In this document: piece after piece, positions 1 to 64,000 of the stretch
Layout of the letters: each line of letters starts with the position of its first letter
How positions within the stretch are numbered: the first letter of the stretch is position 1
Source of the DNA: Bacteroidales bacterium
Lineage (GTDB): Bacteria > Bacteroidota > Bacteroidia > Bacteroidales > UBA932
Direction: 5' to 3'
NCBI GenBank assembly: GCA_017651465.1
Contig: JAGCCX010000061.1
Location: 48,563 to 112,562, forward strand
Length of the DNA stretch: 64,000 bases
Position numbers and translations under genes: made by a program
The notes under the pieces: model-generated
The model's database searches: none
What the model was told of the DNA's origin: nothing
What the model saw: only the letters and a program-made list of their open reading frames with translations

Positions 1-1
1 G

Positions 2-478
2 CTTGATGTAGGATTCTCCGTCGTTGACCTGGGCTTCCTGACCTGGTTCGATACTGTCCACGGCACTATCAACTACAAAGACTGCGTTATCGACGATGCC
101 GAGGAAGGTCTTCAGCTTGAATCGGTTGAAAGCGTCATCAAGACCAAGCTCATCAATTTCAACTTCCACGTTTCCGCAAAGTACCGTATGCCCTTCTACG
201 AAGGCCTGACCGCCGGTATTCTTACTACTTTCCAGAGGCATTTCACCGAGGTCCGTCTTGGACTTGACGTCACTCCCCTCAGGGCCATCAGCCTTGCCGC
301 CTCGACCGCTTTCAACAACTACGGATTCGACTTTGGCGCAGCGCTCAATTTCCGCTTCCCCGGTGTGAACCTGTTCGTGGGCGCGGACTCGTTTGCGGCA
401 TTCAAGATGAACGAATACCACATTCCTTCGTCAAAGGGTATTACCAACGTAACTGCCGGACTTGCAATAGCTTTCTAG
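2..478 (+). CDS. C-terminal part of an outer membrane beta-barrel-like protein (5' end outside window)
   Basis: The frame is open from the left edge of the window to a TAG at 476-478, giving about 158 residues, so this is the 3' end of a larger gene. The translation alternates short hydrophobic and aromatic segments, has many Gly, Phe and Asn residues and ends in Phe, which is typical of an outer membrane barrel C-terminus. It resembles the large Bacteroidota family annotated DUF5723, but that name comes from overall appearance, not from a diagnostic motif. An internal Met at 188 is unlikely to be the start because the same frame continues upstream with the same character. The stop overlaps the stop of the convergent acyltransferase gene inside a shared CTAG at 475-478. 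Confidence 0.6.
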   Translation, partial: LDVGFSVVDLGFLTWFDTVHGTINYKDCVIDDAEEGLQLESVESVIKTKLINFNFHVSAKYRMPFYEGLTAGILTTFQRHFTEVRLGLDVTPLRAISLAASTAFNNYGFDFGAALNFRFPGVNLFVGADSFAAFKMNEYHIPSSKGITNVTAGLAIAF

Positions 479-1611
479 AGCGACTCTACGGGGTTTCCGT
501 AGATGTGCCAGAAAATGTCACGGAGGGCGTCTCGATCGAGGCGCCTTTCGAGTTTGGAGAGCTTGTGTTCGGTGTATGCCTTGAACGCCTCAAGATCTTC
601 GGGTAGATACTTGATTCCCAGGTACTTGGAGGTGCCGTTCATAAGGTCGTAACCCATATAGTTGGTCTTCCAGAGCCGGTATCCGGAGTGGATACGCTGG
701 TCCAATATGCTGCGGAGCAGCTGGTAGCGGTCGTTACCGGTATGCTCCGAGGCGGCCTTGAGCTCTTCGGCGGTGAGAGGCTTGCCTACATTCAGGTGAA
801 TATGGCCTTTTTGCTGCCTGATGCCGGTCAGGATGCTGTGAAGGTCTTCCTTGGGCTTCTTGACGTAAGGCGCTTCCCTGCTGAGCAGCAACTCGCGGGC
901 TTTGCGGCTGTCGCAAGGCTCATACTCGTACGAGATGCTCATAGGAACGATATTCAGTTCTTCGAAGTTCTGCTCGAACCCGTGCTCGCCGCTCATATCG
1001 AACATCTTCAGGAGGCCTTGTTCGGTTTTGTCGATTCCGTTCTTGGAACGCCCTTCCTTTTGGGCTACCCATATCGAGGCTTTGCCCGAGGTGACGCTCA
1101 GGCGGATGTATTTGGAGAGCGTCTGCGAATTCAGGTACATTTGCCGGGCGCTGATGCCGCGGATGACTTTGATCATCCTGTTGGATTTCATCAGGTCCTC
1201 CATAAGCTTGTTGGAAAGCAGGTTGCTTCCTACGCACAGTTCGGCGAACGGGAGCCCCACCTCGTGCATACTATAGAGGATAAGAGCCGGGTCAAGGACT
1301 ATGTCTCTATGGTTGGAAATGGCGAGAAACTTACCATTAATGCTCTGCAGGTTTGACATTCCGGAATAAGTGAAACCCTCCGAGGTCCGGGCAAGGATGG
1401 CGGTAATGACCCCGGTCATTACCACTGCCTGGAACTCATCGATGCTCTTGATGCGCCTCAGCGTACTCCCCAGAAAATCAAGCCCTTCCTTGGGGAAGAG
1501 GTACTTGGAGATCATAGGAAGGGACGGATGGCGCGATACTCGCTGGAGAGCTTCTACAGCCTCTTCGTCGCTGTACGGCCGTATATCTTCGAATTCTGAA
1601 AGATCAATCAT
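475..1611 (-). CDS. Acyltransferase of the glycerolphosphate (PlsC/PlsB-like) superfamily
   Basis: Protein of 378 residues. It carries NHRDIVLD at about residues 100-107, which matches the His-Asp acyltransferase motif (here with five rather than four residues between His and Asp), and EGRS at about 186-189, which corresponds to the second conserved block that binds the phosphate of the acceptor. Family members move an acyl chain from acyl-ACP or acyl-CoA to glycerol phosphate, lysophosphatidate or lipid A precursors at the inner membrane. There is no signal peptide. It lies 33 bases downstream of queA on the same strand and is probably co-transcribed, although a weak TAnnTTTG-like box lies in the gap. 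The exact acceptor cannot be told from sequence. Confidence 0.75.
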   Translation of the reverse strand: MIDLSEFEDIRPYSDEEAVEALQRVSRHPSLPMISKYLFPKEGLDFLGSTLRRIKSIDEFQAVVMTGVITAILARTSEGFTYSGMSNLQSINGKFLAISNHRDIVLDPALILYSMHEVGLPFAELCVGSNLLSNKLMEDLMKSNRMIKVIRGISARQMYLNSQTLSKYIRLSVTSGKASIWVAQKEGRSKNGIDKTEQGLLKMFDMSGEHGFEQNFEELNIVPMSISYEYEPCDSRKARELLLSREAPYVKKPKEDLHSILTGIRQQKGHIHLNVGKPLTAEELKAASEHTGNDRYQLLRSILDQRIHSGYRLWKTNYMGYDLMNGTSKYLGIKYLPEDLEAFKAYTEHKLSKLERRLDRDALRDIFWHIYGNPVESL

Positions 1612-1631
1612 AGCATTGTTTTTAACAAAAA

Positions 1632-1639
1632 CAAATTTA
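1632..1639 (-). promoter_or_regulatory. Possible -7 box for the acyltransferase gene
   Basis: On the minus strand this reads TAAATTTG, matching the Bacteroidota -7 consensus TAnnTTTG, about 20 bases before the start codon at 1611. It would provide a second promoter inside the queA-acyltransferase pair. No clear -33 element was found, so support is weak. Confidence 0.35.
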
Positions 1640-1644
1640 GCAAA

Positions 1645-2850
1645 TTATCTTCTAAATAACAAAGAAGAGTCGCCATAACTAAGGAAACGGAAGCCGTGCC
1701 CGAGAGCGTAATTGTAGATGGTCTGCCAGTCCCCTCCTACAAAGGCGCTGATCAGCAGCAGCAAGGTGCTCTGGGGCTGATGGAAATTCGTTACCATACG
1801 GTCCACCAGCCTGAACTTGAATCCCGGGACAATAATAATGCGAGTGCCTATCTGGAGCTTGTCCAGCTTGTTGTTATCCAGATACTTGACCAGGGCTTCC
1901 AGGGCCTCTTTGGTGCTGTATGTCCAGTCCCGTTCGTACGGCGCCCACTGCGGGACGTCATCGGGATGGCCTTTCTCGATGCAGCAGGCCCCGGCATAAT
2001 AGAGCGATTCGAGGGTGCGCACCGAGGTGGTGCCCACAGCCGTGATGCCGCCGCTGGCGGACTGGATGCGGCTGAGCAGATTGCGGCTCACGCTGAATGG
2101 CTCGCGGTGCATAGGATGAGATGCGATCGTCGAGCTCTTTACCGGAAGGAAAGTCCCTGCTCCCACGTGCAGGCAAACATTCTCAGTATCAACACCCCTG
2201 GCTGCAATCGCTTCCAGCACCTCGGAAGTGAAATGAAGCCCCGCGGTAGGTGCGGCGACGGACCCGCGGATATGAGCGTAAAGAGTCTGATAGCGTTCAA
2301 TATCAATGGCTTCCGTGGCGCGGTTAAGATATGGAGGAATAGGGATTCTGCCGCAGCGCTCCAGCAATTCCGAGAAAGGAATTCCGCCATTCCAGAAAAA
2401 CTCCACGATTCCGGTCTGCCCCTCCCTGCTGACAAGACGGGCCTTGGGAGATATGCCGTCGAAGGCTCCGGACTCGGAATCAAGGTCCAGTATCTCATTG
2501 TCTTTAAGCCTCTTGGAATTGCCGATCACGCACTTCCACCGGCAGCTACCGGTGGCGGCGAAGTTGGTATTATACTCAGAGGGAGTATCGGGCTCAAGGC
2601 AAAAGATCTCGATGTGAGCCCCTGTGGGGCGTTTGAAGAACAAGCGTGCCGGAACGACTTTGGTGTCGTTGAACACCATCATACTGTCGGCGGGAATATG
2701 CTGAGGGAGATTCTTGAATACCGTCTCGGAGCAAATGCCGTCTTTATAAATTAGCAATTTGGATGAGTCGCGCTCGGACAGAGGATATTTTGCGATTCTC
2801 TCGTCGGGCAGCTCGTAGTTGAAATTTTCGATCTTTATATCCGGAATCAT
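1645..2850 (-). CDS. queA: tRNA preQ1(34) S-adenosylmethionine ribosyltransferase-isomerase
   Basis: Protein of 401 residues. QueA transfers and rearranges the ribosyl group of SAM onto 7-aminomethyl-7-deazaguanine at tRNA position 34 to form epoxyqueuosine. Family blocks seen include MMVFNDTKVVPARL near the N-terminus, AAPTAGLHFT in the middle and TNFHQPQSTLLLLISAF near the C-terminus. The start is placed at the Met at 2850 (MIPDIKIENF) because the open frame beyond it (to 2940) has no family character and crosses the -7 promoter box at 2871-2878. The usual family length of roughly 340-410 agrees. It is first in a minus-strand pair with the acyltransferase gene. Confidence 0.95.
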   Translation of the reverse strand: MIPDIKIENFNYELPDERIAKYPLSERDSSKLLIYKDGICSETVFKNLPQHIPADSMMVFNDTKVVPARLFFKRPTGAHIEIFCLEPDTPSEYNTNFAATGSCRWKCVIGNSKRLKDNEILDLDSESGAFDGISPKARLVSREGQTGIVEFFWNGGIPFSELLERCGRIPIPPYLNRATEAIDIERYQTLYAHIRGSVAAPTAGLHFTSEVLEAIAARGVDTENVCLHVGAGTFLPVKSSTIASHPMHREPFSVSRNLLSRIQSASGGITAVGTTSVRTLESLYYAGACCIEKGHPDDVPQWAPYERDWTYSTKEALEALVKYLDNNKLDKLQIGTRIIIVPGFKFRLVDRMVTNFHQPQSTLLLLISAFVGGDWQTIYNYALGHGFRFLSYGDSSLLFRR

Positions 2851-2870
2851 CGTATTCTGATTTAGCGTCA

Positions 2871-2878
2871 CAAATATA
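2871..2878 (-). promoter_or_regulatory. Probable -7 box of the queA promoter
   Basis: The minus strand reads TATATTTG, an exact match to the Bacteroidota TAnnTTTG box, 21 bases upstream of the chosen queA start codon. No convincing -33 TTTG was seen at the expected distance. Confidence 0.55.
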
Positions 2879-2940
2879 GCATTTTTCCTCTCACGCTCGG
2901 CATACATATCGGCCGCTACTTCCCTATTTACAAAATGCAA

Positions 2941-3284
2941 TTAAATGCAACTCTTCTGATTTTACAAGTGTAAACAAATTAAGGGTGTTTTTATATCTTC
3001 TACACAGGGTGATTAACTTATGGTATAAGCTTTTATTATGACATAGTTAGCTATGGTGTAAATGGCTGATAATCAGTAAATAATATATTTTATCTAATTC
3101 TTTGGTTTAGTGTTTGGGCGGTGGTTTTAGACTCTCTTGAAGCGGAACCAAGGGATAATATACTTGTGTTTAAATATTAACTCGCACAAAATCAATTGTT
3201 TAAGCTTATATACCTAAATATATAATTAATATTAAAATGCTTGATTATTGCCTCTCCCCTACCCGTCTTGTCTTTTTGCCATTG
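2941..3284. other. AT-rich intergenic stretch without a recognisable gene
   Basis: Together with the two promoter regions at its edges this is the only gap above 300 bases (2851-3334). It is much richer in A and T than its surroundings, holds no long open frame on either strand, and shows only short inverted repeats: an 11-base perfect palindrome around 3072 and a hairpin-like CATAG/CTATG pair near 3043-3056. I see no tRNA, riboswitch or repeat array in it. It could be regulatory for the divergent genes, or the remains of a lost gene. Confidence 0.6.
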
Positions 3285-3315
3285 TTGTATTTGTTTAAAT
3301 AATTGATTACTTTTG
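3285..3315 (+). promoter_or_regulatory. Promoter of the HTH regulator gene
   Basis: TTG at 3285-3287 and TACTTTTG at 3308-3315, separated by 20 bases, fit the Bacteroidota -33/-7 pattern. The -7 box ends 20 bases before the ATG at 3335. Confidence 0.6.
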
Positions 3316-3334
3316 TAAATCAAATGAACTGCAA

Positions 3335-3655
3335 ATGAACACTCGCCTTCTCCGCTTTTTAGAGGCCGAAAATATCAGCCAGTCTCAGTTCGCCGACAGT
3401 ATCGGCGTAGCCCGCGCCAGTATCTCCCATATTTTGTCGGGGCGCAACAAGCCCGGATTTGATTTCCTGGAAAAACTTGCCTCGCAATATCCAAATCTCA
3501 GCCTCGAATGGCTGGTATCGGGGCGCGGGAGAATGTATAATACCTCCCCAGACGACGCTGAATCTGTCGAAAATCCCCTGCTGAGTGCTCCCAGAGGGCA
3601 AATCGACCGTATCGTAGTGTTCTTTTCTGACGGTACTTTCAAAGAATTCAAGTAA
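3335..3655 (+). CDS. XRE-family helix-turn-helix transcriptional regulator
   Basis: Protein of 106 residues. Residues 1-62 form a Cro/CI-type helix-turn-helix domain (QSQFADSIGVARASISHILS as the HTH core), followed by a WLVSGRG segment often seen after such domains in Bacteroidota. The C-terminal 40 residues have no recognised domain and end in a short beta-rich stretch (IVVFFSDGTFKEF). It stands alone, preceded by its own promoter and by a long AT-rich gap, and no target gene is evident. It might regulate itself or the following operon. There is no membrane segment. Confidence 0.85.
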   Translation: MNTRLLRFLEAENISQSQFADSIGVARASISHILSGRNKPGFDFLEKLASQYPNLSLEWLVSGRGRMYNTSPDDAESVENPLLSAPRGQIDRIVVFFSDGTFKEFK

Positions 3656-3699
3656 GACGGCAGCTTGCATTCGGGCTTTCATTTAATCTGCAATTTGTT

Positions 3700-3707
3700 T
3701 ATATTTG
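3700..3707 (+). promoter_or_regulatory. Probable -7 box for the DHODH-like/cinA operon
   Basis: TATATTTG, an exact TAnnTTTG match, ends 26 bases before the ATG at 3733. A TTTC at 3677-3680, 19 bases upstream, is a one-mismatch -33 element. Confidence 0.55.
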
Positions 3708-3732
3708 TAGGTTAATAGAAGTATGCCATACT

Positions 3733-4527
3733 ATGTACAGCCTTCTTATCCGACCTATAACTCGCAGGATTAAAGACAGCCGCAAGGCTTCTGCCATCGC
3801 ACTTAGGTATTTTAAGTTCGAGGGTATGATACCCGGCGGCCGTTTTCTGAACCGTATGATTCACGGAAACAGGCCGGTAGGGCTTGAGCGTGAAGTTTTC
3901 GGCATCAATTTCTACAATCCCGTGGGACTTGGGGCCGGACTTGACGTTGACGGCGACCTTTACAACGACCTTAACGATCTGGGATTCAGCTTTGTAGAGA
4001 TAGGTCCTTTCTCCGAGGTAGCGGCTATCCGCAAGGCTATCGGACGCCTTCAGTCGGACCCTCCCGACGATATACTCGCCGCGTGCATTGCTAACGACTA
4101 TCTCTCTTCCTTCTGCCTCGCATATGACTTTTGCGACTTTTTCGTGATAGATATTTCCGAGAATCCCGAAATTGAACAGCTGGACGACATACTTGACGCG
4201 AGACTTACCTACGAGGAGTATAAACCCGTTGTGGTCAAGGTTCCCGAAACCCTGGCTCCCGACGATCTCGATTACATCATCGAGTATTGCCTTATGAACA
4301 GCGTAGATGGCATAGAGGCGCGTAATATCCAGCAAATCAGCCATATAAAGGATAAGACCAAGGGGCGTTTACCCATTATCGCCAACTGCCATATCAAGAC
4401 TCCCGCCCAGGCCCGCGAGGCTCTGGATGCCGGCGCATCGCTAATCGAAGTGCGTATGGGGCTTGTACGTGAAGGGCCCTCGCTTGTGGGGCGGATTTTA
4501 AAACATCTGTCAGCCAAAACAAAATGA
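3733..4527 (+). CDS. Dihydroorotate dehydrogenase (PyrD)-like protein with degenerate active-site motifs
   Basis: Protein of 264 residues, against about 320-340 for quinone-dependent PyrD. It aligns by eye with that family: NPVGLGAGLD (family NPVGLAAGFD), FSFVEIGPF, PVVVKVPETL, and AREALDAGASLIEV near the end. Two catalytic or cofactor regions are altered. The usual SSPNT block reads ISENPEI, and the glycine-rich FMN phosphate loop (family roughly GVGGI) reads ANCHI. The true pyrimidine enzyme may therefore be elsewhere and this one may bind a different ligand or lack activity. It overlaps the next gene by 4 bases (ATGA). The start at 3733 follows a good -7 box. Confidence 0.7.
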   Translation: MYSLLIRPITRRIKDSRKASAIALRYFKFEGMIPGGRFLNRMIHGNRPVGLEREVFGINFYNPVGLGAGLDVDGDLYNDLNDLGFSFVEIGPFSEVAAIRKAIGRLQSDPPDDILAACIANDYLSSFCLAYDFCDFFVIDISENPEIEQLDDILDARLTYEEYKPVVVKVPETLAPDDLDYIIEYCLMNSVDGIEARNIQQISHIKDKTKGRLPIIANCHIKTPAQAREALDAGASLIEVRMGLVREGPSLVGRILKHLSAKTK

Positions 4528-5006
4528 ATGTAGAACAGCGAATAGGTCTTTTGCTTAAAGAGCACGGCTGGAGCCTCAGTGCCGCCGAATCGTGTACAGG
4601 AGGACGAATATCGCACCTTTTGACCACCGTGTCAGGGTCTTCGGCGTATTACCTGGGTTCAGTTACATCCTATGCCGTAAGCGTTAAAGAAAAGGTTCTG
4701 GGAGTGTCCCCCGCCATAATAGAGAGCAAGGGGCTGGTGAGCAGCGAAGTTGCGGCTTCTATGGCCGAGGGAGTAAGACGCATTACCGGCAGTACTTTTT
4801 CCGTTGCTACCACCGGACTTGCCGAAGGGAGCGACGGACGTTATCCCGAGGGTACGGTGTGGATCGGATCCTGTGGTCCGGAGGGTACTTTTACTGAAAT
4901 TTTCCAATGCAACGGGCCCCGAAAGTCCAATATCAGGCACTTTACGACCGCTGCGCTCCGTTTTTTGGAGAAAACCATTAAGAATTACATAAGTAATTGT
5001 AAATAA
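4524..5006 (+). CDS. pncC: CinA C-terminal domain / nicotinamide-nucleotide amidohydrolase family
   Basis: Protein of 160 residues, the usual size of stand-alone CinA-C/PncC proteins, which deamidate NMN to nicotinate mononucleotide in pyridine nucleotide salvage. AESCTGG at residues 21-27 is the signature block with the catalytic Ser, followed by a SVTSYAVSVKEKVLGV segment equivalent to the family's Tyr/Lys region. The later ATTGLAEGS block is a variant of the common ATGIAGP. The start overlaps the stop of the PyrD-like gene by 4 bases, so the two are translationally coupled. The gene symbol rests on domain family only. Confidence 0.85.
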   Translation: MNVEQRIGLLLKEHGWSLSAAESCTGGRISHLLTTVSGSSAYYLGSVTSYAVSVKEKVLGVSPAIIESKGLVSSEVAASMAEGVRRITGSTFSVATTGLAEGSDGRYPEGTVWIGSCGPEGTFTEIFQCNGPRKSNIRHFTTAALRFLEKTIKNYISNCK

Positions 5007-5058
5007 ACTAATAGAACAATTTAGTTATAGGTGTTAACATTTTTGTTAAGGCTATAAA

Positions 5059-5658
5059 ATGATTAAAAAAGCACTTTTTGCCATCTTGGTTGCGGGCATT
5101 TTTGTTTCCTGCCAGCGCAACTTGATACCCGAGACGATCGACGTGCCGGAATCGGTGGTCAACACTGTTGAAGCAACAAGCGACGGTAGGATACGTATTG
5201 CCTTGAGCGGCAGTTCAAATTTGAAAGACTACATCAAAGTCTCATATGCAATGGTCGGCCTGGACTCCTGGAAAGAAAAGGGCACTTTCAATAACATCCC
5301 TACAAGCCGTTCTTTCGATGCGATGGAAGGCAGCGCCAAATTTGCCGTATATGCCGAAAAGATTCAAGACATTCCTCCTGCTATGTTCAGCAGCGAAGAC
5401 GGTTTTACCCTGGAGCTCTCTGCCTCGGTTGCTACCCCTTTTGAAGGCAAAGAGTATGTTTTGTGCAGCTTAAAGAATGCGAAGGTAAAGGATGAGAACG
5501 AACTGCTATCCAAGACGGTGAAAGCTATCAACGAGGGCATCGGCGAAGAAATGCCTGGTACCGGTAAAAAGCGTTTTTTGCGCTTTGATGTAGCCGCCGA
5601 TGACAATGGCGACTTATGTGTCAGTACTATCTTTGAATCGGGTAATATAATTGATTGA
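5059..5658 (+). CDS. Small lipoprotein of unknown function upstream of the decarboxylase operon
   Basis: Protein of 199 residues with a typical lipoprotein signal: basic start, hydrophobic stretch and lipobox ending in Cys18 (GIFVSC). The mature part is hydrophilic, beta-rich and without a domain I recognise. It ends only 9 bases before mmdA, so it may be the first gene of that operon, yet nothing in its sequence links it to biotin or sodium transport. The upstream 52 bases are AT-rich and hold a weak TTAAC/GTTAA hairpin but no clear promoter. Confidence 0.7.
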   Translation: MIKKALFAILVAGIFVSCQRNLIPETIDVPESVVNTVEATSDGRIRIALSGSSNLKDYIKVSYAMVGLDSWKEKGTFNNIPTSRSFDAMEGSAKFAVYAEKIQDIPPAMFSSEDGFTLELSASVATPFEGKEYVLCSLKNAKVKDENELLSKTVKAINEGIGEEMPGTGKKRFLRFDVAADDNGDLCVSTIFESGNIID

Positions 5659-5667
5659 TAAGAGTTT

Positions 5668-7230
5668 ATGAGTATTCAAGAAGATCAGATCAAGGCCTTG
5701 GTCCAACGCCGGCAGACTGCCTCGCTCGGTGGAGGAGAGAAACGTATCGAGGCGCAGCACGCCAAAGGGAAACTCACTGCGCGCGAACGTATCGCCAAGC
5801 TGCTTGACCCAGGCAGTTTTGAAGAATTCGATATGTTCGTCCAGCACCGCTGCACCAACTTCGGAATGGATGCTTCGCATACCGACGGAGATGGAGTAGT
5901 TACCGGACAAGGAACTATAGATGGACGTCTCGTATTCGTTTATGCTCAAGACTTTACAGTTAACGGAGGGTCGCTCAGCAAGACTATGTCCGAGAAGATC
6001 TGCAAGGTGATGGATACAGCTGTCAAAGTGGGCGCTCCCCTTATCGGACTCAACGATTCCGGCGGAGCCCGCATCCAGGAAGGTATTGATGCCCTGGCGG
6101 GTTACGGCGAGATTTTCGAGCGCAATATTCTCTCCAGCGGTGTTATTCCCCAAATCAGCGTCATAATGGGGCCTTGTGCGGGCGGTGCTGTTTACTCCCC
6201 CGCGCTTACCGATTTTACCATTATGGTCGATAAGACCAGCTATATGTTCCTGACCGGCCCTACCGTAGTTAAATCAGTTACCGGCGAAACTGTTACCCAG
6301 GAGGAACTGGGCGGTGCGGCAGTCCACTCCGGCAAGTCGGGCGTCGCTCATTTTGCTGCTGATACAGAGGATGATGCAATAGATAAAGTAAAGCGTTTGA
6401 TTAGCTTCCTGCCACAGAACAACCTGGAGGAAGCCCCCTGCCGTCCAAGCTCCGATCCCGTAGGGAGGGTTTCCGACAGTCTCAATTCCATCATTCCCGA
6501 CAGCCCCAACAAGGCGTACGATATGTACGGCGTAATAGAGGCGATAGTCGATGATGGGGATTTCTTCGAGGTCCACCGCAATTTTGCGCGTAATATCATT
6601 GTGGGTTTTGCCCATATGGGCGGAAGGAGCGTGGGCGTAGTGGCCAACCAGCCCGGTGTCCTGGCCGGAGTGCTCGACATCAACGCCAGCCGCAAGGCAG
6701 CGCGTTTCGTGCGCTTCTGCGACGCTTTCAACATTCCCCTGCTTACCCTCGTAGATGTTCCCGGCTTTCTGTGCGGCACCCAGCAGGAATACGGCGCCAT
6801 CATAACCAACGGAGCGAAGCTGCTCTACGCCTATGGCGAGGCCACCGTACCCAAGGTGACTGTAACGCTTCGCAAGAGCTACGGCGGAGCTCATATCGTA
6901 ATGAGCTGCAAGCAATTGCGCGGAGACATAAACTATGCCTGGCCTTCTGCCGCCATTGCGGTAATGGGAGCCGACGGAGCCGTAGGAGTGCTCTATGGCA
7001 AGGAAATAAAGGCCGAAACTGACCCGGAAAAGCAGGCAGCCCTCGCCGAGCAGCGCAAAGAAGAATACAACGAGCTTTTCTGCAATCCTTATCAGGCTGC
7101 GCAGAAGGGTTATATCGAAGATGTTATAGAGCCGCGAAACACCCGTTTCCGCGTAATCAGGGCTTTTGAAGTTCTTGCCCGGAAACGGCAGGAACTTCCG
7201 GCAAAGAAACACGACAATATGCCCTTATGA
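5668..7230 (+). CDS. mmdA: Methylmalonyl-CoA decarboxylase, carboxyltransferase (alpha) subunit
   Basis: Protein of 520 residues, the normal length for the acyl-CoA carboxylase beta/MmdA family. It removes CO2 from (S)-methylmalonyl-CoA and passes it to the biotin on the carrier subunit. Visible family blocks are KLTARERI near residue 35, [12 protein letters not shown] near 108, [12 protein letters not shown] near 132, [15 protein letters not shown] near 172 and the second-half oxyanion region around [10 protein letters not shown]. Being followed by OadG-, biotin carrier- and OadB-type genes it belongs to a sodium-pumping decarboxylase rather than to propionyl-CoA carboxylase, which would be partnered with a biotin carboxylase. 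It overlaps the next gene by 4 bases. Confidence 0.93.
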
Positions 7231-8138
7231 AAAAGCCGGGACTCTTTCTATCCGCCTTGCTTGCAAGCCTGGGACTGTGGGGCCAGAATCTCTCCGACCT
7301 CATTATTTCCGAGGCTATGCCGGGAAATCCTTCCTCCGTCACCGACGACTACGGCAACCATCCCGACTGGATTGAGATCTTCAACACCTCCCAGGGCACG
7401 GTTAACTTTGGCGGATGCTTCCTTACCGATGAGCGCTCCAACCTTACCAAGTGCCAGATCACAAAGGATGACCGGTCGGCAAGGTTAGGTCCAAGGCAGG
7501 TAGCGATTCTGTATGCTGCCGGTAATTCTGCCCTTGGTACATATTATCTTAATTTCACTCTCCCCTGCGGCGGAACGCTTTACCTGGTCAGCAACGACGG
7601 GCGCACCATTATCGATTCCCTGTGCATTCCGGCATCCCTTCCCGAGGGGATGAGCATATCCAAGTTCGCTCACGACAACAAGGAGATGGTTTTTGACGAC
7701 ATTCATCCATCCTCCCCTTCTCCACGTTCGCTGAACGGCCGGCACGAGCAGAAAACGCGCGCACAGAAGATGAAAGAAACCGACCCTAACGGCTGGACTC
7801 TTAGCGTCATTGCCGTGGCGGTGGTATTCAGCGCACTTCTTATCCTTTTCCTTATCTACAATCTGTCTGGCAACATATTTACCGGGCGGGTGAGGCTTAA
7901 GAGGAAGGCCCGCAGAGGCTCTCCGGAAGGCCCCGAAGCCGCCGCCATTGCGCTTGCGCTCAGTGATTATACCTCCTGTGATGAGGATATTCCTGCGGCC
8001 ATCGCCCTGGCCCTGCATCTGTATTGCGAGGGCGGCGTGCACGATACGGAACCCGGTTTTATTACCATCAAAAGCAACAGTTCTTCCGCCTGGGGGAACA
8101 AGAGTCTGAATTTCAGAAAACAAACGCACAAGATATGA
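7227..8138 (+). CDS. OadG-like decarboxylase subunit with an N-terminal lamin-tail-like domain
   Basis: Protein of 303 residues, far longer than the 80-130 of a normal OadG/MmdD. Residues 1-19 are a signal peptide, residues about 22-165 look like a lamin-tail domain ([10 protein letters not shown], then DWIEIFN, then CGGTLYLV), and residues about 190-212 form a single membrane helix followed by a basic stretch and a short Ala-rich segment typical of the OadG C-terminus. OadG holds the membrane beta subunit and the carrier and alpha subunits together. The extra domain would sit on the outer face of the cytoplasmic membrane. The gene lies between mmdA and mmdC with 4-base overlaps on both sides. 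Confidence 0.8.
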
Positions 8139-8563
8139 AAACCTACAACTTCAAAATCAACGGTAAAGATTACTCCGTAACTATCAAGGGAATAGAGGGC
8201 AAGATGGCGGCGGTGTCGGTTAACGGAACCGACTATGACGTGGAGATGGAGAATGCCCCCGACGCCGTCCCCGCGGCGGCTCCCCAGCAGGCCCCCGCCA
8301 CCCCGGAGCCTCAAGCCGCACCCCAGGCTGCCGCTCAGCAGGGAGCTGCTGTAAGCGTTGTACACTCCCCTCTTCCCGGCGTTATTATCAGTGTTGACGT
8401 CAAAGAGGGGCAGGCCATCAAGAAAGGGCAGAAAGTAGCTGTGCTTGAAGCTATGAAGATGGAAAATGAGATTCAGGCCGAGGCGGACGGCATTGTGAGC
8501 GCCATCCTTGTGCAGAAAGGTGATTCGGTGCTTGAAGGCGCGGAGATCATTAAATTGTCATAA
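8135..8563 (+). CDS. mmdC: Methylmalonyl-CoA decarboxylase biotin carrier subunit
   Basis: Protein of 142 residues. The C-terminal half is a biotinyl domain with EAMKMEN, in which Lys108 carries biotin. Residues about 42-72 form an Ala/Pro/Gln-rich flexible linker, as in other decarboxylase carriers, and the first 35 residues are a small conserved N-terminal unit. The start is placed at 8135 because it overlaps the preceding stop as ATGA and begins [10 protein letters not shown]; the frame further upstream has no family similarity. It shuttles the carboxyl group from MmdA to MmdB. Confidence 0.93.
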   Translation: MKTYNFKINGKDYSVTIKGIEGKMAAVSVNGTDYDVEMENAPDAVPAAAPQQAPATPEPQAAPQAAAQQGAAVSVVHSPLPGVIISVDVKEGQAIKKGQKVAVLEAMKMENEIQAEADGIVSAILVQKGDSVLEGAEIIKLS

Positions 8564-9705
8564 TGGAGCAGATATTCGACAGCCTGGTTCAGTTCTGGCA
8601 GTTTACCGGCTTTGCAAACTGCACCTGGCAACATTTGGTAATGATTGCAATAGGTGCAATCTTCATAACTCTTGGCATCGTCAAGGAATGGGAGCCTATG
8701 TTGCTGGTCCCGATTGGCTTCGGTATCATTATCGGCAACATTCCAATGTTCCCGGGAATGAACATCGGCGTTTACGAAGACGGCTCTGTGCTGAACACCC
8801 TTTATCAGGGCGTGAGGCAGGGATGGTATCCCCCGCTGATCTTCCTTGGCATCGGGGCAATGACCGATTTTTCGGCGCTAATCTCCCAACCCAGGCTGAT
8901 GCTTATAGGCGCCGCTGCGCAGATGGGTATTTTCGGTGCATATCTTCTGGCCCTTGCCTCCGGTTTTGCACCGAATGAAGCGGGAGCCATAGGCATCATT
9001 GGCGGGGCGGACGGCCCTACCGCCATCTTCCTGAGCTCCAAGCTGGCGCCTGACCTTATGGGAGCGATTGCCGTATGCGCGTATTCCTATATGGCTCTTG
9101 TGCCGGTGATCCAGAAGCCCATTATGCTTTTGCTCACCACCAAGAAAGAACGGCTCATCGAAATGCCCAAGCCGCGCGAGGTAAGCCAGAAAGAAAAGAT
9201 AATCTTCCCCATCGTGGGATTCCTCTGCACCGCTTTCATCGTGCCGTCGGGCCTGCCGCTGTTGGGTATGCTGTTCTTCGGCAACCTGCTTAAAGAGTCG
9301 GGAGTCACCCGCCGTCTGGCAAACACAGCGGGCGGCCCGCTCATCGATGTGGTAACCACCCTCATCGGACTCACCGTCGGAGCATCCACCCAGGCCGACA
9401 AGTTCCTGACCGGCAATTCTTTGAAGATTTTTGCCCTGGGGCTTCTGTCATTCATCATCGCCACCACTTGCGGCGTGTTGTTCGTGAAGATTTGGAACCT
9501 CTTCCTCAGGCCCGGGCGTAAGATAAATCCCCTGATAGGCAATGCCGGAGTGTCAGCAGTGCCCGACAGTGCCCGCGTCTCGGAAGTGGTGGGACGCGAA
9601 GCCAATCCCAATAATCATCTGTTAATGCACGCGATGGCGCCAAATGTCGCAGGCGTAATCGGCTCCGCCGTAGCAGCCGGTATATTACTTGGATTCTTAG
9701 GATAA
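8563..9705 (+). CDS. mmdB: Sodium ion-translocating decarboxylase, beta (membrane) subunit
   Basis: Protein of 380 residues with about nine to eleven hydrophobic segments, the usual length for OadB/MmdB/GcdB. It contains GGADGPTAIF with Asp150, the residue of the family associated with decarboxylation-coupled sodium transport, and a second conserved block around NTAGGPLIDVVTTLIG. It decarboxylates carboxybiotin and exports sodium across the cytoplasmic membrane. The start codon shares one base with the mmdC stop (TAATG). Confidence 0.94.
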   Translation: MEQIFDSLVQFWQFTGFANCTWQHLVMIAIGAIFITLGIVKEWEPMLLVPIGFGIIIGNIPMFPGMNIGVYEDGSVLNTLYQGVRQGWYPPLIFLGIGAMTDFSALISQPRLMLIGAAAQMGIFGAYLLALASGFAPNEAGAIGIIGGADGPTAIFLSSKLAPDLMGAIAVCAYSYMALVPVIQKPIMLLLTTKKERLIEMPKPREVSQKEKIIFPIVGFLCTAFIVPSGLPLLGMLFFGNLLKESGVTRRLANTAGGPLIDVVTTLIGLTVGASTQADKFLTGNSLKIFALGLLSFIIATTCGVLFVKIWNLFLRPGRKINPLIGNAGVSAVPDSARVSEVVGREANPNNHLLMHAMAPNVAGVIGSAVAAGILLGFLG

Positions 9706-10565
9706 TGAAGAAGTTTTTAATTATTGCTTTAAGCCTTCTTAGCTGGAACTTTGCTTCAGCGCAGTCAACCCATAATGTAATGAGTTGTAACATACGCATT
9801 ACCGGACTTCCCGCCGACGAGGTGGACGGCCGCCGCTGGGATGACCGCAAGGACATTTGCCTCAAGGTTATCAAGTCACGCAAGCCCGACATTATCTGTA
9901 TGCAGGAAGTCATTTATGAGTCCTACGACTATATGCGCAAGAAGCTCAAGGGCTACATTGCCTTTGGTTTCGAAGGTCCTGAGATGGATCCCTGGACCGA
10001 GGGCTACCACTTCATCGGAAAGAATGTAATATTCTTCAGCAAAAAGCGTTACGAGCTCATTTCCGAGGGATGCTACTGGCTCTCCGAAACCCCTACAATA
10101 GCCGGAAGTTCTTCCTGGGAGACAGCAAGGGCGCGCCACTGCAACTGGGTGAGGCTGCGCGACCGCAAGAGCGGCCGGGTGTTCCGTGTGCTCGATGTCC
10201 ATCTGGACCATATCACCAAGCTTGCCAAGACAAAGCAGACCGAGGTGATTGTGGCTGAGGCCGCACAGTATGCCGAGGATTTCCCGCAGCTGCTTTTCGG
10301 CGATTTCAATTCGGGCATTAAAGACGAACCCTATGCCCTGCTCACCGCTGCCGGCTGGACTGATGCCTACGAAGACGTCCACGGCCACGAAGAGGTGGGA
10401 TACACTGCCCACGGCTGGAAATTCGACCGTCCCAAAGGCCGCAGGATCGATTTCATTTACACCAGGGGCGGAGTGAAGGCCCTGGATGCCGAAATAGTCA
10501 AGGACGCTCCCGGCGGCATTTATCCGAGCGACCACTATTTCGTATCGGCCAAACTGCAGTTTTAA
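9705..10565 (+). CDS. Secreted endonuclease/exonuclease/phosphatase-family enzyme
   Basis: Protein of 286 residues with an N-terminal signal peptide cleaved near FASAQ-S. The EEP fold is shown by its ordered motifs: SCNIRI, MQEV, DVHLDHI, GDFNSG, GRRIDFIY and the final SDHYFVSAK, supplying the metal-binding Asn, Glu and Asp and the catalytic Asp-His pair. Family members cut nucleic acids, phosphoinositides or sphingomyelin; the substrate here is unknown. The start shares one base with the mmdB stop, so it is read with the sodium pump operon, but no functional link is obvious. The operon ends at the hairpin at 10619-10651. Confidence 0.85.
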   Translation: MKKFLIIALSLLSWNFASAQSTHNVMSCNIRITGLPADEVDGRRWDDRKDICLKVIKSRKPDIICMQEVIYESYDYMRKKLKGYIAFGFEGPEMDPWTEGYHFIGKNVIFFSKKRYELISEGCYWLSETPTIAGSSSWETARARHCNWVRLRDRKSGRVFRVLDVHLDHITKLAKTKQTEVIVAEAAQYAEDFPQLLFGDFNSGIKDEPYALLTAAGWTDAYEDVHGHEEVGYTAHGWKFDRPKGRRIDFIYTRGGVKALDAEIVKDAPGGIYPSDHYFVSAKLQF

Positions 10566-10618
10566 CACAACGGGAACGCTTCCGGGTCTTCACACGGCAG
10601 CGGCCTGTCGGTTTAGAA

Positions 10619-10651
10619 GCCTGGCACTCAACAGGGTGCCGGGCTTTCTTT
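10619..10651 (+). terminator. Rho-independent terminator after the decarboxylase operon
   Basis: A 9-bp stem (10619-10627 with 10636-10644, one G-T pair) with an 8-base loop is followed by TTTCTTT. It separates the EEP gene from the V-ATPase promoter 10 bases further on. Confidence 0.75.
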
Positions 10652-10660
10652 ATTTGTTTA

Positions 10661-10691
10661 TTTGAAATATGCTCTAAAATCACTATATTTG
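10661..10691 (+). promoter_or_regulatory. Promoter of the V-type ATPase operon
   Basis: TTTG at 10661-10664 and TATATTTG at 10684-10691 are separated by 19 bases, a full match to the Bacteroidota -33/-7 consensus and the best promoter in the window. The -7 box ends 23 bases before the first ATG at 10715. Confidence 0.8.
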
Positions 10692-10714
10692 AGAATTCAA
10701 ATAAAGATTTCGAT

Positions 10715-11314
10715 ATGCAGAATAAATTACAGGAACTAACAGAGCAGCTTTACAACGAGGGCCTTGCCAAGGGCCGCCAGGAAGGTGACCGCTACCTCGA
10801 AGAAGCCAGGCTCAAATCGTCCGCTATGCTCGAAGAGGCCCGTGCCCAGGCCGCCGGTATTATCGAGGCTGCCGAGAAAGAAGCAGCCGACCTGCGCTCC
10901 AAGGCCGAGGCAGACATTAAAATGGCCTCTGCCCAGGCTCTTCAAGCCACCCGCAAGGACATAGAGAATCTGATAGTGACCAAGGCATCGTCGCAGACTG
11001 CCACATCCGACCCTGAATTCCTCAAACAGATCATAGTTGCCGTTGCAAGCAAGTTCTCGGCGCAAGAGGGCGCCGACATCGCGCTTGTACTCCCTTCATC
11101 CCTGAAGGAAAAGCTCGAGCCCTGGGTCCAGGGAGAACTTGCCAAAACGCTTTCTGCCGGAGTTCAGGCAGAGTTTTCCAAGAAGATTGCAGGTGGTTTT
11201 ACAATCGGGCCCAAGGACGGGAGCTACTTTATCAGCTTTACCGACAAAACCTTTGAGGGCCTGATTGCCGAGTATCTGCGTCCTGTTACCCGTAAACTGC
11301 TTTTCGGTGAATAA
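10715..11314 (+). CDS. atpE: V-type ATP synthase subunit E
   Basis: Protein of 199 residues. The N-terminal half (residues 1-100) is a long charged helix rich in Ala, Glu and Lys, and the C-terminal half is a compact alpha/beta domain, as in the peripheral stalk subunit E. It joins the A3B3 head to the membrane part. It is the first gene of the operon, directly after a consensus promoter. Similarity is mainly in composition, pattern and gene position, since subunit E is weakly conserved. Confidence 0.85.
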   Translation: MQNKLQELTEQLYNEGLAKGRQEGDRYLEEARLKSSAMLEEARAQAAGIIEAAEKEAADLRSKAEADIKMASAQALQATRKDIENLIVTKASSQTATSDPEFLKQIIVAVASKFSAQEGADIALVLPSSLKEKLEPWVQGELAKTLSAGVQAEFSKKIAGGFTIGPKDGSYFISFTDKTFEGLIAEYLRPVTRKLLFGE

Positions 11315-11882
11315 CTACGAGTACATAATAGCCTCGCTGCCCGTGCCCGGGAAGGATGATGCCAAGCTGGATGCGGAGGCTCTTATCGCCGCTGTCCGCT
11401 CCCAGTGCTCCCCTTCCGACAACGCTTTGATCGACATCCTGCTGGACGGCTTTGACTCAGACAAGCTGAGCGAAGCGTTTTATTCGTCGGCCTACCGCTC
11501 CCGCAACGCTTTCATCCGGGAGTTCCTGCTGTTCGACCTCAAACTGCGCAACACCAAAGTCGAGTATCTGAACAAGGCCCTGGGCAGGCCCGCCGGCCTG
11601 GACCTTATGCCCTTGCCCTCCGGAGCCGATGCGGAGTTTTTTGAGAAGTCCAAAGCCGAATCCATTCTGGCACTCAAGGATATTCTCGGACGCGAGAGGG
11701 GTCTGGACGATCTGATGTGGGCCAAGGCGGACTCGCTGGTGCAGTTGCACGTTTTCGACATCGACATCATTCTTTCATACATTGTAAAATTCAAGATCAT
11801 CGACCGCTGGAACCGGCTCGATCCCCAAACCGGGCGAGAGCTTTTCCGCCGTCTGGTACAAGAAATACGAAACACAAGATAA
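11307..11882 (+). CDS. DUF2764 protein, V-ATPase-associated
   Basis: Protein of 191 residues if translation starts at GTG 11307 (NNYEYIIASLPVPG), which overlaps the atpE stop by 8 bases. An ATG at 11265 lies inside atpE and adds residues with no family similarity. DUF2764 genes occupy this place in Bacteroidota and some other V-ATPase operons that lack a standard subunit C, and the protein is largely helical like subunit C, so it probably does the job of C in linking stalk and rotor. That role is inference. No signal peptide or membrane segment is seen. Confidence 0.82.
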   Translation: MNNYEYIIASLPVPGKDDAKLDAEALIAAVRSQCSPSDNALIDILLDGFDSDKLSEAFYSSAYRSRNAFIREFLLFDLKLRNTKVEYLNKALGRPAGLDLMPLPSGADAEFFEKSKAESILALKDILGRERGLDDLMWAKADSLVQLHVFDIDIILSYIVKFKIIDRWNRLDPQTGRELFRRLVQEIRNTR

Positions 11883-11883
11883 T

Positions 11884-13638
11884 ATGGCTACAAAAGGCAC
11901 GGTGACAGGAATTGTTTCCAACCTGGTGACGGTCAAAGTTGACGGTCCCGTTGGAGAGAACGAACTCTGTCATATAAACCTTGGCGGCACATTGCTGCTT
12001 GCCGAGGTAATTAAAGTAACTGGCGATCTTGCCTCGGTGCAGGTATTCGAGAGCACGCGCGGCCTGAAGAACGGCGACGAGGTGACCTTCCTTGGCAGGA
12101 TGCTCGAGGCCAGTCTCGGCCCGGGACTCCTGTCGGGAGTCTATGACGGCCTGCAGAACGACCTCACCACTATGACCGGGGTGTTCCTTAAGAGAGGAGA
12201 ATATACCGATCCCCTGGATCACAGCAAGTTGTGGGATTTCAAACCTATTGCCTCCGTGGGCGACAAGGTAGTGGCAGCCGACTGGCTGGGAGAGGTTATG
12301 GAAGGCTGGCTGCCTCACAAGATAATGGTTCCGTTCAGCTTCAGCGGAGAATATACCGTGCGCAGCATCGCTCCCGAAGGCTCCTACAACATCGATCAGA
12401 CCATCGCCGTTCTTGCGGATGCCGAGGGCGAGGAACACAAGGTTACTATGTGCCAGAAATGGCCGGTGAAAGTGGCGGTTAGAGGCTACCGCGAGAAACC
12501 CCGTCCGAGCAAGATAATGGAGACGGGAGTGCGCATCATCGACACTTTCAATCCCATAGCCGAGGGCGGTACCGGATTCATCCCCGGTCCTTTCGGCTGC
12601 GGCAAGACCGTGCTCCAGCACGCCATTGCCAAGCAGGGCGAGGCCGACCTGGTGGTTATGGCCGCCTGCGGCGAGCGCGCCAACGAGGTGGTGGAGATTT
12701 TTACCGAGTACCCCGAACTCATCGACCCGCATACTGGCCGCAAGCTGATGGAGCGTACCGTTATCATATGCAACACCTCCAATATGCCGGTTGCAGCCCG
12801 TGAGGCCTCGGTATATACGGCTATGACCATATGCGAGTACTACCGTGCGATGGGATACCGCTGCCTGCTTCTTGCCGACTCCACTTCGCGCTGGGCCCAG
12901 GCCCTGAGGGAGATGTCCAACCGTATGGAAGAGCTTCCCGGACAGGACGCTTTCCCCGTGGACCTCTCGGCCATCATCTCCAATTTCTACGCCCGTGCCG
13001 GACAGGTGGTGCTCAACAACGGCGAGACCGGGGCGGTGACTTTCATCGGCACTGTCTCCCCTGCCGGCGGCAATCTCAAGGAGCCGGTAACCGAAAGTAC
13101 CAAAAAGGCCGCCCGTTGCTTCTATGCTCTCGAGCAGAACCGCGCCGACCAGAAGCGCTACCCTGCCGTGAATCCGGTGGAGTCGTATTCCAAGTATCTG
13201 GAATATCCCGAAATCCAGCGTACACTCGAGAGTACGGTGGAGCGTGGCTGGATCGATAAAGTGCTGGAAGCCAAGGTGCTTGTGCGCCGCGGAAAAGAGA
13301 TGGCCGACCAGATCAACATCCTGGGCGACGATGGCGTGCCTATGAGCTATCACGAGGCATTCTGGAAGAGCGAGCTTATAGATTTCGGCTTCCTCCAGCA
13401 AGATGCATTCGACGCCATCGACTCCGTGTGCCCTATGGAGAGGCAGAAGTATATGCTCGACCTCATACTTGATATTTGCCGCCGCGAATTCAATTTCGAG
13501 GATTACGAGAAGTGCCGCTCCTATTTCAAAGAAATGATTAATATCCTCAGGCAGATGAACTACTCCGAGTTCAAGTCGGAAGGATTCGAAAACTACCTTG
13601 CATCCCTGACCAAACTACTCTCCGAAAATGGCAACTAA
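11884..13638 (+). CDS. atpA: V-type ATP synthase catalytic subunit A
   Basis: Protein of 584 residues, normal for subunit A. It contains the Walker A loop GPFGCGKT at about residues 235-242, a Walker B region ending LLADSTSRW, and the non-homologous region between residues 110 and 190 that distinguishes V/A-type A subunits from F-type beta. It hydrolyses or makes ATP in the A3B3 head. The C-terminal 11 bases overlap atpB, implying coupled translation. Confidence 0.96.
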   Translation: MATKGTVTGIVSNLVTVKVDGPVGENELCHINLGGTLLLAEVIKVTGDLASVQVFESTRGLKNGDEVTFLGRMLEASLGPGLLSGVYDGLQNDLTTMTGVFLKRGEYTDPLDHSKLWDFKPIASVGDKVVAADWLGEVMEGWLPHKIMVPFSFSGEYTVRSIAPEGSYNIDQTIAVLADAEGEEHKVTMCQKWPVKVAVRGYREKPRPSKIMETGVRIIDTFNPIAEGGTGFIPGPFGCGKTVLQHAIAKQGEADLVVMAACGERANEVVEIFTEYPELIDPHTGRKLMERTVIICNTSNMPVAAREASVYTAMTICEYYRAMGYRCLLLADSTSRWAQALREMSNRMEELPGQDAFPVDLSAIISNFYARAGQVVLNNGETGAVTFIGTVSPAGGNLKEPVTESTKKAARCFYALEQNRADQKRYPAVNPVESYSKYLEYPEIQRTLESTVERGWIDKVLEAKVLVRRGKEMADQINILGDDGVPMSYHEAFWKSELIDFGFLQQDAFDAIDSVCPMERQKYMLDLILDICRREFNFEDYEKCRSYFKEMINILRQMNYSEFKSEGFENYLASLTKLLSENGN

Positions 13639-14941
13639 AGCATATCAACGAACTTATACCAAGCTGCAGGCCATTACCAAGGCCACCGTGTCTCTCAATG
13701 CTACAGGTGTAGCCAACGACGAGCTGGCGCTTGTCGGAGGACGTCTCGCCCAGGTCGTGAAGACCAAAGGCGAAAGAGTGACGATGCAGGTCTTCTCGGG
13801 CACCGAAGGCATCCCCACCAACGCCGAGGTTTCGTTCTTCGGAGAGCCCCCTACCCTCAAAGTAAGCGATCAGTTGTCAGGCCGTTTTTTCAACGCCTAC
13901 GGCAAGCCCATCGACGGAGGCCCCGAAGTTGAAGGTGAATTGCGCGAGGCCGGCGGACCGTCGGTCAACCCCTACAAGCGCCGCCAGCCCAGCGAGCTGA
14001 TTCCTACCGGAATTGCGGGAATCGACCTCAACAACACTCTCGTATCGGGCCAGAAGATTCCTTTCTTCGCCGACCCCGACCAGCCTTACAACCAGGTTAT
14101 GGCCGATGTGGCTATGAGGGCGGATGTAGATAAGATAATACTGGGCGGAATGGGCCTGAGCAACGACGACTATCTGTTCTTCCGTCAGGCCTTCGAAAGC
14201 GCCGGGGCGCTCGACCGTATAGTCTCTTTTGTCAACACCACCGAAGAGCCGCCCGTGGAGAGGCTTTTGATTCCGGATATGGCGCTTACCGCGGCGGAGT
14301 ACTTTGCCGTGGACAAGAACGAAAAGGTGCTTGTCCTGCTCACCGATATGACTCTCTATGCCGACGCCCTGTCCATAGTGAGCAACCGTATGGACCAGAT
14401 CCCCTCCAAGGACTCGATGCCCGGTTCGCTGTATTCCGATCTTGCAAAGATATACGAGAAGGCAGTTCAGCTGCCCGACGGCGGCTCCATCACCATCATC
14501 GCGGTCACTACCCTGAACGACGGAGACATTACCCACGCTATCCCCGACAACACAGGTTACATTACCGAAGGCCAGATATTCCTGCGCGCCGATTCGGATT
14601 CCGGTTGTGTGATAGTCGATCCTTTCCGCAGCCTGAGCCGACTCAAACAGCTGGTGCAGGGCAAGAAAACGCGCGAAGACCACAGCCAGGTTATGAATGC
14701 CGGCGTGCGTCTTTATGCCGACGCCCAGAATGCCAAGACCAAACTGCAGAACGGTTTTGACCTGTCCGATTACGACCTCCGCTGTCTGGACTACGCGAAA
14801 GACTATGCCAAGCAGCTGCTCAGTATCGATGTTAACATCTCGATAGAAGAGATGCTCGATACGGCCTGGCGGCTGTTTGCCAAGTACTTCTCGCCTGCTG
14901 AAACAGGTATCAAACAGTCTTTGATTGACAAATACTGGTAA
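13628..14941 (+). CDS. atpB: V-type ATP synthase non-catalytic subunit B
   Basis: Protein of 437 residues. It lacks a Walker A loop, as expected for subunit B, but keeps the family's head-domain blocks: IPTGIAGIDLNNTLVSGQKIPF is present from about residue 124 and LLTDMTLYADALSIVSNRMDQIPS around 237. It forms the alternating partner of subunit A in the head. The start overlaps atpA by 11 bases. Confidence 0.95.
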   Translation: MATKAYQRTYTKLQAITKATVSLNATGVANDELALVGGRLAQVVKTKGERVTMQVFSGTEGIPTNAEVSFFGEPPTLKVSDQLSGRFFNAYGKPIDGGPEVEGELREAGGPSVNPYKRRQPSELIPTGIAGIDLNNTLVSGQKIPFFADPDQPYNQVMADVAMRADVDKIILGGMGLSNDDYLFFRQAFESAGALDRIVSFVNTTEEPPVERLLIPDMALTAAEYFAVDKNEKVLVLLTDMTLYADALSIVSNRMDQIPSKDSMPGSLYSDLAKIYEKAVQLPDGGSITIIAVTTLNDGDITHAIPDNTGYITEGQIFLRADSDSGCVIVDPFRSLSRLKQLVQGKKTREDHSQVMNAGVRLYADAQNAKTKLQNGFDLSDYDLRCLDYAKDYAKQLLSIDVNISIEEMLDTAWRLFAKYFSPAETGIKQSLIDKYW

Positions 14942-14955
14942 GAGCGATAATCTCG

Positions 14956-15564
14956 ATGGCAATCAAGTTCCAATATAACAAGACCTCCCTGACAAATCTC
15001 GGCAAGCAGCTGAAGATCAGGCAGAATGCGCTTCCGACCTTGAAGAACAAAGAGTCGGCCCTGCGCGTGAGCGTGATTACGGCCAAGGCCGAGGCCCTCT
15101 CTCAGGCTCAGGCGCTTGAACAGAAGCTGCAGGAATACGATTACCTCTGCGCGTTGTGGAACGAATTCGAGCCCGGGCTGGTGAGCATAAAAGATGTGCA
15201 TCTCAAGACAGTCAAGATAGCCGGTGTCAAGGCTCCCGCCCTTGACGGCATCGATTTTGACCTCAAGCCTTTCAATGCTTTCGTCAAACCTGCCTGGTAT
15301 GCCGACGGAGTGCGTATCCTCCAGGAGCTCAGTACATTGGGCATAGAGTCGGAGATATCCGAAGAACGCCGTCAGGTGCTTGAATTCAACCGCAAGAAGA
15401 CCACCCAGAAGGTCAACTTGTACGAAAAGGTGCAGATCCCGGGATTCCAGGAGGCGATACGCAAGATCAAGCGCTATATGGAAGACGAGGAGAATCTTTC
15501 CAAGGCATCGTCCAAAATCGTTAAAGGCCGCCACGAGCAGCAAGAAGAGGAGGAAGAGCTATGA
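14956..15564 (+). CDS. atpD: V-type ATP synthase subunit D (central shaft)
   Basis: Protein of 202 residues, nearly all helical, with the subunit D pattern: an N-terminal TSLTNLGKQLKIRQNALPTL segment that packs in the head and a long C-terminal helix. Subunit D is the rotating shaft, equivalent to gamma in F-type enzymes. The C-terminus is very acidic (QEEEEEL). It lies 14 bases after atpB and overlaps atpI by 4 bases (ATGA). Confidence 0.9.
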   Translation: MAIKFQYNKTSLTNLGKQLKIRQNALPTLKNKESALRVSVITAKAEALSQAQALEQKLQEYDYLCALWNEFEPGLVSIKDVHLKTVKIAGVKAPALDGIDFDLKPFNAFVKPAWYADGVRILQELSTLGIESEISEERRQVLEFNRKKTTQKVNLYEKVQIPGFQEAIRKIKRYMEDEENLSKASSKIVKGRHEQQEEEEEL

Positions 15565-17276
15565 TAGTCAAAATGACCCGCTACGATTTCATCCTCCCTT
15601 CGGCTGTAAAGGATGATTTTCTGGACAAGCTTTCCGCCCTTGGAGTCGTGGATATCACGCGCTCCTTCAAGCCTGTGGACGAGCACTCCCGCGAGCTGCT
15701 TTCTGAAATCGGAAAGATCAAGTCGGATATACGCGTCATCGAAAGCGGTACCGACGAGCGTTACGCCGCTCTGGACAAAGAGGGTGATAAGCTGCGCAAG
15801 GAGCTTGAAGCAGCCTCTCACTGGGGCGAGTTCGACCCCGAAAGATTGCAATCTCTCGGCACTCCCGTACACTTCTACTGCCTCCCCGAAAAGAAATTCG
15901 GCGCCATTCCGCAAGACGACTATCCCCTGCAGGTTATCGACCGCTCTCACGGTAAGGTATGGTTCGTGGTGCTCGGAGACGGTGAATTCCCGGCTTCTCC
16001 CCTGCCCGCTCCCCAAAGGCCTGCGTCGGTAATTGAAAAGGCTATCGAGGAGAACGAGGCGGCGCTTACAGCATACGAAAAGACCCTCGAGGGTAAGCGG
16101 AGCCTGATTCCTTCCCTTCAGGAAAAGGCCGGCAGGCTTGAGTCGGAGTTGAATATGTATCTGGCCTCCGTTGCCGGTGAGGCTGCGGCCGACAATGCTC
16201 TCACCGTCTTCGAAGGATTCGCCCCTTCGTCCGACAAGGAGAGGCTCGAGAAGGCCTTCGACGAGCTTGACTGCGTGTGGCTCAGTGCTGAAGCTACACT
16301 TGAGGATAACCCTCCTATAAAGCTTAAGAACAATTGGTTCGTGCGTCTGTTCGAGCCTCTTACCGATATGTATGGACGGCCGGACTACAATGAGTTCGAC
16401 CCTACTCCTTACATATCGATATTCTTCCTGCTGTTCTTTGCTATGTGTATGGGAGACGCCGGATACGGGCTCTTGTTGTTCATAGCCGGATTGCTGCTCA
16501 CGAAGGTTGAGAAATTCAAGAGTCTCGCTCCCCTGGTTGCCACCTTGGGCGCCGGAACCTTTGTGGTGGGTATCGTAATGCATACCTTCTTCGGAGTCGA
16601 CATAGCCGCCTTGAGCTGGATACCATCCTGGATGAAGAGCATAATGATAACCGGCACCATAGCCGGATTCGAAGCGCAGATGGTTCTCTCGCTTGTAATA
16701 GGTGTCGTGCATCTGTGCCTTGCTATGGTGGTCAAGACTGTCTATGCCACACGCAACCGCGGTTTCCTGGGATCCCTCGGGGTTTGGGGCTGGACGCTGC
16801 TGATAGTAGGCGGGGTGATTGTAGGTACCCTTGCTATTTTCTCTCTCCTGCCCTCTAAAGTCGTCAAGTGGATCATCATAGTACTGGGAGCAGTGTCGGC
16901 ACTGGGCATTTTCCTGTTCAACGATATCAAGCGCAATCCTCTCAAGAACATAGGCTCGGGACTGTGGGATGCATACAATACCGTTACCGGCCTGCTTGGC
17001 GATGTGCTGAGTTACCTGCGTCTGTATGCACTCGGACTTGCCGGAGGAATGCTTGGCAAAGCCTTCAATGATATTGCGGCGATGACCATCGGCGACGGTT
17101 CATTCGGTTTCGGATGGCTCGCCTTCGCGCTCATATTGGTCATAGGCCACGCGCTTAATTTGGCAATGTGTTGCCTCGGTGCTTTCGTGCATCCCCTGCG
17201 ACTTAATTTCCTGGAGTTCTTCAAGAATTCAGGCTACGATGGCAAGGGACGCGCATATCAACCGATAAAGAAGTAA
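15561..17276 (+). CDS. atpI: V-type ATP synthase subunit I (subunit a equivalent)
   Basis: Protein of 571 residues, on the short side for the family (about 600-680). Residues 1-270 form the soluble coiled-coil stalk-binding half, and the rest has about seven to eight membrane helices. The conserved LSYLRLYALGLAGGMLG block near the C-terminus holds the Arg that faces the ion-binding Glu of the K ring, and FVHPLRLNFLEFF follows near the end. It supplies the ion half-channels. It overlaps atpD by 4 bases. Confidence 0.93.
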   Translation: MIVKMTRYDFILPSAVKDDFLDKLSALGVVDITRSFKPVDEHSRELLSEIGKIKSDIRVIESGTDERYAALDKEGDKLRKELEAASHWGEFDPERLQSLGTPVHFYCLPEKKFGAIPQDDYPLQVIDRSHGKVWFVVLGDGEFPASPLPAPQRPASVIEKAIEENEAALTAYEKTLEGKRSLIPSLQEKAGRLESELNMYLASVAGEAAADNALTVFEGFAPSSDKERLEKAFDELDCVWLSAEATLEDNPPIKLKNNWFVRLFEPLTDMYGRPDYNEFDPTPYISIFFLLFFAMCMGDAGYGLLLFIAGLLLTKVEKFKSLAPLVATLGAGTFVVGIVMHTFFGVDIAALSWIPSWMKSIMITGTIAGFEAQMVLSLVIGVVHLCLAMVVKTVYATRNRGFLGSLGVWGWTLLIVGGVIVGTLAIFSLLPSKVVKWIIIVLGAVSALGIFLFNDIKRNPLKNIGSGLWDAYNTVTGLLGDVLSYLRLYALGLAGGMLGKAFNDIAAMTIGDGSFGFGWLAFALILVIGHALNLAMCCLGAFVHPLRLNFLEFFKNSGYDGKGRAYQPIKK

Positions 17277-17289
17277 AATATTAACGTAA

Positions 17290-17742
<453 letters not shown>

Positions 17743-17767
17743 TTATTTATTAAACAGGCACTAACGC

Positions 17768-17800
17768 AATCGGGGTGGACTGAATAAGTCCGCCCCGATT
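17768..17800 (+). terminator. Strong hairpin ending the V-ATPase operon
   Basis: A 14-bp stem (17768-17781 with 17787-17800, one G-T pair) and a 5-base loop lie between atpK and the convergent gpsA. The downstream side is AT-rich rather than a T run, so it may act as a terminator in both directions with limited strength. Confidence 0.7.
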
Positions 17801-17829
17801 ATGTTATATAAGCTGGAAGATTTGTCGAA

Positions 17830-18882
17830 CTACGCCGTCTGGTCGAAGGTAAATGCCTCCCAAGGCAGTTCGGCGTCTTTGCCCTGGTCGAGTACGGCCG
17901 CAGCGTGGGCGAGCATAGGATAAAGGCTCAGGTCGGCCTTGCCCAGCTCGGCTTTGCGTACCATTGCAGCCCAGACGCGGCGTGCCACCACGAGGCTCTC
18001 CAGAGTGACTCCTGCCAGGATGTCCAGCGCCTCCTGATAGCTCTTGCCTTCACCGAGCAGTATGCCTATCTTGCGGGTGCGCCCGCCATAGACGGTAACG
18101 TACAGGTCACCTATGCCTATGTTCTCGCAGTCACGGCTCGCGCCCTGCATTTCAAGCAGATAGCGCATCTCCTTGACCGCCTGGTAGAAAGCAGCAGCCT
18201 GCGAATTGTAGTGCAGTCCGGCTTCGGCTCCGTGGTGGCGGTTGACCAGTCCTATGGTCATCGCGACTGCAAGGGCATAGCCGTTCTTGAGGGCCACAGC
18301 ACTCTCGAGTCCTTCCACATCGTTGGTAATGGAGATGTGGTAGTATGAGGTCTGCATAGCCTCTTTCATCATCTTGATAGTTGCCGTATCCTTTCCGCAG
18401 AACGCAACCTCAGTCTGGTCGTGGAATACCAGTTCGTAGCTGGTACAGGGGCCTCCGATTGCGCAGATCTCGCGCTTGATTCCCTTTTTGGCGAGTTCCC
18501 TCTTCCAGTATTCCGGATAAGAGATAAGAGTGCCGTCGGGCAGATTGATCAGGCCCTTGGTGACGGAGAGCACGGGGACTGACGGATCCAGCTCGCTGAG
18601 TATCTTTTCGAGGAACCAGTCCACGCCAAACGAACTTACGCCGCCGATGATGAAGTCGGCACCTTTGGCTGCCTCTTTCCAATCCTCAATATAATAATAC
18701 TTTACACCTTCAGGGAAAGGCCTGTCGAACTTGAGGTGCTGACCGTGCGACTTGCAATGGTCGATGATGTCTTTGTCCAGATGCGTACCCACAAGGCGTA
18801 CTTCGTTTCCATTTTCAAATGCCGGAAAAGCCAAGGCGGATCCCATCATTCCGGACCCGATGATAGTAATTACTTTTGCCAT
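17830..18882 (-). CDS. gpsA: Glycerol-3-phosphate dehydrogenase-like NAD(P) enzyme
   Basis: Protein of 350 residues. It has a Rossmann nucleotide-binding start ITIIGSGMMGSALA (GxGxxG), VLSVTKGL in the middle and the family's catalytic Lys region ESAVALKNGYALAVAMTIG. GpsA makes sn-glycerol 3-phosphate from dihydroxyacetone phosphate for phospholipid synthesis. Some blocks differ from the E. coli type, for example GGPCTSYEL in place of GPSFAKE, so a related substrate cannot be excluded. It lies 7 bases after the GH13 gene in an operon with trmH and tamL. Confidence 0.8.
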   Translation of the reverse strand: MAKVITIIGSGMMGSALAFPAFENGNEVRLVGTHLDKDIIDHCKSHGQHLKFDRPFPEGVKYYYIEDWKEAAKGADFIIGGVSSFGVDWFLEKILSELDPSVPVLSVTKGLINLPDGTLISYPEYWKRELAKKGIKREICAIGGPCTSYELVFHDQTEVAFCGKDTATIKMMKEAMQTSYYHISITNDVEGLESAVALKNGYALAVAMTIGLVNRHHGAEAGLHYNSQAAAFYQAVKEMRYLLEMQGASRDCENIGIGDLYVTVYGGRTRKIGILLGEGKSYQEALDILAGVTLESLVVARRVWAAMVRKAELGKADLSLYPMLAHAAAVLDQGKDAELPWEAFTFDQTA

Positions 18883-18889
18883 AAATATT

Positions 18890-20194
18890 TTATTTGCATT
18901 TCAATAAAGCGTAACCGTATGCGGGAGCGTGTAGCGTCGCCTCCGACTTGTCGATGGCGGCAACTTCGCGAAGCTCCCGGGGAATGAACAAATCGGTAGA
19001 AACGACCTGAGGCCCGAAATTGCAGAGGACAAGCATTGCCTCAGTGCCGTTATAGCGCATAAAGGCCGTACAGTGGTCGAGGTCAAGGCCTGGAGTCTGC
19101 TGATTGCAGTAGCAGAGGTCCCACACCTCGCCGCTGCGGAACAGGGGCGTACGAGCAAGGGTGCCAAGGCGCCTGTATCTGGCCAGAATGTCCCCTTCCT
19201 TGTCGGGAAGAGGCGTTCCGCCGTGAATGAACTTGCCGAGGTGCTCGAGGCCTGCGGGATGGCTCCAGTTGAAGATGGAAGTACGCCTGTCGGCGCTTTC
19301 AGAGGCATCCTCCCCCACTTCCTGCCCGGCGTAGAACATCCAGGAGGCGGAGTTGAAAAGCATAGCGTAGGCAACAGCTCCCCAGGCGCAGGCGGCGCTT
19401 TGGGCGAATGCCGGAGAAGCCAGCCGCTGTTCATCGTGGTTCTCCAGGAAGTTGAGCATATTGTCCTGAATATCCCCGAGGAACTGCCAGTTCCAGCTGA
19501 GGTCGCGGGCACTGCGGCTGCCATCCATAACACCGCGCAGTATGTCATACACACCGGATTTGTCGTACAGCAGGTTGAATCCCACCTCGTTGATGTAGCG
19601 GCGGTAATTCTCCCTTCCGTACACTTCGGCAATGAAGAGCAGTCCGGGATGTTCAAGATGTATGTCTGCAATAAGCCTGCGCAGACTGTCGGCAGGCACC
19701 AGCTCCACCATATCGCAGCGGAAACCGTCCACGCCCATTCCGGCCCAGAAACGCAGTACTTCGAGGAACTCTTTTTCCGTGGCCGGATCGCTCCAATCGA
19801 CCTTAAGCGTATCGGTCCAGTCCGAATCGCACCAGGGATACAGGCGCAGATTGCCCTTGTAATTGCAGGCCACGTGATTGGGAATGAAATCGATAATTAC
19901 TCCAAGCCCGCTGCCGTGGACGCGCTCGACCAGCGCCCGGAATTCCTCCATACGCCTGGCAGGGTCGTCGGCAAGGTAGGGGTTGATATCGTACCAGTCG
20001 GAAACCGCGTAGGGCGAGCCCGGATTGCCTTTTACGAAGGCCTCTCCGGTGGCGTGCCTGGGAATGCCGGTAAACCATATATAATCTACGCCCAATGAGT
20101 GAAGATAGTCCAGAGCAGCGGCATCCCAGCAAGACAGACGCCCTGAATCCCAAATGCGGGTTAGAACTTGATATATAATCTTTTTCTCTTTCAT
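18890..20194 (-). CDS. GH13 (alpha-amylase family) glycoside hydrolase, cytosolic
   Basis: Protein of 434 residues without signal peptide. The four GH13 regions are present: DFIPNHV at about 102-108, GFRCDMVE with the nucleophile Asp161, FIAEVYG with the acid-base Glu190, and FLENHDEQR with Asp254. The family breaks or rearranges alpha-glucosidic bonds, and intracellular members usually act on maltodextrin or glycogen fragments. It shares one base with the end of tamL and precedes gpsA by 7 bases, an odd place for a glycogen enzyme. Exact specificity cannot be told. Confidence 0.88.
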   Translation of the reverse strand: MKEKKIIYQVLTRIWDSGRLSCWDAAALDYLHSLGVDYIWFTGIPRHATGEAFVKGNPGSPYAVSDWYDINPYLADDPARRMEEFRALVERVHGSGLGVIIDFIPNHVACNYKGNLRLYPWCDSDWTDTLKVDWSDPATEKEFLEVLRFWAGMGVDGFRCDMVELVPADSLRRLIADIHLEHPGLLFIAEVYGRENYRRYINEVGFNLLYDKSGVYDILRGVMDGSRSARDLSWNWQFLGDIQDNMLNFLENHDEQRLASPAFAQSAACAWGAVAYAMLFNSASWMFYAGQEVGEDASESADRRTSIFNWSHPAGLEHLGKFIHGGTPLPDKEGDILARYRRLGTLARTPLFRSGEVWDLCYCNQQTPGLDLDHCTAFMRYNGTEAMLVLCNFGPQVVSTDLFIPRELREVAAIDKSEATLHAPAYGYALLKCK

Positions 20195-22365
20195 CAGAAA
20201 GGATATCCTACGCCAAAATGTAATGTTGATCCGTCACGTCCCACCCAGTCGGAAGGCGAAAGCCAGCGCTTGCCGGCCTCACGTGAAGGTTCGTACATCT
20301 TTATGCCCCAGTCAAGACGGAGCAGGATAAAGTCGAGGTTAAGCCGCAGGCCCACACCCCAGTCGGCCGCAATGGTCGCAGGCCAGAACTCAGGCTGTTC
20401 GGAGCTGAATTCGCCAGGAAAATCCCATACATTGCCCACTTCAGCGAACAGGGCGCCCTCAAACTTCCAGAACAGTTTCTGCCTGTACTCAGCGTCAAAC
20501 TCGGCTTTCCAGTCGCCGGTCTGGCTGGGAATGGAGAAGAAGGTGAACAACTCCTCCGCTCCGGGGCCCAGAGCCCTTACCTGCCAGCCCCTCATACTGC
20601 TTGCGCCGCCGACGTAAAACTGTTTCTCGAACGGCATCGACAGTGACGAACCAAAAGCGCGTCCCACTCCGCCGCTCAGACGAAGGGCGAGAGCGGAACC
20701 CGGCGAAAAACGTATGGTCTGTCCAAGCTGCAAGTCCACCCTGCAGTACTGAGAGTAATTGAGGCCGAAAATGATTTTGTCGCCATATTCGTCAACCGGC
20801 AGCCAGCGGTCGAAAAGAGAGATGATATTACCCGATAAATCCACGCCGAGGCGGATGAAGCGGTATGAGCCCTTGGGTATGAGGGAAGCATCGGTGGTCC
20901 AATAGAACTGCCCGCTTACGCCGGCGTCCAGGTGGTCGGTGAAAGAATCCCAGAGGTAGGGGTTGCGGAACAAGGTCCAGAAGAACTCTTCTTCTATATT
21001 GTCGACTTTGATAATTGCGGCCCTGAACGGATATACCTGATAATGGAACAACTTGGTCTGGCCGAGATAGCCATACGACAAGTTGGTTATGTAACGGGTG
21101 AATTCTGGACGGTTCTGGTAGTTGAATGCCGCAAGGACCTCGGTCCTGGGAATATTCGGGCCGGTGAAAATCTTGTAAGGCAGTCCCAGGAAACGCGGGA
21201 AACTGAGGCTGGCCGAAACACCGAATTCATTGGATCTCAAATCGGTTTTGGGACGCCACTGGAAATTGCCGCTGAAGCCTACGGAAAGCCATTCTCCTCC
21301 GTGGAAGATATTCTTGTTGTAGAAACTGACATTGGGAGAGACTCCCAGCAGGCCGGAAGAATTGGTGGACATATCCAGGTCCAGCTTGACACCCTTGAGT
21401 TTGCTCTCTCCCATAGTGATGCGGCAATCGACTATGCTGCTGTCGACCGGCACCATCTCGATACCTACGCTGTTGAACAGGCGCAGCGAAGAAAGACGGT
21501 TGTATGTGTTGTTGACCATCTTCTCGCTGTATATGTCACCCGGCTTGATAAGGTTGATTTTCCGCAATACACTTTCCCTGAACGGCACTTCGGCGGAATG
21601 GCTTATGGTGACGTCCCCTATGTGATACTTCAAGATGGGGGCGGCGTTATCCTCGGGTTCGTTACGGGTGTAGTTGCGGATTTCGTAAGTCAGTATGTTG
21701 CGGGAGTTCAGCGTGTCCGCGGTGAAGAAATAATTGTACTTGCTGAAGTCGTAGTAGCCCAGATTCCTGAAATGGGAGGCGCCCCTGACGCTTTCGGCCT
21801 CGAGCGATTTTTCCGAAAGCCAGTCTCCGGTCTTGACCCCCACGTTGGGCAGATCTTCAAGGAACTCCTCGCCGAACTCGCCCTCGGGAACCTTATATAC
21901 CAGACTGTCGATACGGCATCGCTCGCCGGGATGCACGAAGTAAGTCACCTTGACCAGGCGCCTGACGGTATCGATCTTGGAGGTGACCTCGGAATTATAG
22001 AACCCAAGATAGTCGAGGTGCTTGCGGATGTTCTCGCAGGAGCTGCCAACCTGGTAGGAATTGAATACGACCGGCGCGGTACCCACGTTTCGCAGCGACC
22101 TGTTGATCCAGTCGTCCTTTGACGGATCCGACCAGTTATAGATGCTTATCATAGGGTTCCAGCCGAAGATGAAAGACGAATTGGCCGGCTGCTTGATGTA
22201 CGACGAAACATCCGAAGGGGTGAGCTGCTTGTTGCGGCCCTCGATCTGCACCTTATTGGAGGCAAGGCGATATTCGCCCTCGCTGAGCACGCGGGTTGTG
22301 CTGCAGGCGCCTGAAAGCAGCAGGGCGGCAAGAGCTGCGAAGAGTAGTGTTCCCCTTTGTGTCAT
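20194..22365 (-). CDS. tamL: TamA-like outer membrane assembly lipoprotein (BamA/TamA superfamily)
   Basis: Protein of 723 residues beginning with a lipoprotein signal (LLLSGACS, Cys21), which sets the Bacteroidota TamL apart from non-lipidated TamA. Residues about 30-330 hold POTRA-type repeats, and the C-terminal half is a 16-strand-like barrel ending in a BamA-type block (GSSLSMPFEKQFYVGGASSM, then GWQVRALGPG). TamL partners the inner membrane protein TamB to help insert envelope proteins or move lipids. The start overlaps the end of the methyltransferase gene by 4 bases. Confidence 0.9.
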   Translation of the reverse strand: MTQRGTLLFAALAALLLSGACSTTRVLSEGEYRLASNKVQIEGRNKQLTPSDVSSYIKQPANSSFIFGWNPMISIYNWSDPSKDDWINRSLRNVGTAPVVFNSYQVGSSCENIRKHLDYLGFYNSEVTSKIDTVRRLVKVTYFVHPGERCRIDSLVYKVPEGEFGEEFLEDLPNVGVKTGDWLSEKSLEAESVRGASHFRNLGYYDFSKYNYFFTADTLNSRNILTYEIRNYTRNEPEDNAAPILKYHIGDVTISHSAEVPFRESVLRKINLIKPGDIYSEKMVNNTYNRLSSLRLFNSVGIEMVPVDSSIVDCRITMGESKLKGVKLDLDMSTNSSGLLGVSPNVSFYNKNIFHGGEWLSVGFSGNFQWRPKTDLRSNEFGVSASLSFPRFLGLPYKIFTGPNIPRTEVLAAFNYQNRPEFTRYITNLSYGYLGQTKLFHYQVYPFRAAIIKVDNIEEEFFWTLFRNPYLWDSFTDHLDAGVSGQFYWTTDASLIPKGSYRFIRLGVDLSGNIISLFDRWLPVDEYGDKIIFGLNYSQYCRVDLQLGQTIRFSPGSALALRLSGGVGRAFGSSLSMPFEKQFYVGGASSMRGWQVRALGPGAEELFTFFSIPSQTGDWKAEFDAEYRQKLFWKFEGALFAEVGNVWDFPGEFSSEQPEFWPATIAADWGVGLRLNLDFILLRLDWGIKMYEPSREAGKRWLSPSDWVGRDGSTLHFGVGYPF

Positions 22366-23066
22366 ACCCTCCTCCTGAATTCTGAAAGTATAATGGCAGT
22401 TGCCGCCGCAACGTTCAGCGACTCAGGGCCCTTCCCTTTGGCAAAAGAAGGGATGAACAGCCTGGAAGAGCACTCGCTCCGGACTTCACTGCTGATGCCG
22501 TTTGCCTCGTTTCCCATTACTATAAGGCCCTCGTCGCACAAAGAAGTGCCGTACAGCGAAGCACCGTCCAGGAACGTTCCGTACACCGGCATATCGGCGA
22601 TGCGGAATCGCCTGCAGATTTCAGCCAGGTCACAGTACACCGTCTTTACCCTGAAAATAGAGCCCATTGAAGCCTGCACTACCTTCGGATTGTAAATCTC
22701 GACGGAGTCAATGGAGGCGAAAACGGTGCTTATCCCAAACCAGTCGGCGAGCCGGAGTATGGTGCCCATATTGCCCGGATCACGGATTGAATCGAGACCG
22801 AGGTAAAGCCCCCTTTCTATTTCCAGCTTGCGGGGCGCAGGCTTATTGACTAGGGCAAGGACGGGTGAAGGGCTGCTTAATGAGGATATGCGTGACATCG
22901 CCTCGGTGCCAATCTCGCACTCGCGGTAAACTGCGCTTACTTCGAATCCGGATTCAAGGGCCTCCTGGACAAGCTTCTCCCCTTCAACCACAAACTGGCC
23001 GTATTCGTCACGGAATTTCTTCTCTCTCAATGACTTTAAGCGCTTTATTTCGGCGTTTGTCAGCAT
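22362..23066 (-). CDS. TrmH/SpoU-family RNA 2'-O-methyltransferase
   Basis: Protein of 234 residues with an N-terminal substrate-binding region and a C-terminal SPOUT domain. The family's three motifs are visible: LDSIRDPGNMGTILRLADWF near residue 92, IVMGNEANGIS near 184 and the C-terminal FIPSFAKGKGPESLNVAAATAIILSE region, which forms the SAM-binding knot. The target nucleotide in rRNA or tRNA is not known. It is first in the operon trmH-tamL-GH13-gpsA and has its own promoter at 23085-23092, facing that of the YegP-type gene. Confidence 0.9.
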   Translation of the reverse strand: MLTNAEIKRLKSLREKKFRDEYGQFVVEGEKLVQEALESGFEVSAVYRECEIGTEAMSRISSLSSPSPVLALVNKPAPRKLEIERGLYLGLDSIRDPGNMGTILRLADWFGISTVFASIDSVEIYNPKVVQASMGSIFRVKTVYCDLAEICRRFRIADMPVYGTFLDGASLYGTSLCDEGLIVMGNEANGISSEVRSECSSRLFIPSFAKGKGPESLNVAAATAIILSEFRRRV

Positions 23067-23081
23067 AATCTTTTAATAATA

Positions 23082-23112
23082 TTGCAAATTTAACAATAAA
23101 TTGTTAAGTTTG
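23082..23112 (+). promoter_or_regulatory. Promoter of the YegP-type gene
   Basis: TTG at 23082-23084 and TAAGTTTG at 23105-23112 with a 20-base spacer fit the Bacteroidota pattern; the ATG lies 28 bases after the -7 box. Confidence 0.6.
23085..23092 (-). promoter_or_regulatory. -7 box of the trmH-tamL-GH13-gpsA operon
   Basis: Minus strand TAAATTTG, an exact TAnnTTTG match, 19 bases before the start codon at 23066. It lies between the -33 and -7 elements of the divergent promoter, so the two promoters physically overlap. Confidence 0.6.
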
Positions 23113-23139
23113 CGAAAATCACTTTTTAATAATTCAGAA

Positions 23140-23472
23140 ATGGGAAAGTTTGTTATCACTCTCAGAAAGAACGGAGAATTCCAGTTTAACCTCAAGGCCA
23201 CCAACGGCCAGGTAATCCTCACCAGCGAGGGCTACACCACCAAGCCCGCTTGCCTCAACGGCATCGAGTCTGTAAAGAAGAACGCCCCCATCGAGGCCCG
23301 CTTCGAGATTAAGGAAGCCAAGAACGGCAAGCCTTTCTTCAACCTCAAGGCCAGCAACGGTCAGGTTATCGGCTCCAGCCAGATGTACGCATCCGAGCGC
23401 ACAATGAAGATGGGCATCGCTTCTGTTATGAAGAACGCCCCCGAGGCTCCCGTAATCGAAGAACTCGACTAG
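23140..23472 (+). CDS. YegP-family (DUF1508) tandem-repeat protein
   Basis: Protein of 110 residues made of two tandem DUF1508 units: FVITLRKNGEFQFNLKATNG in the first and FEIKEAKNGKPFFNLKASNG in the second, each followed by a GQVI-ending strand and a GI-S-MKNAP helix. The start is placed at Met 23140 because the upstream residues are unrelated and overlap the promoter. Such proteins are small, cytosolic and of unknown function; GC-rich, highly biased codon use suggests good expression. It stands alone and ends at a strong two-way terminator. Confidence 0.9.
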   Translation: MGKFVITLRKNGEFQFNLKATNGQVILTSEGYTTKPACLNGIESVKKNAPIEARFEIKEAKNGKPFFNLKASNGQVIGSSQMYASERTMKMGIASVMKNAPEAPVIEELD

Positions 23473-23484
23473 GATTTTCCGTAT

Positions 23485-23533
23485 GAGCAACAAAAAAACC
23501 GGCCCCTTGGGGTCGGCTTTTTTGTTTATTGCT
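23485..23533. terminator. Bidirectional terminator between the YegP-type and outer membrane protein genes
   Basis: An 8-bp GC stem (23499-23506 with 23509-23516) is flanked by a run of A on the left and a run of T on the right, and the pairing extends through these to GAGCAA/TTGCTC at the ends. The symmetric A and T runs let it stop transcription from both sides. Confidence 0.85.
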
Positions 23534-23540
23534 CAAGCTG

Positions 23541-24161
23541 TTACAGAGCGAAGGAAACACCTACGTGCAGATTTGCACGGTTGATCACACTGTCACGGCT
23601 TCCGCGATATACATTCAACAGGCCGTAGTCGTAACCAACATTGATGCTGAACTGCGAGAAGCCGAAGCCTACGCCGCCGCCGATGAGTACATTAAAGCGG
23701 TTAAGACCGGAATTGCCGGTGAACAAATCCCTTGTACTCTCTCTGGAGCCCAGGAAAGTTGTAGCCTTTGAATAACTCTTGGCTATCACGCCGATCTGGG
23801 CGCTGGGACCTGCATAGGCGAATACCCTGGCATCGCGGGAAAGACCGTAAGTGAACTTGAAATACGCCGGTATGGTGAGGTCGATCTCGGTAGATTTCTC
23901 GTCTCCGCTTACAAGGCCGTAAAAATTGTCGGAAGAGGCATAGGAGATCAGAGATGCATAAGCTCCGGGAAGGAAGGAAAGCCCTTTGAGTCCCGACAGT
24001 TTCATATCCATAGATACACCGGCATAAAAGCCGTTCTGTACGTAATTGTTGCTGCCTGAAATAAAGGTGCTGTTAACGTAGCCGGCGCCGGGGATGATCT
24101 GGCTGAAAGCCGGAGCGGTAGCAAGCAAAAGCGTTGCGACCAGGATTGCAATTCTTTTCAT
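23541..24161 (-). CDS. Outer membrane beta-barrel protein (porin-like family)
   Basis: Protein of 206 residues with a clear signal peptide (LLLATAPAFSQ). The rest alternates short hydrophobic strands and Gly/Ser/Asn-rich turns and ends in Leu after HVGVSFAL, the pattern of eight-stranded OmpW- or PorT-like barrels common in Bacteroidota. No enzymatic motif is seen. It lies 22 bases after the phosphofructokinase gene and may be co-transcribed with it. Confidence 0.8.
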   Translation of the reverse strand: MKRIAILVATLLLATAPAFSQIIPGAGYVNSTFISGSNNYVQNGFYAGVSMDMKLSGLKGLSFLPGAYASLISYASSDNFYGLVSGDEKSTEIDLTIPAYFKFTYGLSRDARVFAYAGPSAQIGVIAKSYSKATTFLGSRESTRDLFTGNSGLNRFNVLIGGGVGFGFSQFSINVGYDYGLLNVYRGSRDSVINRANLHVGVSFAL

Positions 24162-24183
24162 TTGTGTTAATAATTATAGTGAT

Positions 24184-27585
<3,402 letters not shown>

Positions 27586-27586
27586 T

Positions 27587-28516
27587 ATGGGGAGGATATT
27601 GGATTTATTTACGGACCGCATCTGGTCGATCGACACCGACAAAGTCGCGATGGTGTCGAAAGGATACGCCCGTCTGGTCACTTTCGTGAAACTGGTGAGG
27701 ATTACCATCAACACCTTCGCGGAGAACCGTATGGGCTTCCAGTGCGTCGCCCTCAGCTACTTCGTCACCCTCGCCCTCATTCCCCTGCTGGCCTTTATGT
27801 TCGCCATTTCGGGCGGTATGGGACTGTCCGAGTACCTCGACGCCCTGCTGCTAATCCTCACGCCCAACGTGGACAGCCATTTACTGCTGCTCATCAAGGA
27901 GAAGGCCGGCAACATTATCGACATAGCCCAGAGCGGCGGAGTGGGAATCATTTCCGCGCTTATGTTCCTCTGGACCGTGCTGTGGATGATGTTCCAGGTG
28001 GAGCGGGTGTTCAACAACGTATGGGGCATTCGCAAGATCCCCCGCAAGATCTACAAGCGCTTCGGTTTTTACTTGCTGGTGCTTATCCTTACCCCGTTTA
28101 TAGTGGTGATTTTCGGTGTGGGTATCGCATACTACACCAACTTTACTATGCTCCTCGGTCTCGACCTTTCGGACCTCAAGTTCCTGCCCAAGCTCATAGG
28201 CTACGTGGGCTTCTACATTATCGCCACCCTTACTCTGAGCGCGATGTACAAGTTCATCCCGGCCACCAAGGTCAAGTACAAATATGCCCTCAAGGCAGCC
28301 CTGGTGGGGGCCTTTGTTTTCGTGGTATTCCAGTATCTCTACCTTGAGACTCAGGTGTTCGTTGCCCGTCTGAACACGGTTTACGGAGTGCTGGCCGCCA
28401 TCCCTCTATTCCTTATCTGGCTGAATTTCAGCTGGCAGATCATCATATACGGGGCGCAGCTGACTTACAGCTTCCAGAACGTCAAGAATTACGGTCTTCA
28501 GGAGTATTACAGATGA
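27587..28516 (+). CDS. YihY/BrkB-family inner membrane protein
   Basis: Protein of 309 residues with about six membrane helices and the family's central block, RMGFQCVALSYFVTLALIPL, near residue 45. This family was once called ribonuclease BN by mistake; its function is unresolved, though transport or envelope roles have been suggested. It starts one base after the ligA stop and overlaps the RelA-like gene by 4 bases, so it is translated as part of the ligA operon. Confidence 0.88.
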   Translation: MGRILDLFTDRIWSIDTDKVAMVSKGYARLVTFVKLVRITINTFAENRMGFQCVALSYFVTLALIPLLAFMFAISGGMGLSEYLDALLLILTPNVDSHLLLLIKEKAGNIIDIAQSGGVGIISALMFLWTVLWMMFQVERVFNNVWGIRKIPRKIYKRFGFYLLVLILTPFIVVIFGVGIAYYTNFTMLLGLDLSDLKFLPKLIGYVGFYIIATLTLSAMYKFIPATKVKYKYALKAALVGAFVFVVFQYLYLETQVFVARLNTVYGVLAAIPLFLIWLNFSWQIIIYGAQLTYSFQNVKNYGLQEYYR

Positions 28517-30183
28517 GCAGGATGGTAAATACAGAGTTTGAGTCCCTTATGGTCCTTGCCTCAAAGCGCTGCCGCGACGAGGGCGAGCTGCTGGATATAC
28601 GCAAAGCCTTCGGCCTGGCCTCCGACGCCCACCGCAACGTTCTGACACACACCGGCGAGCCTTATATCCTTCGTTGCATAGATGTGGCCCGCATAGTTCT
28701 TGAGAAGGTTGGCCTGGGCTACAAGTCTATCTGCGCCGCCCTGCTGATGGATGTGCCCGGCAATCTGTACTACACCCTCGACGATATCCGTCTGGGCTTC
28801 GGCGACAAGATTGCGCAGCTGGTGGAAGGGCTCCAGAATATCAACAAGATTCTATCCAGCGCCAACGCCCCCGCTTCCCTCGGCAAGGACGAGGAGAGCG
28901 AACGGCAGGCTGAGAATTTCAAGACGGTGCTGCTTACTCTGGGAGACGATGTGAGGGTAGTCCTCATCAAGCTGGCCGACCGTCTTCAAGACTGCCGCCA
29001 TCTGGACACCCTGCCCAAGGCTAAACGCGACAGGATACTCTCCGAGACTATGTTTATCTTCATCCCGCTGGCACACAGGCTCGGCTTGTACAGCATAAAG
29101 TCGGAGATGGAAAACTTCTGGCTCAAGTACGAACAGCCCCAGGCCTACACCGACATTATGAGCCGCATCGACAAGGACGTGTCGGCCAGGACCCGCGACG
29201 TGGATGAATTCATAGCACCTATAAATGATGCCCTGAACGAAAAGGGCTACGTATTCGAAATCAAGAAGCGTATCAAGACCCCATACTCCATTTGGTACAA
29301 GATGAAGAACAAAGGGGTCCCTTATGAGCAAATATACGACATCTACGCGGTGCGCATAATTTTCGATCCCGAAAGCCCCAGGACCGAGCGCGAGCAGGCA
29401 TACGCCATATACTCTATCATCACGCGTATGTACACCGACAAGCCTTCCCGCACCCGCGACTGGATCAAGCAGCCCAAGTCCAACGGCTACGAGGCCCTGC
29501 ACTGCACCCTGATGAGCAAGGCCGGAATATGGGTAGAGGTGCAGATACGCTCTCGGCGTATGGACGATATTGCCGAAAAAGGTATCGCCGCCCATTGGTC
29601 CTACAAGAACGACGGTTACCTATCCGAGACCGGAAGCGACGTGGACAACTGGCTGGCGAAGATTCAGGAAATACTCGGCAGCGGAGACATCAATTCCCTG
29701 GAGATGCTGGATATCATCCAGGACGACATCCTGCCCAACGAGATAGTGGTCTTCACCCCTAAAGGTCAGCAGATGAGCATCCCCAAGGGTTCCACCGCCC
29801 TGGATTTCGCGTACCGCATCCATACCAACATAGGCCACAGCGCCATCGCCGCCAAGGTAAATATGAAGCTCGCTCCCCTCTCCCGCAAGCTCAAGGCCGG
29901 CGACCAGGTGGAGATCATAACGGCCCGCAACGCCTCTCCCAAAGCCTCGTGGCTGAGTTTCCTCCACACCAGCAGCGCAAGGCGCAAGGTGCTCGAGTAC
30001 ATCAAGGCCAACGATCCCGAGTCTTTGCAGACTGCCGAGAATATGGCCGGCCGCAAGCCCGAAGAAGTATCCATACGCATAAACCTGCTGGGTATCAATC
30101 ACCCCGGGCTTGCCGAAGAAATAGTAAACGCGCTCAAGAAAATAGACGGCATCGAAGATGTGTCGATAAGTGAATTGCAATGA
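28513..30183 (+). CDS. RelA/SpoT-family (p)ppGpp synthetase with degenerate hydrolase domain
   Basis: Protein of 556 residues, shorter than the usual 700-750. Residues 1-190 align with the HD hydrolase domain, but two metal ligands are lost: the first His is Arg54 and the His-Asp pair is Met79-Asp80. The synthetase domain looks intact: DIYAVRIIFD, then RDWIKQPKSNGYEALHCTLM and the catalytic EVQIRS. A TGS domain follows (about 400-460) and only a short ACT-like end remains (LGINHPGLAEEIVNALKKI). It should therefore make but not degrade the alarmone. It overlaps neighbours by 4 bases on both sides. Confidence 0.88.
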   Translation: MSRMVNTEFESLMVLASKRCRDEGELLDIRKAFGLASDAHRNVLTHTGEPYILRCIDVARIVLEKVGLGYKSICAALLMDVPGNLYYTLDDIRLGFGDKIAQLVEGLQNINKILSSANAPASLGKDEESERQAENFKTVLLTLGDDVRVVLIKLADRLQDCRHLDTLPKAKRDRILSETMFIFIPLAHRLGLYSIKSEMENFWLKYEQPQAYTDIMSRIDKDVSARTRDVDEFIAPINDALNEKGYVFEIKKRIKTPYSIWYKMKNKGVPYEQIYDIYAVRIIFDPESPRTEREQAYAIYSIITRMYTDKPSRTRDWIKQPKSNGYEALHCTLMSKAGIWVEVQIRSRRMDDIAEKGIAAHWSYKNDGYLSETGSDVDNWLAKIQEILGSGDINSLEMLDIIQDDILPNEIVVFTPKGQQMSIPKGSTALDFAYRIHTNIGHSAIAAKVNMKLAPLSRKLKAGDQVEIITARNASPKASWLSFLHTSSARRKVLEYIKANDPESLQTAENMAGRKPEEVSIRINLLGINHPGLAEEIVNALKKIDGIEDVSISELQ

Positions 30184-31973
30184 AGCTGAAACGATTCATA
30201 CCCCTGATTATTTCGGCGGCGATATTCGTCCCGATGCTTTTCGTGCACTCCTGCGCCAACACCACGCAGGCTCCCACCGGCGGACTCAAGGATACCCTGC
30301 CGCCTCTGATCATCGACATCAATCCCCTGCCCGGCGCCGTGGGCGTGCCGGTGTCGGGAGCCAAGATCATATTCCGTTTCGACGAATATGTCACTATCAA
30401 GAATCCCAAGAACATTTTCCTTTCTCCTCCCCAGGCCAAGGCGCCGAAGGCCAGGATCAAGGACAAGTTCCTGGTGGTCCAGTTTGAAGAGCCTCTCGAT
30501 TCGAATACTACCTATACCCTTAACTTCAACAACGCCCTGGCCGACAATAACGAGGGAAATATGTTCCCCGGCTACACCTACGTGTTCTCCACCGGTCAGA
30601 CTATCGATTCCCTGCTCATCAGCGGCGTAGTTCAGGACTGCAACACCTTGCGTCCGGTCAAGGAGGCTACGGTGCTTCTGTACAAAGACCTCTCCGATTC
30701 GGCAGTGTTCCTTCACAGGCCCGACGCAGCAATCAAGACCGATGACTGGGGATACTTCTGTCTCCCCTACCTTGCCGACACCCTCTACCGCCTGTATGCC
30801 ATCAAGGACGAGAACAACAACAATATCTACGATCCCGACACCGACCTGGTAGGATTCGTGGATTCGTTGATACGTCCGGTCAAACGGGTCGTCGATACCC
30901 TTCCCGAGATGCTCAAGTACGATATGCTTGACACCCTTATGTGCGAGGCCCGTCCCAAGGACTTCAAAATACGTCTTTTCCGCGAAAGGCCCTCCAAGCA
31001 GTTCCTGATGAACAAGGCCCGCACCGACGACAGAAGCGCGTACATCACTTTTATGGCTCCGTATGTGTGGATAGATTCGTTGTGGGTGAAGGGCTTCAAG
31101 GCATCGGAGCTGATAACCCAGTTCAACGTGCTCCAGGACAGTCTGGAGATCTGGGTCAACAACCGCAAGCCCGCGCCCGACACGCTGCACCTCTTTGTCA
31201 ATTACCGCAAGACCGACTCTCTCGGAGTGCCGCGCCCCACGCTCGAGCATCTCAAGCTCACTATGCCCGAAGGCCGGAGGGTGCTCCAGAAGATGCAGCG
31301 CAAGAGCATCAAGAAAGAAGACACGACTTGCGTGTTCAAACTGACGGCCACTCCGGAGACCGTGGAGCAGAACGGAATAGAACTGGAGTTCAAGCATCCT
31401 ATTGTGTATGAGCGTTTCGACTCGCTGGACTTCCGCTACCGCAACCCCAAGCAGAAAGAGTTCAAGAGCTCCGTTACCGTCGAGCGGGATTCCGCCAACC
31501 TGAGGCGCTATATCATCAGGCCGACGGAAAAGATGCTGCCCGGCTACGAGTACACTCTCAAGGTGCCCCACCACGCCTTCCGGAACATAAACGGCTTCTA
31601 CTCCGACAGTACCGAGGTCAAAGTTTCCCTCCCTACCGACGAGAAACTCAGCATCCTCCGCACGCCGATGACCAACGTTGACCGCAAGATTATCGTGGAC
31701 TTGCTAGACGAAAGCCGCAAAAAGACTCTCCGCAGCTACATAATCGACTCGGATACAGTCCTTGATTTCCCCTACCTCCAGGAAGGCAAGTACAGCATAC
31801 GCATTACCGATGACGGCAACCGCAACACCATCGTTGATACGGGTTCCATCCTCGAGCACCGCCAGCCGGAAGCCGTGCTGTTCTTTACCGTCGGAGACAA
31901 AGACTATCTGGAAATTCCTCCCAGCGCCGAGGTTGAACAGGAAATTGACGTCAAAGCCTTGTTTGAACAATGA
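30180..31973 (+). CDS. Lipoprotein with bacterial Ig-like (Big_5/SbsA-like) domain
   Basis: Protein of 597 residues with a lipoprotein signal ending FVHSC (Cys25). The mature N-terminus has APTGGLKDTLPP, the hallmark of a Bacteroidota lipoprotein family with an Ig-like domain (residues about 45-140), followed by a carboxypeptidase-regulatory-like region (about 145-220) and a long beta-rich C-terminal part. Family members are usually surface or periplasmic and of unknown role, and they often sit near gliding or envelope genes. It overlaps the RelA-like gene and the next barrel gene by 4 bases each. Confidence 0.85.
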   Translation: MKLKRFIPLIISAAIFVPMLFVHSCANTTQAPTGGLKDTLPPLIIDINPLPGAVGVPVSGAKIIFRFDEYVTIKNPKNIFLSPPQAKAPKARIKDKFLVVQFEEPLDSNTTYTLNFNNALADNNEGNMFPGYTYVFSTGQTIDSLLISGVVQDCNTLRPVKEATVLLYKDLSDSAVFLHRPDAAIKTDDWGYFCLPYLADTLYRLYAIKDENNNNIYDPDTDLVGFVDSLIRPVKRVVDTLPEMLKYDMLDTLMCEARPKDFKIRLFRERPSKQFLMNKARTDDRSAYITFMAPYVWIDSLWVKGFKASELITQFNVLQDSLEIWVNNRKPAPDTLHLFVNYRKTDSLGVPRPTLEHLKLTMPEGRRVLQKMQRKSIKKEDTTCVFKLTATPETVEQNGIELEFKHPIVYERFDSLDFRYRNPKQKEFKSSVTVERDSANLRRYIIRPTEKMLPGYEYTLKVPHHAFRNINGFYSDSTEVKVSLPTDEKLSILRTPMTNVDRKIIVDLLDESRKKTLRSYIIDSDTVLDFPYLQEGKYSIRITDDGNRNTIVDTGSILEHRQPEAVLFFTVGDKDYLEIPPSAEVEQEIDVKALFEQ

Positions 31974-32827
31974 AAAAACTGATCCTGCTCTGCTCGTTCC
32001 TGCTCTGCGCCGCTCTCCTTCGGGCTCAGACCGATACACTGGTATTCACCGACGAATACCTCGACACGGTCGTTCTCCGGAGGGCAGAGACGATAAACGA
32101 CTATCATATGATAGGCGTCAATTACGGCGTCACATTCTCGACGGTTTATTTCAACCCCGACAAAATGGGTACGGATTTCCGTTTCAATCCTACTTATTTT
32201 TCCATAATGTACACCCACTACGAGAAGATGTTCAATTATATGCCCTACTTCGGCATAACCCTGGGCTTCTCCTATTCGCACGAAGGGTGTACTTTCCGCG
32301 ACAATCCCGAGACGGGCTTCCCTATGGGCTATATCGACGGAGCTACGGATGTTTCCATCACCACGATGGAGGTGCCCGCTATGATGCATTTCCACGTGGA
32401 CGCCGCTCCTACCAAGATTATGGCGAATCTTGGCGGGTATGTTGGCTACAGGACACAGATCGAGCGCAGCGGAGTATATATGGATGCCGAGTACGCAAAC
32501 AAATTCCGCGACTACGAATACCGCTTCGACTATGGTATTGTGGGCGGGGCCGGAATCGCCTTTATGATAGATCCTGTCGAACTCCACCTCAATATCCTTG
32601 CCCGGTGGAGTATGCAGAACCTGTATGAACCGGACTATTACAACGAGGTCTTCCATCCCTATAATACCTATTATTACCGTTATGCCAATCCCATTGACAT
32701 TTCGGTTACGGCGGGCATTTATTTCCAGCTGACCAAGCGCACGGGCAAGACCAGCAAACAACTTAAGAAAGAAGCCAGGGACATCGTGTATGGAACGATT
32801 GACAACACTCCAAGTCAAGATAGGTGA
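31970..32827 (+). CDS. Outer membrane beta-barrel protein
   Basis: Protein of 285 residues with a signal peptide cleaved near LLRAQ. The body shows alternating strands rich in Tyr, Phe and Asp, typical of small barrels (porT/OMP_b-brl families). The C-terminal 25 residues are basic and hydrophilic, perhaps because the last 38 bases also encode the start of ispG. The preceding Ig-like lipoprotein overlaps it by 4 bases, which suggests that the two work together in the envelope. Confidence 0.75.
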   Translation: MKKLILLCSFLLCAALLRAQTDTLVFTDEYLDTVVLRRAETINDYHMIGVNYGVTFSTVYFNPDKMGTDFRFNPTYFSIMYTHYEKMFNYMPYFGITLGFSYSHEGCTFRDNPETGFPMGYIDGATDVSITTMEVPAMMHFHVDAAPTKIMANLGGYVGYRTQIERSGVYMDAEYANKFRDYEYRFDYGIVGGAGIAFMIDPVELHLNILARWSMQNLYEPDYYNEVFHPYNTYYYRYANPIDISVTAGIYFQLTKRTGKTSKQLKKEARDIVYGTIDNTPSQDR

Positions 32828-34028
32828 CGCTTTGGTGATAGGCGGAGGAGCGCCGGTGGTGGTGCAGACTATGTGCAACACCCATACCTCCGACGTGCAG
32901 GCAACGGTTGCCCAGTGCCTTGAACTCTCTGCCGCCGGGGCGCAGATGATACGCATTACAGTGCCCGGCTTGCAGGACGTCGCCTCCCTCAAGGCAATCC
33001 ACGCCATCCTTCGTGAAAAAGGCTGCCGGGTACCTCTTGTAGCCGACATTCATTTCTCTGCCGATACGGCCATTGCCTGCGCCGGAGTGGTGGAAAAAGT
33101 GCGGATCAATCCGGGAAATTTCCATCCCGACCACCAGAAGGCACGCAGCAAGTTTGCCGAATTCCTCGAGGTCTGCAAGGCCAACGGCACCGCTGTCCGG
33201 GTGGGCCTGAATCACGGCTCCCTGGGAAAGTATATTACCGAACTTTACGGCAATACGCCTTTTGCGATGGCCAAGGCCGCGATGGAATGGCTGGATATGT
33301 GCGCCGATGCATCTTTTTTCAACGTCGTAGTATCGCTCAAGGCATCTAACACTGTGGTTATGGTGCAAGCCTACCGCGAGCTGGTCAAGCTTATGAAAGA
33401 GCGCAAGCTCGTTTTCCCTCTCCACCTCGGAGTGACCGAAGCCGGAAACGGCGATGCTGGAAGGATAAAGTCCTGCGTGGGCATTGCCTCTCTTTTGCGC
33501 GAAGGCATAGGCGACACCGTGCGTGTCTCCCTGACGGAACCACCTGTAAATGAGCTTCCGGTAGCGCGTCACATAGTGGATTATTTCAGCCGTCCCCAAG
33601 GCTTCGAGCCCGACCCCGTGCTGGATGCGGCAATCCAGTGGGGGCCGCGTCTTTTGGACCGCGAAATAGACACCATCCCCTCCGAAGCCGGGCTTAGCCC
33701 CTACCTCGAAGACGAGATAATGCAGGCCTCAAGGCGTCGCTTCTACCGTCCGGAGTATATCGCCTGCCCCGGGTGCGGCCGCACTATGTACCGCCTGGAA
33801 GAGACGTTCGAGGAGGTCAAACGACGCACCGCCCACCTGAAAGGAATGGTAATAGCCGTGATGGGATGCATCGTAAACGGCCCCGGCGAGATGGCGGACG
33901 CCGACTGGGGCTATGTGGGAGAAGGAGGCGGCAGAGTGTCCATCTACCATAACGGGCAGAGGGTACTTGCCCATATCCCCGACAATGAGGCCATAGACAA
34001 GCTTCTGGATCTGATAGAAAAAAACTGA
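32790..34028 (+). CDS. ispG: 4-hydroxy-3-methylbut-2-enyl diphosphate synthase
   Basis: Protein of 412 residues in the MEP isoprenoid pathway. The barrel carries VRVGLNHGSLGKYI and LHLGVTEAGNGDAGRIKS, blocks typical of the Bacteroidota and plant type; the iron-sulfur part has CPGCGRT and CIVNGPGE, providing three Cys plus the conserved Glu. Relatives in Bacteroidota are usually about 600 residues because of an extra domain between the barrel and cluster domain; here only some 60 residues are found there. The start overlaps the preceding gene by 38 bases. Confidence 0.93.
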   Translation: MERLTTLQVKIGDALVIGGGAPVVVQTMCNTHTSDVQATVAQCLELSAAGAQMIRITVPGLQDVASLKAIHAILREKGCRVPLVADIHFSADTAIACAGVVEKVRINPGNFHPDHQKARSKFAEFLEVCKANGTAVRVGLNHGSLGKYITELYGNTPFAMAKAAMEWLDMCADASFFNVVVSLKASNTVVMVQAYRELVKLMKERKLVFPLHLGVTEAGNGDAGRIKSCVGIASLLREGIGDTVRVSLTEPPVNELPVARHIVDYFSRPQGFEPDPVLDAAIQWGPRLLDREIDTIPSEAGLSPYLEDEIMQASRRRFYRPEYIACPGCGRTMYRLEETFEEVKRRTAHLKGMVIAVMGCIVNGPGEMADADWGYVGEGGGRVSIYHNGQRVLAHIPDNEAIDKLLDLIEKN

Positions 34029-35216
34029 TTACTCTACGTATAGCAGTAGTCCCTTGAGGTATTCTCCCTCGGGGTGATATATGCTCACCGGATGGTCCCC
34101 GCCCTGACACAGGCGGTCCACTATCCTCACGCTCCTGCCGGTCTGGGCAGCTGCGCTGAACACAAGCTGGGCGAATGTTATCTTGTCCACCACCTGCGAG
34201 CAACTGAAAGTAAAGACGAGCCCTCCGGGCGACACCCTTGAAATTGCTGCCGCATTAAGCCTCTGATATGCGCGGAGGGCGTTGTTCAGCGCCCCGCGGT
34301 GCTTTGCGAATGCAGGCGGATCGACAATGATAAGGTCGTACTTCCCTTCCGGAGTCGCGGAAAGGAAATCTATCGCATCGGTACAAAATGAATTATGCCT
34401 GTCCGCCTTGCCTGTAAGCGCAACATTCCTGTCCACGAGCGCCATTGCCTTGGCGGAAGAATCGACGCTGTCAACCTGCGCGGCGCCTCCTTCGAGGGCG
34501 TAGATGCTGAAGCCGCCGGTATAACAGAAAAGATTGAGGACGCGGCGTCCGGGAGCATATTTGCCCACCAGGTAACGGTTGTCTCTCTGGTCGAGGAAGA
34601 AGCCGGTCTTCTGGCCCTCTTCCCAGTTGACCATAAAAGAATGCCCGTTTTCGAGCACGCAAGTCTCGGCTCCCGCAAACGAGGGCGCTTGATACAAGTA
34701 ACCGTCAACGAGTTCCAGACCGGCCTTGAAGGGTGCGGTAGATGAACTCTTGTCGTAAACGGCTTTCAGCGAATCGCCGAATACTGCCTGAAGAGCCTCG
34801 CAGATGCTTTTCTTGGCACGGAACATTCCAACGCTGTGTGCCTGAAGCACGCAAACGCCGTCGTACCAGTCTATTATAAGCCCGGGAAGACCGTCTCCCT
34901 CACCGTGGACAAGCCGGAAGCAGTTTGTCTGAGGGGACGGCAGTCCTAGCGCCTCCCGCTCCAGGCGGGCTCGCTCGATGGCAATCGTCCAAAAATCAGG
35001 AGAAAGCGGGTCGCCGGAAAAGCTCAGCACCCTTACGGCGATCGAGCCTATTTGGTAATGGCCCGATGCCAGGAACTCCCCCTCTGCGCTATGTACGGCA
35101 ACTATGTCCCCCTCGTGCGGGTGACCCTGTATCTGAGCTATGGCACCTGAAAACACCCAGGGGTGGAAGCGGCGCAGCGACTCATCCCTGCCCTTCTTCA
35201 GTATTACTTTTATCAT
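34029..35216 (-). CDS. Class I SAM-dependent rRNA methyltransferase, RlmI-like
   Basis: Protein of 395 residues. It has an N-terminal PUA-like domain (residues 1-75) with RRFHPWVFSGAI, a small middle domain and a Rossmann methyltransferase with VLNLFCYTGGFSIYAL (SAM binding) and the catalytic-type DPPAFAKHRG. RlmI methylates C5 of a cytosine in 23S rRNA; the exact site here is not certain. The first 35 bases overlap the end of the exonuclease gene. It is convergent with ispG and their stop codons abut with no gap. Confidence 0.9.
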   Translation of the reverse strand: MIKVILKKGRDESLRRFHPWVFSGAIAQIQGHPHEGDIVAVHSAEGEFLASGHYQIGSIAVRVLSFSGDPLSPDFWTIAIERARLEREALGLPSPQTNCFRLVHGEGDGLPGLIIDWYDGVCVLQAHSVGMFRAKKSICEALQAVFGDSLKAVYDKSSSTAPFKAGLELVDGYLYQAPSFAGAETCVLENGHSFMVNWEEGQKTGFFLDQRDNRYLVGKYAPGRRVLNLFCYTGGFSIYALEGGAAQVDSVDSSAKAMALVDRNVALTGKADRHNSFCTDAIDFLSATPEGKYDLIIVDPPAFAKHRGALNNALRAYQRLNAAAISRVSPGGLVFTFSCSQVVDKITFAQLVFSAAAQTGRSVRIVDRLCQGGDHPVSIYHPEGEYLKGLLLYVE

Positions 35217-35949
35217 TTGCCTTCTTTTTCTTGCGACGTGACTTGCGGCGCTTCGACGTGTGGGCTCTTGCCTTTTCGGCCGCTATGTTGGCCTCTTTGC
35301 GGGCAACGGCCTGCTCGTGCGCCAGCCTTTCCTGCGGAGGCATCATCTCTTCGGGAGTGAGAGGATGCTTTTCGCTCTCCAGGAGCTTGAGGTACATTTC
35401 CCGGCAAACCCAGGCGTCGGTAGCTGCATACCTGCACTGGGACGGGCTCAGCACAGGGGCCTCCCAGTTGGAAAGCTGCTGGGCCTTGGAGATACGGCAG
35501 CTGAGGATATTGGCCGCAAGCTTCTTGACGCTCTTGTCACGTATTCCCCACTCCCAGGCTATCTTCTGCAGGTCCACGAACCCTGCGGCCTGGAACTTGT
35601 TCAGGCGCTGGAGCCCCCGCACATCGTCCAGTGAGGCTGCGCCCACCTTGATGATCTTGCTGTTAGAAAGCAGATTGCAGAGCGAGCGGCGCATTCCAAG
35701 CAGCTGGACCCTGAATAGAAATGCTTTCTGGGGGCCGGCCAGCTGCAGCAGGGCTACTCCGTGGCTGTGCTCGCCGGGCGAGAACGTCGGGCGGCTCTCT
35801 GTATCGAAGCCCAGAATTTTCTGTCTCCGGAGGTATAATATGGCCCGTTCGTAGTCGAGCCCGGGTTTATCTATTACTTTTATCTCTCCGGGAAAGCTGC
35901 CCAGGGGCATCTGTTCAATCTCTCCCTGCTCTACAGTAATCTTAAACAT
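35182..35949 (-). CDS. 3'-5' exonuclease (DEDD, RNase D-like) with a basic tail
   Basis: Protein of 255 residues. GFDTES at about 47-52 supplies the first Asp and Glu of the DEDD site, LLSNSKIIKVGAASLDDV the second Asp region, and YAATDAWVCREMY the final Tyr-Asp pattern, as in RNase D-like enzymes. After residue 195 come a charged helix and a Lys/Arg-rich tail (KRRKSRRKKKK) that may bind nucleic acid. Part of the tail is encoded in the 35-base overlap with the methyltransferase gene, which suggests coupled roles in RNA maturation (inference). Confidence 0.85.
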   Translation of the reverse strand: MFKITVEQGEIEQMPLGSFPGEIKVIDKPGLDYERAILYLRRQKILGFDTESRPTFSPGEHSHGVALLQLAGPQKAFLFRVQLLGMRRSLCNLLSNSKIIKVGAASLDDVRGLQRLNKFQAAGFVDLQKIAWEWGIRDKSVKKLAANILSCRISKAQQLSNWEAPVLSPSQCRYAATDAWVCREMYLKLLESEKHPLTPEEMMPPQERLAHEQAVARKEANIAAEKARAHTSKRRKSRRKKKKANDKSNTEEGQG

Positions 35950-37042
35950 TCTCGCTAGGAATCAACAGGAACTCTTGAGCTTCTCGGCCGGGCAAAGGCT
36001 TGATAGTGTAGAACTTTAGTTCGGGCAGCGCTATACGGTGCGTAAAGAGGCTGAGCTTCCTCATCGTCAGGTAGCACTCGTGCATCGTAAGATCGGAGCT
36101 GCAGAAAATGGTAAAGTCAGGCGAAATCATCTTGCCGTAGCGCATCGACTCTTCTTTGTGGAAGTCGCGTATGAGCGAGAGTTCGTCCATCAGTGCCTGC
36201 CTGTCCACGCTCCAGTCGTCCACCAGCAGTACGTCGAGAGGCGCGGTATTACCCGATTCGGCATATTTGTCAAGGAATCCGGCAAGTATCTGGCCTTCGG
36301 AGCTTGGAGTGGCGGCCTCAAAATAACTGGTGCCCATTATGGAATACTCGGCCACCTTCTCCTCGAACACCGACTTGTAAACCCCGGTGCCGATGTATAG
36401 GGAGTCGCACATAAGGCCGACGTTGAAATACTTCTTCTCACCTGCGAAGGCCGACTTGGCCAGCAGCTCCAAAGGCGAAACCACCGGCACGTTGCAGGAA
36501 GTAAGGGAGAAGAGCGTATCGACGTCGAATTTGCCGCAGTAAAGCATCCAGGGGTCTGCGAGGACTATGATCTTGGCGGGAGCCTTGGACTTGTTGCCCT
36601 CAATGTCGTAGATGCTGATACTGCACTTTTCTTTCAAGGCGGCAAGCGCGGTGCGCACTGTCACCTCCCTCATAGCGGCGCCGCCGTTGGATGCCACGAA
36701 GTCGCCGTAGGGGGCAAATGCCTCATCGGCCGCAAGGGCTATGGTCTCTCCGGAAAAATCCTTGAGACCGTCGCTGAAGAAGCGGGCGCGCACGTTGTCA
36801 AAATCGTCGCAGTCACGGAAGCTGTTCCCGATCAAGGTGCATACCTGGGGCGAGCCGGCAACGAAAATGCTGCCCGACGAAGGTATCTTGGCGAACGAAG
36901 ACAACAAGACGTGATCCGGCGAGTCGGCGCTTGCGGCTATGTGTTCTACCAGGGGAATGGTTTCTCTACCATTCTGAACCGGTCCCGTGCAAGAGGCGGC
37001 TGCAAGCAATATAAGAAGGCAGGTGCTGAATGTTCTGCTCAT
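35942..37042 (-). CDS. Lipoprotein of unknown function
   Basis: Protein of 366 residues with a lipoprotein signal (LLAAASC, Cys18). I do not recognise a family. The mature protein is alpha/beta with recurring hydrophobic strands such as KIIVLADPWML and LDVLLVDDWSVD, which looks like a periplasmic-binding-protein type of fold, and it contains a Thr-Ser-Tyr-Phe region around residue 243. It is first of a three-gene operon with the exonuclease and RlmI-like genes (8-base overlap). Its promoter is probably the -7 box at 37063-37070. Confidence 0.7.
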   Translation of the reverse strand: MSRTFSTCLLILLAAASCTGPVQNGRETIPLVEHIAASADSPDHVLLSSFAKIPSSGSIFVAGSPQVCTLIGNSFRDCDDFDNVRARFFSDGLKDFSGETIALAADEAFAPYGDFVASNGGAAMREVTVRTALAALKEKCSISIYDIEGNKSKAPAKIIVLADPWMLYCGKFDVDTLFSLTSCNVPVVSPLELLAKSAFAGEKKYFNVGLMCDSLYIGTGVYKSVFEEKVAEYSIMGTSYFEAATPSSEGQILAGFLDKYAESGNTAPLDVLLVDDWSVDRQALMDELSLIRDFHKEESMRYGKMISPDFTIFCSSDLTMHECYLTMRKLSLFTHRIALPELKFYTIKPLPGREAQEFLLIPSENV

Positions 37043-37062
37043 AAAGATTCTTTTTAAGAATA

Positions 37063-37070
37063 CAAAAATA
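37063..37070 (-). promoter_or_regulatory. -7 box for the lipoprotein-exonuclease-rlmI operon
   Basis: Minus strand TATTTTTG, an exact TAnnTTTG match, 21 bases before the start codon at 37042. Confidence 0.5.
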
Positions 37071-37081
37071 CAAAAAATCCA

Positions 37082-37089
37082 TATCTTTG
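37082..37089 (+). promoter_or_regulatory. -7 box for the cation efflux gene
   Basis: TATCTTTG, an exact TAnnTTTG match, 22 bases before the ATG at 37111. No -33 element was evident. Confidence 0.5.
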
Positions 37090-37110
37090 CACACTTTGAA
37101 TTGTTTTCTT

Positions 37111-37998
37111 ATGGGACACGATCACAATCACCATCATCACCACCTCGAATCCATCACCGGGGATCTGAAAAAAATATACATCTGCGCCATCGTTCTCAAT
37201 GCTCTGTTCGTGGCTTTTGAAGCGTGGATGGGCTTTCATTCCGGATCGCTTTCACTCGTTTCGGATGCAGGCCACAAACTGGTGGACGTTTTTTCGCTGT
37301 GCCTGACCCTCTTTGCCTTCATTCTGGCCTCCAGCCGCCCCGGCAAGCATTTCACTTTCGGTTTCCGTAAGCTCACGGTGCTCATTTCACTGCTGAACGC
37401 CATATTCGTCGTCATCATAGCCGGTTCCATCATCTATGAGAGCATCGAGAAAATGCTCGATCCCTCCTCGCTTACTCCCGACGGCACAGCCATAAGCATT
37501 ACCGCGGCCGTGGGAATCGTCATCAACGCCTTGTCGGTAACGCTTCTTTCGTACAAACGGAGGCACGACGTGAACACCCGCGGAGCCTTCATTCATATGC
37601 TCACCGACTGCCTGCTGTCGATAGGCGTGGTGATTGCCGGATTCATCATTAAGTGGACAGGATTCGTGATGCTCGACCCTATCGTGAGCCTCTGCATCGC
37701 AGGATTTGTCCTGGCCAATATACTTGGAGTGCTGATAGAGAGCTTCAAGATGAGCATCGACGCCGTTCCGGAACGTATCGATGCCGAAAAGATTATGTCG
37801 TCCATCTCTTCGGTCCAGGGGGTGAAAGAGGTTAAGGACCTCCACATCTGGCCTGTCAGCACCACCGAAACGGCGCTCACCGCAAGACTGGTCATAGACG
37901 ATCCTTCACGCTTAGCCGACATCACCGCCCGGGTGAAAGAACAAGTCAAGGCCGGCGGAGTTGACGACTCCACCATTGAGATCCAGTTGCAGCAGTAA
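37111..37998 (+). CDS. Cation diffusion facilitator (zinc-type) efflux transporter
   Basis: Protein of 295 residues with six membrane helices and a C-terminal cytosolic ferredoxin-like domain. The start MGHDHNHHHHH gives a His-rich metal-binding N-terminus. The transport site is seen as DAGHKLVD in helix 2 and HMLTDCLL in helix 5, the HxxxD pairs of zinc and cobalt exporters. It removes Zn(II) or similar ions from the cytosol by proton exchange. The start at 37111 is preferred over an in-frame codon at 37087, which overlaps the -7 box. The stop abuts the convergent C10 protease gene. Confidence 0.92.
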   Translation: MGHDHNHHHHHLESITGDLKKIYICAIVLNALFVAFEAWMGFHSGSLSLVSDAGHKLVDVFSLCLTLFAFILASSRPGKHFTFGFRKLTVLISLLNAIFVVIIAGSIIYESIEKMLDPSSLTPDGTAISITAAVGIVINALSVTLLSYKRRHDVNTRGAFIHMLTDCLLSIGVVIAGFIIKWTGFVMLDPIVSLCIAGFVLANILGVLIESFKMSIDAVPERIDAEKIMSSISSVQGVKEVKDLHIWPVSTTETALTARLVIDDPSRLADITARVKEQVKAGGVDDSTIEIQLQQ

Positions 37999-39831
37999 TT
38001 ATTCCGCGGCAGGCTTGAATATGGTCTCGACGCTGCCGTCGGGATATCTTATTGTGGCCTTGTCTCCCTTGGAGTCGGAGAACCACTCTACGGACTCGTA
38101 AACCTCGTTGCTGTTGATCAGCGTGCGCTCTTTGTCGGAATCGATAAAGTACATCGGGATCAGCGGAATCTCGCCTATGGTTTCCCCGTCGCTCACCCAT
38201 TCTACAAGAGAGTAGCTGCTGCTGAGCTGGCTTTTGGAAGAAAAGAGCTGAATCTTGTCTCCCAAGGTCCAGTCGTAGCTTGCCGCGCAGTCGATGTCGA
38301 CAAGGCAGGTAAAGCCGTTGGTTTTGATAGCTTCCGACTTGTCGCTCAAGCTTATGGGACCTATGACCTCCCCTTTGTAATCTGTCTGAACAAGCCGGAA
38401 GTAGCCGTTGTAGCGGCTGGAAGTGGGGTTGTTGATCAAACCTGCATTCATCTTGAACGAAGCGCCTTTGGCAAGTGTCCCGGACGAGACGCTCAGTCCA
38501 TAATAATCACGCCTGTTGTATCGCCCAGCCTTGAGGTAAATGCTGGTGGGAGTATCGCTTTGGGTTACTATGGGCACCGGCTCTTCCATCTCCACCGGAA
38601 CAGGATTGACGCTTCTGTCCGGCTCCAGGTCGATAATGGCATCGTGGTTGGAATTGAAAAGATTCTCGCTCATTATTTCAGCTATTTCCTCGTCGGTAAA
38701 GCCGTATTCCTTTAAGTCGATATCTTTGTACGGGTAGAAGTAATCGATGTCGAAGTATCCGTTACCTTCTCCGCCCCAGCCCCAGTTTACATACAGGTTG
38801 TCGTCGGCGTCGTATCCCTGAATCACGAACTGGTGGCCTCCGGCTTCACTGTCGGCGCCGTAAAGTACTGGAAGTCCCTTGTCAATCTGGTCTTTCAAAA
38901 GAGCTATCCAAGCATCGGTGCTGTAGGAACGTTTGGCAACATATCTCGCAGTAGGTTTGTAGTACATATACGTGGCCATACGGGAGGGAATCATATATGA
39001 GAAAGCGCCCGTGCCATAGATACTGTAGCTCGCTTCCATCATAATGCCGCAGTCATACATCAGCCAGGCAACCTGTTTCTTCCCCGCAGATGGTGTGACG
39101 GGAATCTGGCTGTAGAAATCATTCATCGGCATCAGGTTCCACTTGTATTCGTGACCGAGGGCGTGGCCGGGCATATGAACGTCTATCGTCCTGTAACTGT
39201 CCGGATCGGGATAGAAGTCCATTACATAATCCGGCAGAGTGCCGTTGCCGCAGGGCGGCCACTGGTGGTAGCGCATCACCATACTGATGGCGGTGGCAAC
39301 GCAGCCCGTGAGCGCTTTCTCGTTTTCGTACGGGGCGATTGTAGGGCAATACCAGTTGTAGGGGTTTTCCTGGCTCCACTCCGGAAGCGTCAGCTCCTTG
39401 CCGCCGGACTCAGCCGCCCGGGTGGCGGGAGTTGACATACGCTGGTCCCGCACGGGAAGAGAGGGGATGTCGTGCCGGCGCAGGAAATTAACAGAGCGCC
39501 TTATTCCGTCGAGCCAGAACAGCATATTTTCTGGCATTGAAGCCTCATCCACCTTGCCGGTAAGGGAGTATGCCAGGATGGGATCCAGGCAGTCGTCACC
39601 AGCCACGATAACGAATCCGCCTCCGTCATTATTGAAAATATAATAAGCAGGGCTGGACAATGAAGTGCTGGACAGGGTCGCCCGTCCGCCCGCTACCATT
39701 CGGGGGGAGGAAGAACTGACGCCGAAAAACCTGGCTGCAGTTTCCCTGGCCCTGGCCTGACTGACCGGCGCAGAATAGGCACAAACGCTCGATGCTCCTA
39801 TGACAAGTAAAAGTAGTATCAGCTTTTTCAT
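37999..39831 (-). CDS. Secreted C10-family (streptopain-like) cysteine protease
   Basis: Protein of 610 residues: signal peptide, inhibitory prodomain (residues about 20-140, of the Spi/PAYYIFN type), then a papain-like catalytic domain with Cys177 in LTGCVATA and His333 in GGHQFVIQGYD, WGWGGEGNGYF downstream, and a C-terminal beta-rich region of about 220 residues. Such proteases (streptopain, Bacteroides Bfp, interpain) are exported and self-activate. Its start overlaps the end of the fimbrillin-like gene by 4 bases, so the two are made together. Confidence 0.9.
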   Translation of the reverse strand: MKKLILLLLVIGASSVCAYSAPVSQARARETAARFFGVSSSSPRMVAGGRATLSSTSLSSPAYYIFNNDGGGFVIVAGDDCLDPILAYSLTGKVDEASMPENMLFWLDGIRRSVNFLRRHDIPSLPVRDQRMSTPATRAAESGGKELTLPEWSQENPYNWYCPTIAPYENEKALTGCVATAISMVMRYHQWPPCGNGTLPDYVMDFYPDPDSYRTIDVHMPGHALGHEYKWNLMPMNDFYSQIPVTPSAGKKQVAWLMYDCGIMMEASYSIYGTGAFSYMIPSRMATYMYYKPTARYVAKRSYSTDAWIALLKDQIDKGLPVLYGADSEAGGHQFVIQGYDADDNLYVNWGWGGEGNGYFDIDYFYPYKDIDLKEYGFTDEEIAEIMSENLFNSNHDAIIDLEPDRSVNPVPVEMEEPVPIVTQSDTPTSIYLKAGRYNRRDYYGLSVSSGTLAKGASFKMNAGLINNPTSSRYNGYFRLVQTDYKGEVIGPISLSDKSEAIKTNGFTCLVDIDCAASYDWTLGDKIQLFSSKSQLSSSYSLVEWVSDGETIGEIPLIPMYFIDSDKERTLINSNEVYESVEWFSDSKGDKATIRYPDGSVETIFKPAAE

Positions 39832-40985
39832 AGTTCATCGGCGATTATATATCCTACTTTGCCGGAGGCATCTTCCAGCCAGCATTTGCCATCTTCCCGC
39901 TTGAGAAGGACGGCGCTGACGGTTGCGTCGTCAACTCCGGTGTCGCCTACCGACTGAAGTACCAGATTGTACGACTCCCCTTCGACCATAGAGGCCGGGA
40001 AACCTATGCATAAGGCGTTGGCATTCACCAGGCTCTGTATGCGGAACTGCATTTCCAGGCCGCTGCGGAGCGCCGCCTGGTCGTCTTTGCCGAACACCCT
40101 TATGCCCTCAGCTTCGGCTCCCGAGATGTCATACACACCCCACTCAGTGCAAGAGAGTAGCCTGGATCCGGCAAGCGGGCAGGACAGAGGGGCCATATGC
40201 TTGAGGGTGGAGCGAAGGATGCCTATGGATGAGCTGGTCTGCTTGGAGAACTGGTGGCCGGTATTGTCGGATACTGTAATGGTGAAGCCGCCTGTCAACG
40301 CTCCCGGAGGGATGACGAAATAGAAGTTCAGCGCCTCTTCTCCAAGAGTGAGGCCTTCGCCGCAGTCGAGGGTCAGGCTCTTGTGCTCTTCGTCCGGAAC
40401 CTGGGTCATTTCAAGCTCTGGAATGTCCGAATAGCCCATATTCACTTTGGCTGAGCCCCACAGAGCCTCTTGCGAAGAAGATGTGATGGTAATTGACTTG
40501 ACCGTTCCGCTGCCTTTGAGGGGCACGAGCAGCAAGCCGCAGATATTCTTGAAATACAGATTGTTGCTGGCGCTCACAGCTACCATAGGATTGGCTCCCT
40601 GGCCAAAGCCGCCGTCGCTGTAGAGCTGAACTCCCGGAAGGGAGAAAGACAGGGCTCCGTCATTGAAAGAAGCATCCCCCGAATGCGGATAAAGGGAGTA
40701 CCAGGGACCTACGCCAATGTCGGTACCGGTGAAAGATGCTTGATTCTTGCCCCCGTCTCCGGGAGTGATGGCATACTGTTCTCCGGCCGGGCAGGCGGTG
40801 TTGAAAACGCTGATGCAGTCTCCCTCGCTCCAAAGGACCTGGCCGTCGGTAAGAGCCGTTCTGGTGCCGGGGTTGGATTCCCCGGTAGCCTGGAATGTTT
40901 TTGTGAGACTTTCTTCCTTCTGCCTGTCGTGCACGCAAGACAAGCAAAGAAGGAGAAGTATCAGTAAATATGATAGTTTGCGCAT
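39828..40985 (-). CDS. Fimbrillin-like lipoprotein coupled to the C10 protease
   Basis: Protein of 385 residues with a lipoprotein signal (LLCLSC). The mature start resembles Bacteroidota fimbrillin-like proteins: RTALTDGQVLWSEGDCISVF, then a GxASFTG-type strand and beta sandwich to about residue 270. The last 110 residues form a separate beta-rich part. Start 40985 is preferred over the in-frame Met at 41009 because the signal sequence begins there. It could anchor, inhibit or be a substrate of the protease encoded next; known Bacteroides C10 proteases are paired with small inhibitors of a different type. Confidence 0.75.
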   Translation of the reverse strand: MRKLSYLLILLLLCLSCVHDRQKEESLTKTFQATGESNPGTRTALTDGQVLWSEGDCISVFNTACPAGEQYAITPGDGGKNQASFTGTDIGVGPWYSLYPHSGDASFNDGALSFSLPGVQLYSDGGFGQGANPMVAVSASNNLYFKNICGLLLVPLKGSGTVKSITITSSSQEALWGSAKVNMGYSDIPELEMTQVPDEEHKSLTLDCGEGLTLGEEALNFYFVIPPGALTGGFTITVSDNTGHQFSKQTSSSIGILRSTLKHMAPLSCPLAGSRLLSCTEWGVYDISGAEAEGIRVFGKDDQAALRSGLEMQFRIQSLVNANALCIGFPASMVEGESYNLVLQSVGDTGVDDATVSAVLLKREDGKCWLEDASGKVGYIIADEL

Positions 40986-41040
40986 CTGTATCAGCCGTTT
41001 AAAAATCATCGCAATATATATACTTTTTTCCTTTTTTCAT

Positions 41041-41048
41041 TATATTTG
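41041..41048 (+). promoter_or_regulatory. -7 box of the C1 protease-pssA operon
   Basis: TATATTTG, an exact consensus match, 21 bases before the ATG at 41070. The upstream 20 bases are T-rich without a clear TTTG. Confidence 0.55.
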
Positions 41049-41069
41049 TGAGCAGAAGACTATTGTATA

Positions 41070-42260
41070 ATGAAGAAGTTATTGATTATCCTCGCGCTCA
41101 CTTTGGGCGCCGCTTCTCTTTGGGCCCAGCCCAGGGTAGCTCCCAAACTGCCTGATTACCAGTTTACTACAGTCAAGGCGAATCCTATAACATCCATTAA
41201 GAACCAGTATCGCAGCGGCACTTGCTGGGCTTATTCGGCCATTGGATTCTTCGAGTCCGAGGCCATTCGTCTGGGCAAGATTTCCGACACCCTCAAATAC
41301 CCCGACTTTTCCGAGTTCTTCGTGGTCAGCCATTCGTATATGGAAAGGGCCGAGAAATATGTGCGCCTGGACGGCAAGCTTAACTTCGCCATCGGTTCCG
41401 AGGCCGACGACGCGCTGGATATCATCCGTGACTACGGTATAGTCCCCAACGAGGCGATGCCAGGCCTGAATTATGGCACTCCCCTTCCCGTTACCGGAGA
41501 GATGGACGCCATCCTTCACGCTATGGTCGAAGCAGTGGTCAAGAACCCCAACAGGTCGCTCAGTACCGCCTGGAAGAGAGCTATCCAGGCCGTTCTGGAC
41601 GAGTATCTCGGCAAGATTCCCGAGAAGTTTGTCGTAGATGGCAAGGAATATACTCCCGCCAGCTACCGCGACGCCCTCAAGATCAACCCTGCCGACTACG
41701 TGACCATTACCAGCTTCACCCATCATCCTTTTTATACCAAGTTCGCCATCGAGGTCAGCGACAACTGGCGCTGGGACCAGGCCTGGAACCTTCCTATCGA
41801 CGAGTTTATGACTGTCCTTGACAATGCCATCAACAACGGTTATACCGCCGCCTGGGGCGCCGACGTGAGCCATCCCGGCTTCACCCGCGACGGCCTCGCC
41901 GTCAACATCGACCCCAATGCGCCTTCGACTGCAGGTTCCGACCAGGAGCACTGGGTAGGCAAAGAAGAGGGCAAGCCCGCTCCGGTTTCCGTTAATGAAA
42001 AAGAAGCCACTCAGGAAAGCCGCCAGATCGACTTCGACAACAAGACTATGACCGACGACCACGGTATGCAGATTTACGGTATCGCCAAGGACCAGTTCGG
42101 AAAGAAGTACTATATGGTCAAGAATTCCTGGGGCGAAAGCGGAAAATACAAAGGTATCTGGTACGCTACTGAACTGTATGTCAAAGGCCAGAGTCTAGAC
42201 TTGATGGTTCACAAAGATGCCATTCCTCGTGATATCAAAGCCAAGCTAGGCATTAAGTAA
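41070..42260 (+). CDS. Secreted C1-family protease (bleomycin hydrolase/aminopeptidase C-like)
   Basis: Protein of 396 residues with a signal peptide cleaved near SLWAQ. The papain-type site is complete: Cys52 in SGTCWAYSA, His in DDHGMQIYG and Asn in VKNSWGE, in the order and spacing of PepC/bleomycin hydrolase. Cytosolic PepC is about 440-450 residues and has no signal, so this is an exported branch common in Bacteroidota. It probably trims peptides in the periplasm. pssA follows after 6 bases. Confidence 0.92.
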   Translation: MKKLLIILALTLGAASLWAQPRVAPKLPDYQFTTVKANPITSIKNQYRSGTCWAYSAIGFFESEAIRLGKISDTLKYPDFSEFFVVSHSYMERAEKYVRLDGKLNFAIGSEADDALDIIRDYGIVPNEAMPGLNYGTPLPVTGEMDAILHAMVEAVVKNPNRSLSTAWKRAIQAVLDEYLGKIPEKFVVDGKEYTPASYRDALKINPADYVTITSFTHHPFYTKFAIEVSDNWRWDQAWNLPIDEFMTVLDNAINNGYTAAWGADVSHPGFTRDGLAVNIDPNAPSTAGSDQEHWVGKEEGKPAPVSVNEKEATQESRQIDFDNKTMTDDHGMQIYGIAKDQFGKKYYMVKNSWGESGKYKGIWYATELYVKGQSLDLMVHKDAIPRDIKAKLGIK

Positions 42261-42266
42261 TTTATA

Positions 42267-42980
42267 ATGAAGAAATTCATTCCAGACTGCATCACCTCGA
42301 TGAACCTCCTTTGCGGGATCATCGGGGTGGTTTTCGCTTTTAAAGGCCGTCCCGACATTGCTTTTCTGCTTATGCTGGGCGGTGCCGCGGCCGACTTCTT
42401 CGACGGCTTCGCAGCACGTGCCCTGGACGCATATTCCGATATGGGCAAGGAACTTGACTCGCTGTCCGACCTGGTCACGTTCGGTGTCTTGCCCTCCATT
42501 ATGTTGTACAAGCTCTCCTGTACCTGTATGTTCGGCGAGAGCTGGATCTGCTGGATACCGCTTATCATCACCCTGGCCAGCGGCCTTCGTCTTGCAAAGT
42601 TCAATGTAGATGAAAGACAGAGCGCTTCTTTCCTGGGCCTGCCCACTCCGGCCGCGGCGCTTCTTGTCGGCTCGCTTTGCTACTATGTCGCCGCCGACCC
42701 CGCGTGTTTCCTCTCCGACTGGTGCTCAGGCCCGGTTTTTATCCCCCTGCTGAGCGTCTGCCTGAGCGTTCTGCTCCTGAGCGAGGTGCCTATGTTCTCT
42801 TTCAAGTTCCACAAAGATGACAGCTCTTCCCTCAAATCGAAGCGTATCGCTTTTGCCTTCATCGTGCTTGCAGCAGCGCTCGTCTGCGTTTTCTGCTCGC
42901 TCAACTGGTCGGTGATAATACTTTTGAGCCTTACCTGCTACATAGTCAAGAACCTGGTCTACGCCCTGCTGAGGGTATAG
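42267..42980 (+). CDS. pssA: CDP-diacylglycerol-serine O-phosphatidyltransferase
   Basis: Protein of 237 residues with about seven to eight membrane helices. The CDP-alcohol phosphotransferase motif is present as DFFDGFAARALDAYSDMGKE followed by LDSLSD, giving the spaced Asp and Gly residues that bind metal and CDP. The bacterial PssA type is suggested by the N-terminal CITSMNLLCG block. It makes phosphatidylserine, the precursor of phosphatidylethanolamine. It is followed by a clear terminator. Confidence 0.93.
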   Translation: MKKFIPDCITSMNLLCGIIGVVFAFKGRPDIAFLLMLGGAAADFFDGFAARALDAYSDMGKELDSLSDLVTFGVLPSIMLYKLSCTCMFGESWICWIPLIITLASGLRLAKFNVDERQSASFLGLPTPAAALLVGSLCYYVAADPACFLSDWCSGPVFIPLLSVCLSVLLLSEVPMFSFKFHKDDSSSLKSKRIAFAFIVLAAALVCVFCSLNWSVIILLSLTCYIVKNLVYALLRV

Positions 42981-42993
42981 GCTTACCAAATAC

Positions 42994-43033
42994 AAAATCG
43001 GCATCAGCTCATACGAACTGATGCCGATTTTTT
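42994..43033. terminator. Terminator between pssA and the M48 protease gene
   Basis: A 13-bp perfect stem (42995-43007 with 43018-43030) is preceded by A residues and followed by a T run, so it can end transcription from pssA and from the convergent minus-strand operon. Confidence 0.85.
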
Positions 43034-43046
43034 GTCTGCATCCGGG

Positions 43047-43826
43047 TTAATTCTTTCCCGCGTTGTAGTTGTCGGCCATCTTCTTCATACGTTCCATACG
43101 CTTCTCGGTCTTGGGGTGATCGGCGAACATATGGGCTATGACCGAGCCGTTGCCTCCGTCGGAAAGCTTCATCAGCTTCTCGAGGGCATTGTACATACTG
43201 TAGGGATTCTTGCCCCTGTCGATAGCGAACTGGCAGCCGTGCTCGTCGGCCTTGTATTCCTGAGCCTGAGAGAACTGGGCGCTGACAAGGGCCTCGCCTA
43301 CATCGCCCAGAAGGGCTGATGCCACTGCGCCGTAAGAGCCGGCCGATGCCAGGATGTCGCGTGCCGCGGAAGCCACATAAGCGTTCTTGATTGCGCGCTT
43401 GGTATCTTTGTGGCGTACGTGCCCGAGCTCGTGACCGATGATGGCGGTAAGCTCTTCATCGTCCATAACATCCATCAGGCCTGAATATACCCGGATCGAA
43501 CCGTCACCGCAAGCGAACGCATTGATTTCATTGGTCTTGTAAACCTTGAAATTCAGAGGGAGTCCGTCCAGGTCCTTAAGACCCGACAGAACGCGGGCAA
43601 GGCGCTGCTCATATGCGCCGTGGTCGATAACGCTTTGCGCATCCATCTGGGCAATGGTCTGGCGGCTCAGCTCCACCACCATATCATCGCTGATGCTTGC
43701 TGCGGTGGCAGCCTTGCCGGCTGCGCTGGCCAGTCCTTCGGCGTTCCAGTTAATACCGCCTAGAATCGAACAACTGCAAAGCGAAAGCGTTGTTGCTAAA
43801 ATGACTAAAAATCTTTTCATATGCAT
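43047..43826 (-). CDS. M48-family zinc metalloprotease lipoprotein
   Basis: Protein of 259 residues with a lipoprotein signal (LSLCSC). GHELGHVRHKD holds the HExxH zinc site and the later EYKADEHG block gives the third ligand Glu, as in Oma1/BepA-like M48 proteases that act in outer membrane protein quality control. There are no further membrane helices, unlike HtpX. The start codon shares one base with the lpxB stop (TAATG); a second Met two codons later is also possible. Confidence 0.9.
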   Translation of the reverse strand: MHMKRFLVILATTLSLCSCSILGGINWNAEGLASAAGKAATAASISDDMVVELSRQTIAQMDAQSVIDHGAYEQRLARVLSGLKDLDGLPLNFKVYKTNEINAFACGDGSIRVYSGLMDVMDDEELTAIIGHELGHVRHKDTKRAIKNAYVASAARDILASAGSYGAVASALLGDVGEALVSAQFSQAQEYKADEHGCQFAIDRGKNPYSMYNALEKLMKLSDGGNGSVIAHMFADHPKTEKRMERMKKMADNYNAGKN

Positions 43827-44929
43827 TATGGTTTGATTTCTTCAATTATTGAGCGTGCTGCCTTAAGCGAGGCCCCTCCGCCGCCAAGCATCTCACGCAG
43901 CCGGGCATAGTCCTGCTGCATAGCGGCGCGCCGCCCCTGGTCTTCAAGCAAATATCGGACCTCGGAGGCGAGGGAGGCGGAATTAAAATCATCTTGAAGC
44001 AGTTCTTTGAACACCGGTTTGTCGAGGCAGAGGTTTGCAAGGGAGATGTACTTGACGTGATCAAACACCCGAAGGACATACTTGCCCACAAACCAGGTCA
44101 GGGAACTCGCACTCCAGCACACGACCTGAGGCGTGCCTATGAGAGCCGCTTCCAGGGAAGCGGTGCCGGAGTTTACAATCGCGGCATCGGCATATTTGAT
44201 TATGTCGTAAGTGCGTCCGAACAGTACCTTTACATTGCTGCGGGAGCCTGTATATGGGGCGTAATCCTGCTCGCTCATCGAGGGCGCGCCGGCTATGAGA
44301 ACATTCATTCCGAGCTGGTCGGCCGCCTCCATACAGACGGGCATCATACGGGCTATCTCCCCTTTCCGGGAGCCGGGAAGGAGGGCTATGTACGGCTCTT
44401 CGGCGGGCCTGGACCAGACGTGCGAATCTATCTCTTCGACCAGCGGATTGCCCACGTACTCGAAAGGAATGCCCTTCCCCGTGAAATACGGGACTTCGAA
44501 GGGGAAAATGACGTAGAGCTTGTCGATGTATGCCTTGAGCTTGGCGTTGCGGCCTTCGCGGGAGGCCCAGGTCTTGGGTGCTATGTAATAGAACACCTTG
44601 ATGCCCGCACCGTGGCAGAATTCCGCTATCTTGAGGTTGAAGCCAGGATAGTCGATAAGTATCACCGCGTCGGGCTTCCAGAGAGAAATGTCCTGCTTGC
44701 ATCGCTTCAAATTGCCCAGCAAGTCAGGAGCCTTGTGCAGAACGTCCGACAGGCCCATAACGGCGCAGTCGCGATAGTGGACTACGGGATCCGAAAGGCT
44801 TGCCGATGCCATATTATCCCCTCCCCAGAAGCGGAATTCCGCACAAGGGTCCGCAGTTTTCAGGCCCTTGATAAGATTCCCCCCGTGGAGGTCTCCGGAG
44901 GCTTCCCCCGCTATCAGATAATATCGCAT
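43826..44929 (-). CDS. lpxB: Lipid-A-disaccharide synthase
   Basis: Protein of 367 residues in the GT19 family. It begins YYLIAGEASGDLHGGNLI, the family signature, and contains IDYPGFNLKIAEFC and LLPGSRKGEI, then the acceptor-binding NSGTASLEAALIGTPQVV. It joins UDP-2,3-diacylglucosamine and lipid X to form the lipid A disaccharide at the inner membrane. The start overlaps the end of surE by 16 bases, and the stop shares a base with the M48 gene, so the three form an operon. Confidence 0.96.
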   Translation of the reverse strand: MRYYLIAGEASGDLHGGNLIKGLKTADPCAEFRFWGGDNMASASLSDPVVHYRDCAVMGLSDVLHKAPDLLGNLKRCKQDISLWKPDAVILIDYPGFNLKIAEFCHGAGIKVFYYIAPKTWASREGRNAKLKAYIDKLYVIFPFEVPYFTGKGIPFEYVGNPLVEEIDSHVWSRPAEEPYIALLPGSRKGEIARMMPVCMEAADQLGMNVLIAGAPSMSEQDYAPYTGSRSNVKVLFGRTYDIIKYADAAIVNSGTASLEAALIGTPQVVCWSASSLTWFVGKYVLRVFDHVKYISLANLCLDKPVFKELLQDDFNSASLASEVRYLLEDQGRRAAMQQDYARLREMLGGGGASLKAARSIIEEIKP

Positions 44930-45741
44930 AGACGCTTGAGCTCGTCGAAATCGGTGTTATATATGTTCTGAGGTGTTACGGTAATGTATCCCTGGGACAT
45001 AAGAATGTGGTCCGCGTCGGGAGCGTTGTCACTCTCACTCACGAAATCTCCGGCCATTACGTAGAGTTCCTCGTCGGGAAGTTTGGTGTCGGCATAGGCC
45101 CTGGCGGCAAAAGACTGCTTGTGACCGCGCGAGGCGAGGAATTCGGAATTGTAAGGCAGGTATTCTTTCTCCCAGTGCGCGAACCCAACCCTTGAGGGGC
45201 GGACGCCTTTTATCTGGTCTTTAGGCAGATACGGGAAATTGATGTTGTAGAAAGAGCCCTTGCGGGTATTGTAGGCGGGCAGGAGCTTCCTGAGTATGCC
45301 GGGAAGCAAGGCTTCAACTGCCGAAAAATCGGCGTCTTCGTCGAAGGTGTCGAGGCTGACCCCTATGGCAGGGATGCCGTTGAGCGCACCTTCCATCGCC
45401 GCTCCTATGGTTCCGGAGTAAAGCGTAGCCGTGGCGGCGTTGTTTCCGTGGTTGATACCCGTCACCACAAGGTCGGGCTTGGCCGGCCAGAAAATATTGT
45501 CGATACCGAACTTGATGCAGCTGGCAGGGGTGCCGTCAAGGTACCACCAGTCTTCGCCGGGCAAATCGTACAAGTGCTTTACAGCTATTGGTTTGAAACC
45601 CATCGATACGGCCATCGACATACCGCTTTGCGCTGATTTGGGCGCCACAATAGTCAACTCGCCGAACTGCCGGAGAGCCTCTACCAGACTCCGTATGCCG
45701 CGCGCCTGGTAGCCATCATCGTTCGAGACAAGAATTCGCAT
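44914..45741 (-). CDS. surE: 5'/3'-nucleotidase SurE
   Basis: Protein of 275 residues. It begins MRILVSNDDGYQARGIRSL with the metal-binding Asp-Asp, followed by APKSAQSGMS, VVTGINHGNNAATATLYSGT and the GIPAIGVSL block, all SurE signatures. It removes phosphate from nucleoside monophosphates and is linked to stationary-phase survival in other bacteria. It leads the surE-lpxB-M48 operon, whose -7 box lies 11 bases upstream, giving a very short leader. Confidence 0.95.
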   Translation of the reverse strand: MRILVSNDDGYQARGIRSLVEALRQFGELTIVAPKSAQSGMSMAVSMGFKPIAVKHLYDLPGEDWWYLDGTPASCIKFGIDNIFWPAKPDLVVTGINHGNNAATATLYSGTIGAAMEGALNGIPAIGVSLDTFDEDADFSAVEALLPGILRKLLPAYNTRKGSFYNINFPYLPKDQIKGVRPSRVGFAHWEKEYLPYNSEFLASRGHKQSFAARAYADTKLPDEELYVMAGDFVSESDNAPDADHILMSQGYITVTPQNIYNTDFDELKRLCDII

Positions 45742-45751
45742 CTTTTTTTTG

Positions 45752-45759
45752 CAAATATA
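45752..45759 (-). promoter_or_regulatory. -7 box of the surE-lpxB operon
   Basis: Minus strand TATATTTG, an exact consensus match only 11 bases before the surE start codon, so the 5' leader would be just a few bases. Confidence 0.5.
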
Positions 45760-45760
45760 A

Positions 45761-46837
<1,077 letters not shown>

Positions 46838-46861
46838 TTTGCTGCTTTTTTATAATTGAAT

Positions 46862-46896
46862 CGGGCGGGAATCGATTGATCCCCGCCCGGTTTTTT
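46862..46896 (+). terminator. Terminator of the GAPDH gene
   Basis: An 8-bp all-GC stem (46862-46869 with 46882-46889) and a 12-base loop, followed by a run of six T. Confidence 0.85.
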
Positions 46897-46910
46897 ATTG
46901 CTTCAGCCGC

Positions 46911-47426
46911 TTAGAGGGCAGCGGCTATCTTGGATGCGACTACGGTGCCGAACTCCACTCTTCCTTTGGCATCGATCAGATACAGGGATGGAATCCATTT
47001 AACGCAGTAGGCCTTCCCCACGGCGGAGTCTTTTTTGCCGGACGGGTCGAAGAGCTGGATCCCGGGAAGGGAATTTTCAAGCGCATAGGCTTTGAATTTG
47101 TCGAATTCGCGGTCGAAAGACACCGACACGAACGCTACTTTCTCAGGGTCGGCAGCCTCGTACATCGCCTTGAGTTCCGGCACTTCAGCCCTGCAGTCAG
47201 GGCACCACGAAGCCCAGAAAATGAGCACCACGCGGCGTCCTTTCAGCGAACTGAGCGTAAAAGGATTCCCGTTGATATCATTCAGCTTGATCTGCGGAGC
47301 TTTCGCTCCTTTCTTGAGCAGTTCAGTTGCATACTGCTGGTCCGGATCATCTGCCGCCGGAGCCTGCGCGGCCAGCCCCGAGCATATCAGGAGGGCCGCC
47401 AAAGTAATAATCAAACGCGTTTTCAT
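46911..47426 (-). CDS. TlpA-like periplasmic thioredoxin-fold protein
   Basis: Protein of 171 residues with a signal peptide (LLICSGLAAQA). The AhpC/TSA-TlpA fold shows as GKKAPQ-like entry, VVLIFWASWCPDCRAEVPEL with the redox CxxC (Cys-Pro-Asp-Cys) and the cis-Pro region WIPSLYLID. Such proteins reduce or oxidise disulfides outside the cytoplasm, for example in cytochrome maturation. The start at 47426 gives a standard signal peptide; an alternative Met lies at 47435 inside a 13-base direct repeat. It stands alone, divergent from the DUF362 operon. Confidence 0.88.
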   Translation of the reverse strand: MKTRLIITLAALLICSGLAAQAPAADDPDQQYATELLKKGAKAPQIKLNDINGNPFTLSSLKGRRVVLIFWASWCPDCRAEVPELKAMYEAADPEKVAFVSVSFDREFDKFKAYALENSLPGIQLFDPSGKKDSAVGKAYCVKWIPSLYLIDAKGRVEFGTVVASKIAAAL

Positions 47427-47433
47427 ATACAAC

Positions 47434-47458
47434 ATTCTGGGGCAATATTCTGGGGCAA
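47434..47458. repeat. Two copies of a 12-base direct repeat (period 13)
   Basis: ATTCTGGGGCAA occurs at 47434-47445 and again at 47447-47458, between the TlpA-like start codon and its -7 box. It may be a slippage duplication or a paired binding site. Confidence 0.75.
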
Positions 47459-47463
47459 AAATA
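47456..47463 (-). promoter_or_regulatory. -7 box of the TlpA-like gene
   Basis: Minus strand TATTTTTG, a consensus match 29 bases before the start at 47426, lying at the edge of the direct repeat. Confidence 0.5.
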
Positions 47464-47476
47464 CAAAATAAATCAT

Positions 47477-47484
47477 TACCTTTG
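47477..47484 (+). promoter_or_regulatory. -7 box of the DUF362-SpsF-HemL-NeuB operon
   Basis: TACCTTTG, an exact TAnnTTTG match, ends only 5 bases before the ATG at 47490, so the transcript would be nearly leaderless unless translation begins at the ATG at 47505. Confidence 0.5.
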
Positions 47485-47489
47485 TGAAT

Positions 47490-48596
47490 ATGAACTTCAG
47501 GCCTATGAATTTAGTTTGGATAGCCGTGGCGTGCATAGCCGTTGCCGCCGCAATCATTTACGCCCGGAGGGGCAAGGACTCTGCTCCGGTTCCCGGTACG
47601 GACGGAGATAAATACGTTCCCTACGAGCAGCGCACGGGCGGCGAGTCCGTGGTGTACTTCACCCGCGATCTCTCCCCCGAGGGGCTTATCAAGGCGTACG
47701 AAAAGGTCAATGGCAAGATTACCGGCAAGGTAGGAGTCAAGCTCCACACAGGCGAGCAGAACGGGCCCAACATCATCCCCAGCTCCTGGGTGAAGGCCTT
47801 GTTTGAAAAAGACCTGCCCGACGCTACCATAATCGAAACCAACACCTATTACGAGGGCGACCGTTCCACCACCGCCCTCCACCGCAAGACCATCGAAGTC
47901 AACGGCTGGACTTTCTGTCCCGTCGACATTATTGACGAGGAGGGCAACGAATGTCTTCCTGTAAAAGGCGGTAAATGGTTCAAGCAGATGTCGGTAGGCG
48001 CCCACCTTCTCAACTACGACTCGATGGTCGCCCTTACCCACTTCAAGGGCCATACCCAGGGCGGTTTTGGCGGAAGCAACAAAAACATAGGCATAGGCTG
48101 CGCAGACGGTCATCTCGGGAAAGCCTGGATACATACGACTCCCGGTCAGCCCGACCAGTGGGACATTGCGCAGGAAGAGTTTATGGAGAGAATGACCGAA
48201 TCGACCAAGGCCACCATCGACCATTTCGGGGAGCACGTCACCTACGTCAACGTTATGCGCAATATGTCGGTTTCCTGCGATTGCGAGGGACTGGCGGCCG
48301 AGCCCGTGGTTACGCCCAACGTGGGCATACTTTCATCTACTGACATACTCGCCATCGACCAGGCCTGCATCGACATAGTTTACGCTATGAAGGAAGAAGA
48401 GCACCACGCTATGCTTGAACGTATCGAGAGCCGTCACGGCCTGCGCCAGCTCAGCTATATGAAAGAGCTCGGTATGGGTAACGACCGCTACGTGCTCATC
48501 GACCTCGACAACGACGGGGCCCGGATAAGCGCGGCCGATGCGGCCAAGGGCCTGAAGCCGTTTGTCCTTCCTGAAGAAGAAGCCGCTGCCGAATAA
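47490..48596 (+). CDS. DUF362 domain protein with N-terminal membrane anchor
   Basis: Protein of 368 residues. Residues about 6-22 form one hydrophobic helix followed by basic residues, so the rest is probably anchored outside or at the inner membrane. The DUF362 part has VVYFTRDLSPEGLIKAYEKV, KVGVKLHTGEQNGPN, LTHFKGHTQGGFGGSNKNIG and SSTDILAIDQACIDIV blocks typical of the family, but none of the paired CxxCxxC ferredoxin motifs that many DUF362 proteins carry. Its function is unknown. The stop shares one base with the SpsF-like start, tying it to the sugar genes. A start at 47505 is a plausible alternative given the close -7 box. Confidence 0.82.
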   Translation: MNFRPMNLVWIAVACIAVAAAIIYARRGKDSAPVPGTDGDKYVPYEQRTGGESVVYFTRDLSPEGLIKAYEKVNGKITGKVGVKLHTGEQNGPNIIPSSWVKALFEKDLPDATIIETNTYYEGDRSTTALHRKTIEVNGWTFCPVDIIDEEGNECLPVKGGKWFKQMSVGAHLLNYDSMVALTHFKGHTQGGFGGSNKNIGIGCADGHLGKAWIHTTPGQPDQWDIAQEEFMERMTESTKATIDHFGEHVTYVNVMRNMSVSCDCEGLAAEPVVTPNVGILSSTDILAIDQACIDIVYAMKEEEHHAMLERIESRHGLRQLSYMKELGMGNDRYVLIDLDNDGARISAADAAKGLKPFVLPEEEAAAE

Positions 48597-49363
48597 TGAA
48601 AGTACTGGCTATAACACAGGCAAGATACGGTTCCACCCGTCTGCCTGCCAAAATACTCAAAGAAGTGGGCGGGATGCCCCTGCTGGAGATACATCTTCGA
48701 AGGATACTCAAGTCCGAATTGATCAGTGAACTCAAGGTGGCCACCACCCCCGAAGAAGGCGCGGTTTATATTACCGCCATAGCGGACAGGCTGGGAGTGG
48801 GTTATCACAAAGGTTCGGTCGACGATGTGCTCGACCGCTTTTACCAGACCGCGCTCCCGGAGAATCCCGACTACGTAGTGCGTCTAACCTCCGACTGCCC
48901 TCTCATCGACCCGGAAATAATCGATCTGGTAATCAAGACTTGCATCGAGGGCGGATACGACTACGCTTCCAATACGCTCTTCCCCACTTATCCCGACGGA
49001 ATGGATACCGAAGTATTCAAATTCTCCGCTCTCCGTAAAGCGTGGGAGGAAGCCCGGCTCCAGAGCGAACACGAGCACGTAACTCCTTATATCAAAAAGA
49101 ATTCGAGCGTTATGGGAGGGAGTCTCTTCAAGTCGTTCAACGTAGAGGCCTCCGCCGACCGCTCGGAGCTTCGGATGACGATCGATGAGCCCCGTGACTT
49201 CGAGCTGATCAAGGCCCTGATCGAGAATGTAGGAATAGAGGCACGCTGTTCCGACTACATCGCCTACCTGGACGCCCATCCGGAAGTTAAGGCGATAAAT
49301 TCGTCTATTATGCGTAATGAGGGTTATGCAAAGTCTCTTGCCAACGATAAAGTGATAAAGTAA
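48596..49363 (+). CDS. SpsF/NeuA-like nucleotidylyltransferase
   Basis: Protein of 255 residues. ITQARYGSTRLPAKIL at the start is the nucleotide-binding motif of the cytidylyltransferase family (QARxxSxRLPxK), and VRLTSDCPLIDPEIID gives the metal-binding Asp region. SpsF-type enzymes activate acidic or surface sugars as CMP or other nucleotide sugars. It sits ahead of a HemL-like aminotransferase and a NeuB-like synthase, each joined by TAATG overlaps, so it probably activates the product of those two. The nucleotide and sugar cannot be told from sequence. Confidence 0.85.
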   Translation: MKVLAITQARYGSTRLPAKILKEVGGMPLLEIHLRRILKSELISELKVATTPEEGAVYITAIADRLGVGYHKGSVDDVLDRFYQTALPENPDYVVRLTSDCPLIDPEIIDLVIKTCIEGGYDYASNTLFPTYPDGMDTEVFKFSALRKAWEEARLQSEHEHVTPYIKKNSSVMGGSLFKSFNVEASADRSELRMTIDEPRDFELIKALIENVGIEARCSDYIAYLDAHPEVKAINSSIMRNEGYAKSLANDKVIK

Positions 49364-50670
49364 TGGGAAAAGGACAAGAATTGTACAAAAAGGCCAAGAA
49401 GATGATTCCCGGCGGCACTATGCTCCTCTCAAAGAGGCCCGAGCAGCTGCTGCCCGAAAACTGGCCTTCATATTTCAGTAAATCCAAAGGCTGCAAGGTT
49501 TGGGACCTTGATGGCAAAGAGTATATCGACTGCTCTATGATGGGTATTGGCACCAACATTCTCGGATATGCCAATCCGGCAGTTGACGAGGCCGTGATGC
49601 GGGTGGTGCGCGATGGAAATATGACCACGCTCAACTGCCCCGAGGAAGTCTATCTCGCGGAGAAACTCCTGCAGATGAATCCCTGGGCCGGAGGCGTCCG
49701 TTACACCCGTGGAGGCGGCGAGGCCAATTCTGTATGCGTCCGCATAGCCAGGGCCTTTACCGGCAAAGATAAAGTCGCCATCTGCGGCTATCACGGCTGG
49801 CACGACTGGTACGTGTCGGTTAACCTTGGTGAGAGCGACGCTCTTGCGGGACATCTGCTTCCGGGCATTCCCACCGGCGGCGTGCCGCGCGGCCTCAGGG
49901 GCTCCGCCATCCCCTTCCATTACAACAATTTCGAAGAGTTGCTGGAGATTGTAGATACCAATCCAGACCTCGGTATCATCAAGATGGAAGTCTGCCGCAA
50001 TTTCGGGCCCCAGGACAATTTCCTCCAGAAAGTACGCAAACTCGCCACCGAGCGCGGTCTGGTGCTCATTTTCGATGAGTGCACCAGCGGTTTTCGCGAG
50101 ACTTTCGGGGGCCTCTTCCTCAAATATGGCGTGGAGCCCGATATGGCGGTATTCAGCAAGACCATAGGCAACGGCTACGCCTTGAGCGCCGTAGTGGGCC
50201 GCGCCGACATTATGGACGCCGCCCAGGGCTCGTGGATAAGCAGCACTTTCTGGACCGAACGCATAGGTCCCACCGCCGCCCTGGCCACGCTAGCCGAGAT
50301 GGAGAGGGTACGCTCGTGGGAGACCATAACCCGTCTGGGGCTGGAGAACAAGCGCCGTTGGCAGGCTCTTGCCGACAAGTACGGCCTGCAGATCGAGCAA
50401 TGGGGAATCCCCGCCCTCGCTGGCTATACTTTCAAGAGTGAGAATCATCTCGCTTACAAGACCTACATCACCCAGCAGATGCTTGAAAAGGGTTTTCTTG
50501 CCGGCAACAGTATGTATACCTGCATTGCACACACACCCGACATCCTCGACCGCTACTTCGAAGAACTCGACAAGGTCTTTGCCGACATTCGCGACTTCGA
50601 AGACGGACGCGACATTACCAAGGCCCTCAAGGGCCCGGTATGCCAGTCGGGCTTTAAACGTCTTAACTAA
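49363..50670 (+). CDS. HemL-like class III aminotransferase in a sugar cluster
   Basis: Protein of 435 residues of the glutamate-1-semialdehyde aminomutase type. It has DLDGKEYIDCSMMGIGTN, RYTRGGGEANSVCVRIARAF, a FDECTSGFRE block with the PLP-binding Asp, and Lys266 in FSKTIGNGYA, the Schiff-base Lys. It lacks the neighbourhood of haem genes, and its partners are nucleotidylyltransferase and NeuB-like genes, so it more likely acts on a keto or aldehyde sugar than on glutamate semialdehyde. The start shares one base with the preceding stop and its stop overlaps the next start in the same way. Confidence 0.85.
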   Translation: MGKGQELYKKAKKMIPGGTMLLSKRPEQLLPENWPSYFSKSKGCKVWDLDGKEYIDCSMMGIGTNILGYANPAVDEAVMRVVRDGNMTTLNCPEEVYLAEKLLQMNPWAGGVRYTRGGGEANSVCVRIARAFTGKDKVAICGYHGWHDWYVSVNLGESDALAGHLLPGIPTGGVPRGLRGSAIPFHYNNFEELLEIVDTNPDLGIIKMEVCRNFGPQDNFLQKVRKLATERGLVLIFDECTSGFRETFGGLFLKYGVEPDMAVFSKTIGNGYALSAVVGRADIMDAAQGSWISSTFWTERIGPTAALATLAEMERVRSWETITRLGLENKRRWQALADKYGLQIEQWGIPALAGYTFKSENHLAYKTYITQQMLEKGFLAGNSMYTCIAHTPDILDRYFEELDKVFADIRDFEDGRDITKALKGPVCQSGFKRLN

Positions 50671-51740
50671 TGATCGATATGCTTAAGTTCAACAAAAACA
50701 TCAAGATAGGCGACCGGATGATAGGTCCGGACTACCCCACTTATTTCATCGCCGAGATAGGCGGCAATTTTGACGGCAGCCTCGAAAAGGCCAAGCGTCT
50801 TATCGACGCGGCCAAGGAAGCCGGCGCCGACTGCGCCAAGTTCCAGACATTCAAGGCCGAAAGCATTGTTTCCGAAGGCGGTTTCTCCAAGATGACCCTC
50901 CACGGGGTACACGGCTCCTGGGGCCGTACCGTAAGCGAAGTGTTCAAAGATGTGGAGTTCCCCCTTGAATGGCACCAGGAGATTGCTGATTACTGCAAGC
51001 AGGTGGGCATAGACTTCTCAACCTCTCCGTACTTCAAAGAGGCCATCGACGCCTGCGTCGACCTGAAGGTGCCTTTCATTAAGATTGGCTCTGGCGAGAT
51101 CACCTGGCTCGAGATGCTTGAGTACACCGCTTCCAAGGGTATTCCCGTGATGCTGGCCACCGGCGACGCCACTATGTCGGAGATAGACGAGGCGGTGAGG
51201 GCCATCGAGAAGACCGGCAACAAAGACCTGGTCCTTATGCAGTGCATCACCAACTATCCTTCCAAGATCGACAGCGCCAATGTCAACGTGCTCAAGACCT
51301 ACCAGTCGGCCTTCGACTGCCTTACGGGCTATTCCGACCACTCCCCCGGACACGTCGTCGCCCTGGCTTCGGTTGTGCTCGGAGGACGCGTGATCGAGAA
51401 GCACTTTACTCTCAACAAACACGACAAGGGCCCCGATCATCCGCACTCAATGGAGCCGGCTGAATTCAAGTTTATGGTAGATTCCATCCGCGAGGTGGAG
51501 CGTGCTATGGGCAGCACCCGCAAGGAGGTCGTCAAGGAGGAAAGCGAGACGGTGTTCGTACAGCGCCGCTGCCTTTACGCCAAGCGTGACCTCAAGAAGG
51601 GCGATGTTCTGAGGGAAGAGGATATCGACGTGCTGCGTCCGGCTCTCGGCATTCCTCCCAAGTTCAAGCAGACCATCATAGGAAAAGCCGTCAACAAGGA
51701 TATTCCCGCCCGCGATCCTATTTTCTGGGAAGACTTATAA
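50670..51740 (+). CDS. NeuB/SpsE-like sialic (nonulosonic) acid synthase
   Basis: Protein of 356 residues with the two NeuB domains. The barrel starts YFIAEIGGNFDGSLEKAKRL and continues AGADCAKFQTF, with STSPYFKEAIDACVDL and FIKIGSGEITWL later; the family's EIGxNH has Phe in place of His. The C-terminal SAF domain (residues about 290-350) is the antifreeze-like part. These enzymes condense phosphoenolpyruvate with a hexosamine-type sugar to give a nine-carbon acid. No dehydratase, epimerase or acetyltransferase genes are in the cluster, so the sugar substrate is unclear. Confidence 0.88.
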   Translation: MIDMLKFNKNIKIGDRMIGPDYPTYFIAEIGGNFDGSLEKAKRLIDAAKEAGADCAKFQTFKAESIVSEGGFSKMTLHGVHGSWGRTVSEVFKDVEFPLEWHQEIADYCKQVGIDFSTSPYFKEAIDACVDLKVPFIKIGSGEITWLEMLEYTASKGIPVMLATGDATMSEIDEAVRAIEKTGNKDLVLMQCITNYPSKIDSANVNVLKTYQSAFDCLTGYSDHSPGHVVALASVVLGGRVIEKHFTLNKHDKGPDHPHSMEPAEFKFMVDSIREVERAMGSTRKEVVKEESETVFVQRRCLYAKRDLKKGDVLREEDIDVLRPALGIPPKFKQTIIGKAVNKDIPARDPIFWEDL

Positions 51741-52333
51741 TGATAACCGACAGAGAAAAAATACTGGCGATAGTCGATAACGACTGCCTGATGCATTCCG
51801 ATGCCGCCATACTCCTCGAAGGCGACGGGTTCTTCCGTTTCCAGAAGGCGGTGGACCTGTACAAGACCGGGCAGGTTGAGCGTATCGTGTTCAGCGGCAA
51901 CATAATAGACAAAGACTACGGCAGTTTCCCCTACGAAGAAGTAGCCCCGTTTATCCTTAACCAGGGAGTTCCCGAGAAGGATCTTATCCACGAAGCCAAG
52001 TCGCAGCATACCAGGCAGCAGGCCATAGAAGTAGTTAAGATGGCAATGGATAACGGCTGGAAAAGATTGGCCCTCGTCGCCTCCCACGAGCATCAGTACA
52101 GGGCTTACCTGACTTTCCTCCGGGTCGTGCTGGACACCCGCAGCGGCATACTTCTGTTCAACGCCCCAGTACGTAACCTGAACTGGTTCGTGGACAGTGG
52201 CTGGGGTATGCGTTTCGAGCGTCTGGGCGCCGAAATCGAACGAATCGAAAAGTACTCGGCCCTCGGTCACCTGGCCACCGCCGATGAGGTTATAGAATAC
52301 CAGAAATGGAAAGAATCATTTCTTAAGCGATGA
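51740..52333 (+). CDS. YdcF/ElyC-like (DUF218) protein
   Basis: Protein of 197 residues without signal peptide. It has the DUF218 pattern: AAILLEGDGFFRFQKAVDLY, IVFSGN, SQHTRQQA and LVASHEHQYRAYLTF, the last resembling the family's TSxxHxxRA. Members bind SAM-like ligands or act in envelope sugar metabolism; the exact reaction is unknown. The start shares one base with the NeuB-like stop and the end overlaps the next gene by 4 bases, so it is part of the putative pathway. Confidence 0.82.
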   Translation: MITDREKILAIVDNDCLMHSDAAILLEGDGFFRFQKAVDLYKTGQVERIVFSGNIIDKDYGSFPYEEVAPFILNQGVPEKDLIHEAKSQHTRQQAIEVVKMAMDNGWKRLALVASHEHQYRAYLTFLRVVLDTRSGILLFNAPVRNLNWFVDSGWGMRFERLGAEIERIEKYSALGHLATADEVIEYQKWKESFLKR

Positions 52334-52953
52334 CCACTGAACAGCTGCACGCCTTGTTCGGGGACAGTTTCCTCGGGCCTGGGCAAATCAACAAAATGCT
52401 TGAGCAGATGGGCCTTGACCCCGTTTGCGAGGCGGATGTGCCCCCGGTGGGTTATTCCGACCAGACCCTGAGGGAAAACGCATCCACCCACCTGCTGGTC
52501 CTCGGATACGGCGGCAAAGAAGGCACGCCGCTCGATATCCTGCGTTTCCGCGACCATTTCGGCACCGATCCGGACAAGAGCGAGCCCTGCTTTTACAATC
52601 AAGACTGGTACCTCAAAGAAGATTTTATTCTCAAGACCCTTGAGCCGCGCTGGTATCTGATCAGGAAAGAAGTGATAGAAGAGAGCCGCGCGCAGCAGCC
52701 CGACGCCCTGCTGAAAGCCGACATAGTCTTCCCTTCCGCCATACTTTGCGTCTATACTTTCTTTGCTTATTACTTTGCGAGCGGGCGCTTCCTCTGGTAT
52801 CACGACTTCGTGTGGTGTTCCGACCTTGACCACAACTCCGACCGCATATATGTCGGCAAATATAACGACGTTGACGGAGTAAACAAGAACGGCTTCAGCA
52901 TCCACCGCCACCTGGCCCTCCGCCCCTGCTACGGAAGCATCACTGCCATCTAG
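52330..52953 (+). CDS. Protein of unknown function at the end of the sugar operon
   Basis: Protein of 207 residues with no family that I recognise. It begins with an acidic helix (TTEQLHALFGDSFLG), then FYNQDWYLKEDFIL, and a hydrophobic stretch around residues 137-157 (PSAILCVYTFFAYYFASG) followed by an acidic, aromatic block FLWYHDFVWCSDLDHNSDRI. The last part resembles a metal- or sugar-binding surface with many His, Asp and Trp residues. It overlaps the DUF218 gene by 4 bases (ATGA) and is followed by a strong terminator, so it is the last gene of the operon and probably takes part in the same process. Confidence 0.75.
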   Translation: MTTEQLHALFGDSFLGPGQINKMLEQMGLDPVCEADVPPVGYSDQTLRENASTHLLVLGYGGKEGTPLDILRFRDHFGTDPDKSEPCFYNQDWYLKEDFILKTLEPRWYLIRKEVIEESRAQQPDALLKADIVFPSAILCVYTFFAYYFASGRFLWYHDFVWCSDLDHNSDRIYVGKYNDVDGVNKNGFSIHRHLALRPCYGSITAI

Positions 52954-52978
52954 CCGGGAACCGCCGGCAGAACCATAA

Positions 52979-53027
52979 AAATCAGCAATGTCTTAAAGAA
53001 TCGTAAAAAAGACGTTGCTGATTTTTT
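52979..53027 (+). terminator. Terminator of the six-gene overlapping operon
   Basis: A 14-bp stem (52981-52994 with 53009-53022, one G-T pair) with a 14-base loop, preceded by A and followed by a T run. Confidence 0.85.
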
Positions 53028-53069
53028 CGATTTGTAGGAAATACGCATCCTGCACTGCACCTTTGCGCT

Positions 53070-55019
53070 ATGAAATGCTTGCGCATAAAATGCCTGCTCG
53101 CCGCGCTGCTGTCGGCCGCGGCCTGCAGTACCCAGCACAAAATTGATGTGCTCAAAGCCTCCGACGCACAGGCGCGCCTGGTGCTGCCCGCAAAAGAACA
53201 GGTGCGGGAAATCAAGTTCGGGGAGCAGGTCCGCGACACCCTGCAGGTCGTTGATTTCGAAGGACAGGAAATGCTGATAATGAACGCTATCCGCGACGAG
53301 GACGGAGAGATGGTTGCTACCGACCGCATTACCGCTTCGTACGTCACGGCCCGCTTTCGCAACGTGGCGGAACGCAAGGGCAGCGTAAACCTTGAATTTC
53401 AGGTGATAGTCCCCAAAGATATGCAGGACAGCAAGTGGCAGCTTCGGCTCAACCCCGATATGTTCATCCTTGGAGACTCGCTCCGTCTTGAGCCTGTCAT
53501 CATAACCGGGCGGGACTATCGCAAAGCCCAGCTGAGGGGATATCAGCAGTACCAGAAATTCCTCGATTCCATCATTACCGACACCACTCGCTTCATAAAC
53601 CTCAGGGCCCTTGAAATCTTCCTGGAGCGCAACATCCCGCAGGTATATGCTTTCCGGGGCGATACCACATTTGTCTCCGACGAACAGTTCGCATCGGCAT
53701 ACGGAGTGACCGAAAAACAGGCAGTGGACCACTATACCTATATGCTCTGGAAACGCTGGAACCGCTACCGTGCGGGCCGCAAGGACATAATGTTCCGCCG
53801 CTATGTCAAAGCCCCCATAGTGAGCGGAGGAATCAGGCTCGATACGGTAATCGCAAATGCCAACGGGGACTTTGTGTATAACTACATACAGACCATCCAC
53901 ACCCGTCCGGCCCTTCGCAAAGTAGATATCGTGCTGTCCGGTGACATACGCGAGCAAGACAAGCGTATCTATACCATACCGCGCAGCGAAGCGCTTACGT
54001 TCTACATCTCGTCGTTATCATCTCTTGCGGACAATACCGAAAAATACCTCCAGAAGATTATCCGCCGCCGTGTGGAGGCAAATACGGCGTGCTATATCGA
54101 GTTCCCGCAAGGCAAGGCCGGCATCGATGAGAGCTTGGGCAACAACCCGGGCGAAATCGGAAGGATAAAAGGGAACCTGCGCGACCTGCTGGTAAACGAA
54201 ATCTACGAACTTGATTCTATTTCAGTGGCGGCCTTCGCCTCTCCGGAGGGAGTGCAGAAAGCTAATGAAGCACTGTCGGAAAAACGCGCCAAAAGTGCAT
54301 CAAGTTACTTTGCTTCCTACGTAAAAGAACTCAAAGACTCGCTGGAGAGGGCCCAGGGGGCGTTTATCAGACTGGATGGCGATAGGATCCTGCCTTCGCG
54401 CAGCCCGGATATTCAGTTCCAGGGCAGCAGCGGCGGGGAGAACTGGCTGATGCTCGACCGTCTCATAGAACAAGACCAGGCCCTGTCAAAGCGTACAAAA
54501 GAGCGCTACCGTCAGCTTTGCGCCGACTACTCCGAGCTGGACCTTCGCGAAAAGCTCCTTTCCCACGACGAGAGCTACCGGTACATACGCGAACACCTCT
54601 ACCCGCGGCTGCGAATAGTCAAATTCAACTTTTTCCTCCACCGCAAGAATATGGAGCAGGACACCCTGCATACCACTGAACTTGATACCTGCTATATGAG
54701 AGGTGTCGAATACCTGCGGGAGCGCGACTATGAGCAGGCCCTCAAGGTGCTGAGGCCTTATGCCGACTACAATACGGCCGTGGCCTGCGTGGCTCTTGAA
54801 CGCGATCACTCCGCAATGGAGGTACTGGACAAGCTTGAAAAGAACGCCCGGGTGAATTACTTGCTGGCAATCATATATGCCAGACGGGGCGACGAGAGGA
54901 ACGCCGTCCAGCACTACATTCATTCCTGTTCCCAGGATCCCTCGTTCATCCATCGGGGCAATCTCGATCCGGAAATCAGCGGCCTGATAAGCAAATATGA
55001 GCTAAATTTGGACAAATAA
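53070..55019 (+). CDS. OmpA-like lipoprotein with C-terminal TPR-like region
   Basis: Protein of 649 residues with a lipoprotein signal (LLSAAACS, Cys19). Residues about 355-430 resemble an OmpA C-terminal domain, SISVAAFASPEGVQKANEAL followed by SEKRAKSASSYF, the region that binds peptidoglycan. The last 100 residues look like short TPR repeats (YLRERDYEQALKVLRPY, then VNYLLAIIYARRGDERNAV). The long N-terminal part has no recognised domain. Such proteins link the outer membrane to the cell wall in Bacteroidota. It stands alone after a terminator, with only a weak promoter match (CACCTTTG) just upstream. Confidence 0.78.
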   Translation: MKCLRIKCLLAALLSAAACSTQHKIDVLKASDAQARLVLPAKEQVREIKFGEQVRDTLQVVDFEGQEMLIMNAIRDEDGEMVATDRITASYVTARFRNVAERKGSVNLEFQVIVPKDMQDSKWQLRLNPDMFILGDSLRLEPVIITGRDYRKAQLRGYQQYQKFLDSIITDTTRFINLRALEIFLERNIPQVYAFRGDTTFVSDEQFASAYGVTEKQAVDHYTYMLWKRWNRYRAGRKDIMFRRYVKAPIVSGGIRLDTVIANANGDFVYNYIQTIHTRPALRKVDIVLSGDIREQDKRIYTIPRSEALTFYISSLSSLADNTEKYLQKIIRRRVEANTACYIEFPQGKAGIDESLGNNPGEIGRIKGNLRDLLVNEIYELDSISVAAFASPEGVQKANEALSEKRAKSASSYFASYVKELKDSLERAQGAFIRLDGDRILPSRSPDIQFQGSSGGENWLMLDRLIEQDQALSKRTKERYRQLCADYSELDLREKLLSHDESYRYIREHLYPRLRIVKFNFFLHRKNMEQDTLHTTELDTCYMRGVEYLRERDYEQALKVLRPYADYNTAVACVALERDHSAMEVLDKLEKNARVNYLLAIIYARRGDERNAVQHYIHSCSQDPSFIHRGNLDPEISGLISKYELNLDK

Positions 55020-55038
55020 AGCCCTTTTAGTAATTTTG
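55007..55038 (+). promoter_or_regulatory. Promoter of the CoA transferase gene
   Basis: TTTG at 55007-55010, inside the end of the preceding gene, and TAATTTTG at 55031-55038 with a 20-base spacer. The leader to the ATG at 55047 is only about 8 bases. Confidence 0.6.
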
Positions 55039-55046
55039 CGCTCTGA

Positions 55047-56342
55047 ATGCAAAGTCTGAAGTTCGTATCGGCCGATGAGGCCGTGAGCCATATTCCATCG
55101 CACTGCCACGTGCATCTGAGCAGCGTGGCAAGCGTACCGCACTGCCTTATAGACGCGCTATGCCGCAGGGCGGATAATGGCGATGTGTGTGATATTCATT
55201 TCCACCATTTCCATACCGAGGGTCCCGCGCCTTACAGCGATCCCCGATACGAGGGCATCTTCTTCGACCAGGGCTTCTTCGTGGGGCCGAACGTACGGGC
55301 CAACGTCAACAGCGGCTATGCCGACTATCTGCCCGTACACTTGAGCGAGACTCCCCTCCTGTACCGAAGCGGGGCTGTCAAGCTCGGTGCTGCCCTGGTG
55401 AATGTTTCGCTTCCCGACAGCGAGGGCCGCGTATCCCTCGGCACCTCGGTGGACTGCTCGCCCGCGGCCATCGAATGCGCGGAAGTAGTAATAGGCGTGG
55501 TCAACCCCAACGTTCCCTTTTCGTACGGAGAGCTTATCCCGCTGAGCGCATTCGACTATCTGGTGAGCGACGACACTCCCCTCGTGACTGCCGGTTTTGT
55601 GGAACCTACCCCCACGGAGCTTGAAATAGGGCGCAACTGCGCCGCTCTGGTAGAAGACGGCGCCTGCCTCCAGATGGGCATTGGTTCGTTGCCAAACGCC
55701 CTAGCTTCCCAGCTTGGCGGGCACAAGAACCTGGGACTGCACACCGAAATGTTTGCCGACGGTCTCCTGCGCCTTATCAAGCAAGGGGTGATCAACGGCG
55801 CCGAGAAGCAGATTGACCGTGGCAAGGTGGCAGCGTCTTTCCTGCTGGGTTCAAAAGAGGTTTATTCTTTCATCGACCACAATCCTGACGTGCTTATGCG
55901 CCATATTGAATATATCAACGATGTGCGCATCATATCTTCCAACCGCAAGGCCACGGCCATCAATTCGGCCATCGAAGTTGACCTTACCGGCCAGATTTGC
56001 GCCGACAGCATAGGCACACGTATGTTCAGCGGCACAGGCGGGCAGCTCGACTTCGTGCGCGGAGCATCTTTGTCTGAAGGGGGCAAGAGCATTACCGTAT
56101 TTGCCTCCCGCACCAAAAAGGGCCGCAGCAAAATAGTTCCCCTCATCCATCCTGGCGGCGGCATTGTCACTCCAAGGGCCGATGCTCACTGGATAGTTAC
56201 GGAGTACGGCGCTGTGGATCTATACGGCAAAAGCCTCCAGGAAAGGGCCAGGCTGCTTATTTCCATCGCGCACCCCGACGACAGAGAGTCTCTGGAACAG
56301 GCGGCATTCGAGCGCTTCGGCCCGCATTTTCTTAGGGTGTAA
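55047..56342 (+). CDS. Acetyl-CoA hydrolase/4-hydroxybutyrate CoA-transferase family protein
   Basis: Protein of 431 residues with the two-domain CoA-transferase fold. LGLHTEMFADGLL holds the catalytic Glu (GLHTE) that forms the CoA thioester; GIGSLPNAL and the final IHPGGGIVTPRADAHWIVTEYG are family signatures. It moves CoA between short-chain acids such as acetate, butyrate or succinate, as expected of a fermenting anaerobe; the acid pair is not known. It has its own promoter, and its stop lies 15 bases from the convergent lytic transglycosylase gene. Confidence 0.9.
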   Translation: MQSLKFVSADEAVSHIPSHCHVHLSSVASVPHCLIDALCRRADNGDVCDIHFHHFHTEGPAPYSDPRYEGIFFDQGFFVGPNVRANVNSGYADYLPVHLSETPLLYRSGAVKLGAALVNVSLPDSEGRVSLGTSVDCSPAAIECAEVVIGVVNPNVPFSYGELIPLSAFDYLVSDDTPLVTAGFVEPTPTELEIGRNCAALVEDGACLQMGIGSLPNALASQLGGHKNLGLHTEMFADGLLRLIKQGVINGAEKQIDRGKVAASFLLGSKEVYSFIDHNPDVLMRHIEYINDVRIISSNRKATAINSAIEVDLTGQICADSIGTRMFSGTGGQLDFVRGASLSEGGKSITVFASRTKKGRSKIVPLIHPGGGIVTPRADAHWIVTEYGAVDLYGKSLQERARLLISIAHPDDRESLEQAAFERFGPHFLRV

Positions 56343-56357
56343 TCCCCTGGCGAACAA

Positions 56358-57749
56358 TCAGTGGATGTAGATTTTCTGTCCGATGCTCAAGCGGTCGCTC
56401 CTCAGATGATTCCAGGCCTTGAGCTGGCTTACGCTTACCCGGTAACGCCGGGCGATGTAGCTCAAGGTGTCGCCGCTCTTGACCGTATAGCAGATACGCG
56501 AACTGCCTCCGTCTCCGGCGGCTTTTCCCTCTGAAATGTCTTTCAGCACCTGGTCGGACAGATAAAGCTTGGCATTATGGGAATACAGCGAGTCAGGTTC
56601 TGCGGCAAGCCAGGCTGCGCTCCAGCTGTACGGAACAGTTACGGCGTGCGTCCCGCTGCTGCCGGGAATGATGTCGTTGTAATACTGAGGGTTCAAGTAT
56701 TTAAGCTCTTCATAAGGTATTCCCACCACCTCGCTGATCTGCTTGAAATGAAGGTTCCGGTGCACCTGGAAAGTGTCGATCTGTGCCGGCATACCCACTG
56801 CGGCCGGATCGAGGCCATAGTCGGAACTGTAGGCGAAGGCGTACATAACGCCCACGAATGCAGGCAGATAACCCCTGGTCTCCTTGGGCAGGTAGGGGTA
56901 CACCGACCAGAAATCCCTGCTCCCGCCGGCTCTCCTGATCGCCTTGTTTACATTACCGGCCCCACAATTGTAAGCACTCACCGCAAGCGGCCAGTCGCCG
57001 AGCATATTGTACAGGCTCTTGAGATAACGTGCAGCTGCGTCGGTCGATTTCTCTACGTCCATACGCTCGTCGATGTACGAATCGATGGTAAGGCCGTAAG
57101 AACGCGCCGTCTTGTACATAAACTGCCATATTCCCTTAGCCCCGGCGCGCGAAGTGGCGGTCGGCTTGAGCATCGATTCCACTACGGCCAGGTACTTGAG
57201 TTCCAGCGGAATGCCGTACTTGCAGAACACTTCTTCGAAGATGGGGAAATAGTATGAACTCAGGCCCATAGCCTGCTTCATTGCCGCTCCCCTGCGCTCC
57301 GAATACACTATCATATAGTTTTTGACAACGTCGTTGAAAGGCAGCGTGAAATACGGATTCAGGGCCGAAAGCCTGTTCATCATTACGGAGTCGCTAACCG
57401 ACGAAGACAGGTGCGCCGAGTCCATATCTATGGCCGGCATCGAATCCTGGCGCCCGAAATTGCTGCGGTACCAGAGGGCCAGCAGGCTGTCGGTCACTTC
57501 CGGGGTGTAATCCATAGGCTCCGGTGCTTCGGAGGGCACATTGTTCCCCTCTTCGGGGACAACAGGTATTACGGTATCCGATGCGCTGCGGAGGCTGTCC
57601 AACAGGGAGTTGAGCGAATCCAGCCGGTGTTTGAGCCGCTCATTCTCTTTTTGCAGAGCCTTGTTCCTGCCGGGCAGAAACAGCTGTGCCGACGCAGGAG
57701 GAAGGGGCAGGAGCAAACAAGCCAGAAGAATGATCAGCGTACGGCGCAT
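56358..57749 (-). CDS. mltD: MltD-like lytic transglycosylase with LysM domain
   Basis: Protein of 463 residues with a signal peptide (LLPLPPASAQ), a coiled region (about 30-60), an SLT transglycosylase domain with the catalytic Glu in VVESMLKPTATSRAGAKGIW and GAGNVNKAIRRAGG, and one C-terminal LysM unit, SGDTLSYIARRYRVSVSQL, that binds peptidoglycan. It cuts glycan strands at MurNAc to give anhydro ends. It follows the DUF5683 gene by 4 bases and ends the parA-parB operon. Confidence 0.9.
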   Translation of the reverse strand: MRRTLIILLACLLLPLPPASAQLFLPGRNKALQKENERLKHRLDSLNSLLDSLRSASDTVIPVVPEEGNNVPSEAPEPMDYTPEVTDSLLALWYRSNFGRQDSMPAIDMDSAHLSSSVSDSVMMNRLSALNPYFTLPFNDVVKNYMIVYSERRGAAMKQAMGLSSYYFPIFEEVFCKYGIPLELKYLAVVESMLKPTATSRAGAKGIWQFMYKTARSYGLTIDSYIDERMDVEKSTDAAARYLKSLYNMLGDWPLAVSAYNCGAGNVNKAIRRAGGSRDFWSVYPYLPKETRGYLPAFVGVMYAFAYSSDYGLDPAAVGMPAQIDTFQVHRNLHFKQISEVVGIPYEELKYLNPQYYNDIIPGSSGTHAVTVPYSWSAAWLAAEPDSLYSHNAKLYLSDQVLKDISEGKAAGDGGSSRICYTVKSGDTLSYIARRYRVSVSQLKAWNHLRSDRLSIGQKIYIH

Positions 57750-57753
57750 AAAC

Positions 57754-58623
57754 TCAGAATCTAAAGCCTACGCTGACCCCGAAGGCCGGGGCCGGATTAA
57801 ATGCAAGCTGGGTGTCGGGCATTATTACGGTCGGCTTGACCTCGAATGCCATATCGTCAACGATTTCAAAATCGTGCATATAGGAGAAAACGTTGGCGTC
57901 TATTACCTGAAGCAGATACACCAGTGCGATGGCCAGTACGGAATAGTCGCGGTAGCGCCTGAAAACATCCCGGTAATAGAGGGCCTGCTCCGATGTGATA
58001 GGTCCCGTGTAGGGCACGTCTTTGTTGGTGGCCTCCTTATAGATGCGGCGGTAGCGCTGGTAATTGATGTTGTTGGTATCGTAGAAATAATACGCCGCGC
58101 CCATTCCGCCGATGTATATGGGGATTTTCCAGAATTCACCGTTGTAGGCCTGACCGAGGCCGGGCAGGAGGAGCGAATACAGGGTGGCCTTGCCCGGTAA
58201 GGGGTAAGCATCAGTCTTGTAGCTTACCACGCCGTCCATAAGTGTGGCCCAGTAAGCCACTCCCGCGCCTATGAAGCAGTACTTCGCGCCTTCGTGACGA
58301 CCCTGGGTATTCAGGTATATGCCGGTGCCGAGAGGGGCCAAGATGGCCGAATAGACTATAGGCAGCTTCCAGTACTGGCGATTGTATATCTGTTCTCCTC
58401 CGACGAACAAGAGAGAGCCCGTGAACATAGTTCCGATTTTGATCTCGTCTTTGTGAGACAGACCGGCAAAATAGTCTTTGAAAGAGAAGAGTACATCGGT
58501 AGAATCCTTGCTGGTGGCCTTGTCGTCGTTGTACGACTGCTGGAACGCTTCCGAGCGGAATTGCGCGGAAGCGCCTGCGGCGATCAGGACAAACAAAAGC
58601 GTTACAAGGAACTTTTTCATCAT
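57754..58623 (-). CDS. DUF5683 envelope protein
   Basis: Protein of 289 residues with a signal peptide (LIAAGASAQ). The middle has three to four hydrophobic segments (for example PIVYSAILAPLGTGIYL and IPIYIGGMGAAYYFY) and the family's LPGLGQAYNGEFWKIPIY block; the end GVSVGFRF looks like a barrel terminal strand. DUF5683 proteins are common in Bacteroidota next to parB, and their function is unknown. The start overlaps the parB stop by 4 bases. Confidence 0.85.
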   Translation of the reverse strand: MMKKFLVTLLFVLIAAGASAQFRSEAFQQSYNDDKATSKDSTDVLFSFKDYFAGLSHKDEIKIGTMFTGSLLFVGGEQIYNRQYWKLPIVYSAILAPLGTGIYLNTQGRHEGAKYCFIGAGVAYWATLMDGVVSYKTDAYPLPGKATLYSLLLPGLGQAYNGEFWKIPIYIGGMGAAYYFYDTNNINYQRYRRIYKEATNKDVPYTGPITSEQALYYRDVFRRYRDYSVLAIALVYLLQVIDANVFSYMHDFEIVDDMAFEVKPTVIMPDTQLAFNPAPAFGVSVGFRF

Positions 58624-59546
58624 TTCAATCCTTCCAGGGCGCTGAGGAACCCTTCGATTTCCTCGTCCGAATCAAACCTGACCGTCATAGAGCCCTTGCC
58701 GGAGGCGGAGCGCTTGACGGAAATATCTTTGCTGAAATAACGACCCATATAAGAAAGAAGGCGCACGTACTGCTCCGGAAGAGGATCTTCGCTCCGGGGA
58801 TGAGTCTTGATGGAAGGAGCGGCCGAGCCTTGGCGCACAAGCGCCTCCAGCTCGCGCACCGACAGCCTTCCGGCTACCACGCACTCGCACAGCTGTTCCT
58901 GCATTTCGGGATCTTCCACGCTCAGCAGCACCTTTGCGTGCCCGGTCGAAATAAGGCCGACTTTAAGGTCGTGCTGAACTTTTACCGGCAGTTTGAGCAG
59001 CCTGAGCGTATTGGCCACCGTGGCTCGCTTCTTGCCCACACGGTCCGCCATTTGCTCCTGGGTAAGGCCGCATTCATCGATAAGGCGCTGATAGCTCATA
59101 GCCACCTCGATGGGGTCGAGATCTTCCCTCTGGACATTCTCGACAATTGCCATCTCAAGCATGCCCTGGTCGTCCGTGGGACGGACATAGGCGGGAATCA
59201 TAGTCATTCCGGCAAGACGGCAGGCCCTGAACCGGCGCTCACCGCTGATAATCTGGTAATGGCCGTCGGGAAGGCGTCTGACCGTAATGGGCTGGATAAG
59301 GCCGAGGGTGCGTATCGACGAGGCCAGTTCTTCGATGGACTCCTGGTCGAAACTTACCCGGGGCTGGAAAGGATTGGCCTGAACCATATCAGCCGGAATG
59401 CGGAAGATATCGCTGTCCGAAGCGGGACCCTCCCCGGCAATTTGCTTATTGATGTAGCCTACCGGCCTTCGTAATTCCTCCACGCGGGGCACGGAACCTA
59501 TAAGCGCGCCCAGACCTTTGCCCAGGCCTCTGTTCTTTACACTCAT
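58620..59546 (-). CDS. parB: Chromosome partitioning protein ParB
   Basis: Protein of 308 residues. The N-terminal CTP-binding and ParB/Srx region has GERRFRACRLAGMTMIPAYV with the conserved GERR and RAA-like box, then IVENVQREDLDPIEVAMSY, a helix-turn-helix (LTQEQMADRVGKKRATVANT) and a C-terminal dimer region. ParB spreads from parS sites and works with ParA in chromosome segregation. It overlaps parA and the DUF5683 gene by 4 bases each. No parS site was found in the window. Confidence 0.95.
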   Translation of the reverse strand: MSVKNRGLGKGLGALIGSVPRVEELRRPVGYINKQIAGEGPASDSDIFRIPADMVQANPFQPRVSFDQESIEELASSIRTLGLIQPITVRRLPDGHYQIISGERRFRACRLAGMTMIPAYVRPTDDQGMLEMAIVENVQREDLDPIEVAMSYQRLIDECGLTQEQMADRVGKKRATVANTLRLLKLPVKVQHDLKVGLISTGHAKVLLSVEDPEMQEQLCECVVAGRLSVRELEALVRQGSAAPSIKTHPRSEDPLPEQYVRLLSYMGRYFSKDISVKRSASGKGSMTVRFDSDEEIEGFLSALEGLK

Positions 59547-60328
59547 ACTTCAGAGGGTTTATCTCCGTTACGTTCCAGCAACTCGGATGCCAGGTTAAGA
59601 TAATTTGACGATCCGGTGCAGGAAATCTCATACAGCAGCACCGGCTTGCCGTGGGAAGGGGCCTCGCTGAGACGTATGTTGCGCTGGATGACGGTCTTGA
59701 ACACCAGATCCTTGAAATGCTCGCGCAGCTCGGAGAGAACCTGCTGGTGCACTTTGGTGCGGCCGTCGAACATAGTAACCACGAAGCCCTCTATGGTAAG
59801 ATCCGGATTGAGTCCGTTCTGGATGATACGGATGGTCTGCAGGAGCTTTCCAAGGCCCTCAAGGGCAAAAAACTCGGGCTGGACGGGAATTATTACCGAG
59901 TCAGCCGCTGTGAGCGTGTTGACTGTAATAAGGCCCAGCGAAGGTGAGCAATCGATGATTATGTAATCGTAATTATTACGTATCGGAGCGATGGCTTTCT
60001 TGAGGGCGGACTCGCGGTCCGGCTCGTTTATCATTTCTATCTCGATGCCAACCAGATTGATGTGTGACGGAATCATATGCAAGCCGTCCATTTCCGTCTG
60101 GATGAGGGTGTCCTCCACGGCGATCGTCCCTTCCATCAGCTCATAGAGGCTGCGGTGGCGGTCGTCGTCGGGAGAAAAATTCAGCCCCGACGTAGTATTT
60201 GCCTGAGGGTCAGCGTCAATGATGAGTACCTTTTTCTCCAGAGCGGCAAGCGACGCGGCCAGATTGATGGCCGTGGTGGTCTTGCCTACCCCACCCTTCT
60301 GATTGGCTATAGCTATTACTTTACCCAT
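59543..60328 (-). CDS. parA: Chromosome partitioning ATPase ParA (Soj)
   Basis: Protein of 261 residues with a deviant Walker A motif KGGVGKTT at the N-terminus, IDADPQANTTSGLN (A') and DYIIIDCSPSLGL (Walker B). It is the ATPase that moves ParB-parS complexes. The start at 60328 (MGKVIAIANQKGG) is chosen because an in-frame Met at 60337 lies within the -7 box. The -7 box ends 7 bases before this start, so the mRNA may be leaderless. It leads the operon parA-parB-DUF5683-mltD. Confidence 0.95.
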   Translation of the reverse strand: MGKVIAIANQKGGVGKTTTAINLAASLAALEKKVLIIDADPQANTTSGLNFSPDDDRHRSLYELMEGTIAVEDTLIQTEMDGLHMIPSHINLVGIEIEMINEPDRESALKKAIAPIRNNYDYIIIDCSPSLGLITVNTLTAADSVIIPVQPEFFALEGLGKLLQTIRIIQNGLNPDLTIEGFVVTMFDGRTKVHQQVLSELREHFKDLVFKTVIQRNIRLSEAPSHGKPVLLYEISCTGSSNYLNLASELLERNGDKPSEV

Positions 60329-60334
60329 ATTATG

Positions 60335-60342
60335 CAAAAATA
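60335..60342 (-). promoter_or_regulatory. -7 box of the parA operon
   Basis: Minus strand TATTTTTG, an exact TAnnTTTG match whose last base lies 7 bases before the parA ATG. It is divergent from the lipid kinase promoter 12 bases away. Confidence 0.55.
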
Positions 60343-60354
60343 CGAAATAATTCT

Positions 60355-60362
60355 TACTTTTG
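60355..60362 (+). promoter_or_regulatory. -7 box of the lipid kinase gene
   Basis: TACTTTTG, an exact TAnnTTTG match, ending 5 bases before the ATG at 60367, so transcription would begin at or next to the start codon. Confidence 0.55.
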
Positions 60363-60366
60363 CACT

Positions 60367-61311
60367 ATGACTGAGCCTAAAACTGAATGGTTTATAATAG
60401 TCAATCCCCGCGCCGGTTCGGGTAAGACTATGTCGCTGTGGGTGCCTGCCGAACAGAAGATGCAGAAACTGGGCATCCCCTTCATTACGGCAATGACTGA
60501 CCACAAACGTCACGCGACCGCACTTGCACACGATGCTGCCGCCGAGGGCTACCGCAAGATTCTGGCTGTAGGCGGAGACGGTTCCCTGCACGAAACCCTG
60601 GCCGGAATTGCCCGCTACTGCGACGATTCCGGCACTTCCACCGAGGAATTCACTCTCGGTGTAATGCCTATTGGCTCGGGTAACGATTGGCTCAAGTCGC
60701 TTGATGTCCCCAACGACCTTGATAAAGTGATCGAACTGGTGGAGAGGAACTCAGTCGGCAAAATGGACATAGTCAAGGTGACCGGAGGCGGAGGCAAAGT
60801 CTGCTATATGGCCAACGTGGGCGGCACCGGTTTCGACTCGCACGTATGCAGCAGGGTCAACTTCCAGAAAGAAGGCGGTAAGAGGGGCAAACTGATTTAC
60901 CTCGACGCCCTTCGCTATACCATCACCCACATAAACCCGATATCGGTCAAAGTAGTGGCCGACTCAAGCACGGTTTTCGAGGGCGCCTGCTACTCGATTG
61001 CCCTTGGCAACGGCCGGTACAGCGGCTCCGGTATGCGTCAGGTTCCGTTAGCCACAATCGACGATGGTATAATGGATTATATGATTGTACCTAAAGCGCC
61101 GCTTCATTCACTTGTAAAACAGATTCCAAAACTTTTCAACGGAACTGTCAACGAGTCGCCGCTCGTCATTTCGGGACGCTGCAAGCATCTGCTCATCGAG
61201 CCCCTCGACGAACAGTCGGAAGACATCTTTGAACTGGACGGCGAGATTGAAGGCAAACTGCCTATGAGCATCGAGATGGACGGCCGCCAGATCAATGTCA
61301 TCAGAGCTTGA
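60367..61311 (+). CDS. Diacylglycerol/lipid kinase family protein (YegS-like)
   Basis: Protein of 314 residues. NPRAGSGKTMSLW near the start, VGGDGSLHETLAG (GGDGS nucleotide motif) and GVMPIGSGNDWLKSL are the DAGK catalytic-domain signatures, and GNGRYSGSGMRQVPLA follows in the second domain. These cytosolic enzymes phosphorylate diacylglycerol or related lipids, recycling lipid after envelope reactions. It may be translated from a leaderless mRNA. The last 11 bases overlap the convergent helix-hairpin-helix gene. Confidence 0.9.
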   Translation: MTEPKTEWFIIVNPRAGSGKTMSLWVPAEQKMQKLGIPFITAMTDHKRHATALAHDAAAEGYRKILAVGGDGSLHETLAGIARYCDDSGTSTEEFTLGVMPIGSGNDWLKSLDVPNDLDKVIELVERNSVGKMDIVKVTGGGGKVCYMANVGGTGFDSHVCSRVNFQKEGGKRGKLIYLDALRYTITHINPISVKVVADSSTVFEGACYSIALGNGRYSGSGMRQVPLATIDDGIMDYMIVPKAPLHSLVKQIPKLFNGTVNESPLVISGRCKHLLIEPLDEQSEDIFELDGEIEGKLPMSIEMDGRQINVIRA

Positions 61312-62842
61312 GTTCATACTGAAGCTTTACTTCAAGTTTACCTTTCTTAGTATTTGTCATCCAAGGATATTGGATGTCTGATACCCTCAGGTAAAAATGA
61401 TGCCTGCGGCTGGGTTTCCAAGCCCCGTACACCGAGGCTGCCCAGCCCTTGCCGTAGTACGCCGGCACATTGAAATTGCCCGGTGCGTCACGCTCGTAAA
61501 CATATATACGTCCGTCCCAGTCGTCAACTCTGAAGAGCGTCCATCGCAAATAAAACTTGAACTTTTCGGATTCTCTTCCTCCCTCGACATTAAAGAGCCA
61601 GGAGAACTCGTCGGTATGTACCAAGTCCAGCCTGCATTTCAGTATCCATTTCCAGGCTTCCAGCTTTAACTCTCCCCTGCCCTCGAGCCTCCAGTCATTC
61701 TTTTTGCACGCAGCCGCACGTACCGAAGGACTTATTACCAAGGCCCCCGCGGGGAATGAGGGCGACCACTTCCCAAGAAGCCTGAACTGCTTGGAGGAAT
61801 AATAAACAACGGCGTCCCAGCTTGCCGAAGATGCACCTGCGGCAAGCTCCGGCAGTCCTTGGGTGTAGCGCCCCATTGCGCCTATCCTGGTACCATAAAC
61901 CGGTATCCAGAAAGCTCCGAGCACAGCCTCGGGATGCCCTTTCCAGCACAATTCGCCATACAAGCCCACATTGGGCAGGCCGGCCCTGAAGTCGGCCGAC
62001 AGGGCTTGTGAAGTAGCGTTCAGCCCGGCCATAAACCGCTTGCCTATATATGACAGATTGCCCATTGGCGTACCGTCGGCAAAAGAATATGCGGCAGCCA
62101 GCGACCATCCTTTATAGTCAAAATCGGCTGCTATTCCACAGAATCCCGGACTATATGATCCGGTAGGCGAAAAGCCTGTGGGGCTGCGCCTGAATGAGGA
62201 TACCGAACTCCAGGGCTGAAGAGAAAAGCCGCTCCATACCGCCAGTCCCTGTCCAAGCCTTGCGTTGAAGTGGCCCAGGACTACTTTCCCAAGATACTTG
62301 CGGCCGTAGTACGCTGCGCTGAACGTGCCTATACCAGGGCTCACTTCATCGTAGGTGCTTCGGGCAGCCCAGTTCAGTTCCGCCCTTTCGCCAAGGGACG
62401 CCTTGTAGCGGAAGCCTCCCGCGTACTGCAGTTTGTCTGAAGACTTTGCAGAGGCGCGAAGCATAAGGTCGTGATGCAGTTTATGCGCTTTTTTTTTGCC
62501 CGGAGGGCCCGAGGAACTAAGGCGCGTGAAAGGCTTCAGAGCCTCGGCATATTCCGGTCCGAAGCCGTCGATGAGGGCAAGTTCGGTGTAAGACAGAATA
62601 TCTCCCGAGCGTTCCCTCTCGTCAAGCAGGGCGGCAACCTGAAAAGGGCTCAGCAGACCGCAAGAGAGCAAACGGCTGCGGGGGCAGAGATTAAGCTCTA
62701 CGGGGCGCAATTCCAGGGCCCTGTAGGCTTCGAGAGTAGTTTGATCAAGATCTTCCAGGCAAGAGGCTCCGCACAAAAAAAGAACCGCCTCCTCAAACCC
62801 GGGACCTGCGTAGCACAGGAACAACAAGAGCAGTGTTTTCAT
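61301..62842 (-). CDS. Exported protein with helix-hairpin-helix start and beta-barrel body
   Basis: Protein of 513 residues. The first 25 residues are hydrophobic and may be a signal peptide, though the cleavage site is unclear. Residues about 45-110 carry helix-hairpin-helix-like repeats (SRLLSCGLLSPFQVAALLDE, then ILSYTELALIDGFGPEYAEAL), as in ComEA-type DNA-binding proteins. From about 130 to the end the protein is rich in Tyr, Trp and Gly in alternating strands and ends LEVKLQYELKL, like an outer membrane barrel. Proteins with this build occur in Bacteroidota and their role is unknown; DNA handling at the surface is a guess. Confidence 0.75.
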   Translation of the reverse strand: MKTLLLLFLCYAGPGFEEAVLFLCGASCLEDLDQTTLEAYRALELRPVELNLCPRSRLLSCGLLSPFQVAALLDERERSGDILSYTELALIDGFGPEYAEALKPFTRLSSSGPPGKKKAHKLHHDLMLRASAKSSDKLQYAGGFRYKASLGERAELNWAARSTYDEVSPGIGTFSAAYYGRKYLGKVVLGHFNARLGQGLAVWSGFSLQPWSSVSSFRRSPTGFSPTGSYSPGFCGIAADFDYKGWSLAAAYSFADGTPMGNLSYIGKRFMAGLNATSQALSADFRAGLPNVGLYGELCWKGHPEAVLGAFWIPVYGTRIGAMGRYTQGLPELAAGASSASWDAVVYYSSKQFRLLGKWSPSFPAGALVISPSVRAAACKKNDWRLEGRGELKLEAWKWILKCRLDLVHTDEFSWLFNVEGGRESEKFKFYLRWTLFRVDDWDGRIYVYERDAPGNFNVPAYYGKGWAASVYGAWKPSRRHHFYLRVSDIQYPWMTNTKKGKLEVKLQYELKL

Positions 62843-62880
62843 AGTCTATAGTTTACACCGCAATATACGATTATTTTGCC

Positions 62881-62888
62881 TATATTTG
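62881..62888 (+). promoter_or_regulatory. -7 box of the DAK2-domain gene
   Basis: TATATTTG, an exact consensus match, 10 bases before the ATG at 62898. Confidence 0.55.
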
Positions 62889-62897
62889 TATCTTGTT

Positions 62898-64000
62898 ATG
62901 CAGAAAGAAAACGTACGAACCTATAACCTTGGCGGAGATTTGTATTTGAAGATGCTGTCACAGGGTTGTGCGCGCCTTGGAAAAAACCGCCAGGCAATCA
63001 ATGATTTGAATGTTTTTCCCATTCCGGACGGAGATACCGGAGATAATATGTGTCTGACTCTTGAGGCCGGCTATGCCCAGGCATCGCCCCTTCACGGAGC
63101 TTCCCTCTGCGAGATTGCAAATGCTGTTTCTTCGGGTATGCTGATGGGCGCCCGGGGCAATTCCGGAGTTATACTTTCGCGTATTTTCGCCGGCCTGGCC
63201 AAAGGCCTTTCCGGCCTTAAGGAAACCGATACGGCGGGCTTTGCCGCCGCTATGGCAAGTGCGGTCACCGAGGCTTACAGTTCTGTTTCCAAGCCTGTTG
63301 AAGGCACTATACTGACCGTTGTACGTGAAGGCGCCGACAGTGCCGCTCCTCATAAAAAAGACTCTATGGAGAATTACATTTCGGCACTGACCCACGCTAT
63401 GGAAGACTCCCTCGAAAGGACCCCCGACAAACTCCAGGTCCTTAAGGAGGCGGGAGTCGTGGACAGCGGCGGCGCAGGCCTGCTCCAGATTTTCTACGGA
63501 TTTCAGGATGCTCTTCTCGGCATAGAAGACGGGCACCACGAGACTGTCGGTGCTCCCTCGGGCCAGAAAGTTGATCTTTCGGCCTTCGACGAGAATACGG
63601 AACTTGAATTCGGCTACTGTACCGAGTTCCTGCTGCGCCTTCAGAGCAGCAAAGTCAATCTTGACACTTTCGACGAAAAAGAAATTGAAGATTATATCCT
63701 CGGAGCCGGCGACTCGGTGGTGTTTTTCCGCGAGGGCAGCATCATCAAGGTGCACGTGCATACCAAGAAGCCCGGAGATATACTTAACAAATGCCAGCGC
63801 TGGGGCGAATTCCTGACCCTCAAGATCGAGAATATGACCCTACAGCATCACAATTCGTCTTTCGCCCCCAAGAACGAAGAAGTTAAGCGCAAGGACTTCG
63901 GCATCGTCACCGTCGCCAACGGCAGCGGCCTCATAGAGGCATTCAAGACGCTGGGAGCCGACTACGTGGTGGAAGGCGGCCAGACAATGAACCCCTCCGT
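62898..64000 (+). CDS. DAK2-domain protein, FakA/YloV-like (3' end outside window)
   Basis: Open from ATG 62898 (MQKENVRTYNLGGDLYLKML) to the right edge, giving 367 residues of a protein usually about 530-560 long. NVFPIPDGDTGDNM supplies the Asp cluster that binds nucleotide-magnesium, and MGARGNSGVILSRIFAGLAK is the second DAK2 block. A middle domain from about residue 230 contains GYCTEFLLRL and IIKVHVHTKKPGDIL. FakA phosphorylates fatty acids bound to FakB partners so that exogenous acids can enter phospholipids. No fakB gene is seen in the window. Confidence 0.88.
   Translation, partial: MQKENVRTYNLGGDLYLKMLSQGCARLGKNRQAINDLNVFPIPDGDTGDNMCLTLEAGYAQASPLHGASLCEIANAVSSGMLMGARGNSGVILSRIFAGLAKGLSGLKETDTAGFAAAMASAVTEAYSSVSKPVEGTILTVVREGADSAAPHKKDSMENYISALTHAMEDSLERTPDKLQVLKEAGVVDSGGAGLLQIFYGFQDALLGIEDGHHETVGAPSGQKVDLSAFDENTELEFGYCTEFLLRLQSSKVNLDTFDEKEIEDYILGAGDSVVFFREGSIIKVHVHTKKPGDILNKCQRWGEFLTLKIENMTLQHHNSSFAPKNEEVKRKDFGIVTVANGSGLIEAFKTLGADYVVEGGQTMNPS

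Follow-up and report, generated by a model that had tools for sequence, protein, structure and literature searches.

The tetranucleotide CATG has been purged almost completely from the window, i.e. the whole stretch of 64,000 nucleotides analysed (1..64000), where three copies stand against some 206-211 expected from codon shuffling and a Markov model, and the purge was quite probably caused by a restriction system that is now gone or not recognised. Restriction-site avoidance is a known phenomenon, typically observed as an incomplete deficit within a single genome; the case described here is extreme. In the mechanism that we propose, a Type II restriction system of NlaIII-type specificity (CATG) would have cut CATG, or threatened under-methylated sites, and the sites would have been removed by DNA-level selection in this lineage, mostly by whichever substitution was synonymous in the frame at that place. 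The candidate agent would be a three-gene cassette borne by a few related genomes.

An exact count over the 64,000 bases agreed with the three sites listed in an earlier note on this DNA, at 24448..24451 (within a phosphofructokinase ORF, 24184-25413, - strand; Pfam PFK), 45970..45973 (within a glyceraldehyde-3-phosphate dehydrogenase ORF, 45761-46837, + strand; Pfam Gp_dh) and 59160..59163 (within an ORF at 58620-59546, - strand), i.e. a density of 47 per Mb. Base composition predicts 247 copies, close to the 250 or so that the note had derived from equal base frequencies, and a second-order Markov model predicts 211. The note had also described an effect on the codons preceding Met, which was measured here by permuting synonymous codons within the 60 long ORFs: 100 shuffles gave 206 +/- 11 copies (lowest 181), so that the observed ratio is 0.015 (z -18.4). 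Among all 256 tetramers CATG shows the strongest depletion and none other comes near, the next-lowest being CTAG (14 observed, 68 expected; 0.21), followed by the overlapping words CTAA/TTAG. Palindromes are not generally lost, as the note had held: GTAC (0.81) and TCGA (1.19) are ordinary and GATC is mildly low (0.65). That is, one palindrome is strongly depleted and others are not, CTAG being low too, as in many relatives.

The window belongs to a 2.5-Mb Cryptobacteroides-like Bacteroidales genome of an uncultured gut bacterium, with a 95%-complete assembly. We sampled 22 stretches of it (409 kb, about 16% of the genome), cut into 200 two-kb bins. Taken together, 154 of the bins hold 20 CATG against 1,033 expected, whereas in the remaining 46 the tetranucleotide reaches about half of expectation; the genome-wide deficit envisaged in the earlier note thus applies to most of the sample but not to all of it. 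When only stretches not chosen for methylase genes are considered, window included, 29 of 174 bins have at least two CATG. Those CATG-richer bins that were read carry defence genes and are probably acquired DNA.

The V-type ATPase subunit A gene of the window (11884..13638, + strand) served as bait for a panel of 80 homologous loci in relatives. Eight of the 80 genomes are purged of CATG, and they are scattered over the tree with normal sisters. Near relatives differ by 0 versus more than 100 CATG within the same 20 kb, and the purge state separates relatives at 14-24% nucleotide divergence.

A few genomes of the same genus carry a cassette consisting of an N6/N4 methylase, an IceA/NlaIII-like nuclease and an HpyI-like D12 adenine methylase. 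The ICEA nuclease adjoins the D12 methylase in G044, G154 (whose contig ends within the methylase) and G415, and judging from the families involved the cassette of these three genomes is a candidate CATG system. Phage homologues of its D12 methylase are annotated 'ulcer associated adenine specific DNA methyltransferase', which we take to be the name of the Helicobacter pylori gene. The pairing of an ICEA-family nuclease with a D12 methylase in a few relatives of the window resembles HpyI (iceA1-hpyIM) and NlaIII, but the Bacteroidales cassette has a second, N6/N4-type methylase, of which we know no counterpart at the H. pylori iceA1-hpyIM locus, and the window's genome is without these genes.

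Across the panel of 80 genomes, two of the eight purged ones and none of the 72 others carried the HpyI-like methylase, at 70% identity to the query (p 0.009, a value that ignores kinship, the two carriers being closely related to each other); this count leaves out three weaker matches, at 28-36% identity, which all fall in unpurged genomes. A draw of 400 genomes yielded seven with the methylase at 65% identity or more. Pooled CATG was below 0.2 of expectation in five of these seven carriers versus 4 of 28 random genomes, in statistics that likewise ignore kinship; none of the four purged random genomes is a carrier, and the two unpurged carriers are G415, with the complete cassette (CATG 0.65), and G151 (0.43). 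One clade displays three stages, that is, a complete cassette in G044, an orphan methylase at the same site in G043, with a clean 1.8-kb difference between the two, and none found in G045, CATG being near zero in most stretches read of all three. The sister genome that has the cassette D12 methylase alone had zero CATG in five of six stretches.

Other methylases were considered and rejected. The D12 methylases of G005, G009, G013 and G016, of the same genus, and of G041 do not explain CATG: that of G016 neighbours a DpnII (GATC) nuclease by Pfam, and the ORFs beside those of G013 and G041 look, by eye, like those of G016. GATC O/E in stretches of these genomes was 0.28-0.49 (G005, G009), 0.34 (G041, one locus), 0.34 and 0.87 (G013) and 0.67 and 0.74 (G016). 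The distribution of PF01555 methylases over 44 genomes did not track CATG depletion, and six weaker M2 matches (31-38% identity) lie in genomes where sampled CATG was 0.46 (G105) or 0.79-1.01 (G162, G171, G186, G291 and G366). The flanks examined on Sulfurospirillum plasmids, which carry relatives of the D12 methylase at 62% and 52%, held no nuclease-annotated gene. Separately, a genome of another family (G038) was CATG-poor in one 10-kb stretch (2 of 24 expected), where a D12 methylase lies beside a protein of DUFs.

The earlier note had seen no gene for a CATG system in the window, and indeed none of the 60 long frames contains the DNA-methylase motif [DNS]PP[YFW] and the cassette proteins gave zero tblastn matches there. 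Nor did the matching methylase that it had suggested looking for turn up elsewhere in the 95%-complete assembly, in searches that left out the PF00145 (C5) and PF07669 (Eco57I-type) families: there were no matches to the ICEA family (PF05315), none to PF02086 or, at 1e-20, to the cassette D12 methylase, and the cassette's first methylase likewise had no relative there. The methylases detected comprise a solo one of 446 aa (C78:1792-3132) and, both from PF02384, an 886-aa frame and a Type I HsdM. The stretches holding them have CATG at 0.4-0.6 of expectation, above purged DNA, and look as if they were acquired later. For the 446-aa protein, 58 other genomes yielded two matches, a distant one in G063 (25%) and a short one in G059, plasmid relatives at 37-40% identity were among the best matches listed, and a search with PDLC03351 returned its gene as sole match, a weak one. 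The restriction-modification cause proposed in the earlier note is well backed by the relatives, with their patchy, site-specific purge, mostly silent and phase-specific losses and a cassette in a few of them, the majority purged, but not by a matching methylase in this genome. Since no recognisable system is present, the lack of CATG most likely reflects one that would have been lost very recently.

A serious though doubtful alternative is that a CATG system is still present and active, either of a family that was not recognised or searched or within the unassembled 5%. The confidence we place in this and in a lost or unrecognised system overlaps, the agent being the same in both. Purged DNA has an O/E of about 0.014-0.019, and CATG is lost between unpurged relatives at about 4.9 per unit nucleotide divergence; in a rough model, a ratio so low means that selection is still acting, or stopped within about 0.3-0.5% divergence. 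UpaP162 of Ureaplasma parvum, a two-gene operon of a CATG-specific nuclease and a methylase, would illustrate such a system, its authors reporting that they found no relatives of the nuclease (PMC6191088); it shares the CATG specificity and is likened here by description, not by sequence. The solo 446-aa methylase, the unrelated protein between the two methylases of purged genome G185 and the absence of the HpyI-like methylase from six of the eight purged panel genomes point the same way. Against this stand the empty D12 and ICEA searches and the location of the methylases found, which sit in CATG-richer stretches, apparently as later arrivals. More speculatively, and in our view unlikely, the genome may hold an active CATG defence with a nuclease and a methylase from families that have so far had no link to CATG; systems of this sort would have arisen or spread repeatedly in the genus, each quickly driving near-complete site loss, and old and incoming DNA would be told apart largely by missing CATG rather than by methylation alone.

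The manner in which sites were lost bears on whether selection or mutation removed them. None of the CATG sites of the two nearest relatives is kept in the window (0/69 and 0/59), whereas these two unpurged relatives, at similar divergence, share 24 of 70. For the other palindromes of relative L021, the window retains 20-53%, with the exception of the rare CTAG, which is kept at 0 of 8 sites, likewise 0 of 8 between the unpurged pair. In a subset of 32 lost sites found also in a second unpurged relative, 29 losses were synonymous: in frame CAT|G, CACG replaced CATG in all seven cases, and in frame NNC|ATG, the C was replaced by T in 13, A in 5 and G in 3 of 22. Losses are thus mostly silent in frame and not of one mutation type. 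It could be argued that a methylated C of CATG deaminates to give TATG or CATA without any selection, and TATG is in fact the most frequent product, seen at 26 of the 68 window sites when these are read in coding orientation. However, all 26 are in the NNC|ATG frame, and the 18 window sites in frame CAT|G gave neither TATG nor CATA but CACG in 14 (a silent T to C change); moreover, A and G also substitute for C before ATG, and the D12 family is described as adenine-specific. That the losses follow codon phase points to selection against the site and not to cytosine deamination, which is very improbable as the cause, although CATA at CAT|G-frame sites in L083 (4 of 11) and L094 (4 of 10) would allow it a minor contribution in that clade.

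Still less probable is an RNA-level agent, e.g. an endoribonuclease toxin cutting CAUG and thereby selecting against CATG in transcripts. CATG being palindromic, strand asymmetry cannot separate RNA from DNA, but intergenic DNA is equally purged, with 1 CATG versus 36 expected over 22 loci picked as purged and 43 versus 36 over 21 picked as unpurged, counts that include untranslated transcript parts. A general low-palindrome or genus-wide compositional habit can practically be dismissed, since CTAG is indeed below 0.2 of expectation in 24 of the 80 loci as well as low in the window, but CATG is normal in the nearest relatives (1.01 and 0.89) and not below 0.2 in 72 of 80 loci.

Avoided sites have been read as traces of orthodox Type II systems, whether still present or lost (Rusinov et al. 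2015, PMC4687349). The purge described here resembles such cases in that the host genome is depleted of a palindromic site, while a system, here a candidate one, occurs in relatives and not in the genome itself; it differs in that no more than about 1.5% of the expected copies are left in the window, in a directly readable codon-phase spectrum and in separating relatives 14-24% diverged. H. pylori offers the opposite picture with the same kind of system: CATG there is denser than any other of the methylated motifs studied, at 9,036 per Mb, with little under-representation (PMC10423294), so that possession of the system is not in itself enough to bring about a purge. The same paper describes depletion of ACGT in hpEastAsia strains to 53 per Mb and gives 5-methylcytosine deamination a major role, with selection; density and lineage-specific loss are similar to those of CATG in the window, where, unlike for ACGT as described, the losses are for the most part synonymous and may affect any of the four bases.

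Purged and unpurged near relatives constitute before-and-after pairs, from which the speed of a purge and the mutations used could be measured. Such pairs could also show how long the scar outlives the system, and could address why H. pylori, with a system of the same kind, is rich in CATG. Moreover, CATG density may serve to distinguish recently acquired from old DNA, with a resolution of about 2 kb.

CATG is nearly absent from the window, where an exact count finds three copies in 64,000 bases, at 24448, 45970 and 59160, just as the earlier note had reported. A second-order Markov model predicts 211, and shuffling synonymous codons within 60 long ORFs, which preserves each protein and its codon usage, predicts 206 ± 11 (ratio 0.015), so that the deficit holds against both expectations. 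Nor is there a general loss of palindromes: GATC (177 observed/273 expected), GTAC (193/238) and TCGA (365/308) do not approach it on the Markov expectation, and no other tetramer comes near. The window corresponds to positions 48563-112562 of contig 58 in a genome of 2,515,177 bases (85 contigs, estimated 95.1% complete), and its genes include those for a V-type ATPase, TamL, LigA, a RelA/SpoT protein and a methylmalonyl-CoA-decarboxylase-like subunit. Its V-ATPase subunit A groups with uncultured Bacteroidales, many of them ruminant-derived, with Candidatus Cryptobacteroides among the rows. The view that no gene of a CATG system lies in the window was upheld, as the motif [DNS]PP[YFW] occurs in none of the 60 long frames and the cassette proteins of relatives described below have no match there. 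The sole methyltransferase among 12 different window proteins scanned (34032-35216), which also matches PADLOC mad2, is by our reading of its Pfam matches an RNA methyltransferase.

Beyond the window, 20 contigs of the same genome were sampled with one stretch each, and 18 of these stretches could be read. Adding three stretches taken later and the window itself brought the sample to 22 stretches and 409 kb, containing 207 CATG versus 1,437 expected. The genome-wide deficit envisaged by the earlier note was found in most of this sample, 154 of the 200 two-kb bins holding 0 or 1 CATG (20 versus 1,033 expected), but not in the remaining 46, so that the distribution falls into two classes; the 46 are bins which hold at least 2 each and stand at about half of expectation (179 versus 350). 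Of the three later stretches, L175 and L202 had been picked for their methylase genes and L203 is from the same contig as one methylase-bearing stretch; once these are left out, 29 of 174 bins hold at least 2 CATG. Those CATG-richer stretches that were read contain a Type I restriction system, an 886-aa methylase frame close to a PLD-helicase-like gene, and an island combining a nucleotidyltransferase-like gene with an ATPase-HNH pair. We take them as DNA acquired after the purge or too late for it, and their ratio near 0.5 may reflect an incomplete purge or a donor that had itself been purged in part. The L175 island (G000 C78:1-14000), with CATG at half of expectation, encodes a solo 446-aa methylase, the nucleotidyltransferase-like protein and, in succession, an AAA ATPase and an HNH protein, a pair which we presume to be Septu-like. 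L202 (G000 C17:76000-95646; CATG 28 versus 73 expected) carries hsdR, hsdS and hsdM by reading, HsdM also by PF02384 profile match, in addition to helicase-like, exonuclease-like and regulator-like genes.

Among 80 homologous loci of relatives, eight are purged (CATG observed/expected below 0.2): L024 (0/75), L033 (3/71), L037 (8/50), L043 (10/61), L045 (13/85), L083 (0/99), L087 (2/69) and L094 (0/64). The same test gives 2 loci for GATC, 2 for AGCT, 1 for GCGC and 24 for CTAG, the last being generally low among these relatives and scarce in the window too (14 versus 68 expected). The purged rows are dispersed over the tree, and CATG stands at a normal level in the two rows closest to the window (1.01 and 0.89). 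In aligned DNA, the window retains 0 of 69 CATG sites of L021 and 0 of 59 of L034, its nearest relatives, and sites of L073 are likewise retained at 0/120 in L083, 0/90 in L094 and 0/101 in L087. Unpurged pairs do retain sites (L021-L034 24/70, L073-L088 46/93, L073-L078 16/42), at a loss rate of about 4.9 per unit nucleotide divergence, under which the probability of keeping none of 69 is about 6e-12. On a rough timing model, in which every residual CATG is counted as regained, the residual 1.4-1.9% CATG in purged DNA implies that selection would still be acting or would have ended within about 0.3-0.5% divergence. In L083 (genome G043), AGCT is purged besides CATG (4 versus 56 expected over the whole locus), with 1/93 of the AGCT sites of L073 kept compared to 40/71 in L094; one and the same lineage has purged two different sites. 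As a milder parallel, GATC falls below 0.2 of expectation in L036 (15/94) and L071 (3/18). DpnII-like GATC loci, with methylases closely alike by eye, lie at L139 12426-15051 (G016), L140 9626-12290 (G013) and L174 6170-8834 (G041); the reduction of GATC in the three genomes is only moderate.

The leading explanation is a CATG-specific Type II restriction system, and a few relatives carry a candidate cassette. PF05315 (ICEA), which we equate with the family of H. pylori iceA1, is present in 1 of 45 genomes of the first panel and 4 of 400 genomes of the genus, the former being one of the latter four (G044 = G217). The iceA1 protein is 52% identical to NlaIII (PMC2749054) and the target of M.HpyI is CATG (PMC10423294). 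In G044, G154 and G415, ICEA sits between M1, a 262-300-aa N6/N4 methylase, and M2, a D12 methylase of about 334 aa; a contig end cuts M2 in G154 and the nuclease in G375, where M2 is intact. Phage relatives of M2 are annotated 'ulcer associated adenine specific DNA methyltransferase'. M2 matches at 1e-20 occur in 13 of the 400 genomes, seven of which, at 65% identity or more, were counted as carriers; the other six (31-38% identity) are unpurged where sampled (0.46-1.01). Pooled CATG ratios of the carriers are 0.02 (G375), 0.03 (G043), 0.10 (G154), 0.19 (G044; 0.03 for the V-ATPase locus, with one of the fetched contigs rich in CATG), 0.195 (G185; 25/128), 0.43 (G151) and 0.65 (G415). Random genomes of the genus fall below 0.2 in 4 of 28 readable cases (one contig each), a difference from carriers of p 0.006 (Fisher) or 0.002 (rank test), uncorrected for kinship. 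Of the genomes behind the 80-locus panel, two of the eight purged ones and none of the other 72 carry M2 (70% identity), and the two carriers are close relatives. In G043 (also G441) the gene neighbours are those of G044 at 80-86% identity, with 20 bases in place of the 1.8 kb holding M1 and the nuclease. G043 retains M2 without M1 or ICEA, and CATG is absent from 5 of the 6 stretches that could be read; the remaining one, a contig of 3.2 kb, has 14 versus 21 expected. G151 has M2 alone, and G415 all three genes at the corresponding place. In G185, M1 and M2 flank a different protein (L273 5500-6654), which has weak EVE-like and RE_Alw26IDE matches below the threshold and which its position alone makes a candidate CATG endonuclease from a different family.

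Could such a system still be present in the window's own genome? The matching methylase suggested by the earlier note was not recognised in the 95.1%-complete assembly by searches with PF02086 (D12), PF05315, M1 and, at 1e-20, M2. PF01555 finds one gene there, the solo 446-aa methylase, and PF02384 the Type I HsdM and the 886-aa frame. The system may therefore be lost, unrecognised or within the missing 5%. Loss is somewhat ahead, because G044 has a complete cassette, G043 an orphan methylase and G045 none that was found, while the core DNA of each is purged. These are, however, three draft assemblies, and what is absent from G045 may be absent from its assembly only.

Decay of methylated cytosines was weighed against selection by classing CATG losses by reading frame. 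In a filtered set of 32 L021 sites shared with L034 or L022, CAT|G became CACG at 7/7 sites, NNC|ATG became TATG (13), AATG (5), GATG (3) or one other, and xCA|TG lost its A at 3/3, 29 of the 32 changes being synonymous. Since every frame offers a silent escape, a complete purge is possible without protein change. In the unfiltered set of 68 sites, none of 18 CAT|G sites in the window became TATG or CATA. This spectrum is the prediction of selection against the site, not of methylated-cytosine decay. CAT|G did become CATA at 4/11 sites in L083 and 4/10 in L094, leaving room for a small mutational part in that clade. An RNA-cutting toxin is less favoured than a DNA-level agent, as the purge extends to intergenic DNA (1 CATG versus 36 expected in 22 loci picked as purged, 43 versus 36 in 21 control loci), a count that includes untranslated transcript ends.

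The kind of phenomenon is already known: Rusinov et al. 2015 (PMC4687349) report that roughly half of the time orthodox Type II systems are accompanied by avoidance of their site, which can also persist as the trace of a system since lost. A similar density is on record for ACGT in H. pylori hpEastAsia (53 per Mb), for which deamination is given a major role; CATG in H. pylori, in contrast to the purged Bacteroidales, is the densest of the methylated motifs studied (both PMC10423294). The present case stands out by how complete the purge is, by its pairs of near relatives, by a spectrum dominated by silent changes and by the difference from H. pylori.
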